DNA of 64,000 bases. Source: Owenia fusiformis (taxonomy: Eukaryota; Annelida; Polychaeta; Sabellida; Oweniidae). Position 1 is the stretch's first letter. Each line of letters starts with the position of its first letter. Below, piece by piece: positions 1 through 64,000 of this stretch. The DNA is taken from contig CAIIXF020000012.1 in assembly GCA_903813345.2 (NCBI GenBank), positions 5,623,318-5,687,317 of the forward strand, read 5' to 3'. Both the position numbers and the translations under genes were made by a program. The notes beneath the pieces were generated by a model. That model was given only the letters and a program-made list of their open reading frames with translations. It was not told the origin of the DNA and searched no databases.

Positions 1-504
1 TGAACAGTATTGAAAAAACGATGTGTCATATTTGTATTGATAATATTATTACGAATAGTGTGACCTCAAAAATCATATTTCACAACCTTGTAAAAAATCA
101 GGGCACATTATTTTACGGTGAAACCTGGCTTATCCGAATGCCATTCGGGACGGCTAAAATCATGCGGATTACGTATTTACATTTCATCTCCGAGATTCTG
201 GATTTTGAAGAAATATGAACATATTCTCAATAAATATTTATACTTCTATTGACCTCATTCAATGGTTTGAAAATCTGATTGAAATTGATTTATTAGTCTT
301 GTTAGAAAGACACGTTATGATTGAGACGTTTTCCAAAAGTTTGGACATCATAATGAAACAGTGATTTTAAGAAACTATTTGGGCTATTTTGTCAATATGA
401 AACTGTGATATTTTATGAAAAGTGTTTAAATTAGATAGGTTTATTTTAAAATATGAAGTTCATTGGTCAAAATGGGAGGTGTTCACATTTCAAGGTTTCT
501 TTAA

Positions 505-1380
505 CATACACTCCCCTCCATAAGTTTGACAACCTTAGCTCCCATTGAACTACGTGTTAAAGCCTCCTTACCTTTGGATTTTTATTTACTTATCCTGCGA
601 TGAAAATACTTAATATATACTATTGATGGAAACATAATTTGACTTTACTTCCAATCTCCAAATTTTCTAAATTTTTCCTCAATTACAATTATAGGTCGAA
701 AATTGATGATTTTGATGAATTTTTGAAAATTGACATTCCCATGTTAACCAATGGGAAATGGTAGGTTTGCCGCAAGTCATATAACAGAATATCTATCACT
801 CCGAGTCCTTGTAAAAAAATACAAGTTAGGTAGGCAATTGAATTTGCTAACTTTATTTAACAGAAAATTGATATCTTTCTTCAGGATCAACAAAGCTATA
901 TAATAAGACTTTAAAGTAAAAAAAAACTCTCCCATTGAAATAACACAGGAGGCGAAAAATGATTTTCAAAAATGACTTTGAAGCTCTGTAATTTAAGTAT
1001 TAATCAAGTAAACTAAACACTTAGTGTACAAAAAAGTTAGACAATTCGATTTTATATATAAAAATATTTCGTAATGAATCTTTTACTTCATAGATATCCT
1101 AATTTCCGATTTGTCCTGAACCCACCATTTACCATTGGTTTACATGGGAATGACGATTTTCAAAAGTTTCTTCAAATTTATTATCAATTTTCGACCTATT
1201 GTAATCGAGGAAAAAATTGGTAAAATTTGGAGGTATTGGAAATAAAGTCAAGTCAAGTTTCCATCGATATTATAAGGTATTTCATCGCCGGTTAATGAAA
1301 TAAAAAATCAAACTTAAAGAGGCTTTAACACGTAGTTCAATGGGGGAGCTAAAGTTGCCAAACTTATAGAGGGGAGTGTA
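505..1380. mobile_element. Fold-back element with long inverted arms
   Basis: The sequence at about 505-770 (ends near ACTCCCCTCCATAAGTTTG, then CTCCCATTGAACTACGTG) returns as its reverse complement at about 1120-1380. The arms are imperfect and there is no coding capacity, so this is a non-autonomous inverted-repeat element. It lies downstream of the VWA gene. A weaker, shorter relative may occupy about 1530-1760 (CCCCTCCAAAAGTTTGG against its partner near 1725-1755). Confidence 0.65.
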
Positions 1381-1830
1381 GGTGTCAATGGGAGGTAAAA
1401 CAGGACCAAAAAAAGTGTTCAGATTGGGAGATGTTCCGAATGGCCAGGTGTTCATTATACATGGTTACAGATGTGAGTCATGATAGCCAACAGCTCACAC
1501 CCAGAGATGCGTAGCCTACATTTATTATACACCCCTCCAAAAGTTTGGGAAGACCATTGACCACATTTTAAAGTCTCTTTATGTTTGGCAATTTTGAAAA
1601 AATATCAGTCACCTAAGTTTAAATTTCAGTTCAAATTCAAATAGGATTATAGTTTTCACAGAGGATATCTTTTTTGAGGGATATCATTTTTATCCATAAG
1701 ATAACACGATACCATGGGGGAGTCAAGATTGCCAATTTTTGTTGAAGGGGAGCGTTACCAATGTGTCTGCGGAAAGACACGATCACTTAAAAATGTAAAA
1801 TCCTAATTTGTTTCTTTGAAAGGACAGTTC

Positions 1831-3956
1831 TTATGTCTTGCATGGGTATGAACGCCCAAGATGTTCGGCTAAACGTATCGCTATCGACTCAGTACTCTCA
1901 TCTTCCATTTTAAGAACAAGGTCGTCCGCATCCGTACTAATCAAATCAATCTCAGTTTCTTTAGACACGTGACTACTTTTGGCCAACTCAGTGACAACCC
2001 ATATGATTTCAACATTATCCGCTTTCATTTTTTGAGCGTATTTTACTGTCATTTTTTGTTGCCTTTTCGGCGATCCTAAACCATCACCGATGATGACCAA
2101 AACATCTCCATGAATTGAGTCATCTCTGTCTACACCGCTTACATCGCTAAAATACATAATGTCAGCATTTATTAACGCCTTCCAGGTGCGCGTGCGGCAG
2201 GACCGGGCTGTCGTTTCGAAATCTAAGTCCTCGATCATCTTTAATATATTTCCTTGTGAGTCATCCTTGTTGAAGCGGATGTGATTACGGGCGTTATTTG
2301 TAAACGATATCAGGCCGAGTTGGATGCCCCTGTTTGGAGCAATTTTAATTGATGATGCGAGGAGTCTCGCCAAATGTTTGGCTCTTTCCCGACTACTTGA
2401 GGACACAGAACACGATAAATCCACTGCAAGTACGACATCTGCGCATGATTCTGAAACAAATCAAAAGATAAGGCAAAAGTTAGTAGGCAGGGCAAAAGGC
2501 TAAACGAGTATATTTTTACATTTGGACTTCATTTCTGAATTTAGTTTAAAACATCTGAAAAATTGTGATATTTAAAGAGAGAATCAGATATAGCGAGCAG
2601 GCTAAACAAAAAATTGTTTCAATTTTAGAATATTTTTGGCTCATGTCATTTCTTGTCATGTCTATTTTCTAAAAATCACAAAAGTACATACTTTATTCCA
2701 GGAAAACTAAAGATTTTTACAATAATGTATTATTTTTCCATAAGAATGGTTACCATTCTTATTATTTGGGAGAATTTCAACATTTTTCACTCATTTTTGC
2801 ACTTTGAATCATTAATAACTTCACCAATTTATAACATATTGTGAATCCTTTTGGGAGATGTTGTATTTGATATTGTAAGGAATAGATTGGTATGTCAATT
2901 ATACATGTTGCTTGTAATTTTGTCACCCTCTATAGTTCAGATTCTGCCTTTAAATGTGAACGTTTGGTGAGTCAAAGAGGAAGAAATCCGTATAAATAGG
3001 CTAGCTTTACCAAATGGAGTATCACCCTGGAAGGGAGGTACAGGCCTAGTTGGTTTATTTGTTGTTGGCTTTGTGAGAGGAGGGGTGGGGATTGTAGGCA
3101 CCTTGCCTCCTCCCGCTAATCCGGCGTTTTCATTTATTTTGAACTGAAATAAAAGCAAATCATTGAACTGAATGATCAATTATCAGTAGGGCTTAAACCC
3201 CTAATTTTAGAATCTGTTTAGTTACTTCTTCGACAACATTATCATTCGTCATGTAATATTCTAAACAAGATGTTGAAATCATATTTTAATAAGACCTCTC
3301 TCGTGCATATTATGAACTTGTCCATTATAGCAATGACATACAGCAAGCACTTTGCCAATCTTATCATTTAATGTCACGATCTATTTAAAGCTCTCCCGTG
3401 CCGATGTTGGTTGTTATGGTCGTATGGGCTTAACATACCGGTGTAAAAGAAATGATGGTCCCCTGGGGATTATGGTCCCCTTTCCTTACGGCTCTTACTG
3501 GCCCTGACTGTCTACGAATAATAAGGGAAATAATTGTAATTAGATCACCATATATAAATCAATAGAGAGTAGGACCAAAATTTAATAGGACCACCTACCC
3601 TTTTACACCTGGTTAATGACATGCCCCCCCCCAAAAAAAGAAATTGAAATATTCAGTACCTTCATTCCAAGACCAACTGGAATCACGACATCATTTTGTC
3701 TTTCCATTCTGTTTGGGGCGTCATCTTCATCCCCCTGTTCTTTCGACCTTTTCTGTTTTCCGGTCCCAATGGGGACATCGGTCTCAAACTCGCGAAATCC
3801 TATTGCAAATTTACTGTTGGCACCATTGACGGAGCCAATCTTTCTTCGTAGCTTAGATCCGTCAGCCTCGATCGTAATGGTCGCTATTATTGTCACCACA
3901 ATCAGCATGACTATATCTGGTCTCACTGATCGTTTGGACCATGTCCATACCTCCAT
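1831..3956 (-). CDS. Secreted or membrane-anchored VWA-domain protein, 3 exons, complete
   Basis: Three exons: 3956-3660, 3143-3011 and 2450-1831, joined with phases 0 and 1 at good GT..AG sites, giving about 349 residues and a TAA stop. I chose the ATG at 3956 because it is followed by a basic stretch and then a hydrophobic run (IVMLIVVTIIATITI, about residues 16-30), which reads as a signal peptide or signal anchor; an ATG farther upstream at 4031 is in frame. Exon 2 encodes a Pro/Thr-rich linker. Exon 3 is one von Willebrand A domain starting ESCADVVLAVDLSCS: the MIDAS motif DxSxS is D154, S156, S158, with the expected Thr near 230 (RTRTWKAL) and Asp near 266 (VLVIIGDG), so metal-dependent ligand binding looks intact. 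Matrilin- or collagen-like VWA proteins are the closest family; the partner is unknown. Intron 1 carries a small inverted-repeat element close to the donor. Confidence 0.8.
3438..3613. mobile_element. MITE with CCGGTGTAAAAG terminal inverted repeats, copy 1
   Basis: A segment of about 175 bp starting CCGGTGTAAAAG and ending CTTTTACACCTGG, lying in intron 1 of the VWA gene about 46 bases past its donor. The interior matches the copy at 5317-5488 almost end to end, which defines the element borders. No ORF; a non-autonomous DNA transposon. Confidence 0.75.
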
Positions 3957-4031
3957 TTGTGGTACAGCCTTTGAACGTTTCTCTGAATATATTATGTATA
4001 CGTTAACGTCTTTTGACACGTTGTTTATCAA

Positions 4032-5316
4032 ATGAGTCTTTATTGCGATGATGTTCAGATCGTTACTCAGTCTTTTTCAATAAATGCTTTTTTAGAATGT
4101 CAATTTCGATTAAAGATCTATCCCGAACTGGTGGGTTTCATACATAGGTTGGTACCAATGGTGGTACAAATATGCAAAAACCTATAATGAGAACGACAAA
4201 CAGTAAGAATAAAAGTCAAGATGGCTAAACACTCAATACATACGTTTGTCAAATGAAGCATTTTCAACCTTTCCTTTTAAGGGATGGGGTTGCCAAGGGA
4301 CTTCCATTGTGTGACACAAGCATTGATTTTAAAAGAATATCAATGTATTTAGCAAGATGTTTTTGTTTTCAGCAAAATTAAAATTTATGTCAGCATTATT
4401 TACAATAAAATATATAACTCCCATAACTTCATTTTTTTTAAAATGGCAATCACAGTTCAGGCTCCACATTTTAGCTTCGCATATTACACTCTCATCCCGA
4501 GACCAAAATGACGCTTGCTTTCAAGATATGAGCAGGATTTTTAAACCGACGTCATTAAATATTTCCAAACATAGTATAGGCCTAATCTTTTCAGCCATTG
4601 TGAATTCAGGAAGTTCAGTGAAATCATATGAAGAATATTGCTTATATACTGCTTCAATGTGAAAACGTTGAAAGAATCCCTTATACACTAACCTGTTCTG
4701 ACTTGCTACACGTGGTACATGATATATTTATATGCACAAATATTTAATCCAATTTTAGAAATATGTATTCACTATTCATTTATTTTACTTTTTCAAATGA
4801 AGAAACACGATGTTCTTGATATGATCAACTTTATGTGAAAATTCCGCAATTGTATATTTCTAAATGAGTTGAGCTAAGGCAAGTTTGATATGTGTCATAT
4901 TACTATAATTTACTGGCAATGGAAAACAAAACAAAACAATTGTTTTTTCTTGTAATGTCAACATCAACACTATTTAATTAACAATTAACAGTATTTTTAT
5001 GTACTTTTAAGGCGTAAGTGTTATTCCAACTGCGCTGCAGATTCTACGCTCAGTTCGTTGAAGACCAATTCTAGTGAATTTTGACATTCCTGAAAAGGCT
5101 CGTCAATGTTTCACTTACAATTGTAACTTTGCATTTCCCCTTCTACATATTTGAAATGAATAATACACGGAATATTAATTTTATTTACACGTTGTACCTG
5201 TGTGCATTTTATCCATCTTTCTATCCTATAAATGTCCTCAAAATAGAACTAAATGTTTATACCCTTTATACTCTACCTCCCTCCTTCTTCATACCTGAAA
5301 TGAATAAAACAGTTTT
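4032..5316. other. Intergenic, no gene seen
   Basis: AT-rich sequence upstream of the VWA gene. Only short open frames without family resemblance or splice logic are present. The VWA promoter should lie in the first few hundred bases, but no defined element is recognisable. Confidence 0.5.
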
Positions 5317-5488
5317 CCCGGTGTGAAAGAAATAATGGTCCCCCGGGATTATGGTCCCCTTTCTTAACGGCCCTTACTGGCCCTGATTGCGTATAAGATA
5401 ATGAGGGAGAGTTGTATTAAGGTCACCATATAAATCAATGGAGAGTAGGATCATAATTTAATAGGACCTCCTACCCTTTTACACCGGG
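5317..5488. mobile_element. MITE with CCCGGTGTGAAAG terminal inverted repeats, copy 2
   Basis: Second copy of the family at 3438-3613, with better ends (CCCGGTGTGAAAG ... CCTTTTACACCGGG). The interior shares ATTATGGTCCCC and GGAGAGTAGGA blocks with copy 1. Confidence 0.75.
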
Positions 5489-5969
5489 ATTGTAAAGAAA
5501 AACTATAATTTTGAAAAGACATAAGTTATAAGTATGGCACTTTTAAGAGCAAAATGACCGCTGTGTTAGTTACCCAGCAACAAGCATGACCAAACCCAAA
5601 TCAGATGTTGGCAACAGTCTGCTTTTGTATCTGTGAAAATTTCAAGTTGAATGGATATGCAGTTTTCAAGGATTTTTGATGATATGATTCATGTGGCATT
5701 TATGAAGTGCGATAGTAATTCTATGATCAATAATTGTGTCCTAAGATTCCTTCTTGCATGTCTCTATTATAAAAGTGTCCTTAAATAGTACTTAGAATGG
5801 TAAACAAGCAATATTTACAATAGCTCCTTACGAAAACAAGAATATTTTTTTATCAACATTATTTTTTATTAATGACTGATTTTATTTGTATCACAGTTAT
5901 AAACACTATATTAAATCCAAACGTTAAATTCCATGAATTGTATACTATGGTATGCAGTAAAACATGAGG

Positions 5970-6295
5970 TGGAACATCGCTGAAAGTGGAACACCTCTCA
6001 AGTGGAACGTTTATAGCTCTAAACACTGGTGATCCGCTCGATTACTCTGGTTACCTAAACGGTTCGTTCATTTTTTTCTCACAAACGTGTATCATATGTT
6101 TGAGGAAATGTACATGTTTGCGAAAAAATAGCTCAGAAGACAACAGAATCGTTGATTTAATTCCTCACTTAAGTTACATAAACGGTATGGGTTACAAGTG
6201 CAGATGTTAACTGTTTTTCGGTAACCAGCGTAATCAAGTGGACCAGTTTTTGAGCTATAAACGTTCCACTTAAGAGGTGTAAACATCATTCAAAA
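5970..6295. mobile_element. Fold-back element of the CAGTAAAAC family
   Basis: The left arm around 5990-6060 (AACACCTCTCAAGTGGAACG) pairs with a reverse-complement arm around 6222-6283 (CGTTCCACTTAAGAGGTGT). The outer edge begins GCAGTAAAAC, as in the elements at 15366 and 18400. No coding capacity. Confidence 0.6.
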
Positions 6296-6299
6296 TGAA

Positions 6300-7905
6300 G
6301 CAGAACACTTCATCGGTCACGTATTCCCATTACACTGGTTTTACTGTATTTCTTCATATTATAAAAGCAAAGCAATAATATAAAATAAGATTTACTTTAA
6401 AATCAAATGTAATAACATTTCCACTACTTCTCAATCATTGAAGTTAAGGGATATAGGCTGCCGGACTCTGTCAAAGTTGCTGAATACCAACTGCCAAACA
6501 CCAGCCACAAATAGGTTGGAGACTTTAACAACATATCACCACTTTCCAAACGCAATTAATCAATTTCATAGCCATTTGCCATAAATGGTATATACCCTGC
6601 GGAAAGCCAAGATAATATAAGGGTATGATTATAATACTGATCTAAGTACAATTCTGTACAATATACTGCAGTCTACAATTGTTATCACAATCAATTCATC
6701 AAATATTTCAAAATTATTTTGATTTTTAACCCTAAGCAGTCTGGACCACTGTATTGGATTTGTACCTGTGATCTGCCATTAAAACATGTGATTTAAAGAG
6801 GTCTTCAGACTGCAAAGGGTTAAAAAGCAGATATTGCCCCATTTAGCAATGGATAACACAGAATAATAAGCTTCTAGGCCAGAGTAATCAAATTATATGT
6901 TTAATATTTTTTCTCTTGAGAAACATGGGTCAAAAAGGTATCTTATTTCCGTTGTATTCTAAAAATTGGCTGACTATGTACAATTTTAACCAAAAAACCA
7001 ACATATGTTGGAATCACTGTATATTTTCTATAAATGCTGCATAAATTATGTATATGCACATACAAATGGCAAACAATTAATTACCTTGGCCTTGAGTGAA
7101 TTTTATACATGTATATCTCTCTATAGAGTACTTCTATTATTTACAACAGACTTTCTTGAGACATATACAATTTATATCATATATTTTACTACTTCTTGTT
7201 TAAATTACATACAAAGCTGCTAAAAGCATTTTAATCTCATTTTTTAACTGTAACATTAAATTATTCATATATGAAACAAGTGTAACATTAAATTATTAAT
7301 ATATGAAGCACTGACTATATATTAATTTATAATTTTATAAATAATTATAATATTGCTGGACTCCTAATTTATTAAGAGATCCCAGACTAAATCTACAAGA
7401 TTATAAAAAATATACAATAAGTAATCAGTCTTAGTAAGAACATTTTAACTTTTGACTGAGATATTGCATTGTATTGCATTTTATCTGATATAACACTGTT
7501 ATATCAGGCTGCCTTTAAATCTCAGGCCAATGTAATGTCACCATTACATGGACTCAGTCTTTAAATAATTGAATTTAAAATATTGCATTGGTCAACATTG
7601 TTCATAAAATTCACAATAAAATATTGCAGACATTTTTTTAAATATTGCTAACAATCATTGATTATTTTAATATTTATGATACATGACTAAAATATAATGG
7701 CAAGATGAAAGCACGGGTATCATCAATTCAAAAAGCTATATTGCATATCTAAACAACTTTTCAAATATTTTTTGTCATTTCTTGACTATTCTTTCACACT
7801 ATTCTACCCCCATACTATAGCCTGTATTTCTTTAAAAGGGATAGAGGCTACAATGAATTTGAAAATGGATGATGCTTCTTTATTTCCATATTTCTGAAGG
7901 TATAT
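6300..7905. other. Intergenic, no gene seen
   Basis: Very AT-rich DNA between the VWA gene and the 3' end of the SEC14-like gene. It contains a fragment near 6455-6550 that resembles the CAACTGCCAAACACC family seen at 12143 and 25370, and otherwise only simple sequence. Confidence 0.5.
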
Positions 7906-7909
7906 TAGA

Positions 7910-8182
7910 TATTATCCTACACTTAGTCTACTAAATGTATAATAACATTAAAAAATAAATTTGATATTTATTGGCAAAATGAATATCCGGAGGATATCGT
8001 AACGATATACTCCGAGCGGAGGATATCGAGACGATATACTCCGGAAAACCCAATTTGCGGAGGATATTGTGACGATATACTCCGCTTGTTGATTTCCCGC
8101 CAAATTGACTCTATTTGGCATGGAATTCATTTTGCAATGATAGTATACATTTAGTACACTCCTTGTAAGTGTAGGATAATAA
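7910..8182. mobile_element. Fold-back element with three internal short palindromes
   Basis: Outer arms near 7912-7940 (ATTATCCTACACTTAG) and 8145-8182 (GTAAGTGTAGGATAAT) are inverted copies. Between them are three near-palindromic units of about 27 bases, each of the form CGGAGGATAT...ATATACTCCG, at about 7988, 8018 and 8077. Confidence 0.6.
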
Positions 8183-8187
8183 GAACA

Positions 8188-8323
8188 TCCTATGATTTTT
8201 TTCAGAATATCATTTTAATCTACTCGGTGATATTGATATATGCACTCATTCGCTTCGCTCTTTGGTGTAGATATCAATATCACCTCGTAGATAAAAATGA
8301 TATTCCTCAAAATCATAGGATAT
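8188..8323. repeat. Long hairpin, about 50-bp arms
   Basis: ATCCTATGATTTT at the left is matched by AAAATCATAGGAT at the right, and the inner parts (GGTGATATTGATAT / ATATCAATATCACC) also pair. The loop of about 25 bases contains CATTCGCTTCGCTC. Directly adjacent to the previous fold-back element. Confidence 0.65.
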
Positions 8324-9012
8324 CCTATAATTATATTCCAAGTGTTCTACTATGCATGTACATTGTATAGATTGAGGAGTTTGCATTGTCACAAGAAAAG
8401 CCCTATAAACAATGATAGAGAATACCCACTTCATTTGCAACTTCACTGTAACCTGTATCCTTTTTAAATGTGGTCACGTGATAGGGACAAGTGTCTTTGT
8501 CATTTATACAATGAGCTTGATAAGTGCTTTAGATGGCAGATCATTACTTGCTTTTTATCGCATTTTGAAAAAAAGTCCTATATTGTTCTCATTTCCTGTT
8601 GCATTGGATAACATATTGCGATGAAATCTGCCTCAAGAAAAGTTAAAATATTGACTTTTGTTATAAGCAAACCTAAAATGACTATTTTTGCATCATCCTG
8701 GTCACACATGAAAAATGATCCGATATCTAGTTGTCTTGGTTTCAAGCAATGCAATGTATTTTAATTTAGAGTTTCTCATAATATTCTTCTCTTGGTACCC
8801 ATATTCCTCAATGATGACCAATCTCCATTGCACAGTGTATATTATGTACTGCATAAGCATATTTTGTTTTATTTTGGCATATAAAATATAAAAACTGTAT
8901 CTTGTATCTTCAATTTTTTCTGTGTTCGGACTGCTCATGTCCTATTAAAATGTAAGATTAATCACAAGGCAAGGATAGTTGTGACATCATCAATGTCAAA
9001 TGCGTTGTGGGT

Positions 9013-12000
9013 CTACATCAAAGTGACATCTTGTGCAGAGTGAAAGCTGACATCAGACATTGTGTCAGCTTCCAGGACCTGAATATTGTATTTCACCTTC
9101 TTGGCCTTCACATAACTGTAGCTGTTGTCAAACCGTATCACATCTGTAATAGAAAAGCAGACAACATGTTGACACCCCTTTGGACAGAATAGACCATTCC
9201 AATCTATCAATTTGGATCAGTTTACTTATTAATTTAGGGGTGAAATTTACTTACAGGTGCCTGTCTTGGTACATTCAAGGTTGCCATCCTCAGGGACAAT
9301 ATGGCTGTTCAGTCTGTTGCTAGGGACAACAACCTCCATCTCATCACTCTTCTGTGGGCCAGGGGCAGTTTTCATGAACACACCAAAGCCAATGTCACTA
9401 CCATCTGTCATAAACTCCCACCTATAGTACAGTGCAGTAAACATATAAATAAAATCAGTACTCATGTTAAATTCATGATTTTTAATCCAATGAATCTAAC
9501 ATTTTTTGATCAAGACCATACAACAATGTGATTAAATTAAAACAGAAATGTTCACAAGTTATGCAGAAATCAGCTTGGATGATAAGCTCAAACGGAGCAT
9601 AGTCATGTTTGAATATATGGATCAACTTACTTTAGTAAGCAGCCCTCTTTCTTGACTTCGTACTCCAGTTTCTGAGTGGATCCCCGCCCCACATCCAGTT
9701 CCAACCAATCATCACTTATAGAAACTGTGGATGCTGAGAGATAGCATTCTTCAGGTACGTCACCTCCAAAGCTGATCTATAAAAGGATTTAAGTCCAGGG
9801 TTCAATGAATTGTGGATGGGTTGAAGCACAATGTCTTGAATCAATGCTTTGGATGAGGGTGGTAGCTCAAATTAAATCACCCCAAATTCATTGAGCCATA
9901 CATTATTTTTATCTGAACACTACAAGGAGTAAGCAGAATTCTGCTTCCGAAACAAACCTGGGCATTTTGAAACAATATTCAAGATCAGTGTGACAAGAAA
10001 TTGGAATATTTTCTATTTCACAATGGTTTGTTCAAGAAAGAGATAAATGTGTTATGTTAAAAATGCTTTACATTTATTACCATCATAGGAAAAAGAAAGT
10101 GTTGTATTGTTTAGTAATGGAATCCAAGAGATTATCCATCAATTTTCAAGGTTACCTGTCAAAAAATCGAAAAAATGTGATGCCCCTTCAGACTTACATC
10201 AGTTGAGCACTTAGGGTCCCCATTTTTGTCCTTCCTATCTCCTCCCCAATGAACTGGTAATTCCTCTGGTGACATCAGGTTCAACAACTCTTTCTTGAAG
10301 TTACCTAGCAACATACAATATATGTGTATTTACACATAGCAACATAAATCATACATGTGAAGTTATATAGCGACATACACTCTCCTCAAAAATATTAATG
10401 ACAATAAAAATAGTTTTCGGACCAATCCAGATTTCGGCTAAACAGTAACAAATCAGAATACATCTATAGCTTAAATGGAGTTAATACATCCTGTCTTTGA
10501 CAAATCACACCAAATTTACACAATTTTTAATTAAAATCATTGCAAATGTTTACATCATTTGATATCAGACCTTTGTCAGATTAATGGTACACTCACACAT
10601 GGATCCGATCATGGATGTTGACTGCACTATTGGCACCCCTTGACCTTTAATTCTAGTCTTAACCAATGTTTATGATGAATATTGGGTTGGTTACAGTGGA
10701 TTAAACTAATCTAGAAATAATGAAAACATACCCCCTAGAATGTGGATTCTGTTTCTTGTATGTTCACTTAGGAATGGTTTTATCAGCCTGAATGCCACTG
10801 GAAAAAGCCTGGGTGCTGAAAAACAAAGTGTGTCTGAGTAAATGGAGGAAAAGGTTCCACGGGGAGCATTGGACAACGTGGTTATACAAAGCAATAAAAT
10901 TACACATTCATTGAAGCATTTTTCTAACTGTGACAACTTTCAAGCCACGATTGACATGAGCAATAATAGAGAGATTTTGCAACTCACTTATTCCCGAATC
11001 ACATATAACTCATGAAGCATTTGATTACGTCATCATTTATTGTGCAGCTCAATATATCCATAAGTGTGATATTCTTCAATAAATCGTCATCTACATGTAC
11101 ACTTAAGAATATCACACTTAAAGATGACGTTTTGAGCTGTGCAATAGATGATGACGTAATCAAACGCTTCATAAGTTAAACTTTATACGGGATTAATAAA
11201 CATGCTATAAGTGAGTTGCAAAATCTCTCTAATACCCCGATAAAATAATGTATGTTTTAATCTATTGAATAATCCAGTAAATCCTGCCATCTATTGGTTA
11301 TGCTGTTAATCTCATAGTTTCAGGGCATAAAAAGGATAAGGTTATTGCCAAATTTAAAAAACTTCTCACAATTGCAATTGCTTGTCTGTTGAATATGAGG
11401 TCATAAATCTAGCCTTTTGACTGAAATCTTATAAGAACACTTAATCTTATCATTGTCGTAATTCCCAATTATCTTCACCAGCATTAAATGTGAATTTGCA
11501 AAGAGGCATCAACAGTTGTGATACCAGGGGATGTATATAATATATTACATTGTGTACATGACTTTGCATAATAAAACATACAGTGAAAATTGAATGTCCC
11601 AGCAACAACAAAATCCTATAAAATTACATGCGTAAATCAAACAGGTTTTTACAGTTTAAGTAGCTAATCTCAGAAAGAGTATTTACTAAACATAATATTT
11701 AAATAAAATATAACTGCAAATGTAAATGTTACTACAATGCTGCAAATAATAAAATAAAATGAGAAGTACATGTATGTGTGTATGGGGCCTTATTTAAGAG
11801 GGTCTTCTATTAGCTGTACATACCCTTGTGCCTGATAAAACGTTTTGTGCTTCAATTAGAAAATAAGCAATCAAATGAGCACAGTGCAGTATTCTATAGA
11901 AAAATGCATTGATATTTTAAGTGCAAAATTTTGGTTTATTTCAGATAAATTAGTTTTATGTGCAGTAAACTTGGGGCTTTTTGTAATTTGGTTAAGAAGT

Positions 12001-15000
12001 TTCAGCCATGCTCAGTACATATTTAGGTTATAGACATATGTTTTCTCTGAACCATGGGATTTTCCCCCCTCTTATTTCAAAGGATCAGACCTAAAGAGGC
12101 CACACATTTCATAGACAAACCACAAGCAATCCAAGATTTAAAAAGGCATTAACATGCAAAATGTCACCACCTGCCATCTGTTACAGATGCCAGACACCGA
12201 CCACCAAACACCAACTGCCATATGCCGAACACCATCCACAAAAAAGTTGAAGACCATAAGAATATGTCACCACTCATGTTGGTGACAGAAAAATGTTTTG
12301 CACCTAAAATATGAATGTATTTTTCCATGCAATATTGTACTGTGATCCTGAATAATTGCTATTTAAGGTTTAATAGACGCATGTTGGTTAAAGGATGAAT
12401 TGCTGTTGAATGAATACCCATCAAATGATCACCAAGCCAACCATGAAGTCAAATGAAATAAAATCAACTAACTTTACAATCATTATACCAACTAGGCTAC
12501 CACCAAGCATGTGTGTTATCTTTAACAAATATAATCACTATCAAAATAAATATTCTAAATTAGACAGAAATAAAAACAAAGCTCTATCCAAAATGTTTTT
12601 TTGTTATGCTGCTGTATCTTCTGCACACTACTCGCCAATGTTAAGACAAATTTATGAAAGAGAGACCTGACGATAGGAAAGCTCAATCAAGGGGCCCTGG
12701 ACTTTTTTGCATGTCAAACCCTATCACACATTAACCTATCTTCTTACCAACAAAGAAGTCCCAAATCTGTCGCTATATGTGCTAATTTTGTGATTGTGCT
12801 GATTGGTCGAATTATTTTTGTCGAAATTTATTATATGAAACTTGAATAAAGAGGGGTATTCCCTATGGTATCTGATTGGTCGTGTTTATCAGTATGGTTA
12901 TTTGACCAAAGAAACTCCGTAAATGACAGTTCTGGATTTCTAAAAGAAACAATAAAAACTGGCTTCGAATCTGATTGGCTGCCCAGCTCAAGGCGCGTGT
13001 CAAGTTTGCTGACACAAATTGTCCTGGATTATACATGTTAAGATTCAGCATAGGGTTACTATTCCTGTATAAGCTTACTTAACATAACTTTTTGAAGTAT
13101 TTGTAGTGTGGTGTTCTTGAAATATTAAAAATAAACAATTATAGATACAATACTCAAATGATAATTCTATAAAACAAAGCATTAACAATATAACATATGT
13201 CACAAAATGGAAAGTTATCTTAAATGGTTACAAACAAAAAAAAATGTAACAATTTGGCACAGAACTGATCTATGGACCACCTAGTGCTGATCACAAAATG
13301 GTAGCTTTAACAATATGTCATCATCTCTTGGTGATACTATAAAAACTCAAATATGAAAGAGTATATTGTACAAAACAACGCAATGGAGTAAAACCTTTTA
13401 TGTAACAATCAAAAACAAAAGGCTATACTCTAAAAAATATAAGCAATATGGGACCATATTGTGTCTAACTGACTAATAGCCGACTGAAGCGTTTACATTC
13501 AGGCACATGCTTGGTTGTACATTGAATAGAAAGCCCTATCATAGAAAATAACCCCTCTTACGATTTACTATGATTCCCAATTTTAGGGATTCTGGGTAAT
13601 GTTGCTCCATCATGACGAAAACTTCCGTCAGCAAGTCAATACCTATAAATAAACAATATGCAATATTTTGGTGAAGATCATTTATTAAAATTCTTGGCAT
13701 TTTGACTCACCGTTTATGACGTATGCAAATTTCAAAGTTTCTGGATAGTGGTCTTCAAACATAACAAACACCTCAATGAGGAGATCCAACCCTATTAAAG
13801 ATAACAAACACATATTAAAAAACACCTGTATGAGATAAAACACCTCATTTCAGAATTTTTTTTTAACATATTATTTATTTCCTTCATAATCAAAAAAATA
13901 CACAAAATATCTACTACCAATCCCCATAGGCATTCTAGGTAGTTAAAATGATTTCAGAATCAAACTGAAATGTCATAAAGTTAAAAATCCTTAAATCAAC
14001 CTTTGTAACCATGGTAACAATGTCATACTATTCGTGTGATTGTACTATTTATGAGGTGTGGGTTAGGGGTCCCCTCAAAAATCTCTTTTGAAATTCTATA
14101 CTGCTACATGATCCATTTTGGGAAGTGCTAGACCACCCATCAATCCTCATTCAACAAAACTGGCAATATTTTTAAAAGAACTGTCTATAGAGTTTTCACA
14201 CTGTCTTTTTATACGGCACATTACATACCCGGTCTGTACATATGTTTGGTCCCCAGTTTATCCAAGTCAAAGATAAGCGTCACTTGATCTATGGTCTTTC
14301 CAAGCTACAATTAAAAACATCAGAGTTATTGGAAGATTAATTTAAAATTCATATTCATCAAGACTAAATATATTTGTCTTCAATAAAGAAGACTTCAACG
14401 ATGCTGTTGTCATGCCAGCCTATCGCAACTTTGACCAACCACAATATTTCTACGTGGCGGAATTATATGACTGGTTATGACCAAATGCATGTACTTTATA
14501 TATATATATCTGATGTAAAAATTAAAATACACCAAGTTTGATAAAATATTTTAAAAAATTTCAAAGCTAAAGATCATGATCATTAACAACAATTATGAAC
14601 ATTTTTAGAGAAGAATTCCAAAACTTAGTATAAGCAACTGTTATAATGGTATATATGAGTATATTCGAACATGACTGTATTCACGCCTTCTATAAGCTGT
14701 GAACAATTTCAATATTTCCGTGGGCTATATTCATGAATAATACCCCTGGTAATATGAGTAGTGTGTGACGTCATAATAGTGGCCTGTAGGAATGGCGGAC
14801 CATAATGAATATTCAAAACATTTTGGTGAGTTTTCATGTTCGAATCGTAATACAGACCTCAGAGCAGGTGTAACATCTCGTAGATTGCTTAGGGCTAGGC
14901 ACAAAAGCTTTCGAACCCCTCACTCCCTTCAGTTGTTCGGGTACAGAAAACGTTTGTGCCTAGCCCTGCCGGGTGTTTTCAACAATATTACCCCTGCTCT

Positions 15001-18000
15001 TCGGTCTATACTTCCTAATTAATGGTTTTCTCTTCACCCAGTTTTCAATATCTACAGAAGCAGAAAGAAATTGAATTTTTGCGATGGATTTTGGAATCTT
15101 GAATTTTGATTAAGGTAACTCTAGCAGAACTGCCTTTCACCTGCGAAATTCAATTATTCCATGAGCAAATAGAAATCATAATAATAACTTGCAGAAAACT
15201 TGAAAAGCGATGTTTTCTAATTTTACTAAACATGGAAAAGCAAAGGAAGCTTTATTATATCTATTTGCAAGGACTCAGTTTTTACACACTCATGATAGAA
15301 GGGACTACAATGCCTGTGATGGAAGAGGAGGGGTAGTTCTAGTTTTCTCCATGACTGCCCAACTACAGTAAAACCAGTCTTATCTGAACACCTCTGGAAA
15401 TGACCAAAAATGTTCAGATTAGCAGGTGTTCACATTCCAAGGTTTTTGGGAGATGAACAATTTTAGACAAAAAAATGTTCTAATTGAGAGATGAGATGTT
15501 TTGATTAAAGAGGTGTTCAGATATACAGATTTCACTGCATAGGCATTCAGACATTGAAAAAGAAAGCAAGTACCTTCTCTGATTGAGTTTTATGGGTGCT
15601 GAATATGTACTCCGCTCGGTATATTTGTGCCTTAATTAGGTCGGATTTCTTGGCAGCCCTTATAAGGCCTGTAAGCAAAGGAGAGGAATTAATTAGCAAA
15701 TAATATATTAGAATATCAATTAATTATAATGATCATGAACTATAGTTTCAATATCTACAACTACTAGGTGGGGGAGGGGCCATAGGCAGGGGCAGATTTG
15801 GGAACCAACAAGGGGAGGGGCCCAGTAATGACCAAAAAGGCCCACTTTTTGGGTCTTTTAAAGGCCTTTTTTCTCCCAAAATTCTTTAAGAGCCCAATTG
15901 TTTTCTGGGCCCAGTGATAGGGGAGGTGCAAAAGAGGAGGAGCAAGAGGGAGAAGGAATTGAGGTTTTTGTTTCCAAGAAATTTGGCTTTATGTGGTTCA
16001 TATGAAATCAATTTTGTTCTTCGCCTGAGTATTTACTGTTTCCAATCAGGGGAGAGTAAGAGCGAGCTGTTATTCATTTCTAACTGGATTTCTAATCAAC
16101 TCAATGTTAGCGGTCAGGAGAAATGAAAAAAAAGTTCTGAATTTTTTGAGCAATTTCCGAAGTTTCTTTTGTTCAATTTCCTGCCTTATTTGAATATAAT
16201 GGAATTGTGGGTTTCTCAAAGTAGAAGCCAGAGGCCTAATGTAACAATAATTTTTGCAGACTTAACAATACCTGGATAGTTAAGGTAAAGAGGGGCACTT
16301 TGGTGTGGTCCTTATTGCATATGCATGGGCAACCTGATCTATAACACTTATCTATAAGTTCTTGTATACCTTTTCAGTCTGACTCGCAAAATAGGAAAAT
16401 ATGGTCTCAGCGAGATAAATACCATATCTTTTAACATCTGAGGATTTGACTGATCTTGTTAGGCCTGCATGTATTAAAAAGTGTAAATAAAATTAAATAC
16501 ATTAATGATTCATTATTGATTCAAATTGATTACCATATGAAAAATTAATAAAAACGTCAGTTTGACATGTTTTATTCTGTAGCGTGATGACGTTATATAT
16601 CCCATAATTCACAAGTGTAGTACAGGTATACACTGTATACCGATAAAGCAAAGAGTGGTCAATAAGATCATATCCCATGATGCAAAGGTTGGGTACAGGC
16701 AAAATGGTTGACCGCTAATTGACCAATCAGATGTGAGTATTTACACTTAGGCGACTCATGATTACGTAACCTGAGGTCAAAGTTAATATTTATGAGCCAA
16801 GATCATCTCAAGGTCATATCTAGGTACTTGGCATTTCAAGGGTTTTGGACAAGTTCACTTCAAGAATCAGTCAAGGTCAAAGGAACAATATTCAGGTATT
16901 TAGCATTTTATGGGGCTGCTGTCCCGTTGGAGCTGCTGTGAGTCTTGGTGACCAACTCGAATGGGTAGATTGCTATAGTGTCATTAAATTAAAGGAAAAC
17001 AACTCATCAGTAGAACTTGAAATTACAGATTACAGATGAAGGAACAGGCAAATGCCAAGAGGTGATTGGTGCACAGATCTTTGCACTATAGCTCCTTTTG
17101 CTCTTGAGAGGGTTTTCTCAACTTTAGGAAAGTATACACAAGTGAGAATTTTCTTAGCCTTAAATTGTTGTTTTTTTAGTCTTTTATTTCCCCTATTAAT
17201 CAAAAACCAAGTGTTGTAACTTTAGAAAAGTATTCACGAGAGAGTTTTCTTGATTATAGGAAAGATTTCAGAAACAGAGCTTTTTTCATGAAATTAGGAA
17301 ACCAAAAATAACAGTGTTCAAAAGAGTTTTCTTAGCTTTGGGAAAGTGTTCACACAAGAAATGCTTACTAGATAAAGTATTCCAATACCGTAAATCATGT
17401 TCTAAATCAAATATACCTCTTATGTCTATATGGCCATAGGGATCAATCCACACAGGGCACCCTTCTTTGTCAAACCCGGCCAATCCCCCAGTGTAATATT
17501 TCTGAATCACCTCTGGTGGCTTCCATGTATCTAGGATTGTATCACATTTGTTGTCCTTGCGCCATTTTACATCCTAAAATTGAAAGCAATTGGTCAAGAT
17601 TGGAATAAAGTAGAGTATTCAATTAAAGTGTGCACCTTTGAAATACAATTAACTTATAGGTATAGTAAAATTTTAAATGTTTGTGACTACTTTGAATTTA
17701 AAAAATAAGCAATCAAATTACCAAATTGAAACAGTTTATGTAAAAATAGAATCATTTATATTTATCATTTTGTATATTTCAGATAGTAATGTATAATGTG
17801 CAGCAAAGCTGTGGCCTTATGTAATTTAGGGAGTCTCAGCCATGTTAATTTTCTCCGAAAGTAACTGGCAGAGAAGTATCAAAATATGAGAGGACACAGA
17901 TATGATAGCTCAACTACAAAACAAACTAAAATATACAAAAGTTAGGATAAATATAAATGTTTCTATTTTTACTTAAACTGTTTCAATTTGGTAATTTGAT

Positions 18001-21000
18001 TGCTTATTTTTTAAATTCAAAGTAGTCACAAACATTTAAAATTTTACTATAGAGGGTTAAATCTACTTTTCACCTCAGCTGTCAAATCCGTACTCAGGGA
18101 GCAAATAAGTTAGTCAATCTCCCTATCCTGGAAGCAATACTAGCTGGTTAATTATAGTCAAATTTCCAATTACCAGAATAACACATTACAAGCTCCCACT
18201 CCCATAAGTACTATGTCACCCCCCCCCCCCGGGACAATACTGCATGTCAAATCACCTGCCACCACATTTGGGGGTCTCCAAAAAACCTTTGGATGGTACA
18301 TTAGCTTGAATTATTCTACTCTATCTAATGCCATGATCATTTGATCCAACAATGACTAATATGAAATGCAAAAATACAATAACATTTGTATATTACAGTG
18401 AGACTTGTTAAGTGAAACATCTCTAGAAGAGGAACAACTCAATTAGTGGAACACTTTTTAGAATCTCAAGACCAATTGACTTAATGAAAAATTCATCTCT
18501 AAGACTAGAACACCTCCCAAGTGGAACATATATCCCGTTCAGATATCCTGTCTACTGATAGATTCCAGTGGGAAACATTTTACAATGCATGTCCATGTTC
18601 TCTTGCCTAGCATTTGCATTGTCAAATGTTTCCAACTGGTATCTATCAGTAGACGGGATATCTGAAAATACGCACAATTATCATTATAAATTAACCTCTG
18701 AGTGGAACACCTCCCAAGTGGAACATATTTTTAGAAGTTTTACTGTACACAATAACAGGTTTGAAAAAATATTGAAGTGCAATTTATGAGGTGAATAACA
18801 GTTGCATTCAAATAAATTGTACCTGAACATAAGCAAAGGGCATATAAATGATTTTTCACATGTTCTTATCCAAACAGAGTGACTTCTCACGTGTCTTGAA
18901 GAAATATTTTTCTTATCCATTCTATGAATGATTCACACTATTAAAATTTGCATTTCACCACAACCATAACATATTTTTTTGTCTACTGACCCCTATTTAC
19001 CTTCCTCTAATTTTTTTTTTCAAATAACAGAATTTTAACAGTTAACCCGACATAATGTCACCAACGTGGCATAAAATGTATAGAGACTTGCATTACTTTT
19101 GAGGAGATATTATGGTAATAGTGTTCCACTTCTGCAGTATAGTTATTCAATTTAACAGGTTGTACTGTAAAAACTATTTAAAGGGATAATGATAAATGAG
19201 CCTAAACACCTCAAGTGCAGAGATATGATCCAAAATTAATATTCTATAAATGTATACATCAGGGGCCTAAGAGATACCAGCCAGTAAATGTAGTATGTTA
19301 TCAACATAACATTGACCTCATTTTATGCACACAAATAATCATGTAAAAAGTTTGCAACACTTTGGTTTATATCATGGATATAATGTAAACAACTTGAATA
19401 TCATTCTTTTTTTAAAATATACAAGACCCCCTTATGGGAGTATTATAATACAATGTGGATAATACTCTCATATTTGATGTATAGTATTTGTTATAAATTG
19501 AATTCACACATACAGGGTGTCCGGAAAGTAAAGATACAAATACTCTAATTTTAATAGATCTTGGTTTTTTGTAATGAAATTGCTACAGATTGTAGAGGAA
19601 CTATATTATAATACATCTACCAACTTTTATAACATATAGTCTAAACGCGTTAAAGTTACGGTTGTCATAGTTACAGTGGTGAGGGGTATGCGGAGCAGTT
19701 CCAGGATATCGCTAAATTATGATGAATTGCAAAAATATATCCATTTGAAACAGTGTTTATTATTGTATTTTTATCAATGTTTTGTTTTGTTCGATATTGT
19801 ATTCTTGCTGCCATAGTATTCTCTTTAGTGTAATGATATCATTGATACATATCAGAACTATGTAATGTCACCAGTATAATCATAGAATAATCATAGAAAA
19901 AGTATATGAGTGCTTAGAAAAGGGGTCCCTGGATTAATAGAAAAGTCAACAGTCCACCCTCCTCAGTCAATGCACCAATTCACGAAGCAAATGAAAACAA
20001 ATCTTATAATAGGATGTCTTGACATTAAACCTTTTTGCACAATGGCCCATATTTCCCTGATAATGGCCCACTGGACTTCATCAATGAATAGTTTAAAGCA
20101 ATATTTGTTAGAAGTTCAACATAAAAATGAGACTCCGCTGGAAGCCATTGTTATCAGTAACCTTAGAGATTGACGGTAGTGGCTTTGTCAAGTCTTTGAA
20201 TCTCCGGTCAAAATGCACAAAGAATATTTAGAAATATATAATACTGGATAACAGTAGTAGTGTCAAATGAATAAATAATGTTACAGTACTAATCCCTTGC
20301 TGTTGTGGTACATAATCTGATGTATAATAGCAACAGACGATGGAGTGTCAAGATGATATGAACAGGTGAAAAAAATTATAAAACATAATTGTGACGCTGC
20401 TCCACATACCCGTGACTCCTGTTACCATAACAACCATAACTATTTTATTTTGAAACAATTTGTCATGACAGTTGCAGGATAAATTATTATAATGTCATTC
20501 TACAATCTGTAGCAATTTCACCTCACAACAGTTTAATCTATTGAAATTAGAGCATTTGTATCTTTACTTTCTGGACACCCTGTAGCTAGGAAAGGTGTGT
20601 CCGATTCCAGCCAATCTGAACAGAGTATTAACATAATGAAATGTGTGTGAAATATCAATAAGCATTTGTTGTGTACAGTTGCTAAGCGATTGAGATTGAA
20701 ATTGAGTTTCCAATACTTGACCCTTGCAAAAAGTTTCATTGAAAATATGTTCTTTTAGTGATTTTGTATCTTTTAGGTGATTTTATAGAAACTATTTTGC
20801 AATGTGTGATAAGAATAAAGCCCAAGACTCAAAGCATTGTGGCTGCTTCATTCCACTCAGATGTTGTTTCCTAAACTTTGCATTCCCCCTGCGGGGTCAT
20901 GCAAAGATTTGGCAACAACATCTTCGTGGAATGGTTCAGCACACAATGCACTGAGTCCAAGGCTTCAATCCTTAAATAAACACACGATAACAAAAACACA

Positions 21001-24000
21001 AAAATATAACTCTTTAGCTTACCCATACATAAATTAAGGCTGGTACGGAATCTTATCAATCTGGACTATCTGATTTTACATGAAGAAATGGACTTTTCAA
21101 TTCTGATTCTATGTCAACCCTGCATAACAATACAATTTAAAACACCAAACTTTACTTACATTTCTGAACATTTTCTCTGATTTATCCAAGTCAAAATCCC
21201 TGGCTGAAACATAAATATCATTCAACTTTTATGTTACATTTAAGGAATAAAGATAGAGATTCTATTATTCATGAGGCAATTAATATACACTGGCGGATCT
21301 GGGAGGGGGGGGGGCATGGGTGGGCCAAAGAAAAAAAAATTGCCTAAATTTTTGTAAAGCCTCACAAATGTGGGCCTTTTTGGCTTTACTTGGCCTTTTT
21401 GGGCCAAATTCTTAGCAACAAAAGACTGAAATCACAGAGCGATTGAAGTCTTTGGCAATAGGTAGAGTGATATCTCTTTGCCATTATAACTCATAGAATC
21501 GAGGTCTTTGTCATGATTCTAATGATAAACAAACCAAAAAACACTATTTGCATTCTTGAAATTTAGTGGTCATACATACCCCAGTAAATCAATTGTTCAA
21601 GTTATTGTGACCGAACATATCATATCAGAATCAGTAATATAGTTCTACATTTGTACATAATTATAATACATTTGTACATACATGTAATTGTAACAACAAA
21701 TGATTAAATTAAAGATTGTCATTGTAGATTTAGTAATATTATTTTATTTGAATCTTTTTTAATTAGTAGGTAAAATCAATACTTAATTCATTCCATATTT
21801 CAAAATGTTCATTGCAGCATTTTTGCATTATATTGATTTCATCACCACACCTACTAATGCAAGCATTTGATTGGTTCAAATCAAAAGGGTGTGGCTATCA
21901 TCTTATTACAGATGCTAACTCAGCTAAATGAAGGGGTTACAAAATTTGCCAAAAATGGCAAACACTGTAACAACATTCTTTGTGCTCTTGCACTATTTAC
22001 TACATCTATTTGAAGAGCCTCGTGTTTTATCTTTATATCCTTAACCCTGTTTTTTGAACTAATAAATGAGTAATTACCAAAACATAACAAACATAAGGCT
22101 TGTAGTAATACTTGTCTTTGACCTTGAGTATTAAGTGTAGGCCCTCAACAAGGCTTACAAGGGCATAAACTGGAACTAAAATTAGGTAAGGCAAATTCAA
22201 ATAGGTGAGGCAAATTCAAATAGGGGAGGCAAATTCAAATAGCTGAGGCAAATTTAAAAAGGGGAGGCAAATTCAAATAGCTGAGGCAAATTTAAATAGA
22301 AGAGGCAAATTCAAATAAGTGAGGCAAATTCAAATAGGTGAGGCAAATTCAAATAGGTGAGGCAAATTCAAATAGGGGAGGCAAATTCAAATAGCTGAGG
22401 CAAATTTAAATAGGTGAGGCAAATTCAAATAGGTGAGACAAATTCAAATAGGAGAGGCAAATTCAAATAGGAGAAGCAAATTCAAATAGGAGAAGCAAAT
22501 CTAAGCTAATTGATAAGCTAACTTGAAATAGGTGAGGCAAATTCAAACAGGGAGGCAAATTCAAATAGGTGAGACAAATTCAAATAGGAGAGGCAAATTC
22601 AAATAGGTGAGGCAACTTGAAATAGGTGAGGCAATTCAAATAGGGAGGCAATTCAAAAAGGGGAGGCAAATTGAAATAGGAGAAGCAAATTCAAATAGGT
22701 GAGACAAATTCAAATAGGGAGGCAAATTCAAATAGGTGAGACAAATTAAAATAGGAGAAGCAAATCTAAGCTAATTGATATTACCAGAGGATTTCAATTT
22801 TACAGTTTCAGCTTGCCTCGTTTCTCCTGTCTATGGCCCTTGAATACTATATCATAACTAAGTGCTTTACATTTATATACAAGTACTCTACTTACCTCTG
22901 AGCCATCGAAGTAACTGATAGTCATTGTGTTTATCTGTACATACATCTTTCACACGGTCTCTGAACTAAAACAACAAGAAAATGTTAAGGTGCGGTGGTA
23001 GTTAACAGTAAGTGACAAAACAAACAAGGCATTAACATGACAAAATGTCACCACCTAGTTGCTCACAATATTATGAGTTCAAACTTAAGTCAGATTTCAA
23101 TTTCTGAGAACTTGTAAAGTCAAATTTGAACTTCTGAAAAGATGTAGATGATTTTGAAAAAAAAAATTAGTCAATTTGAAGCAAGTTGAAAAAAGACCTT
23201 TTTGACCTTTTTTTACCTTGAGAAGGTCATTGAAGGTCAAATGTCAAATCTAAAGTCAAATCTAAAGTCATATTTGAATTTCTGAGAAGATGTAGATGAT
23301 TTTGAAAAAAAAATTAGTCAATTTGAAGCAAGATGAAAAAATACCTTTTTGACCTTTTTGACCTTTTTTGACATTGAGAAGGTCATTGAAGGTCAAATGT
23401 CAAATCTAAAGTCAGATTTGAATTTCTGAGAACACGTAGATGATTTTGAAAAAAAATTAGTCAATTTGAAGCAAGTTGAAAAAAGACCTTTTTGACCTTT
23501 TTTGACTTTGAGAAGGTCATTGAAGGTCAAATGTCAAATCTTAAGTCAAATCTAAAGTCAGATTTGAATTTCTGAGAACACGTAGATGATTTTGAAAAAA
23601 ATTTTTAGTCAATTTGAAGCAAGTTGAAAACAGACCTTTTTGACCTTTTTTGACCTTGAGAAGGTCATTGAAGGTCAAATGTCAAATCTTAAGTCAAATC
23701 TTAAGTCAGATTTGAATTTCTGAGAACACGTAGATGATTTTGAAAAAAAAATTTAGTCAATTTGAAGCAAGTTGAAAACAGACCTTTTTGACCTTTTTTG
23801 ACCTTGAGAAGATCATTGAAGGTCAAATGTCAAATCTAAAGTCAGATTTGAATTTCTGAGAACATGTAGATGATTTTGAAAAAAAAATTTAGTCAATTTG
23901 AAGCAAGTTGAAAAAAGACCTTTTTGACCTTTTTTGACTTTGAGAAGGTCATTGAAGGTCAAATGTCAAATCTTAAGTCAAATCTAAAGTCAGATTTGAA

Positions 24001-26521
24001 TTTCTGAGAACACGTAGATGATTTTGAAAAAATTTTTTAGTCAATTTGAAGCAAGTTGAAAACAGACCTTTTTTGACCTTGAGAAGGTCATTGAAGGTCA
24101 AATGTCAAATCCTAAGTCAAATCTTAAGTCAGATTTGAATTTCTGAGAACTAGTAGATGATTTTGAAAAAAAAATTTAGTCAATTTGAAGCAAGTTGAAA
24201 ACAGACCTTTTTGACCTTTTTTGACCTTGAGAAGACCATTGAAGGTCAAATGTCAAATCTAAAGTCAGATTTGAATTTCTGAGAACATGTAGATGATTTT
24301 GAAAAAAAAATTTAGTCAATTTGAAGCAAGTTGAAAAAAGACCTTTTTGACCTTTTTTGACTTTGAGAAGGTCATTGAAGGTCAAATGTCAAATCTTAAG
24401 TCAAATCTAAAGTCAGATTTGAATTTCTGAGAACACGTAGATGATTTTGAAAAAAAATTTTAGTCAATTTGAAGCAAGTTGAAAACAGACCTTTTTGACC
24501 TTTTTTGACCTTTAGAAGGTCATTGAAGGTCAAATGTCAAATCTTAAGTCAGATTTGAATTTCTGAGAACACGTAGATGATTTTGAAAAAAAAATTTAGT
24601 CAATTTGAAGCAAGTTGAAAACAGACCTTTTTGACCTTTTTTGACCTTGAGAAGGTCATTGAAGGTCAAATGTCAAATCTAAAGTCAGATTTGAATTTTT
24701 GAGAACATGTAGATGATTTTGAAAAAAAAATTAGTCAATTTGAAGCAAGTTGAAAAAAGACCTTTTTGACCTTTTTGACCTTTTTTGACTTTGAGAAGGT
24801 CATTGAAGGTCAAATGTCAAATCTTAAGTCAAATCTAAAGTCAGATTTGAATTTCTGAGAACACGTAGATGATTTTGAAAATTTTTTTTAGTCAATTTGA
24901 AGCAAGTTGAAAACAGACCTTTTTTTGACCTTGAGAAGGTCATTGAAGGTCAAATGTCAAATCCTAAGTCAAATCTTAAGTCAGATTTGAATTTCTGAGA
25001 ACACGTAGATGATTTTGAAAAAAAATTTTAGTCAATTTGAAGCAAGTTGAAAACAGACCTTTTTGACCTTTTTTGACCTTGAGAAGGTCATTGAAGGTCA
25101 AATGTCAAATCTAAAGTCAGATTTGAAGGTCAAATGTCAAATCTAAAGTCAGATTTGAATTTCTGAGAACATGTAGATGATTTTGAAAAAAAATTTAGTC
25201 AATGTGAAGCAAGTTGAAAAAAGACCTTTTTGACCTTGAGAAGGTCATTGAAGGTCAAATGTCAAATCTAAAGTCAGATTTGAACTTCTGAGAACATGTA
25301 GATGATTTAGAAAAAAATTGAAGTCAGTCTAAACAGTATTTGTTAAGTTATAGGAAGTTGTAAGAAATTGTTACAGACGCCGGACGCCAACCGCCGGACG
25401 CCGGACACCAACCACCAACCGCCGGACGCCGTAGCAAAAAAACGGAGACCATAACAATATGTCACCACTTTTGGTGGTGACATAAAAATGACAAAACCAT
25501 GCTGGATTTCGAAAAAATTTTGAACCAAGATAACAGAGTTCTGTTTTGACCTCTAGTCAGTTTAATTACTTAAATTTGTCATTTAGACTAGTTTACATGA
25601 CCAGTTATTGCCTGGACCATGGGCTTTCAATTAGAGTATATCTGCTTTCATGGGCTTATTAGCCTTTTGCAGATTATTGACATAGACATAGAGTTGAAAG
25701 CCCATGGCTGAACGGACAGATGGACTGGCGGAGGGAGGCGTTCCTATAAATCCCTTTCTATAATGACCATAGGCCCCAGGAACATGTATAAAATAGCGAG
25801 TCGATATCTGTATTACTACAGAAGAAGTAGTAATACAGATGTCGACTCGCTATTTTATACATGTTCCCGGGGCCTATGATGATGACAGAGGCCAAAATTG
25901 AGAATAAACATTCAGTATATAACTTGTAGAAAAGTACTTGAGCTGGAGAACCCCCAACTTTTATACAGTGATAATATCTATAATCCATTGCTGCAAATTA
26001 TTGTTTAGCATCGTAAACTATCTAATGCCAAAGTTGTTGCACTTTACCTTCTTCTAAGGCCACTGTATCGTGGCCTTCCTGGAAAGATAATTTCCTGTAT
26101 GAACAATTGGTAATGTCATAATCATAAAATTTGAAATCATATGTCCGCCATTTTTCCACATCACAATTTGAATTGCGAGTTTTGGTCTTATTACCTCACC
26201 AAAAATTCCATAACACACATGAAGTGATCAGTGTAGTTCACATCTTCTGGATCCCTAACTTAGAATTTACAGCCAGTTACTAATGTCAGACGTAAACGAC
26301 ATTTCGTCCAGTCTTCGAATATCGCCATTTTTCTTGGAGCCATTTTGTTTAGTTTTAGACGAAATCCTGACGAAATCATGTCATATATCATCAAGGAGCC
26401 CAGTCGGTTCCGATTTAATTTTTGATTTATTTATCTGGCGATTTTTAAAATATTCAATAAATTCATGACACGGCGGCCAGCTTTTTTCAAATGGAGTTCA
26501 CTTACTCACTTCGAGAGCCAT
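9013..26521 (-). CDS. SEC14L: SEC14-like phosphatidylinositol/lipid transfer protein (CRAL-TRIO + GOLD)
   Basis: Twelve exons in phase: 26521-26510 (tentative start, MALE), 22965-22896, 21203-21160, 17573-17417, 15668-15574, 14304-14229, one of two alternatives 13791-13711 or 13642-13562, 10815-10732, 10304-10198, 9776-9631, 9421-9255 and 9143-9013, totalling about 389 residues against about 400 in vertebrate SEC14L2-type proteins. The N-terminal CRAL-TRIO-N helix region reads FRDRVKDV...[20 protein letters not shown]; the lipid-binding CRAL-TRIO domain runs from [20 protein letters not shown] (about residue 60) to [17 protein letters not shown]; the C-terminal GOLD domain has [15 protein letters not shown] and [17 protein letters not shown]. 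Family members bind hydrophobic lipids in the cytosol. The first exon is the weak point: its phase fits but it is only 12 bases. Which vertebrate paralogue it matches best cannot be decided by eye, so the symbol is a family label. Confidence 0.85.
10968..11231. mobile_element. Fold-back element, near-complete palindrome
   Basis: Begins GAGAGATTTTGCAACTCAC and ends GTGAGTTGCAAAATCTCTC. The interior (GATTACGTCATCATTTATTG / ATGATGACGTAATC; AGTGTGATATTCTT / AAGAATATCACACTT) continues the pairing to a short loop near 11085. It lies in a SEC14-like intron. Confidence 0.8.
12143..12292. mobile_element. MITE-like repeat with GTCACCACC / GGTGGTGAC ends
   Basis: Starts AAGGCATTAACATGCAAAATG TCACCACC and ends with GTCACCACTCATGTTGGTGACA. 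The same start and end flank the large array at 23028-25500, and part of the family recurs near 53745-53845 in the opposite direction. Confidence 0.55.
13562..13642 (-). CDS. SEC14L: SEC14-like alternative exon, version a (downstream in the transcript)
   Basis: 81-base exon, acceptor TTTATTTATAG and donor GTAAGA, phase 1 in and out. It encodes [20 protein letters not shown] followed by KLGIIVN, a diverged copy of the exon 68 bases upstream. Splicing to the next exon makes PPRLFP rather than APRLFP. Confidence 0.8.
13711..13791 (-). CDS. SEC14L: SEC14-like alternative exon, version b (upstream in the transcript)
   Basis: 81-base exon, acceptor CTTTAATAG and donor GTGAGT, phase 1 in and phase 1 out. 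It encodes [20 protein letters not shown] followed by KFAYVIN, matching the CRAL-TRIO stretch between the KHMYRPG and APRLFP parts. It has the same length and phases as the neighbouring exon at 13562-13642, which encodes a related sequence. Confidence 0.85.
14852..15009. mobile_element. Fold-back element
   Basis: CAGAGCAGGTGTAACAT and GGGCTAGGCACAAA at the left are matched by TTTGTGCCTAGCCC and AATATTACCCCTGCTC at the right, with a loop near 14920. It lies in a SEC14-like intron. Confidence 0.65.
15366..15538. mobile_element. MITE, CAGTAAAAC...CTGAACACCTCT ends
   Basis: The left end CAGTAAAACCAGTC then CTGAACACCTCT is inverted at the right end as AGAGGTGTTCAG ... TTTCACTG. Relatives at 5970 and 18400 share this end sequence. 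Confidence 0.6.
17664..18052. mobile_element. Inverted-repeat element with arms of about 105 bp
   Basis: The stretch from TATAGTAAAATTTTAAATG to about 17775 returns as its reverse complement at about 17948-18052, ending CATTTAAAATTTTACTATA. The spacer of about 170 bases contains a segment related to one near 11870-12010 (AGCAATCAAATGAGC and CAGCCATG blocks). It lies in a SEC14-like intron. Confidence 0.75.
18400..18750. mobile_element. Fold-back element of the CTCAAGTGGAAC family
   Basis: Central inverted arms: CAGATATCCTGTCTACTGAT at about 18539 against ATCAGTAGACGGGATATCTG ending at about 18665. Outer repeats of the type CACCTCCCAAGTGGAACATAT are also present. It lies in a SEC14-like intron. 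Confidence 0.6.
19513..20586. mobile_element. Mariner-like non-autonomous transposon, about 1.07 kb
   Basis: Left terminus TACAGGGTGTCCGGAAAGTA and right terminus TACTTTCTGGACACCCTGTA are inverted. Pairing extends about 75 bases inward (GATACAAATACTCTAATTTT / AAATTAGAGCATTTGTATC; ATTGCTACAGATTGTAG / CTACAATCTGTAGCAAT). Flanking TA fits the Tc1/mariner target. The inside has no recognisable transposase; one 87-codon frame has no family resemblance that I can see. Confidence 0.8.
22178..22778. repeat. 19-bp minisatellite in a SEC14-like intron
   Basis: About 30 copies of a unit reading AGGTGAGGCAAATTCAAAT with point variants (AGGGGAGGC, AGCTGAGGC, AGGAGAAGC) and a few single-base losses. It ends about 120 bases before the donor of exon 2 and does not contain that splice site. 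Confidence 0.9.
23028..25500. repeat. Element with GTCACCACC ends containing a minisatellite of about 144-bp units
   Basis: About 16 copies, at 23090-25320, of a unit holding GTAGATGATTTTGAAAA, AGTCAATTTGAAGCAAG, TTTTGACC and GAAGGTCAAATGTCAAATC. Unit length varies through the T/A runs and optional extra AAGTCAAATCT blocks. The outer ends (AAGGCATTAACATGACAAAA and GTCACCACTTTTGGTGGTGAC) match the small element at 12143-12292. A GC-rich CGCCGGACGCC stretch sits at 25376-25432. Confidence 0.8.
25760..25880. repeat. Near-perfect palindrome, about 58-bp arms
   Basis: The left arm CATAGGCCCCAGGAACATG ... CTGTATTACTAC and right arm GTAGTAATACAG ... CATGTTCCCGGGGCCTATG pair with only one or two mismatches around a loop of fewer than ten bases at about 25822. 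Confidence 0.85.
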
Positions 26522-27878
26522 GTTAGATTTTGAAACTTATGGCTCTCAAACGGGGAAGTGGACAGCTGATTAATAGTGACCTTTGGAATCGAATTAAGTC
26601 GATAAGCGGCCTACTTTTGTTCTCTAACTATGTTATACATCATTATCATCCTTCTGTGCAAGTATTGGAGCGCTGAAGTACTTCCTTTTCGATCAAGACT
26701 TGTAATTGTTAGTCAAGTGAATGTTTCTACTGCCAAATTCCAATATGGCGTTTTCTGCTCGGACATTTTCGTAAATCTCCGGAGGTTGTCCGAACCTAAC
26801 TAATTCTCAAAATTCATTTCGTTCATTGCGTATCTCTCTCCTAGCAAACCGCCATATTAGAATAGGTCTAAAAAACATTCACTCTATGAACAGTTTACAA
26901 GTCTTGATCGAAAAAAAGAATTTCAGCGCTCTAATACTTACACGGATTGATGATACTGATGTAAGACACAGTTAGAGACCAAAAGTAAGCCGCTGATCGA
27001 CTTAATTCGATTTCAGAATCATTCAGCTGTCCAAATGCTCCGTGGGAAAGCTATTATATCAAAATCCAAATAGCTTTTGAAGGAAGTAAGAGTTCACAGT
27101 ATTCCAGATGAAATCACCTCTAGCCAAGTATTGGCTAGAGACTCGAATTTTTTTTATGATATTTCATTCTAATCGTACTAATATTTAACAGAAAACTATT
27201 GATTCTATTGATCACTATTTCGATTTTGATGTTTACATACTCGGAAACCAAATGGGCGATAATAGAATTTTATTTGAAAATTAGTACCTTTTTCAGCTTT
27301 TCCTCTTGTACAATACTAAGATCATCAAGATATCCACTCATCTTGACATTCAATGAGTTATATGGTGCTGTTCTGATTACATTTGGCACTTCAAATTGAA
27401 CTATGGAACCGGTTTCAAGGGCCAAAGTGACAAAACCCAGCCTTTCTCATTCTAAAAATGACGTACTTCCGCTAAGATCTGATTGGTTAAAAATACAAAC
27501 TGTATTATCGCCCAAAATAAATTTCAAAACAAATTATTTTTCTCCAATTCTTCTTGAATTACTACTCTACGCAGCTTTATTCGACGATCTTTTGTATGAT
27601 TATTGACCCAAGCTTTGTTTTGCATACAACTAGGAACACAAGTCATTTTTAGAAAAGAATTATTGAATGATGGATTTTTGTTTTTATTTATTTTTGATGT
27701 CAATCAACCATAAAGTCAATGATTGACTCCAACCATGGACCTGTGAACCAACCAAGTGACTACTGAGTATAAGTAATAGGCTATCAGAATTTTGGACATT
27801 CAGAAGAAGTACAAAGGCGAAATGGTATAATTCTTTAAGACTTGTTCAGAGATTATTCAGAAACGATAATTCTTGATA
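26522..27878. promoter_or_regulatory. Head-to-head intergenic region holding a long inverted repeat
   Basis: The SEC14-like gene (minus) and UBE3B (plus) start on either side, if the tentative SEC14-like start at 26521 is right. A fold-back sequence occupies about 26553-27045: GAATCGAATTAAGTCGAT...GCGG at 26585 pairs with CCGC...ATCGACTTAATTCGATTTC at 26992, and TCGATCAAGACTTGTAA at 26690 with TTACAAGTCTTGATCGA at 26894; the spacer is about 95 bases near 26800. Both promoters should be in this region, but no TATA or other defined element is evident. Confidence 0.55.
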
Positions 27879-30800
27879 ATGTTCAACCAATCTACAGCAG
27901 CGCAGAAGAAAGATGTCATTGACAAAGCAAAATCTGCACGTGAAGAGCGAGCAAAGGAGAAATTGCGAGATGAGGCTGCCTTAAAAATGCAAGCATGCGT
28001 GAGGGGATTTCTCTCTAGAAGAAGGACACGCAAGGAGATTAGGAGAGAGCTAAGTGAAATCTTGAAAATTCCAGATGAGAATGAGCAGGATGAATATAAA
28101 GCAGCATTAGTGCCGAGTGTAAAAATATATAAAGTTATACAAAGGTTTTGGTTTGTGTTTAAGCCAGATGTGGATGACGTCATGTTTGAATATTTGTGCC
28201 GATACTTGCTGGCGAGTATGGACTCTGAAAATATGAAGGTGAGCATATTGCACCTTCTTGAGTTGCTTATGCATTAGAACATTTTTTAATGAATATGTAT
28301 ACAATGATGATATGCCAAATAATCCTCTGATGGCAGGGCTGCAAGTTCCAGAATAACTGTATAATTTCTGTATCCATGTTTGGAGAATGATGAATTGGAA
28401 TAAGTGGTATTATACAGGGTATCCCAAAAGTATGTGACCCCCTTCTAGGCAGACATATACCAATGTCTATTGTCTCCATATTATGTGCAGGGTTCTCAAA
28501 GGCTTTTAGACTCCAGAGATTCTCCAGAGTTTAATAGCTTTTCCGGAGTCTAAAATGTTTTTTCCGGAGTCTAATTTTACATTTTTGTCACATTATTTGT
28601 GGTAAAACTCTTGAGAAAATACATAAAACTGAATACAAACAAGGAATAAGAAGTCAGACACCTTTTAGAAATGTATACTAGTATTGTGATTAAAATAGGA
28701 AGATAATCTTAAGTTAAGTATTTTTAAAAGTAGATATCTCTGATCTCACATGGGAGAGGAGTAGTCACGATATCGCGACAAATCCAGGGTCTAAAAATTT
28801 CCTGGTGAGAACCCTGATGTGTCATATCTTTTTGAACTTTCAGGGTCTGACCTTAACTTTTTTTACCAGTAGCAAGGATTTGCTACCTTCTACCAAAACA
28901 AGGAGCAAATTCCCATATTCAGGTAGCAACAAAAATGCTCCAAGAAAACATTATCAGGTAGCAAATTGCTCCTCAAATTCTATTCATGTCTTATAACGAA
29001 TCCCCGCGGTTATCCCTCATCTTTTTTCACTGAACGAAACCACCATTTTTTTACGTTCAAGAGTCGTCTGAGAACCATTTGTGATTTTTCAGACCAAAAT
29101 TCGCATGTTTTCATTGAAAATAGGAGAATGAATCATCTAATCCTAATAAAGGTAGTATAATCAATGGCGGGGGAAACAAATTATAGCAAATTTGCTCCTT
29201 GCTACCGCTAAGATCGAACCCTGACTTTTTCCGATTTGTGACTTGAACAATGGTATTCAAGGCAAATCAATGTAACTTTGGACAGCTTTAAAATTATATA
29301 TGACACACACTATTTAGATATTGGTATATGTCTGCCTAGGGGGTCCCATACTTTCAGCACAACCTGTATTGTTCTGTTTATACCTTCAGTTATGCATCTC
29401 AAAACATCTGATGATTATGATACATGTATGCATTTGAGTTATAGTATAGAGGCCAAATAACATCAACATACATGTACCTTGACATTAACTTTTTTTCTGT
29501 TATCAAAGTTTGAAGACATATATAATTCAGGAACTTCAATTTGCTGCTTACTGATATTCATAAGAATTTAAAAAAAGACAAAGTCCAATAATTAATTTTC
29601 AAGTTAGAGATTTTTTATGAAATTGTTAAGAGGCTGAGCTACATGTAGTAAGAGCTTAAAATGTAATCCTGCAACTACAGGTACATAGACCTCATGATAC
29701 TATCTTCTCTTGCAGCATTGCTATGTGTCAGTAGCCCTCTCCAAGGACCATGTGATAGGGTGGATCCAGCAGATTAAGAACATTCTCTGGCAATGCTGTT
29801 CTTGTATTAAAACATTACGGGTAATTTCCTATTCTAGAATCACAGATTAACTCTTAGCAGTCTTAACTAATTCCCAGTATTTGCTGCCCTGGTCTGAGCA
29901 AAATGGACCATTTGACCATAATAACCATTAAATTTTAAATATTAGGCTATAGACAATATATTTTTGGTCTGGTCATCAAGTGTTGGGTATGTATTATCAA
30001 CACAACACATATTTTTTGTTTCTAATGAACTTTAGCATAACCCCAAGTACCTAAAGTGCGAGTTATCTCGTCTGCACCCCAGGGATTGTCTGATTTTGCG
30101 AGATAAATCGTCGGCAGACTGCTAAGAGTTAATGCTGTTCTTGTATTAAAACATTATGAGTACATGTAATTTCCTATTCATCTCATTTTTGCTACAATTG
30201 TAACTTGCGATTCTGAGAAAACCATTGTCTACTTTTTGATGAACAATGACTTGTTATTGTAAGTCTATTCCACATACGGTATACTAAATCTTCTTCATTT
30301 GATAAGATGTCTTGCCCAATGGATATTTCTCTTGTTTCAGCCAGAGTCTCCTACTGCGATGAAGCGTATCACTCTTTATCTCAGAATGCTGATTACTTTC
30401 ACAAGTACCCAGAATTGGAAAATACTAAGAGGAAAGGGTAAGATCTTTAATATTTATGAACAGGTTTTTGCGCCATTATTCATATTGTTATTATGATTTT
30501 GAATAAAATGTTTCATCATCTTGGAGTGTTTTTTTCTTTTTCAACTTTACCCTAAACTTTGTATCTTGTTTTGCATTTTTGGAATTGAAACATCGGCTCA
30601 TGTTGGGCAAAACTAGGCAAACAACATCATCTCAATTCATAGTCAGATTTAATCAGGAAATGATGAATTTCGAAGTCACTCTGGTGTACAGTGCTGTATA
30701 AGGGCATTCAAAATTAGAAAAAAAAATTTGGGTCATCTTTGCAGTTTTTCAGTTTTAGCTGAGCACTGAAGTTTTTGGACTTGTACACATTTTTCATTAA

Positions 30801-33800
30801 ATTGCTTCAATGTATTCTCTTAATTATGTAACTTAAATGTTATAGATGATCCCATCCATCGTTTCCTCCTCTGTCCTCATTTCCAGAAACAAAAAACTGA
30901 ATTTATACATGATTTATGTAGTAAATGTGATGCTCCTGTTGTGTCTCAGTACCTTAATTTCCCCCCACAAATGAAATTAAAGTGGATTCTTGGGGATGAT
31001 GTGTTTAGCATTTGGGGACACGACAATGGCTGGAATTTTGATGTTTGTACAAAAATATTTCTGCAAAAGGTGTATGTGGAACATGACACTGCGTGATTTT
31101 AGCCTATTTTAATGATTTTACTAGCTTATGTCTCATATTCCTCAACGGATTTAGTAAAAAATGTATTGTTTGTATACTACTTATATGTAATATTCACGCA
31201 CCTTTGAGTGCCACTGTTATAAAAGTGACTGTCAAATAAATAATAAATAATAAATAAATTAGGTGAAGCTCTGAAACCAGGAATGAACCAACTTTGTTCA
31301 AACATTATGGGACATCTGAACTCAAAAGGTCTATACCTTGTCCTACAAGGGGTGCTACATAAAGGACTGGCTAGAAGTAAACCCTGTTTCAAACATGCCA
31401 CAATGTCTGCTTTAGTAACCATAGCATTAAGGTAGGTAGTTAATCCCTTGAATACCAAGAGTGACAGATATAACAGTCAGCGAATTTTTCACTAAAATGG
31501 CTCTAACTTTGAGAAATTCTGTTCAATTTACACAAAATATGTATCAAATTAGTTTAATTTTTCAATGTTCAGTAATATTACCAAAAATTCCCAAAATTGC
31601 TTATTTTCAAAACTGATGACAACTAAAGCCTCAGTCACATTTGCTCAAAGGCAGCTGTATGGCAGCTGTAGCTTCACGAAATCGATATAGAAAACCTAGA
31701 ATATCATACTGCTAATCCTTATATTGTGTACTGTATATTTCTCTCGATTTTGGGAAGTTACGGCTGCCGTTCTGTTGCCGTAGATCAAATCTGACTGAAG
31801 CATGAGTGCAGCACTAAATAGCTTCAATTCTGGAGAGTCATCTGCTTTGATATAATTTCTATATGTGTTTCAGACCTCTACTTGCGGCCAACTTCTCCGA
31901 CAACCTCCTCAGTCTTTTTATTCTCCATATTATGTCTGTTCCTGGTGTGATATTCCATGTCAATGCTATAGCAAATGAGGTATGTTTGTACATATATAAG
32001 TAATCTATCCATCTATAGCTATTTCTATTTCATTTTGTAGGGGGATTGTACCATACACAGATTAAGTTACATCAGTTACTTTATACGATTTCAAAGTATA
32101 TTTTTAGTTTTTTTTTATTATAAAAATTGTCAATGTTTCAAGTTCATTTAATGTTTGATATGAATTACAAGGTTTTGAAATGTTTATCTACAGGGATGAC
32201 CTTTTCTGCATGCAGTATATCATATTACATTGTTTGGGTTTTAGGGTTCTCACTAGGCTTTTAGACTACAGAGAATCTCCGGAGTCTAATGTCTTTAGAC
32301 CCTCTTGCTCTAATAGCTCTAATAGAGTCTAATAGCTTTTCCGGAGTCTAATAGCTTTTCCGGAGTCTAATGTTACATTTTTATCACAAAAAACTGGATA
32401 CAAACAAGGAATAGGAAGTCAAAAACCTTTTAGAAATGTATATTGTGATTAGTAGTATTTTTAAATGTAGATATCTCTGATCTCACATGGGGGAGGAGTA
32501 GTTGTGATACCGTGAAAAATCTGGGATCTAAACTCTAAAAATTTCCTGGTGAGAATCCTGAATTCTCTTTTTTATTTTTTTTATTGACTAATCTTTGGAA
32601 GCTTTGGTCTGTTTTTTTCAATAAAGGCAAATTTTCTTTTTATCTGGTACCTTTTTAAGTGTATGATATTTCAGTGTACTGTCAATTATATTTCAGTGTA
32701 CTGTATTATATTTCAGTGAACTGAATTAACTTTCAGTGTACTGTATTATATTTCAGTGTATGATCCTGTTGATGCAGCAAAGAGTCTTCAAAAGATGCAT
32801 CGAACTAATGAGCAATGATCAAAGTACTCGCATCATCTTTCACTCACTGGAGGGGAACTATGCACTCTGCCTACTTGGTAAGTGGAACTATACACTTTGC
32901 CTACTAGGTAAGTGGAACTATGCACTCTGCCTACTTGGTAAGTGGAACTATGCACTCTGCCTACTTGGTATGTGAAACTATGCACTCCACCTACTTGGTA
33001 AGTGGAACTATGCACTCTGCCTGCTTGGTAAGTGGAACTATACACTTTGCCTACTTGGTAAGTGGAACTATGCACTCTGCCTACTTGGTAAGTGGAACTA
33101 TACACTTTGCCTACTAGGTAAGTGGAACTATGCACTCTGCCTACTTGGTAAGTGGAACTATGCACTCTGCCTACTTGGTATGTGAAACTATGCACTCCAC
33201 CTACTTGGTAAGTGGAACTATGCACTCTGCCTGCTTGGTAAGTGGAACTATACACTTTGCCTACTTGGTAAGTGGAACTATGCACTCTGCCTACTTGGTA
33301 AGTGGAACTATACACTCTGCCTACTTAGTAAGTGGAACTATTGCACTCTGCCTACTTGGTAAGTAGAACTATGCACTCTGCCTATTTGGTAAGTGGAACT
33401 ATGCACTCTGCCTACTTGGTAAGTGGAACTGTGCGCTCTGCCTACCTGGTAAGTGGAACTATGCACTTTGCCTATTTTGTAAGTGGAACTATGCACTCTG
33501 CCTACTTGGTAAGTGGAACTATACACTCTGCCTACTTAGTAAGTGGAACTATTGCACTCTGCCTACTTGGTAAGTAGAACTATGCACTCTGCCTATTTGG
33601 TAAGTGGAACTATGCACTCTGCCTACTTGGTAAGTGGAACTGTGCGCTCTGCCTACCTGGTAAGTGGAACTATGCACTTTGCCTATTTGGTAAGTGGAAC
33701 TATGCACTCTGCCTACTTGGTAAGTGGAACTGTGCGCTCTGCCTACCTGGTAAGTGGAACTATGCACTTTGCCTACTTGGTAAGTGGAACTATGCACTCT

Positions 33801-36800
33801 GCCTACTTGGTAAGTGGAACTATGCACTCTGCCTTCTTGGTAAGTGGAACTATTGCACTCTGCCTATTTGGTAAGTGGAACTATGCACTCTGCCTTCTTG
33901 GTAAGTGGAACTATTGCACTCTGCCTTCTTGGTAAGTGGGACTATGCACTCTGCCTACTTGGTAAGTGGAACTATGCACTCTGCCTTCTTGGTAAGTGGA
34001 ACTATTGCACTCTGCCTATTTGGTAAGTGGAACTATGCACTCTGCCTTCTTGGTAAATGGAACTATTGCACTCTGCCTATTTGGTAAGTGGAACTATGCA
34101 CTCTGCCTTCTTGGTAAGTGGAACTATGCACTCTGCCTTCTTGGTAAGTGGAACTATTGCACTCTGCCTATTTGGTAAGTGGAACTATTGCACTATGCCT
34201 ACTTGGTAAGTGGAACTATGCACTCTGCCTACCTGGTAAGTGGAACTATGCACTTTGCCTATTTGGTAAGTGGAACTATTGCACTCTGCCTACTTGGTAA
34301 GTGGAACTATTGCACTCTACCTATTTGGTAAGTGGAACTTAAGAATTCATAATTAAAGTGAATCTTTTAATAAGATATTTAGGTCTAGTTCACCTTTTAT
34401 GTAGTACAATTTTTCTCAATGTAATGTGCTGTATACAATATATGTTAACATACAATATCCTCATTGTAGCAAACCTCATCCATTTGGGCTCTGCAGAGAG
34501 TGTAACTTAAGAACTCATAATTAAAGTGAATCTTTTAATAAGATATTTAGGTCTAGTTCACCTTTTATGTGGTATAATTTTTCTAAATGTATTGTGCTGT
34601 ATACAAGATGTGTTAACATACAATATCCTTATTGCAGCAAACCTCATCCATTTGTGCTGTATATATGTGTTAACATACAATATTCTCATTGTAGCAAACC
34701 TCATCCATTTGTGCTGTATATATGTGTTAACATACAATATCCTTATTGTAGCAAACCTCATCCATCTGGGCTCTATATATGTGTTAACATACAATATTCT
34801 CATTGTAGCAAACCTCATCCATTTGTGCTGTATATATGTGTTAACATACAATATCCTTATTGTAGCAAACCTCATCCATTTGTGCTGTATACAATATGTG
34901 TTAATATACAATATCCTTATTGTAGCAAACCTCATCCATTTGTGCTGTATATATGTGTTAACATACAATATTCTCATTGTAGCAAACCTCATCCATTTGT
35001 GCTGTATATATGTGTTAACATTGAAACAGTTTTTTAAGTTCGAATCAAGTAACATAAAATTCTTAAAGTTAAAGTCCTAAACGTTTATTATTTCATTATC
35101 AAAATCCAATCTTTACATTGAGTTTAGTTTAATCAGTACATGTATGTTGTGCCGTAGTAAAAACTGTTCTGAAGATGATATTCTGAGATGATAATCAAGA
35201 AAAGAAAGTTCCACAGGGAAGGTTCCAAAAAGGAGGCGAATAATAATTTCCCATAATTACCAAATAAATAAACCAATAATGAACAAATTAAAGATAATGT
35301 CAAATTAAATCTACTGGACTTCCTAAACCTCCTTTAAATGGAGGCAAATGTTGATTCCCATGAGGAACCAACATTTGAACCAATACAAAGCCAAGTAGGT
35401 TATGTAATACACTAGAATATCCTGAACTAAAAAATCCTCCTTTATGGGAATTGGAACTTTCCTGATAGAAAAGACATAACAATATGAAAAGAGCCAAGAT
35501 TTTAATGTTATTTATGAATGATATCACGTATTGAGTGCAAATGAACTAAAGAGGAATAAAGAATAGAAATGATGTACATCAAATGTATAGAACAATAACA
35601 TATATCTTAAAACCTAAATCAATGTGATATAAAAATGAAGTTGTACCAAAATTTGATGTATATGAAAACCTAAACCCTGTTTCATTACCCCCAACTTAAT
35701 TAAAAGTGTTTGTCCTCAAACACAAAATATTTGTACAATAAACATTGTCAACTAAAATATTCAATAAAAAAAACAACGATGTTTCATTACCACCAACTTT
35801 GCAAATACAACAACGTTTTACAGAGTTTTATTACTCCATTTAATAACTGTTCTTCAAACGCATTAATATTTAATAAAGGTTACTTTTACAATTTTTGTTT
35901 CATTTTCTCAATGCAAAAGTATGCATGGTATGTTTTCTTAAAGCAGTATATCAGCAGTATAAAAGAATATGCATGGTTAAATAGTGATATTTGAAGTTGT
36001 AAAATATAAGGACTTAGTTACACATGTGTTGTTAAAAATTCACAATTGTTTACTATTCTTGTTTACTATGAAATGTATTGTTTACTATAAATTCAATTGT
36101 TTACTACAATTTCCTGGTTTCATGAATGTCATGTTATCCTAAAGTCAAAGGTTAGTAAAGTAGAACATGTTTATATTATTTAATGAAGTTACCAAGCAAC
36201 AGGAAAGCAGAATAAAAACAATGTTTCACCTCTAGCCTCTTATTCCAAACTTACCATACATATGCATTATGCAAAGTTACATACAAGCAGCCATTAGCGA
36301 TTCTTCAAATCGAATTCATTGTTAAGGTAAGATAATTTTTCTGTATAAAATGTTCTTGCCTAAAGCATTGGCAAGAGATACTTTTAAAACAAATTAACAT
36401 GAAATTGTATTTTGATAACATCTTGCAGCAGTTGACATTTTAATATTCAAGCAATGTGATGCACAATTGGGTAATATGGTTTCTTGTATATATCACATTC
36501 ATTTCACTAAACTTGTATGGTTGCACTTTCTGGGCATCATGGTGACATCTGGGGAACGATACATCTGTTGCAACATTATCTTCATATTAAAAGTACATCT
36601 TTTGGTTGAGACATGCACTGATACACTATCATGGGTAACATGGAACACGGGACGGCTACGACTGCACTCTGGCATTACGGGTTACTTCTCTGGGGCACGG
36701 GACATCTACGAATGCACTACCTGGCATTAAAATACTTCCCGGGGGTACGAACATCTACGAATGCACTACCTGGCATTAAAATACTTCCCGGGGATACGAA

Positions 36801-39800
36801 CATCTACAAATGCACTACCTGGCATTAAAATACTTCCCGGGGATACGAACATCTATGAATGCACTACCTGGCATTAAAATACTTCCCGGGGATACGAACA
36901 TCTACGAATGCACTACCTGGCATTAAAATACTTCCCGGGGATACGAACATCTACGAATGCACTACCTGGCATTAAAATACTTCCCGGGGATACGAACATC
37001 TACGAATGCACTACCTGGCATTAAAATACTTCCCGGGGATACGGACATCTACGAATGCACTACCTGGCATTAAAATACTTCCCGGGGATACGAACATCTA
37101 CATTTTAAACACTCAGTTTATATACATATTTACAGTGAGAAACAGTTTATATTCAATATCCAATTTCCATGTCCAAATAATTTATGTATAGTAATCCATC
37201 TTCTTTAAAGATTACTGTCAACGGGCCAATGAGTGCAGCTGACCTAACTGCTGGTGCAAAATTGTCAGAATTTCTAACTCCAACTTGATGAATTTTATTT
37301 TCATATGCCATTTTCGTAAAAATCATTCTTATTGAAGGTTATGGTGACTTTTGACTTCTTTATAACACAATATCAAGGGCAAAACATTGTTACTAATATG
37401 CAATGTCCATAAACGTTTTTTATGCCATCTTCCCGTAATTTTAAGTGGGGGAAGCATGACTAGATTTTTTACTCCATGAACATTATGATTGTTAGGTGTC
37501 GGTAAACATTCCACTAATAATTTCTAATGTTGATTCCCATGAGGAACCAACATTTGAACCAATAGAAAGCCAAGTAGGTTATGTAATACACTAGAATATC
37601 CTGAACTAAAAAATCCTCCTTTATGGGAATTGGAACTTTCCTGATAGAAAAGACATAACAATATGAAAAGAGCCAAGATTTTAATGTTATTTATGAATGA
37701 TATCACGTATTGAGTGCAAATGAACTAAAGAGGAATAAAGAATAGAAATGATGTACATCAAATGTATAGAACAATAACATATATCTTAAAACCTAAATCA
37801 ATGTGATATAAAAATGAAGTTGTACCAAAATTTGATGTATATGAAAACCTAAACCCTGTTTCAACATACAATATCCTTATTGTAGCAAACCTCATCCATC
37901 TGGGCTCTATATATGTGTTAACATACAATATTCTCATTGTAGCAAATCTCATCCATTTGTGCTGTATATATGTGTTAACATACAATATCCTTATTGTAGC
38001 AAACCTCATCCATTTGTGCTGTATATATGTGTTAACATACAATATTCTCATTGTAGCAAACCTCATCCATTTGTGCTGTATATATGTGTTAACATACAAT
38101 ATCCTTATTGTAGCAAACCTCATCCATCTGGGCTCTATATATGTGTTAACATACAATATTCTCATTGTAGCAAACCTCATCCATTTGTGCTGTATATATG
38201 TGTTAACATACAATATCCTTATTGTAGCAAACCTCATCCATCTGGGCTCTATATATGTGTTAACATACAATATCCTTATTGTAGCAAACCTCATCCATTT
38301 GTGCTGTATACAATATGTGTTAACATACAATATCCTCATTGTAGCAAACCTCATTCATCTGGGTTCTGCAGAGATGGAGGGTCTGGTTGAGAATACAAGT
38401 GGATTCATGGTGAATATACAAATCATTTCTTTTTAATTTATTTTAAACTAGACATTTCATGCCTCTGTGTTTTTAAGAAGTATACATGTACATGTAGTTT
38501 CCTCTCTGGCGTACATTTTGAATCACTTCCTAAAGTTTTCCTGATTTTATCTCAGATCTTTCATGTGCTTCTGAAAGTAACACAAGAGAATTGAATATTT
38601 TACATTCATCATTACTCACAATATGTTTTAAATAAAATAAGTTATTATATTACAGTCAAGGTAGCAATTAAAGCAAGTCAAGTTAATTGAAGTTAAAGGC
38701 ACCGCCCCTTTAATAAATTAATAAAGGTAGTGAATTAAAGTAAAGTTAATCAGAATGCCCCTTAATGAACTATTCAAGTAAATCAAGGTTAAAGGCACTG
38801 CCCTTTTAGTGAATCAAAGTAAAGTTAATCAGAGTTAAAAGTAATGCCCCTTTAATGAATTAATAAAGTTAATTAGAGTTAAAGACATTGTCCCTTTAAT
38901 GAACTATTTATTTAAATTAGTTAAAGGCACTTCCATCTAATGCATTAAAGTGCAGTTAATTGAAACCTTGTGTTTATTTTCAGTATGTTGTGACTAGGCT
39001 GCTGGAGAATTGCCAGCAATATGTACAGAACAAGAAGTCAAACTTGACTCACTGGCATCCTGTTCTTGGATGGTTCTCCCAACAGACAGACAACAGGTGA
39101 GAAAGGCATTTTGTTTGTCTTCTTGGATGGTTCTCCCAACAGACAGATAACAGGTGAGAAAGGGCATTTTGTTTGTCTTCTTGGATGGTTCTCCCAACAG
39201 ACAGATAACAGGTGAGAAAGGGCATTTTGTTTGTCTTATTGGATGGTTCTCCCAACAGACAGATAACAGGTGAGAAAGGGCATTTTGTTTGTCTTCTTGG
39301 ATGGTTCTCCCAACAGACAGATAACAGGTGAGAAAGGGCATTTTGTTTGTCTTCTTGGATGGTTCTCCCAACAGACAGATAACAGGTGAGAAAGGGCATT
39401 TTGTTTGTCTTCTTGGATGGTTCTCCCAACAGACAGATAACAGGTGAGAAAGGGCATTTTGTTTGTCTTCTGTTGACCTTTAGGTAACAACCATTCATAG
39501 GGGTTTCGGTAAAATGAAATTTAGCAGTCCATTTTCACACCCTAGGAGCTAATATTTAGTCAATTATAGTTCAGTTCAGATTACTTAGGGAATGTGAATT
39601 TTAAAGGTCCCTACTCAAGGGACTAAATACAATGTCAAATCCCACCCCCTTCGACAATACTGAATGTCAAATATCTTTGAATTGTGCATTGTGTCCACAT
39701 GTAAATGTATGTGACATAAATTGTGTCTCTATTTTAGTCTACATGAATCTATGCCATATGTGACATAAATTGTGTCTCTATTTTAGTCTACATGAATCTG

Positions 39801-42800
39801 TGCCATATGTGACATAAATTGTGTCTCTATTTTAGTCTACATGAATCTATGCCATATGTGACATAAATTGTGTCTTTATTTCAGTCTACATGAATCTATG
39901 CCATATGTGACATAAATTGTGTATCTATTTCAGTCGTTGTGAATCTATGCCATATGTGACATAATTTGTGTCTCTATTTTAGTCTACATGAATCTGTGCC
40001 ATATGTGACATAAATTGTGTCTCTATTTCAGTCTACATGAATCAATGCCATATGTGACATAAATTGTGTCTCTATTTCAGTCTACATGAATCTATGCCAT
40101 ATGTGACATAAATTGTGTCTCTATTTTAGTCTACATGAATCTGTGCCATATGTGACATAAATTGTGTATCTATTTCAGTCTACATGAACCTATGCCATAT
40201 GTGACATAAATTGTGTCTTTATTTCAGTCTACATGAATCTATGCCATATGTGACATAAATTGTGTATCTATTTCAGTCGTTGTGAATCTATGCCATATGT
40301 GACATAATTTGTGTCTCTATTTTAGTCTACATGAATCTGTGCCATATGTGACATAAATTGTGTCTCTATTTCAGTCTACATGAATCAATGCCATATGTGA
40401 CATAAATTGTGTCTCTATTTCAGTCTACATGAATCTATGCCATATGTGACATAAATTGTGTCTCTATTTTAGTCTACATGAATCTATGCCATACATGACA
40501 TAAATTGTGTCTCTATTTCAGTCGTTGTGAATCTATGCCATATGTGACATAAATTGTGTCTCTATTTCAGTCTACATGAATCTATGCCATATGTGACATA
40601 AATTGTGTCTATATTTCAGTCTACATGAATCTATGCCATATGTGACATAATTTGCGTCTCTATTTCAGTCTACATGAATCTATGCCATATGTGACATAAA
40701 TTGTGTCTCTATTTCAGTCTACATGAATCTATGCCATATATGACATAAATTGTGTCTCTATTTCAGTCGTTGTGAATCTATGCCATATGTGACATAAATT
40801 GCATCTCTGTTTCAGTCTACATGAATCTATGCCATATATGACATAAATTGTGTCTCTATTTCAGTTGTTTTGAATCTATGCCATATGTGACATAAATTGT
40901 GTCTCTATTTCAGTCTACATGAATCTATGCCATATGTGACATAATATGTGTCTCCATGTCAGTCTACATGAATCTATGCCATATGTGACATAAATTGTGT
41001 CTCTATTTTTTTCTACATGAATCTATGCCATATATGACATAAATTGTGTATCTATTTCAGTCTTTGTGAATCTATGCCATATGTGACATAAATTGTGTCT
41101 CTATTTCAGTCTACATGACTCTATGCCATATGTGACATAAATTGTGTCTCTGTTTCAGTCTACATGAATCTATGCCATATGTGACATAAATTGTGTCTTT
41201 ATTTCAGTCTACATGAATCTATGCCATATGTGACATAAATTGTGTCTCTATTTCAGTCGTTGTGAATCTATGCCATATGTGACATAAATTGCGTCTCTAT
41301 TTCAGTCTTTGTGAATCTATGCCATATGTGACATAAATTGTGTCTCTATTTCAGTCTACATGAATCTATGCCATATGTGACATAAATTGTGTCTATATTT
41401 CAGTCTACATGAATCTATGCCATATGTGACATAATTTGCGTCTCTATTTCAGTCTACATGAATCTATGCCATATGTGACATAAATTGTGTCTCTATTTCA
41501 GTCTACATGAATCTATGCCATATGTGTCATAAATTGTGTCTCTATTTCAGTCTACATGACTCTATGCCATATGTGACATAAATTGTGTCTCTGTTTCAGT
41601 CTACATGAATCTATGCCATATGTGACATAAATTGTGTCTTTATTTCAGTCTACATGAATCTATGCCATATGTGACATAAATTGTGTCTCTATTTCAGTCG
41701 TTGTGAATCTATGCCATATGTGACATAAATTGCGTCTCTGTTTCAGTCTACATGAATCTATGCCATATATGACATAAATTGTGTCTCTATTTCAGTCGTT
41801 TTGAATCTATGCCATATGTGACATAAATTGTGTCTCTATTTCAGTCTACATGAATCTATGCCATATGTGACATAATATGTGTCTCCATGTCAGTCTACAT
41901 AAATCTATGCCATATGTGACATAAATTGTGTCTCTATTTTTTTCTACATGAATCTATGCCATATATGACATAAATTGTGTATCTATTTCAGTCGTTGTGA
42001 ATCTATGCCATATGTGACATAAATTGCGTCTCTATTTCAGTCTTTGTGAATCTATGCCATATGTGACATAAATTGTGTCTTTATTTCAGTCTACATGAAT
42101 CTGTGCCATATGTGACATAAATTGTGTCTCTATTTCAGTCTACATGAATCTATGCCATATGTGACATAAATTGTGTCTCTATTTCAGTCTACATGAATCT
42201 ATGCCATATGTGACATAAATTGTGTCTCTATTTCAGTCTACATGAATCTATGCCATATGTGACATAAATTGTGTCTCTATTTCAGTCTACATGAATCTAT
42301 GCCATATGTGACATAAATTGTGTCTCTATTTCAGTCTACATGAATCTATGCCATATGTGACACAGCAACTTCAAATGTTATGGCACATACGTATGATTCG
42401 CCTCTTGTTTGCCGATCTATTGTCATTCTGTGACATCCAGAAACGCATTGAATCTCAGAAAGAAAACACAAAATCACCAACTAAAAGTAAGTATGGCTCT
42501 CTATTTACATTCATCAGGGGTTTCATTAGCACCATATAACAGGCAACTGTTGTAGTTCTTTTAGTCAAAATTGCCTGTTGTTTTGAGGGATTTTCAACTA
42601 TTTTAACAATTTTGCATGTTGTTTTCATTTGTTTGCCAATCTTTGGAATCTTTGAGATCACGGAGACAGGTTTAATTTAAGCGCGCAATGATAATTAATA
42701 ACATCATATTTTTATTTGTGCTAAATAATGATTTAAGATGATGTCACAATTTGAAAACGTCATGTATAATCAATACAGTTCATGTAAACAAGTACATCTA

Positions 42801-45800
42801 ATCCCCATATAAAACACTGGCCTACGTGACATGTACTAACATCTTCAAACGGTAATATGGCAATTGCTTCTGTATTCTGTTCTGTATACTCCTCTACCTG
42901 CTTAATGAGACAGTTGTATCTTCAAATCTTCAAACCTTACCCAAGTAGGTTAGAATCTCTGTACACTTTTGTAAATAGTTTTTACAAGCAATTATGTTTG
43001 TGTATCTCAAATTTTGTCTTCCCAAATTCAGTCATAAATTACGTCAATATAGCGTGCACACTTTGGGTAAATGTTGTCATTTCCAGATGCCCAAACGTGT
43101 CAAGAACACATTGGTACTTGAATGATCTTGATTTAACAGCTTGGTGCAGAGAAATTGTAATTTTACTGAGTGGCTTCACGAAAAAATAATCTTTCTAATA
43201 AGCCACCTTAAGAAGGAGTTTTCAAGATGGCACATGTATTTCAAAATGGCTGCCATTTTTTGTTAAAAATGTAATATTTGATAACTCAAATACAAGTCGA
43301 TGGATTTTGTTCAAATTTCATATTCTGATGACAGTTAGATTTAAAATGGTGCCATTTTTCTTAAAAAACAAATAAATCAAATACCCATTGATGGATTTGG
43401 TTTAGATTTTATATGCTGCGCTGATGCTTTGAGATAAGGGAGTAGATGCTCCAGAAGAAATGTTCAAAATGGCCACTATTTATCAAAATTGCCGTCATTT
43501 CTCAATAAAATGTAATCTTTAATAACCCAAATACTAGTTGACAATTTGGTTCAAATTTTATATTTTTCTACATGTATATCATGATCACCTAGGGACAGAG
43601 GAGCTGCTCAAGAGGAAAAATGGCCGCCATTTTTCAAAAAAACATAATCTTTGATAACTCAAATACCAGTAGACAGATTTGGGTCAATATTTAAATGCTG
43701 ATACAAGGGACAAAGGAGTTGCAAGAGTTGCTGTTTTTCTAGTTGTGGGATTTGCTACTCCTTGAAGTTGCTGTTTTTCTAGTTGAAAAAAGGACAACAC
43801 CTTCATATTTTGGTCGTTGCCTAAAGGTCCTAAACAAGAAGGCATATTTATTTCAGTGTTTAAGAAATATCTGTCTTTCACAAATGTTATTGTTTCAGAT
43901 ATACAATTAAATTGAATTATTTTTATACTTAAAGGTACCTCTGTACTTCCTATGTACCCACCCTCATCATGCCTTGAACCAGCTGTCATCAAGGGCGGCA
44001 CAAATTATTTAAAACATGACTATACACTTGACATATGCTATTTTGACGCAATGGGGTAATTTTTCCAAATAATGTTTATTTTTCAGAAAAGTCCAGCTTT
44101 GGAAAATCTTTGATCTGAAACTTCTCAAACTGTTTGTTCAATTTGTACTCATACATTTGGTCCACTTTAAGGCATAGTTTGGAATCTATGTTAACAGGGA
44201 CCATTATTCCTGACCAGGATATAAAGTCCCCACTCCCTGTGGTTGTGTTTGATCCTTGGATAAACACTGCCTCATTAGCAATGGAGCCTGGAAATGTAAT
44301 GTTACAATTACAGTGAAGTGACATATACTATAGATATTCATTAAAAAACTATTCCTACGTTAAGGACACCTTTATTTTAAATGAAACAAAAATATACTGA
44401 GTTTAAAAATAGCGTCCACCTCATAAAATGTTTGGTTTATAGAGTTTATATTCTGTGTTGTATTATTACTGCAGTACTGGTAGTCTATTTTTCTCTCATT
44501 GTATTTTGAAATATACAGATAATATGTGTATAGGGCTTTCAAATGAACCATTATATAAGATCCTATTATTGTCATAAGGCTCTTCTACATGGCTTCTAGT
44601 TAAAGGTACTTTGAAATGAATGCCAGCTCGCCTTTAGAAATAAGTAACATTTCTTTTTGTTGTTTCCCTCTTTCAATTTAATCCCAGGAGTTCTTATAAT
44701 TTAATACTCAATTTATCACATGCATTTGAATTTATTTATTAATCATACCATTTTTTTTGTACTTACCCAGAATCCCCCCTGCTTTCTTCGACAAACCATT
44801 GACTTCACTGATTCCAAAATTTAGGAAACTTGTATTGCGGGACAGGCCTTTACGAATCACATTAACTGTGGTGTCGCCTTCCCTCAAATAAACTTTCGCT
44901 TGCTTTCTTGATACAGATATCCACCCAACATCATTCGAAATTTCTTGTATGGCCCATCGGATAATCGTGGTAGCATTTCCAGATTTCTTAATTTTGATGT
45001 TTTGTGGTGTTAGTTGTATGACAACATCACCAACTGCGATTGTGAGGTCATTTACGTATTCAACCAACTCTGTATTACTTGGATTTCCATCCCCTTTACT
45101 CAGCTTAGCTACAATTTCTGAAATAAGATATAATTTGTTGTCGCATTTACTGATCTTAGCCATAATTTCTGAAACAAGGATATAATTTGTCTTTCTATTT
45201 ACTCAGCTTTGCCACAGTTTTCTAAACAGAAATGTTGATTGTTGTCCCATTTACTGAGCCACAATTTCTGGAATAAGATTAATTCTCTTGTCCCATTTAC
45301 TGAGTTTAGCCACAATTTCTGAAACAAGATATAGTTTGTTGTCCCATATCTTATATTCTTTATTTCCACCAAGATAATTATGAAAAGGGGAATCAGTTTC
45401 AACCCCATTCCCCTGAATGAAACCCTTTTCACAAATATCAATATTTGTTCTCTTAGTATATAGTTCCCTAGATAAGAGAAAATTGGTTCAGAGAGTTTGA
45501 ATCTTGGTACATAATATCTTTAAACAGTTAAGAAAAATTGGTTGTTGCCTCAAGCATTTTTACTAAAAATACTCACTGATTCCAAAATCATCCAGAAATA
45601 AATAAGATTTCCCTTGTTCACCAAGAAAGTCATAGCAAAGGTTCTTGTCTGATCCTGTTATAGATTGGCTTATGTGAGGATCTCCACATATTTTCATGCC
45701 TGACCCGTTTGTTCTGCAGTTTGGTTTGTCTGAAAAGAAGGATTTTATCATACTTTGTCTGATAAAATGTGTTAAAGTTCTTGCTTATGAAGCAAAATAT

Positions 45801-48800
45801 CAACATTGCCAATCATACAGTTGATTACAGAGAAGTTCCTTCCAGCTGTCTTTCAACAACATCTAGACAAAACTCCTAGTTTTGCTTCTGTCGGGAAAAA
45901 CTTTTTCACCATGTGATCCCATCATATTTTGGCATTTTTATCAAATTCAGATCAATTCATAATATGTATAGTTTTAACTCAGCTCCTGTGGCATGCACAT
46001 TGATAATATATATGTTGAATATTTACCAGGTTCATTGGCACAGTCGGCATTATCTCTACACCTATGGCATACACAATCAATACATACACCCTGACAGTGA
46101 CTGTCGACCACACATTCATAACCTGAAACATTATACAGCCATTTATAGTTTAAATATATTACTGTATATGTGGAAAGATGGAAATCTTGAGACAGTGAGT
46201 GACACCACCAATGTCATCATCCTAGGATCAACTAAATATACTCTACCTGTCACAGAATCACTGACGGTGGTTCGGGGAAGCTAAGACACTAGACTCTGTC
46301 TCTCAGGTCCCCTAAACAAGATCGCTCACCATTTGACACAGATTGCATGACTTGCTGTGTGTTCATAACGGGTGATGTCTCTAGACATGGTCTAAGTCAC
46401 CACTCCCAAAACTATTTTTATTGTATTCAAATGTGGGCTTTATATCATGAAATAATAAAAAGCTGCCATAAAGTTAATATAAAGGAAGGGAATGACTGAT
46501 AGAATACAAACCCTTTGTGTAAAACCTTTGAAGTCAATTAACTGAAGCTGTAACACATGTAGTTAACGATGCAGGAACTTCTTTTACTGTCATATGATCT
46601 TTGTTTAAAGTGTCAGCAGAAATGCTCCTTCTGGTTGATAAAGCCATGAAAATGTTTTTGTAAATTTATTTATGAACTTGTGAAATAAATAGTATTCATT
46701 TTTTGTAAACATTTGACTCATTTGCCTAGTTTTTTTCATTTGGAATTTATAAAGTGTTTTTTTTATATGACACATACCTGTGTTGGTTAATATAGACAAT
46801 TTAAATGTTAGAAAATCCTTCAATTCATTATAGAACTCGAGAGAAGCAGAAATCTTTGTTTGCAGGGTTGCATCTTCCGCACTTACGCCAGATGATTGGA
46901 GTTCATTCAACACTAATTGCAAAAAATTTATGTCTGTATTGACAATTAATGTAAGATGAATTTGGATGCCTTCTGCTGCAGCTTTCCTTTCCTCACATGA
47001 ATTCATATTATCAAGGGCAAAGTTGCAGTTATCTGCTAACATGTAGAGCTTCCATAACCGAGCTCTTCCGCCATTTACATTGAAATGCAATGTAATTAAT
47101 CCTGTTTCAAATTGAGATCCCTATAAAAGAAGAAATGATATAAACTGTTATGCATGGCAACCCAAAAAGTGAGCCCTGGGTTTATTCATGATAGAGTTTC
47201 CTACTTACAGCTTTTTCCCAAATTAGACCTTAGCTCAAAATTAACTCAAAATAGCCTCCCAATTGAAAATCAAAAAAATGAATGTTTTGTTTTTGTTTGA
47301 TTCACTCTAGAGTTAATATGAGTGGCTCTATAACATTAACTTGATGTTTTGTATGGTTGGGATTTGCTACACTCTGGAGTTGCCTAAAAAAGTCTGATTT
47401 AAGTGCTAGGTCTGCTCTTAAACGGTTTAGTTTAATTTCAATAGATCATTTTATATTCAATTTTGTTGTCAACACTGACCTAGGGTTTGGGTTATACATT
47501 TGGTTTTATTATACCTTGACTTAAAGACTGATATTGAGGGACTGCGTTTAACTTCAGGTGAAATCATTTTCCATATTCTTATTGGTGCAACGGCAGGAAA
47601 GTTTGTAAATTTCATTGAATATTTTGCTGGAATATTATATTCATGCTGGGCACAAAGTATACGCTCTGTACCTGGATTTTAAGTTCATTGTATATAGATT
47701 GTACGTAACTAGGAGCCTTGTTTTTGGATACCTTGTACATTAGAATTGCCGTTTTTTCTTTTCTTCTCTGACTAAGTGTTTTTCAGTTTAGTGAATTCAA
47801 GACTTCGATTTCAGAGGAGCCCTTAATGGTCCCAGACACTAACAAGGCGGCTCTGTAGTGTAACCTATCCAAGGTAGTTAGGGCATAGTGTGGTGAACAA
47901 TTATAAAAGATTGATCCAAATTCTATTTTTGGCAAAATGAACGATAGGTACATTCTTTCAAGGTGTTTGGATGAAATTTTATTTTTCAATGCTGTAAGTG
48001 GATTAAGCATTTTATCAATTTTGACTTTCAACTGAGCTATTAATGTTCTTTGAAGTTCTATAACATTAACTTGATGTTTTGTACAAGTTGTTGTTTCTCT
48101 AGTTAAACTTACCAAAACAATTGTGTTTGTTATATGATCAGAAGTTTGTGTTATGTAGCTGTCTGCTGGTGGCTCTATAACATTAACTTGATGTTTTGTA
48201 CAAGTTGTTGTTTCTCTAGTTAAACTTACCGCAATGATTGTGTTTGTTAAATCACCAGAAGTGTATGTTATGAGACTGTCCACTACTGGCTCTATAACAT
48301 TAATTTGATGATCACAAAGATTAGGTTGACCTGAAATATGAAGAGGAATTAGTGGTAAATGACTAAACTTGGAGGAGGTGTGAGGTTCAGAATTAGGGAA
48401 GGACAAAATACACTGAGTGGCATGTGGCTGAGAGGCTTCTCCTTTAGGAGGCAGGGACCCCTAAATTTAAAATACTGACTTCTAGTTTGTTTAATGGGTT
48501 TACCATTAACTCTTGTGATAGGCCAGCTCAAGGTAAATTACTGTCGTTTGGTTACTTTTTCGTTTAAGGATGCAGTACCAGGTCAGCGTAGAAAAAGTTC
48601 CAGACATTAGATTTTGCTCAATAGAGCTGGCACCTTTCGAACCCTGGTTTTCGTATCCACTAATTGCGACTCAAGAACAAGTTTTCCCATAAAAGTGAAA
48701 GGGATAAAATATGCTTGATAAAATGTTTGCAATTTAATTCTTTTCTGGAAACACCATTATCGAAATAAACTATAATTTTTGAATAAGACTAAATGCGAAA

Positions 48801-51800
48801 ATGACGTTCTTGGGAGCTAGCTTTCTCAAACCGGAAGTCAAACCTGCGCAAACAGACGTGAAAACCGACCCGGTACTGCATCCTTAACCTTTAACTGTAG
48901 TGATGTGGCGCCTCAAGGTGGATTACTGGCATTTAGAAACTTTATTGGTTTAACCTTTCACTCCTCTGATAGGCCATCTTAAGATGAATTACTGGCATTA
49001 AGTAACTTTATTGTTTAACCAAAGTTTAACTCCAGTGATAAGCCAACTTAAAGTGAATTGCTGGCATTTAGTTACTTTATTGGTTTAACCTGTACTCTGG
49101 TAATATGCCACCTCAAGGTGAATGACTGGGATTTAGTTACTTATTGGTTTAACGTTTCACTCCAGTGATAGGCCACCTCAAGGTGAATTACTGGCATTTA
49201 GTTACTCTATTGGTTCTAACTTTTCAATTCATTTTTTTCATTCAATTCATTTTATTTTAAATGTTTCAGATACAGTATTTCACATTGACATGAAAAGACA
49301 CTGCGTGGGGTGTATAAGTTCCATGTTTAACATACAATATATCATTTATTAAATTAAAAGTCGGGTTCTATGGAAACAAAAATATGACAAAACATAAAAT
49401 GCATCATTATAAAATACAAGTAATGAGAAGAAAGCATTTTTCAAAGTAGATCTAATAATGACTTTGCAAATCAAACTTAAACTTTCGTTCAAATGATTTG
49501 ATGTTTAGATATTTTGAGATCAAGTGAAAGAGTATTGTAAAGTAATGGGCCACTTGTTTCAATTGATTTTCTTCCAATTTCTGTTCTGAACTTTTTACAG
49601 TTACATGTAAATTCTCATTAATTCTTGTGTCATGATTATGAATTGCTGTTCCTGGAACGAATAAATGTTTGAATTATTGAAATGGAAATTATTATGGTGA
49701 TTCTGAAACAGTTTTCTGAACAAAGCTACCGTAGCTGTTTGTAGTTTATTGATGTCAAAAATATTCAATATTTTCAGTTTTGAAAAAAGTGGTCCTGAAA
49801 GAGCTAGACGATCAGAATAAGTGATAACTCTTAAGAATTTCTTTTTCACTTGGCACCTTTTGAGGTGGATTCCGGCTATGGCATTAATGGTTGAGAAATA
49901 GGTATCGAAACCAGCCATAGTTTTCTCCTGATGACCATTGTGAATTATTGTGTTTTATGGATTATGGCGACAGCTTTTGTGAATGGATGTTGACCATTTG
50001 AAACGCCTATGGACTTGGAGACTGTGGATTTTGTCTATCCCACATCGTATTGGCTATCAATTTCTAATTTTTTCTTCAACATGTATTGTAATGACTTTAG
50101 TATGAATGAAATGTCCCTTGGTGTTCTGGTCTTGGATTGTGATATCGGTTCTTGAATGGTAGGGGGAAAGGGGGTATGAGACATTGTTTCGATCTTTTCA
50201 CGTTAGATCATGGTTTTGGGCTATATGGGGTTTATTTTTCTTGACTGGTATGCACTTAGAGTTTGCTTTTTCTTGCTAAGTTCCATTACAACTTTTACTA
50301 GTGCTTATATATTTTACAGAACATACAACTTTTGAATAAGAATTTTAATGGCATTTCCCCATAAAAGGTTACAATAGCTTAAGTAGGAATAAATCATGGA
50401 GTAATAGATAGTGGTCATTGTATTTAAAGTCAGTCTATGTCTAGTCTTGTAGAGTAGTTCTATCAAGTTAGAAATTTTTGTACAGATAGCATTTATGTTA
50501 TCTGTACTTTTGCAGTTGGAGCTACCCCCCCCCCCCCCCCTCCAAGAAAGAAGACCCACTATGTGGTCACCAATGTCTTATCTTGATCACATTGATGTAT
50601 GTTGTTTCATAAAGGTGTGTTAATGAATTCAGCAGAACCTTTTAAAAGTCAGTTGGTTTCACCCTTAAAGATATTAGCAAATATTTGACATGAGTAAGAA
50701 ATATAAAATGAATTCTAAAATTATTGAACATTTTGAATGCTTCTAAACATAATGTATTATTTCTAATCATTGTCAGAATATTATGTAAATTTGAATATTA
50801 TTAAGTTAAAAATAAAGAAATAAAAAAATTGAAAAAGTTCTTAGGTTCACTCACCTTGCAGACATCCACAGTTAGTACAATCACAGGATGGTGTATCAGA
50901 TGTATCTTGAATGCAAGTTATTGTATAAGGGCAATTGGGACAAACCCCTCTATCACATGTTATATCTAGAATAAAACAAATAATTAATGTGAATCCCGAA
51001 TGCAAAGGCAATTGGGACAGTATAATAAGTTATATCTAGAATAAAACATCAAATATTATACAAATATTTAATTCTATTGAGGTGAATACCAGTGCATCTT
51101 TCACAACTGATATTCCCTGAAGCCATTTTGGTATTTGATTATTATGTTTAAATGCAATATTTTCATGACAACTCATATTAATATACTTCAAGTTGCCAAA
51201 ATCATTTTGAATGAATGAAAAATGAACATTGCCAAAATGAAAAATTACTTTATGTTCAGTTTAGTTTATTTATAGTGGAAGGTTCATATTTTAAAGTCTA
51301 TGTGAGTAATTATTTTTATAAGACATCGGCTTTTTGAATATAACAAGATTATTAAGTTGTCAAAGAGATTTGAAAAAACTTTCTTTCTAAATATTCTTTG
51401 CACAGATATACTCACCACTCCTAACATAAGGTGCGACATAAAATACTGTCCCCAATATCAGAATCGATAGCATCATGCGGCTTTACCCGAGATAATCTCA
51501 AAAAGACTGATGTGATTTCAAGCTTATATTTCCACTTTCCAATTAATTGCTAGTTTATCAGTCTTCAATCAGATATCATTTGCATATGTTGCCAATTTTT
51601 AAAACTATCAGAATAGAAGATTTGCCATATCCCTTTAATATCTCATTAAAGTCTCGTTTCAAGGAAAGGACCACGTGACATATTGCAAGTGATTTTAGAC
51701 AATCATATCTTTCACCGACTTTCTGGGCACAAATATGGTGGTTTTTATTAAAACAATATGTTTTCTTTCAAGTGTAGTACACATGATGATAAAAATATCA

Positions 51801-54800
51801 ATCAAACAATACGAAAAATTACATGTATGAATAGGGACCCCATGTCAAGAATTTTTTCAAAATGTTCAACCCATTTACTCAAAAGAGAATCTTCTTTTTC
51901 TGATTTTTATTGCATGAAAAGATTATTTAACAAGGGGTCTAAAACTTATTTAATGTATTGTAGAAAAAACTTTTGATATGCTTGAATTAAGAAAAACAAG
52001 ATCCTCTTTTTTAGAAAATAAGCCTTACATTTTTGAAAAAGTGCCAAGGTGCCATTAAAGACTCAAATTATCTTCTATTTGATAACATTTTTGAGATATG
52101 TGCACAATCTTCTAGTCAAACATTGATTTATACTGTTAATATCAGCTTGGTTTCAATCTGTTAGGATTCTTCAACACTTAGAAAAAGCTAAATCCCCATT
52201 AAAACTTAAAAAGTTTTTTTCACTCTTGAGGCTAATAATTACTAAATTAGGATTCCAATATTGAGGATAATAAGATCACCTAGATACACGTCAGTGGTGT
52301 TTTAAATTAATCAAAATTGAAATATTTGATAAATCAAGAAATTAAGCATTTGTGCCAGTTTTGTCTATCATATATTCAGCCCAACCAAAATGACTGCTGC
52401 CATCTATTTGTCCGTGCATACACAAAATCGTCGATTGGGGGTCATAGAGTGGTATGGTATCTGTTGTTATCAAGCTACAATCTCTTAGAAGATAATTGAA
52501 TAGATATTCAAATTAAAATGTCAGTCCAGTTGGTCATATAGAACTGTCAATCATTATAATTGGAGAGTCAATCACCTGAAAGCACTGTCAGTCATTCTAT
52601 AGCAATTGCAATAATTTTAGAGTGATTCATATTCTGTTATAATTTGTATTCAGGAAGTTTGATCAAAGCAATGGTAAACTTCATTTGTTGCATTGTAGAA
52701 TGAAATTAATTAACTACTTTGCATGTAAATGATATTCTTAAATTTGCTTTTTGGAAATATTAGAGAGTTTTCGCACGGCGTGAAAGTACAACTTATAATG
52801 TATACTTATACTTATAAGCAAACGTACAAGGTGTTTCATAATGTGGGCTTTTCGTCAGGAAAGATCTTCTCAAACTGTAATAAATAAAGGTCAAAGGGAT
52901 GTCATTTGTTCTTTTATGAATTTTATCATGTTTAGTTGATCCAAATGTGTTTGTCTAGAATAAAATAGGCTCATATATAGTACGTATGTTATAGACCTGT
53001 CTCTTCTCAAATTGACTTTTTGGAGATGCTCGTTATGAAACACCCTGTATGTCATTTGTTGAGCTACTGAATGGGTTGTTTCCAGGAATTGCTAGAACCT
53101 ACTGGTTTGATTGGTGTTTCAAATTGATGGTTAAAGTATTTGATTGGATACTGTTCCTACTCAGCCTATTATTTTTTAAAAAATGCTTGCGGTCAATTGT
53201 TCCACACACATTCGGGTAAAGCTTTATACGGAGATCCAACTGTATACGTTTATCATCTCGTATATATACCGTTTTGTTAGTTCATTGAACTAATACTGAT
53301 CATGAAAACTTTGAAATAATCAACTTGTTTGTGTAATGACTGACTTTAAAGGATCATGACTCACTTTAAAGGATCGTGTTTATAATACACTACAACTACT
53401 AGGACCCGGAATCAAGCATTTAATTATAATGAGCATAATATGCATGTGCAGATGACAGTGCATTCACAGTCTCTAGTTGATGGAGCTTCTCTATATCGGG
53501 AATAGTTATGTTCCATTAAGTGCAATTTGAAATTGATTTTAGTAAATATAATAGTTCGACATGACCCTTTAAAGTATACATATAAGTTGTACTTTCACTT
53601 ATGTGCGAAATCTCTCTATTAAATTTAACAAAACTTTTAAGAAATATGTACATTATATATTTCTATTAGAGTGTCTAATTATGTCAAGACTACAAGTTGT
53701 GGGACATGTTGTTATAGTCTCCAACCTTTAAGACAGGTGTTGGTGCTCAGCGGACGGCAGTCTGTGTTTGTTTGTACAAATGACATTGTATCTGTAACAA
53801 ATGGCAGGTGGTGGCAGTTTGTATGTTAATGCCTTGTTTTTTGGTAATGATTTGAAATATTACTTTATAGTCTCTTTCTTGGAAGTAATGTGAATCATTT
53901 GTAAAATTGAAATGATCTAAATCTTTTGGTAGTAAGATCAAACAAAGGGATCCTATGTTAGCTTCAACATGCAGCTTGTGCATTATTCTACACTGTATTT
54001 TTTATTTCAGATCGTTTCTTAAAGGTTATAGAGAAGGCCTAGTCTGAGTCCTCTAGTAGTAAGATCAAAGAGAGTGATCCTATTTTAGCCTCCACATGTA
54101 GTGCATGTACATTATTTTACAACAGTGCTTGTATATTATTCTACACTGTACTTTCTTTATTTCAGATCCTTTCTTAAAGGTTAAAGAGAAAGCCCAGTCT
54201 AAGTCTTCTAGTAGTAAGATCAAAGAGAGTGATCCTATTTTAGCCTCCACATGTAGTGCATGTACATTATTTTACAACAGTGCTTGTATATTATTCTACA
54301 CTGTACTTTCTTTATTTCAGATCCTTTTCTTAAAGGTTAAAGAGAAAGCCCAGTCTAAGTCTTCTAGTAGTAAGATCAAAGAGAGTGATCCTATTTTAGC
54401 CTCCACATGTAGTGCATGTACATTATTTTACAACAGTGCTTGTATATTATTCTACACTGTACTTTCTTTATTTCAGATCCTTTCTTAAAGGTTAAAGAAA
54501 AGGCCCAGTCTAAGTCTTCTAGTAGTAAGATCAAAGAGAGTGATCCTATTTTAGCCTTCACATGTAGTGCTTGTACATTATTTTACAACAGTGCTTGTAC
54601 ATTATTCCGAGCTGCACTTGTTATTTCAGATCCTTTCTTTAAGGTTAAAGAAAAGGCCCAGTCTAGGTCTTCTAGTAGTAAGATCAAACAGAGATTTTAC
54701 TTCAACATGCAATGCTTGTGCATTATTCTACACTGTACATGTACTTTCTTTATTTCAGATCCTTTCTTAAAGATTATAGAGAAGGCCCAGTCTGAGTTCT

Positions 54801-57800
54801 CTAGTAGTAAGATCAAACAGAGGGTTCCTATGTTAGTTCAACCTGCAGTGCTTGTATATTATTCTACACTGTACTTTCTTTATTTCAGATCCTTTCTTAA
54901 AGGTTAAAGAGAAAGCCCAGTCTAAGTCTTCTAGTAGTAAGATCAAAGAGAGTGATCCTATTTTAGCCTCCACATGTAGTGCATGTACATTATTTTACAA
55001 CAGTGCTTGTATATTATTCTACACTGTACTTTCTTTATTTCAGATCCTTTCTTAAAGGTTAAAGAGAAAGCCCAGTCTAAGTCTTCTAGTAGTAAGATCA
55101 AAGAGAGTGATCCTATTTTAGCCTCCACATGTAGTGCATGTACATTATTTTACAACAGTGCTTGTATATTATTCTACACTGTACTTTCTTTATTTCAGAT
55201 CCTTTCTTAAAGGTTAAAGAAAAGGCCTAGTCTAAGTCTTCTAGTAGTAAGATCAAAGAGAGTGATCCTATTTTAGCCTCCACATGTAGTGCTTGTACAT
55301 TATTTTACAACAGTGCTTGTACATTATTCCGAGCTGCACTTGTTATTTCAGATCCTTTCTTTAAGGTTAAAGAAAAGGCCCAGTCTAGGTCTTCTAGTAG
55401 TAAGATCAAACAGAGATTTTACTTCAACATGCAATGCTTGTGCATTATTCTACACTGTACATGTACTTTCTTTATTTCAGATCCTTTCTTAAGATTATAG
55501 AGAAGGCCCAGTCTGAGTTCTCTAGTAGTTTATGTTTTATGTTTATGTTTCTTTATTTGGACCATAAATTGATCATACAAATACATACTGGTATATATTA
55601 AGTAAAATAAATAATATTACAATTTTACAGTGATAGTAAAGGTTGGTGGTGGTGTACAGAACATGTAATTATATGCCCCTTGGGTTTGATGATTGCTTTA
55701 ATGCATCCCTGTGCATTTCATAAATAGCATGTATTGTCCTCAATATTAATAGACAGTCCCTATCTCCAAACTGACTACTGTCCAGGATAAGTCTTATCTT
55801 TTCTAAATCAGTGCCATATAGGTTACTGTTCTCAATAATATTGTTTAATTGATGACTTAAATGCTCAACTGCCTGGCAGTGAAATAATAAGTGTTGCAGT
55901 GTCTGCACTGCCCTATGACAAAGTGGACATGTCTCACTATCTTTATATTTTTCGCAAATGAGTGATGAGTTTCCACACAAAAGTCTCACCAGGGTTATAC
56001 ATGGTCTAATTAGGTATGGGTCATTTTTTGCCAATATCCACCACTTAATGGGTTTGATAACCTTAACAACATTTCTGAACGTACTGAGAGACCTGTACAT
56101 CATACAACTAGACCTCCATTTTTCCAACTCATGTCTGTGCAACACATCCTTAACAATACTTTTCCACTGTGATTTCGAGACAGATACTCCATAGAAAAGC
56201 CATTGCATTACATGATCTATTAAGTTGAACCTTTCAGCTATGTTAAGAATATCCCAGATAGGAGAATGACAATTGTTCTTTTTGTGGGTAAGTGTGCTGT
56301 TCAACCATTGACACACTCTTATGATGGCAATTTTCTTATAGACAACATCCACTGGTAACATGAGTAACTGCCATAAAAACATGAGCTTTCTTTGTAAGAT
56401 TATAGTTGTAATATTATTCCACCCTAATGGTGCTAAACATGCACTGTTTGCCGTATTAATAGGAAGACCCTGCAGTTGTTTCGCTATTTTAATATGTGTG
56501 TTTTCATAGATATTCATTTCTTTTTCAGTCAGAACAATCGCTTCTACTCCATATGTCACTGATGGCACTACAATACTCCAATATATGTTTGATGCAGTAA
56601 GGGGATTATACCTTACAGTGTCCATGGATACTAGTCCAATCCCTGCATTCATTGTCATGCGTCCAGTCCTACATTTTTCATTGACATATGGTGTATTATC
56701 TCCAGTTGATGACAAGTCGACTCCAACATGTTTACACACATTGGTTATTTCCAATACAGTCCCTGATAGTGTTAGTTCCTTAGGCTTTTGTGTTTCATGA
56801 GTATTCGTGGGTGGGAAGTAAAGAACTTGTGTTTTATTTGGGTGGTACCTATATCTCCATTTTTTACTATGGTTAAATATAATATTCAGCAATTTTTGCA
56901 TGTTATTAGCATCTATAGCTACCAGGGTCATGTCATCAGCATATGCTGGGCATGTAAGCTTCAAGTCCCCAATTCCAGCTCCTAGTCCAGAAGCAGCTAG
57001 ATCCTCCAATAGGCCAGATGTGAATCGCATATAGAGGTACATCGACAGGACCCCGCCCTGATGGACTCCCTGTAATACATTAAATGGTTGTGATAATTTA
57101 TCTCCTATTCTGATGACACATCTGTAATTATTATACCATATATTGATAATTCTCCACATTTTTCCATGTATACCCTGCTTGTAAAGAATATACATGAGAC
57201 CCTGTATCCAGACAGAATCGAATGCTTTCCTCACGTCCACTGCTGTAACGTAACACTTCCCCCCTCTTTCAAGATTGTAGGCAATTGTCTCTCGGAGAGT
57301 GACAGATGTTTGTAAACACGAACAGTGTAGTTTATTACCACCTTGAAGTTCATGTATATCCTTTACTCGCTTGTTTTGCATAGAGCGCATAAGTAATAAT
57401 CTTTCAAACAACTTACTAAACTGTATCATCAATGTTATGCCCCTATGATCATCTTTATTAAGTGGGTCCTTCTGGCCCCCTTTAAAAAGTGGGATTAAGA
57501 TTCCAATTTTAAAATATTCTGGAACATATTCTTGATATATGATACAATTCATCAAGATTGTAAGGATTTCTAATACACAAGGGCCACCATATTTTATATG
57601 TTCCGAAGTGATATTATCATGTCCTGGGGCTCTTTTAGGTTTCATTAGATGTACCGCCTGCTCTAATTCTGTATTTGTGAAAGGGTCCTCCATATTGTCA
57701 TCTCCATTGCTTTTTGAAGACTCCATCATGTTAATCAGTTCATTTTCAATTTGTTGCTTGTGTACATCATCATACAGAATGTCATTTTTTGGGGTAACCA

Positions 57801-58713
57801 ATTCAGAAAAATATGTTCTCCATTCATCCAGAATCTCTCTATCTTCATTAAGTATCTGTCCATTGTCATTTCTTATTGGGTTGGTCTTCACTGGTGTTTT
57901 TCTGCGTCTTTTCACTAGGTACCAGAATGTTTTCAAGTCTATATTATCATCATCTATCTGCTTTTGACATTCACGCTCATATTTATACCGTTCTCTCCTT
58001 AACAGCCTTCTGAATTGTTGCTTGGCTTCTCTGTACTGTTTGTATGTCTGGTTTTGTTGATCCATGGGTTTCCCTTCTTTAAGCCATTGTTTATATTTAA
58101 AACGTTTTGCATTAAGAAACTGTTTTAGTTCAGGTGACCAGAACGGCTTTAAATGTTTGTTATACCTCTGTTTTGGTATGGTGGCCTCTGCCCCAGATAG
58201 CAAAATATTACCTAAACTTCTGAAATAGTATTCTATATCTTCGTTTCTTAATGTACCATGTTCAACCTTCATGTTCAATTTTTCAATTAAGGGAGTTATC
58301 TCTGTTGTCATTTTCTGTGTATATGTGCCATTTATATCTTCATTTGTCATTTTTGACCATGCAATGCAAGGCTTTGGAGTAATTAGATTAGCATGGAGGT
58401 CCGCCATATCAATGTCAATGTTAATGTACAAAGGCAGATGGTCTGACAAATTTTCTAAACATTCATCAATAATTCTACATTCTTTGACATTCTGAAGAAT
58501 AGAATTCGACACGAGACAATGATCTATATACGATCTACCAATGCCTTCTTTGACAAAAGTATATCTTGGACCTTAAGATCAAAGTAAGATCAAACAGAGG
58601 GTTCCTATGTTAGTTCAACCTGCAGTGCTTGTACATTATTCTACACTGTACTTTCTTTATTTCAGATCCTTTCTTAAAGGTTATAGAGAAAGCCCAGTCT
58701 AAGCAAGCTGATC
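27879..58713 (+). CDS. UBE3B: HECT-type E3 ubiquitin ligase UBE3B, N-terminal part (gene runs off the right edge)
   Basis: Nine exons fit in phase: 27879-28238, 29716-29820, 30341-30437, 31263-31431, 31874-31979, 32757-32877, 38345-38409, 38984-39096 and 42335-42486, about 429 residues. Similarity to UBE3B is clear by eye: AREER near the start, an IQ motif ([16 protein letters not shown], residues 34-49), [44 protein letters not shown]...[43 protein letters not shown] and [17 protein letters not shown] tenth exon class, 48 bases, phase 1 to 1, is repeated from 54011 and may match the KSLLKRAFQKSAS region of the human protein. The catalytic HECT domain is not in the window. UBE3B attaches ubiquitin to substrates and is calmodulin-associated through its IQ motif. 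Exon 1 starts at the ATG at 27879, giving MFNQS like the vertebrate MF- start. Introns 6 and 8 are mostly splice-site minisatellites. Confidence 0.85.
28489..28815. mobile_element. MITE with CAGGGTTCTCA ends, copy 1 (nested)
   Basis: Begins CAGGGTTCTCAAAGGCTTTT and ends CCTGGTGAGAACCCTG. ATGTG directly flanks both sides, a likely 5-base target duplication. A related copy lies at 32240-32562. Confidence 0.75.
28842..29226. mobile_element. MITE with TCAGGGTCTGACCTTA ends (nested)
   Basis: The left end TCAGGGTCTGACCTTAAC is inverted at the right as GCTAAGATCGAACCCTGA. Inside are inverted GCTACC/GGTAGC and GGAGCAAATT/AATTTGCTCC blocks. Confidence 0.65.
32240..32562. mobile_element. MITE with AGGGTTCTCA ends, copy 2
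   Basis: Related to 28489-28815 through TTTTAGACT.CAGAGA, AGCTTTTCCGGAGTCTAA, ACAAACAAGGAATA and AAATTTCCTGGTGAGAA. It contains an extra short tandem of TAATAGCTCTAATAG and CTTTTCCGGAGTCTAATAG units. It lies in intron 5 of UBE3B. Confidence 0.7.
32666..32757 (+). repeat. UBE3B: Small minisatellite on the UBE3B exon 6 acceptor
   Basis: Five closely spaced copies of TTTCAGTGTA (one TTTCAGTGAA), separated by 16-25 bases of CTGTATTATA-type sequence. The last copy is the acceptor of exon 6 (TTTCAG then TGTATGATCC). Each copy therefore repeats the intron end plus the first four exon bases. Confidence 0.7.
32854..34340 (+). repeat. UBE3B: Donor-site minisatellite of UBE3B exon 6, 30-bp unit, about 49 copies
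   Basis: The unit is the last 24 bases of exon 6 (coding NYALCLL plus the split G) followed by the first six bases of intron 6, GTAAGT. The first copy is the exon end itself, with its donor at 32878. Further donor copies follow at 32908, 32938, 32968 (GTATGT) and onward. Most units are 30 bases; some have one extra T in CTATTGCACTC. Sets of units recur: the variant TGTGAAACTATGCACTCCAC returns after 210 bases. Use of the next three donors would extend the protein in frame by 10, 20 or 30 residues before a stop. Confidence 0.93.
34337..34640 (+). repeat. 169-bp tandem duplication between the donor array and acceptor array
   Basis: AACTTAAGAATTCATAATTA at 34337 and AACTTAAGAACTCATAATTA at 34506 start two copies, each ending with a junction copy of the exon 7 acceptor (at 34470 and 34638). 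The first copy retains more of the exon 7 start, GGGCTCTGCAGAG, than later array units. Confidence 0.75.
34638..35030 (+). repeat. UBE3B: Acceptor-site minisatellite of UBE3B exon 7, block 1, 57-bp unit
   Basis: About seven copies of a 57-base unit made of the intron end (ACATACAATATCCTTATTGTAG) plus about 17 bases of exon 7 start (CAAACCTCATCCATTTG) and linking TGCTGTATATATGTGTTA. There are no stop codons in the exon frame, because 57 is 19 codons and each reads ANLIHL...VLTYNILIV. Separated by about 2.8 kb from block 2, which carries the real exon. Confidence 0.9.
35349..35684. repeat. Direct repeat S, copy 1 (about 335 bp)
   Basis: Starts TGTTGATTCCCATGAGGAAC and ends AAACCTAAACCCTGTTTCA. 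Nearly identical to 37528-37862; one difference seen is ACAAAG against AGAAAG. It lies inside intron 6 of UBE3B, downstream of acceptor block 1. Confidence 0.9.
36690..37105. repeat. 49-bp minisatellite in UBE3B intron 6
   Basis: Nine copies at exact 49-base spacing (36703, 36752, 36801, 36850, 36899, 36948, 36997, 37046, 37095) of CATCTACGAATGCACTACCT, then GGCATTAAAATACTTCCCGG GGATACGAA. A degenerate start near 36640 has GGACGGCTACGACTGCACT. No match to a known exon border of the gene. Confidence 0.9.
37528..37862. repeat. Direct repeat S, copy 2
   Basis: Copy of 35349-35684 whose end joins straight into the exon 7 acceptor array. This suggests that a block spanning S and the array was duplicated, or that sequence was inserted between two halves of one array. 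Confidence 0.9.
37863..38362 (+). repeat. UBE3B: Acceptor-site minisatellite of UBE3B exon 7, block 2, ending in the real exon
   Basis: Nine junction copies at about 57-base spacing (one 61). The last, at 38345, runs on into the full exon 7 ([17 protein letters not shown].. to the donor after 38409). Upstream units alternate TTCTCATTGTAG with CCTTATTGTAG and GTGCTGTATA with GGGCTCTATA, so there is a second-order pattern. Confidence 0.92.
38640..38965. repeat. Degenerate tandem repeat, about 60-bp unit
   Basis: Five or so loose copies of AGTTAATCAGAGTTAAAGGC plus ACTGCCCCTTTAATGAATTA in intron 7 of UBE3B, ending just before the exon 8 acceptor at 38984. The unit does not contain that acceptor. 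Confidence 0.6.
39065..39472 (+). repeat. UBE3B: Donor-site minisatellite of UBE3B exon 8, 58-bp unit, 7 copies
   Basis: Each unit is the last 31 bases of exon 8 (coding GWFSQQTDN plus a split codon) followed by 27 intron bases beginning GTGAGAAAGG. Copy 1 is the real exon end, with its donor at 39097. Copies 2-7 differ from it in the exon part only by GAC to GAT, a synonymous change. In frame, the intron part starts with a TGA stop, so only the first donor keeps the protein open. Confidence 0.93.
39700..42362 (+). repeat. UBE3B: Acceptor-site minisatellite of UBE3B exon 9, 49-bp unit, 54 copies in register
   Basis: The unit is 21 intron-end bases (TAAATTGTGTCTCTATTTCAG) plus the first 28 bases of exon 9 (coding LHESMPYVT). 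The first junction is at 39738 and the real one at 42335: 2597 bases, exactly 53 x 49. Variants include TTTTAG acceptors, GTCGTTGTGAATC exon starts and two units where CAG is replaced by TTT (about 41010 and 41941, 931 bases or 19 units apart). Using any but the last acceptor meets a TAA directly after VT. Confidence 0.95.
42779..45960. repeat. Segmental duplication, copy 1
   Basis: From CATGTAAACAAGTACATCTA at about 42780 to about 45960 the sequence is matched, with scattered substitutions and indels, by 59324-63183. It includes a degenerate region rich in AAAATGGC.GCCAT blocks (43200-43680) and exons 8, 7 and 6 of the nested minus-strand gene. The left border is clear; the right border of copy 2 is hidden by the gap. 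Confidence 0.88.
44076..51476 (-). CDS. Secreted protein with Cys-rich modules and an ITIH-C-like C-terminal domain, nested in a UBE3B intron
   Basis: Eight exons in phase: 51476-51416, 50965-50855, 48330-48230 (or to 48113), 47120-46778, 46122-46027, 45729-45577, 45117-44767 and 44287-44076, giving about 475 residues (514 with the longer exon 3). Exon 1 is a signal peptide ([20 protein letters not shown]). Exon 2 ([18 protein letters not shown]...) and exon 5 ([20 protein letters not shown]) are Cys-rich. Exon 4, 114 residues, is unrecognised. Exons 6-8 read [10 protein letters not shown]...[15 protein letters not shown], then [12 protein letters not shown] and [20 protein letters not shown]. 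They follow the order of the inter-alpha-trypsin inhibitor heavy chain C-terminal domain (GDPH, FQLEVTPQNI, THGLLGQF in the family), a VWD-like fold. The VIT and VWA domains of true ITIH proteins are absent. The gene lies antisense within UBE3B intron 9. Confidence 0.75.
45100..45350 (-). repeat. Acceptor-site minisatellite of nested-gene exon 7, about 55-bp unit
   Basis: On the minus strand, TTTCAGAAATTGTAGCTAAG (intron end plus exon 7 start) is the real junction at 45117. Similar junctions precede it at about 45167, 45270 and 45315 (forward ATTTCTGAAACAAG, ATTTCTGGAATAAG), each followed by TTGTTGTCCCATTTACTGAG. The duplicate gene copy has the same array at 61825-62070. Confidence 0.8.
47357..48052 (-). 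mobile_element. LINE fragment (C-terminal part of reverse transcriptase ORF)
   Basis: The minus-strand frame down to about 47783 encodes [20 protein letters not shown] and later [20 protein letters not shown], then [20 protein letters not shown]. This is typical of the region after the RT domain in Jockey/CR1-like non-LTR elements. ACAAAACATCAAGTTAATGT flanks both ends (about 48065 and 47340), consistent with a target duplication of roughly 26 bases inside the 117-bp repeat. Confidence 0.7.
48053..48330 (-). repeat. 117-bp tandem unit with repeated splice donor in exon 3 of the nested gene
   Basis: Exon 3 begins at 48330 ([15 protein letters not shown]) and reaches a donor GCG|GTAAGT at 48230. 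The following 117 bases repeat the unit in frame (..[20 protein letters not shown]...) to a second donor TTG|GTAAGT at 48113. A third copy starts and is interrupted near 48052 by a LINE fragment. Both donors leave phase 0, so 39 residues can be added without frame change. Confidence 0.75.
48480..49222. repeat. About 64-bp minisatellite interrupted by a MITE
   Basis: Six loose units with CCTCAAGGTGAATTACTGGC, ATTTAGTTACTTTATTGG and TTTAACCTTTCACTCCAGTG, in an intron of the nested gene. One unit lies before and the rest after the insertion at 48567-48892. Confidence 0.7.
48567..48892. mobile_element. MITE with AAGGATGCAGTACC ends
   Basis: The left end AAGGATGCAGTACCAGGTC and right end GACCCGGTACTGCATCCTT are inverted. 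The interior is non-coding. It is inserted within the minisatellite; TTTAA/TTAA context at the edges suggests a TA-rich target. Confidence 0.8.
49601..50559 (-). pseudogene. LINE fragment split by an insertion
   Basis: The upstream part (50559-50314) encodes [20 protein letters not shown] then [20 protein letters not shown]; the downstream part (about 49870-49601) encodes [40 protein letters not shown]. Together they are the conserved C-terminal tail of a Crack/Daphne/CR1-type LINE. The segment between (about 49911-50313) is not part of it and recurs at 62247-62727. Confidence 0.75.
49911..50313. mobile_element. About 0.4-kb repeat inserted in the LINE remnant
   Basis: From CCAGCCATAGTTTTCTCCTG to GTGCTTATATATT, matching 62247-62727 with indels. 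No terminal inverted repeats are seen. It separates two LINE coding parts that are normally contiguous. Confidence 0.7.
51490..52760. other. UBE3B intron, no gene seen
   Basis: Upstream region of the nested minus-strand gene, so its promoter should be within the first few hundred bases. No recognisable coding exon; short open frames are AT-rich and without family resemblance. Confidence 0.5.
52763..53625. mobile_element. Inverted-repeat transposon with AGAGAGTTTTCGCAC ends, carrying a nested MITE
   Basis: The left end AGAGAGTTTTCGCACGGCGT plus GAAAGTACAACTTAT is inverted at the right as ATAAGTTGTACTTTCAC... GTGCGAAATCTCTCT. Inside, about 52828-53048, is a second element with ends ACAAGGTGTTTCATAA and TTATGAAACACCCTGT. 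Confidence 0.75.
54011..55530 (+). repeat. UBE3B: Tandem array of a 48-bp exon-like unit with both splice sites (UBE3B exon 10 class)
   Basis: Eleven copies begin at 54011, 54166, 54321, 54477, 54630, 54759, 54889, 55044, 55199, 55352 and 55481, each preceded by TTTATTTCAG or TTATTTCAG and ending in TCTAGTA|GTAAGA. The exon part is 48 bases, phase 1 to 1, coding [16 protein letters not shown] or variants. Seven copies are open (2, 4, 5, 6, 7, 8, 10); copies 1 and 9 have GCCTAG stops, and copies 3 and 11 have one-base indels. Spacing is 155, 155, 156, 153, 129, 130, 155, 155, 153, 129, so the 153-129 pair recurs after 722 bases. Collinearity and phase with exon 9 support UBE3B; family similarity of this exon is modest. 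Confidence 0.8.
55530..58575 (-). mobile_element. Non-LTR retrotransposon (LINE), 5'-truncated, intact reading frame
   Basis: On the minus strand the frame is open from about 58572 ([20 protein letters not shown]) to the stop at 55669, about 967 codons. It starts within the AP-endonuclease domain ([20 protein letters not shown]), continues through reverse transcriptase ([33 protein letters not shown], catalytic YADDMTLVA) and ends with a Cys-His motif ([18 protein letters not shown]). The 3' end carries a tail complementary to TTTATGTTTTATGTTTATG at 55531. It sits antisense in the UBE3B exon array, between copy 11 and copy 12. The lack of any stop implies a recent insertion. Clade not decided; an I/Jockey-group relative is likely. 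Confidence 0.9.
58580..58713 (+). repeat. UBE3B: Last copy of the exon-like unit, after the LINE
   Basis: Resumes AGTAAGATCAAACAGAGG and continues to a twelfth acceptor (TTTATTTCAG, exon start 58666) coding [13 protein letters not shown]. It then diverges (CAAGCTGATC) so the GTAAGA donor is missing. It may be a broken copy, or the edge of the array. Confidence 0.7.
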
Positions 58714-58719
58714 ATTTTT

Positions 58720-59320
58720 TCCCATTCATGTGTTTAAGAGTTTTCCTTTCTTCATCTTCCAACTCAGTATTAAATATTTGACTTTGATATCACAGTGCTC
58801 TTGACAGATTATTCTGCTGTCTTAATGATATCTGAGAATTCATCCAATGGAATTTCATACAGCTTTTGAGTTGTTCTCGCTCAGAGGCCAGGAATTTCAG
58901 TCATCTGATATTTTTCTAGATGCTTTACAATTGCCTATTCTTCATTTATCAATTAAAATATTAAGGGTCACCCTGTATTTTTTTGTGAAGCTACTCACTA
59001 AAATTATGATTTCTCTCTACCATGATGTTCAATCAAATGCATTCAAGTACCTATGAGTTCCAGACATGTTTAGGCATCTGGGAATGACAACGTCTACCCA
59101 AAGTTTGCATGCCATATTGATGTAATTTATGACTGAAATCGGGAAGACAAATGGTGTGATATTCTTTTTAGAATTGCTTATAATAACTCTTTACGAAAAA
59201 ATTCCTGAGACACAAAATCTATTTAGGGTAAGGGTTAGTTTTAAAGTCAGAAAGCCCGAATGAGACAATACAAACCCAGAGAAAACCTAGAGGACTGCAT
59301 ATTTCATAATACAATGTTTT
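58720..59320. other. UBE3B intron, no gene seen
   Basis: AT-rich unique-looking sequence between the exon array and the second copy of the segmental duplication. No exon recognisable. Confidence 0.45.
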
Positions 59321-60295
59321 ACGTTCATGTAAACAAGTACATCTAATCCCCATATAAAACACTGGCCTACGTGACATGTACTAACATCTTCAAACGGTAA
59401 TATGGAAATTGCTTCTGTATTCTGTTCTGTATACTCTTTACCTGCTTAATGAGACAGTTGTATCTTCAAATCTTCAAACCTTAGCCAAGTAGATTAGAAT
59501 CTCTGGACACTTTTGTAAATAGTTTTTACAAGCAATTATGTTTGTGTATCTCAAATTTTGTCTTCCCAATTTCAGTCATAAATTACGTCAATATAGCGTG
59601 CAAACTTTAGGTAAATGTTGTCATTTCCAGATGCCCAAACGTGTCAAGAACACATAGGCACTTGAATGATCTTGATTTAACAGCATGGTGCAGAGAAATT
59701 GTAATTTTACTGAGTGGCTTCACGAAAAAACAATCTTTCTTATAAGCCACCTTAAGAAGGAGTTTTCAAGATGGCACATGGATTTCAAAATGGCTGCCAT
59801 TTATTTTTGTTAAAAAATGTAATATTTGATAACGCAAATACCAGTTGAAGGATTTTGTTCAAATTTCATATTCTGATGACAGCTAGATTCAAAATGGTGC
59901 CATTTTTCTTAAAGAAACAAATAAATCAAATACCCATGGATGGATTTGATTTAGATTCTATATGCTGCACTGATGCTTTGAGATAAGGGAGCAGATGCTC
60001 CAGAAGAAATGTTCAAAATGGCCACTATTTATCAAAATTGCTGTCATTTATCAGTAACAATGTAATCTTTAATAACCCAAATACTAGTTGACAATTTGGT
60101 TCAAATTTTATATTATTTTATATCATGATCACTTAGGGACAGAGGAGCTTAGACTGCTCAAGAGGAAAAATGGCCGCCATTTTTCAGGAAAACATAATAT
60201 TTGATAACTCAAATACCAGTACAGATTTGGGTCAATACTCAAATGCTGATACCCATGGACAAAGGAGTTTCAAGATAACCACTATTTATCAAAAT

Positions 60296-60512
60296 ATATT
60301 TTGTTCGGGGGGATTTACTACTCCTTGGAGTTACTGTTTTTCTAGTTGTGGGATTTGCTACTCCTTGGAGTTGCTGTTTTTCTAGTTGTGGGATTTGCTA
60401 CTCATTGGAGTTGCTGTTTTTCTAGTTGTGGGATTTGCTACTCCTTGGAGTTGCTGTTTTTCTAGTTGTGGGATTTGCTACTCCTTGGAGGTGCTGTTTT
60501 TCTAGTTGAAAA
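60296..60512. repeat. 40-bp minisatellite, five copies
   Basis: Unit GGGATTTGCTACTCCTTGGA plus GTTGCTGTTTTTCTAGTTGT. The homologous place in copy 1 (43725-43785) has only two partial units. A similar GGGATTTGCTACACTCTGGAG lies at 47360, at the 3' edge of the LINE fragment, so the unit may derive from a LINE tail. Confidence 0.85.
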
Positions 60513-60791
60513 AAGGACAACACATTCATATTTTGGTTGTGGCCTAAAGGTCCTAAACAAGACGGCATATTTATTTCAGTGTTTAAGAAATATCTATCCT
60601 ACACAAATGTTATTGTTCCAGATATACAATTAAATTGAATTCTTTAAATACTTAAAGGTGCTTCTATACTTGCTATGTACCCACCCTCATCATGCCTTGA
60701 ATCAGCTGTCATCAAGGGCGGCACAAATTATTTAAAACATTACTATACACTGTCTATTTTGATGCAATGGAGTTATTTTTCCAATTTTTTT

Positions 60792-62951
60792 TTATTTTTC
60801 AGAAAAGTCCAGCTCTAGAAAATCTTTGATCTGAAACTTCTCAAACTGTTTGTTCAATTTGTACTCATACATTGGGTCCACTTTAAGGCATAGTTTGGAA
60901 TCTATGTTAACAGGGACCATTATTCCTGACCAGGATATAAAGTCCCCACTTCCTGTAGTTGTGTTTGATCCTTGGATAAACACTGCCTCGTTAGCAATGG
61001 AGCCTGAAAATGTAATGTTACAATTACAGTGAGGTGAAGTGACATACACTTTAGATATTCATTAAAATCTATTCCTACATAAAGGACACTTATATTTTAA
61101 ATGAGCCAAAATAGACTGAGTTTAAAAATAGCATCCACCTCATAAAGTGTTTAGTTTATAGAGAGTTTATATTCTGTGTAGTATTATTACTGCAGTACTG
61201 GTAGTCTATTTTTTTCTCATTGTATTTTGAAATATACAGATCATATGTGTATAGGGCTTCCAAATTAACCATTAAATAAGATCCTATTATTGTCACAAGG
61301 CTCTTCTACATGGCTTCTAGTTAAAGGTACTTTGAAATGAATGTCTGCAGGCCTTTAGAAATAAGTAACATTTCTTTTTGTTAAGTCCCTCTTTCAATTG
61401 AATCCCAGGAGTTCTCATAATTTAATACCCAATTTATCACACGCGTTTGAATTTATTTATTAATCATAATCATTTGTTTCGTACTTACCCAGAATCCCCC
61501 CTGCTTTCTTCGACAAACCATTGACTTCACTGATTCCAAAATTTAGGAAACTTGTATTGCGGGACAGGCCTTTACGAATCACATTAACTGTGGTGTCTCC
61601 TTCCCTCAGATAAACTTTCGCTTGCTTTCTTGATACAGATATCCACCCAACATCATTCGAAATCTCTTGTATGGCCCATCGGATAATCGTGGTAGCATTT
61701 CCAGATTTCTTAATTTTGATGTTTTGTGGTGTTAGTTGTATGACAACATCACCAACTGTGATTGTGAGGTCATTTACATATTCAACCAACTCTGTTTTAC
61801 TTGGATTTCCATCCCCTTCACTGAGCTTAGCTACAATTTCTGAAATAAGATATAATTTGTTGTCCCATTTACTGATCTTAGCCATAATTTCTGAAACAAG
61901 GATATAATTTGTCATCCTATTTACTCAGCTTTGCCAAAAAATTTTAAACAGAAATGTTGTTTGTTGTCCCATTTACTGAGCCACAATTTCTGGAATAAGA
62001 TTAATTTTTTTGTCCCATTTACTGAGTTTAGCCACAATTTCTGAAACAAGATATAGTTTGTTGTCCCATTTCTTATACTCTTTATTTCCACCAAGATAAT
62101 ATGAAAAAGGGAATCAGTTTCAACCCTATTCCCCTTAGTGAAACCCTTTTTACAAATATCAATAATTGTTCTCTTAGTATATAGTACCCTTGATTAAGAG
62201 AAAATTTGTTTAGAGAGTCTAAATCTCTAAATTTGCTTCTAGGGATACCAGCCATAGTTTTCTCCTGATGACCATTGTGAATTGTTGTGTTTTATGGATT
62301 ATGATGACGGCTTTGCGAACGGATGTTGACCCTTTGAATTGCCTATATACTTCGAGACTGGATTTTATCTATCCCACAACATTTGAGACTGAATACTTTA
62401 TCTTTTATGAGTACTAGTATCTACAATTATTTTTGATGTTATGAGTATTGGCTATCAATTTTTCAATTTTTCTTCAATATGTATTGTAATGACTTCAGTA
62501 TGAATGAAATGTCCCTTGGTGTTCTGGTCCTGGATTGTGATATTGGTTCTCGATTGGAGGGGGAGGGGGATGTTAGACATTGTTTCTTTTCACGTTAGAT
62601 TATGGTTTTGGGATATATAGGGTCTATATTTCTTATGACAGATTTACACTTACAGTTTGCTTTTCTTGTTGGGTTTCTTTAAAGTTTTTAGTCACCCTTC
62701 CCTTTGGCATTTGTGCTTATATATTGGTACATAATATCTTTAAACAATTAAGTCAAATTGGTTGTTGCCTCAAGCAATTTTTTACTAAAAATACTCACTT
62801 ATTCCAAAATCATCCAGAAACAAATAAGATTTCCCTTGTTCACCAAGAAAGTCATAGCAAAGGTTCTTGTCAGATCCTGTTATAGATTGGGTTATGTGAG
62901 GATCTCCACATATTTTCATGCCTGACCGGTTTGTTCTGCAGTTTGGTTTGT
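60792..62951 (-). CDS. Second copy of the ITIH-C-like gene, 3' exons only visible
   Basis: Exons at 62951-62799, 61839-61489 and 61003-60792 have exactly the lengths (153, 351, 212) and phases of exons 6, 7 and 8 of the first copy. All are open, with the same splice sites. Residue changes are few, for example HITQSI for HISQSI, SEGDGNPSK for [16 protein letters not shown] for VDQMYEY and DFLELDF for DFPKLDF. This pattern suggests a functional paralogue, or a very young copy. The exons encoding the N-terminal part would be in the gap or past the right edge. Confidence 0.8.
61825..62070 (-). repeat. Acceptor-site minisatellite, gene copy 2
   Basis: Same array as 45100-45350: the real junction at 61839 is preceded on the minus strand by similar TTTCAGAAATT junctions at about 61890 and 62035, with CCAGAAATT near 61993. 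Confidence 0.75.
62247..62727. mobile_element. About 0.45-kb repeat, second copy
   Basis: CCAGCCATAGTTTTCTCCTG to GTGCTTATATATT, related to 49911-50313 but with extra sequence around 62385-62450. In copy 1 of the duplication the corresponding intron lacks it, so it inserted after the duplication or was lost from copy 1. Confidence 0.65.
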
Positions 62952-63183
62952 CTGAAAAGAAGGATTTTATCATATTTTGTCTGTTAAAATGTGTGAAAGT
63001 TCTTGCTTATAAAGCAAAATATCAATATCAATTAAAGCAAAATTGCCAATTATACAATTGATTATATACAATACAGAGAAGTTCCTTCCATCTGTCTTTC
63101 AACAACATCCAGACAAAACTCCTAGTTTTGCTTCTTTTTCGGAAAAACTTTTTCACCATATGATCCCGTCATATTTTGGCATT

Positions 63184-63683
63184 NNNNNNNNNNNNNNNNN
63201 NNNNNNNNNNNNNNNNNNNNNNNNNNNNNNNNNNNNNNNNNNNNNNNNNNNNNNNNNNNNNNNNNNNNNNNNNNNNNNNNNNNNNNNNNNNNNNNNNNNN
63301 NNNNNNNNNNNNNNNNNNNNNNNNNNNNNNNNNNNNNNNNNNNNNNNNNNNNNNNNNNNNNNNNNNNNNNNNNNNNNNNNNNNNNNNNNNNNNNNNNNNN
63401 NNNNNNNNNNNNNNNNNNNNNNNNNNNNNNNNNNNNNNNNNNNNNNNNNNNNNNNNNNNNNNNNNNNNNNNNNNNNNNNNNNNNNNNNNNNNNNNNNNNN
63501 NNNNNNNNNNNNNNNNNNNNNNNNNNNNNNNNNNNNNNNNNNNNNNNNNNNNNNNNNNNNNNNNNNNNNNNNNNNNNNNNNNNNNNNNNNNNNNNNNNNN
63601 NNNNNNNNNNNNNNNNNNNNNNNNNNNNNNNNNNNNNNNNNNNNNNNNNNNNNNNNNNNNNNNNNNNNNNNNNNNNNNNNNNN
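63184..63683. other. Assembly gap, 500 N
   Basis: Exactly 500 unknown bases, a conventional gap size, so the true distance is unknown. Open frames running through it are meaningless. The 317 bases to the right show no recognisable feature. Confidence 0.98.
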
Positions 63684-64000
63684 AAATAAATTTTAATGTA
63701 TGTTAGTGCATAGGATTTGAAAGGAGATAACACATCCAGTCTGTTAATTGATGACTGGATAACTTATAAAAGATACCCTTTAACAGGCGGCACTTACATG
63801 TATGTCTGTCTAGCGTCCTTTTTACAATCAAGTTTGAGAATCAAATAAATCTTTTTGTATTTTGTCAGAATATCATTCATAGAGCAAGGCAGCATGCAGC
63901 CTTTCCGAATAGGTTGAATTCGTCGTGCCACAGCTTTTAATTCGGTATTTATTCACAAATAACCATATTTTCATCGCAGTAAGCATAATATTTTCCGCGG

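Follow-up and report, generated by a model that had tools for sequence, protein, structure and literature searches.

Tandem arrays across exon-intron borders in a UBE3B-like gene and in other genes of the annelid Owenia fusiformis

Minisatellites whose repeat unit lies across an exon-intron boundary, termed mirages, have previously been described in single amphioxus genes (Adh3, TnC, the globins BflGb6 and BflGb9, and PGBD5) and are suspected to be general in cephalochordates [PMC3087553, PMC3902484]; PGBD5 was added, and TnC is cited, in the second of these papers. It has been proposed that introns may be gained by way of mirages [PMC3087553]. In human paralogues that lie in segmental duplications, variable internal tandem repeats with units of about 30 bp, present about four times, have been reported at exon-intron boundaries [PMC2812944], and in a potato RdRp gene the gain of an intron has been ascribed to a tandem duplication that multiplied splice-competent sequence [PMC4974935]. 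A search of the open-licence literature found mirages reported for no annelid, which does not imply that no such report is in print; the Owenia genome paper does not mention minisatellites, and its one use of "tandem repeats" concerns LTR elements [PMC9977687].

The DNA considered here (the window) is a stretch of 64,000 nucleotides of the Owenia fusiformis assembly GCA_903813345.2 (contig CAIIXF020000012.1, positions 5,623,318 to 5,687,317, forward strand). Its plus strand carries a gene of which nine exons were mapped by their GT-AG borders (Table 1), giving a single open frame of 429 aa. The sole Pfam match of this frame is an IQ motif, and a PDB search with the gene gave no relevant match. 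We call the gene UBE3B-like, after the identification made in the original prediction and a presumed resemblance to the human UBE3B protein. The locus gave nine matches in the assembly, all on contig C12, and is represented by one haplotype only. The annelid erythrocruorin-linker domain PF16915 matches the assembly at three places, all on C6 (best E 5e-7), whereas mitochondrial COX1 gave no match.

Table 1. Features of the window (positions count from its first nucleotide; a slash marks a splice border, and TRF copy numbers follow the unit length)
Feature	Position	Strand	Basis or detail
Exon 1, UBE3B-like gene	27879-28238	+	GT-AG mapping, open frame
Exon 2, UBE3B-like gene	29716-29820	+	GT-AG mapping, open frame
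Exon 3, UBE3B-like gene	30341-30437	+	GT-AG mapping, open frame
Exon 4, UBE3B-like gene	31263-31431	+	GT-AG mapping, open frame
Exon 5, UBE3B-like gene	31874-31979	+	GT-AG mapping, open frame
Exon 6, UBE3B-like gene	32757-32877	+	GT-AG mapping, open frame
Exon 7, UBE3B-like gene	38345-38409	+	GT-AG mapping, open frame
Exon 8, UBE3B-like gene	38984-39096	+	GT-AG mapping, open frame
Exon 9, UBE3B-like gene	42335-42486	+	GT-AG mapping, open frame
Exon 6 acceptor array	32660-32760	+	TRF, 20 bp x 4.9, ...TATATTTCAG/TGTAC...
Exon 6 donor array	32854-34339	+	TRF, 30 bp x 49.2, unit GGAACTATGCACTCTGCCTACTTG/GTAAGT
Exon 7 acceptor array, first part	34608-35021	+	TRF, 57 bp x 7.2, TTATTGTAG/CAAACCTCATCC
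Insert splitting exon 7 acceptor array	35022-37863	.	2,842 bp
49-bp array within the insert	36646-37101		TRF
Exon 7 acceptor array, second part	37863-38358	+	TRF, 57 bp x 8.6, enters exon 7
Exon 8 donor array	39063-39471	+	TRF, 58 bp x 7.1, ...AGATAACAG/GTGAGAAAGG
Exon 9 acceptor array	39708-42362	+	TRF, 49 bp x 54.2, ...CTATTTCAG/TCTACATGAATC
155-bp array ("exon 10" of the original prediction)	53974-55415	+	TRF, x 9.7, TTTCAG/ATCCTTTC in copies
Reverse-transcriptase element, open frame	55669-58572	-	Pfam RVT_1, E 8.9e-24; inserted in 155-bp array
155-bp array, resumed after the element	58585-58713	+	
ITIH-C-terminus-like exon, acceptor array	45090-45347	-	TRF, 51 bp x 5, TTTCAG/AAATTGTGG
ITIH-like exon, acceptor array, second duplicate copy	61812-62071	-	TRF; aligns unit for unit with 45090-45347

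Five exon borders of this gene are crossed by tandem arrays, as seen both with TRF and by direct reading, and both types of border are duplicated, namely the donors of exons 6 and 8 and the acceptors of exons 6, 7, and 9. Each unit takes in some exon sequence, the splice signal, and some intron sequence, all of it the gene's own. In all five cases the copy that is joined to the exon is a terminal unit, the first for donors and the last for acceptors; at the exon 6 acceptor the functional copy is the last. In the exon 6 donor array all 49 aligned copies (49 of 49) keep the GT, and in the exon 9 acceptor array 52 of the 54 that could be aligned keep the AG. The insert that splits the exon 7 array appears transposon-like because it has 8-bp terminal inverted repeats (TGAAACAG and CTGTTTCA) and because ACAT is repeated at its borders. 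The 155-bp array further downstream has the acceptor-like TTTCAG/ATC at 12 places and, judged from these letters, is probably the junction array of a tenth exon, although the putative exon gave no Pfam match and no homology backs it as an exon. Consequently, of the six junction seeds originally proposed, the five at the borders of exons 6 to 9 are confirmed, and the sixth is only probable. The statement that border minisatellites had been reported at an amphioxus Adh locus was also right, these being the mirages named above [PMC3087553, PMC3902484].

The arrays of Owenia resemble the amphioxus mirages in that their units join an exon's own edge to the intron edge, lie at either 5' or 3' borders, and repeat the splice signal. 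The ranges of unit length overlap as well, being 10-72 bp in amphioxus Adh3 and 150-160 bp in BflGb6 [PMC3087553], compared with 20-260 bp here. Since a mirage is defined by a unit that lies across an exon-intron boundary, and such units are found at five edges of the UBE3B-like gene and in other genes, the term applies; that the host is not a cephalochordate is a difference in distribution and lies outside the definition. The present arrays differ in that they occur in an annelid, in many genes, and in up to 54 copies. The human repeats are likewise boundary minisatellites, and cryptic splice sites and the possible origin of new introns have been connected with them, but they belong to recent primate paralogues and, in the available passages, are not described as built on a working splice junction [PMC2812944]. 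The potato case shares the multiplication of splice-competent sequence by tandem duplication [PMC4974935], whereas no new intron was seen with the arrays here. Finally, ordinary intronic minisatellites, which are common in the same genes, are similar in period, copy number, divergence, and apparent origin by slippage. Unlike them, however, the junction arrays have units in which a splice site is combined with coding sequence, and their terminal unit forms part of a working exon.

It might be argued that such arrays are artefacts of assembly, and there is some evidence that the assembly is imperfect near this locus. No HECT exons downstream of the UBE3B-like gene on C12 were present among the genome-wide HECT matches listed, and none were seen when the open frames of 40 kb fetched on C12 were read by eye. 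HECT exons with the terminus LRYAINSNTGFELS are instead found on an unplaced 25-kb contig (L043, C281:1-7500). This terminus is presumably similar to the C-terminus of UBE3B. The 3' half of the gene is therefore probably on C281, misplaced in the assembly. Against an artefact, almost every array has units that differ from one another (column identity averaging 0.88-1.00), a like architecture is seen in other genes of this genome and in amphioxus, and one array, at an ITIH-like exon, is present twice in register. An artefact is thus very improbable, and the arrays themselves are real.

The twice-present array lies within a segmental duplication (window positions 42778-45936 and 59323-63183) that carries a piece of an ITIH-like gene on the minus strand. 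The similarity of the exon to ITI_HC_C is weak (E 5.6e-6 for the open frame and 1.3e-5 for the exon alone), and the scores of 26.5 and 25.4 bits fall slightly under the curated cut-off of 27. The duplicated segments are 93.2% identical over their longest piece (1.8 kb), and the five units of one array align one to one, without gaps, with the five units of the other. Because the units align in this way, the array predates the duplication and its copy number has not changed since. A 40-bp intronic repeat of the same duplication has five copies at 60310-60508, but fewer near 43725. This difference is what would be expected if seeds arose everywhere, with no special seeding, and those that touch an exon, being half under selection, were held in place and could re-expand while purely intronic arrays decayed. 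Such a process would account for long persistence and also for a modest excess of arrays at exon edges; as a cause of the residual excess described below, it is plausible. However, the comparison is a single one, made within one species, and as a general explanation we consider it possible but not likely.

The singling out of the UBE3B-like gene in the original prediction is not supported, given the occurrence of junction arrays in other genes of the same genome. Thirty-seven HECT and myosin loci were selected by family rather than by repeats (151 kb with arrays collapsed, with 120 exons found by HMM). Arrays are common in these loci, 31 of them having a TRF score of at least 90; the count leaves out L002, a paralogue of L001, and L011, which overlaps L004, as well as arrays that score under 90, among them one of 17 bp that lies at a donor called in L029. 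Ten of the 31 overlap a recognised exon junction (L010, L026, L032, L037, L038, L042, L079, and three in L076). Homology supports the exon at the array in seven: HECT in L010 (1.1e-7) and L042 (7.6e-9), myosin in L026 (1.4e-9), L032 (0.0033), L079 (2.1e-5), and the third array of L076 (1.3e-12), and UBE3A in L038 (7.9e-4, PDB). The L037 array adjoins an exon-like frame only, whose best PDB match (E 0.65) is taken as chance. In L076, the array at 719-1789 lies at a recognised junction that has no Pfam match, and the array at 1-581 lacks homology support, its exon being expected to fall in an unfetched gap.

Arrays were also chosen by a donor motif. Among the matches listed, 15 arrays of GGTAAGT lie on C1, and ORFs from 10 of the 15 were given to Pfam. 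An exon of a known family ends at the array in 7 of these 15, namely Muted/BLOC1S5 (5.9e-15), DCAF17 (L048; 0.001, below the cut-off), MBT (7.2e-33), NIF phosphatase (4.3e-6), Ssl1 (6.4e-7), and UPRTase (6e-8) by Pfam, and WDR35 (L052; 1.2e-11) by PDB. Three others (L047, L050, L051) are coding-like with no match, and a PDB search with the exon peptides of L051 and L073 also gave none. As controls, 15 arrays of the reversed heptamer TGAATGG were fetched, and ORFs from 10 of them were given to Pfam; 2 of the 15 adjoin an exon of a known family, and 8 that were tested had no match. The controls are therefore not free of junctions, since L062 has a K319L-like PKD exon (5.2e-8) on the acceptor side and L068 a histone deacetylase exon (2.5e-4, below Pfam's cut-off) on the donor side. 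In total, homology-supported junction arrays are observed at 16 loci outside the window (seven HECT/myosin, seven GGTAAGT, and two control), of which L032, L048, L068, and L079 are below Pfam's cut-off.

Whether borders are struck more often than chance allows, which was the test set by the original prediction, has an answer that depends on how exons are counted. For exons listed by HMM, 4 of the 31 arrays overlap a junction compared with 2.7 expected (P 0.28), and the overlap is close to chance. For all recognised exons, the 10 overlaps exceed the 5.4 that are expected when the number of junctions is doubled to allow for unseen exons (P 0.022); tripling the number raises the expectation to 7.8 (P 0.21), and using the HMM junctions alone lowers it to 2.7 (P 1e-4). 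With the 23 arrays that have at least 3 copies, the HMM-listed overlap is 4 against 2.1 (P 0.14), and the recognised overlap is 10 against 4.2 (P 0.0018), 6.0 (P 0.031), or 2.1 (P 4e-6). In exons 1-9 of the UBE3B-like gene, 5 of 6 seeds overlap a junction where 0.75 would be expected, with a P of 1.3e-4 that is uncorrected for the choice of a striking window and could arise from a search through thousands of windows. For this test each array was collapsed to one unit and the 2,842-bp insert was removed; the six seeds omit the insert's own 49-bp array, a duplication (168 bp x 2) that adjoins exon 7, and any array with a TRF score below 100.

A genome-wide heptamer test, in which triples spaced 32-62 bp were counted per 100 single sites, gives an excess. 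GGTAAGT gave 2.44, compared with 1.29 for TGAATGG, 0.73 for GAGTTAG, and 1.26 for GATTGAG; TTTTCAG gave 0.68 compared with 0.25 for its reverse, a value inflated by a dispersed repeat family. Overall, arrays contain splice-like heptamers 1.4-3.4 times as often as they contain permuted heptamers. When distinct arrays are counted among the matches listed, the donor excess is 1.4-1.6-fold (22.7 compared with 14.0, 16.6, and 13.8 per 10,000 singles), the numbers being small and the counts (15; 16 or 19; 19) having been read by eye. The raw triple counts (1371 for the donor, 1254 for its reverse) had suggested that the donor excess was flat, a result overturned by division by the single-site counts. 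The dispersed family, which has internal TTTTCAGTACAT-type repeats and is found at C1:293555, C1:1625795, C1:6231120, and elsewhere, inflates the counts of the acceptor heptamer. The apparent excess at junctions is modest, and exon edges may be about 1.5-2 times as prone to carry arrays as other intron positions.

An excess of this kind, together with the five seeds within one gene, is what would be predicted if R-loops, paused polymerase, or bound spliceosomes provoked replication errors and so made the borders true hotspots. Several results do not favor such seeding. The count for HMM-listed exons is not significant, and 5' and 3' sites are equally affected: by our own reading, the cases that were picked without a splice motif (five UBE3B-like edges, the ITIH-like exon, ten HECT/myosin arrays, L062, and L068) comprise nine donors and nine acceptors. 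Furthermore, an array of 33 bp x 4.6 in L078 (reverse complement, 6183-6337) includes a HECT gene's stop codon (HECT 1e-16 for the exon), and in L043 a weak 83-bp x 1.8 array begins 5 bp 3' of the stop codon. Because of these two arrays, the edge at which an array forms need not be a splice site, and arrays are not confined to splice borders. Another array of L078 borders on a weakly HECT-like exon (2.3e-4) at its donor, the donor itself being uncopied. Junction arrays have a higher mean GC (0.394) than other arrays (0.326), as expected since their units contain exon.

Nor are the splice columns clearly better conserved than others across units. In 16 arrays, with the working terminal units included, the pooled P was 0.26 for the core and 0.03 for AG/GT, figures that keep a mis-specified row for L010, whose string marks no AG. 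In the L010 array itself, the word TTTTTCA is followed by A in 10 of 14 cases and by G in 4 of 14, and because 10 of the 14 words have no G, lost AGs are evidently tolerated. Given the near-chance overlap with HMM-listed exons, the equality of donors and acceptors, the covered stop codon, and splice dinucleotides that are not clearly retained, the idea that splicing drives the arrays, which the original prediction had raised, finds no support, and splice- or transcription-linked seeding is judged unlikely.

The same observations bear on whether the spare sites are used, or are selected as redundant splice sites, for the control of splicing, or as a supply of new introns. At exon 7 the 57-bp unit is in frame, and the frame stays open along the array and on into the exon (ORF 37807-38436); at exon 6 the 30-bp unit keeps the frame over a few copies (ORF 32730-32975); and intron gain has been proposed both from mirages [PMC3087553] and from the human boundary repeats [PMC2812944]. 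On the other hand, splice cores are not clearly retained above other columns, several units (20, 49, 58, and 155 bp) are not multiples of three, and the AG is missing in 10 of the 14 L010 words. Use or selection of the spare sites is accordingly quite improbable.

Taken together, these results favor, as the probable explanation, mirages in the amphioxus sense: ordinary minisatellite growth that began astride exon edges and has been tolerated, since the unit attached to the exon remains intact. In this model, a founding tandem duplication straddles the edge of an exon, where a short direct repeat present in both exon and intron would allow slippage or unequal exchange to duplicate the stretch between. 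Short matches, TATGTGACA at exon 9 and GGAACT at the exon 6 donor, were read by eye between the start of the unit and the letters that follow the last unit; they fit slippage, which needs such direct repeats. The unit joined to the exon would still work, the extra copies would all be intronic, and selection would then tolerate growth within the intron but remove growth within coding sequence, leaving the spare splice sites as by-products. The arrays are of a kind known from amphioxus, and they look like ordinary repeat growth that has caught exon edges, rather than like a product of splicing. Despite the modest excess at edges, a splice-specific process is not needed. It should be noted, however, that the residual excess counts against plain tolerance, which alone would not lift exon edges above intron interiors.

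A bolder reading is that, in annelids as in lancelets, some process linked to the exon border makes exon edges true hotspots at which minisatellites arise or survive. We regard this as rather doubtful, but if it were true, genomes would be continually provided with duplicated splice sites as raw material for the evolution of introns and alternative exons. In any case, because many genes of one annelid carry mirages, the frequency of mirages, their mutation rate, and their use in the gain of introns or exons become measurable genome-wide. The finding also carries a warning, since gene models in such genomes may choose the wrong one among dozens of near-identical splice sites.

Some minor observations were also made. 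In L039 (reverse complement, 1300-1510) the sense strand of a degenerate 29-bp array shows donor motifs resembling GGGTAAGTTACC, with no recognisable exon at the edge of the array. Seventeen matches of equal score to HECT positions 234-284, spread over several contigs, probably reflect a dispersed repeat with a HECT-like piece. At C9:37986009-37994334, twelve adjacent matches fall on one stretch of the myosin head (about positions 18-84), as for mutually exclusive alternative exons.
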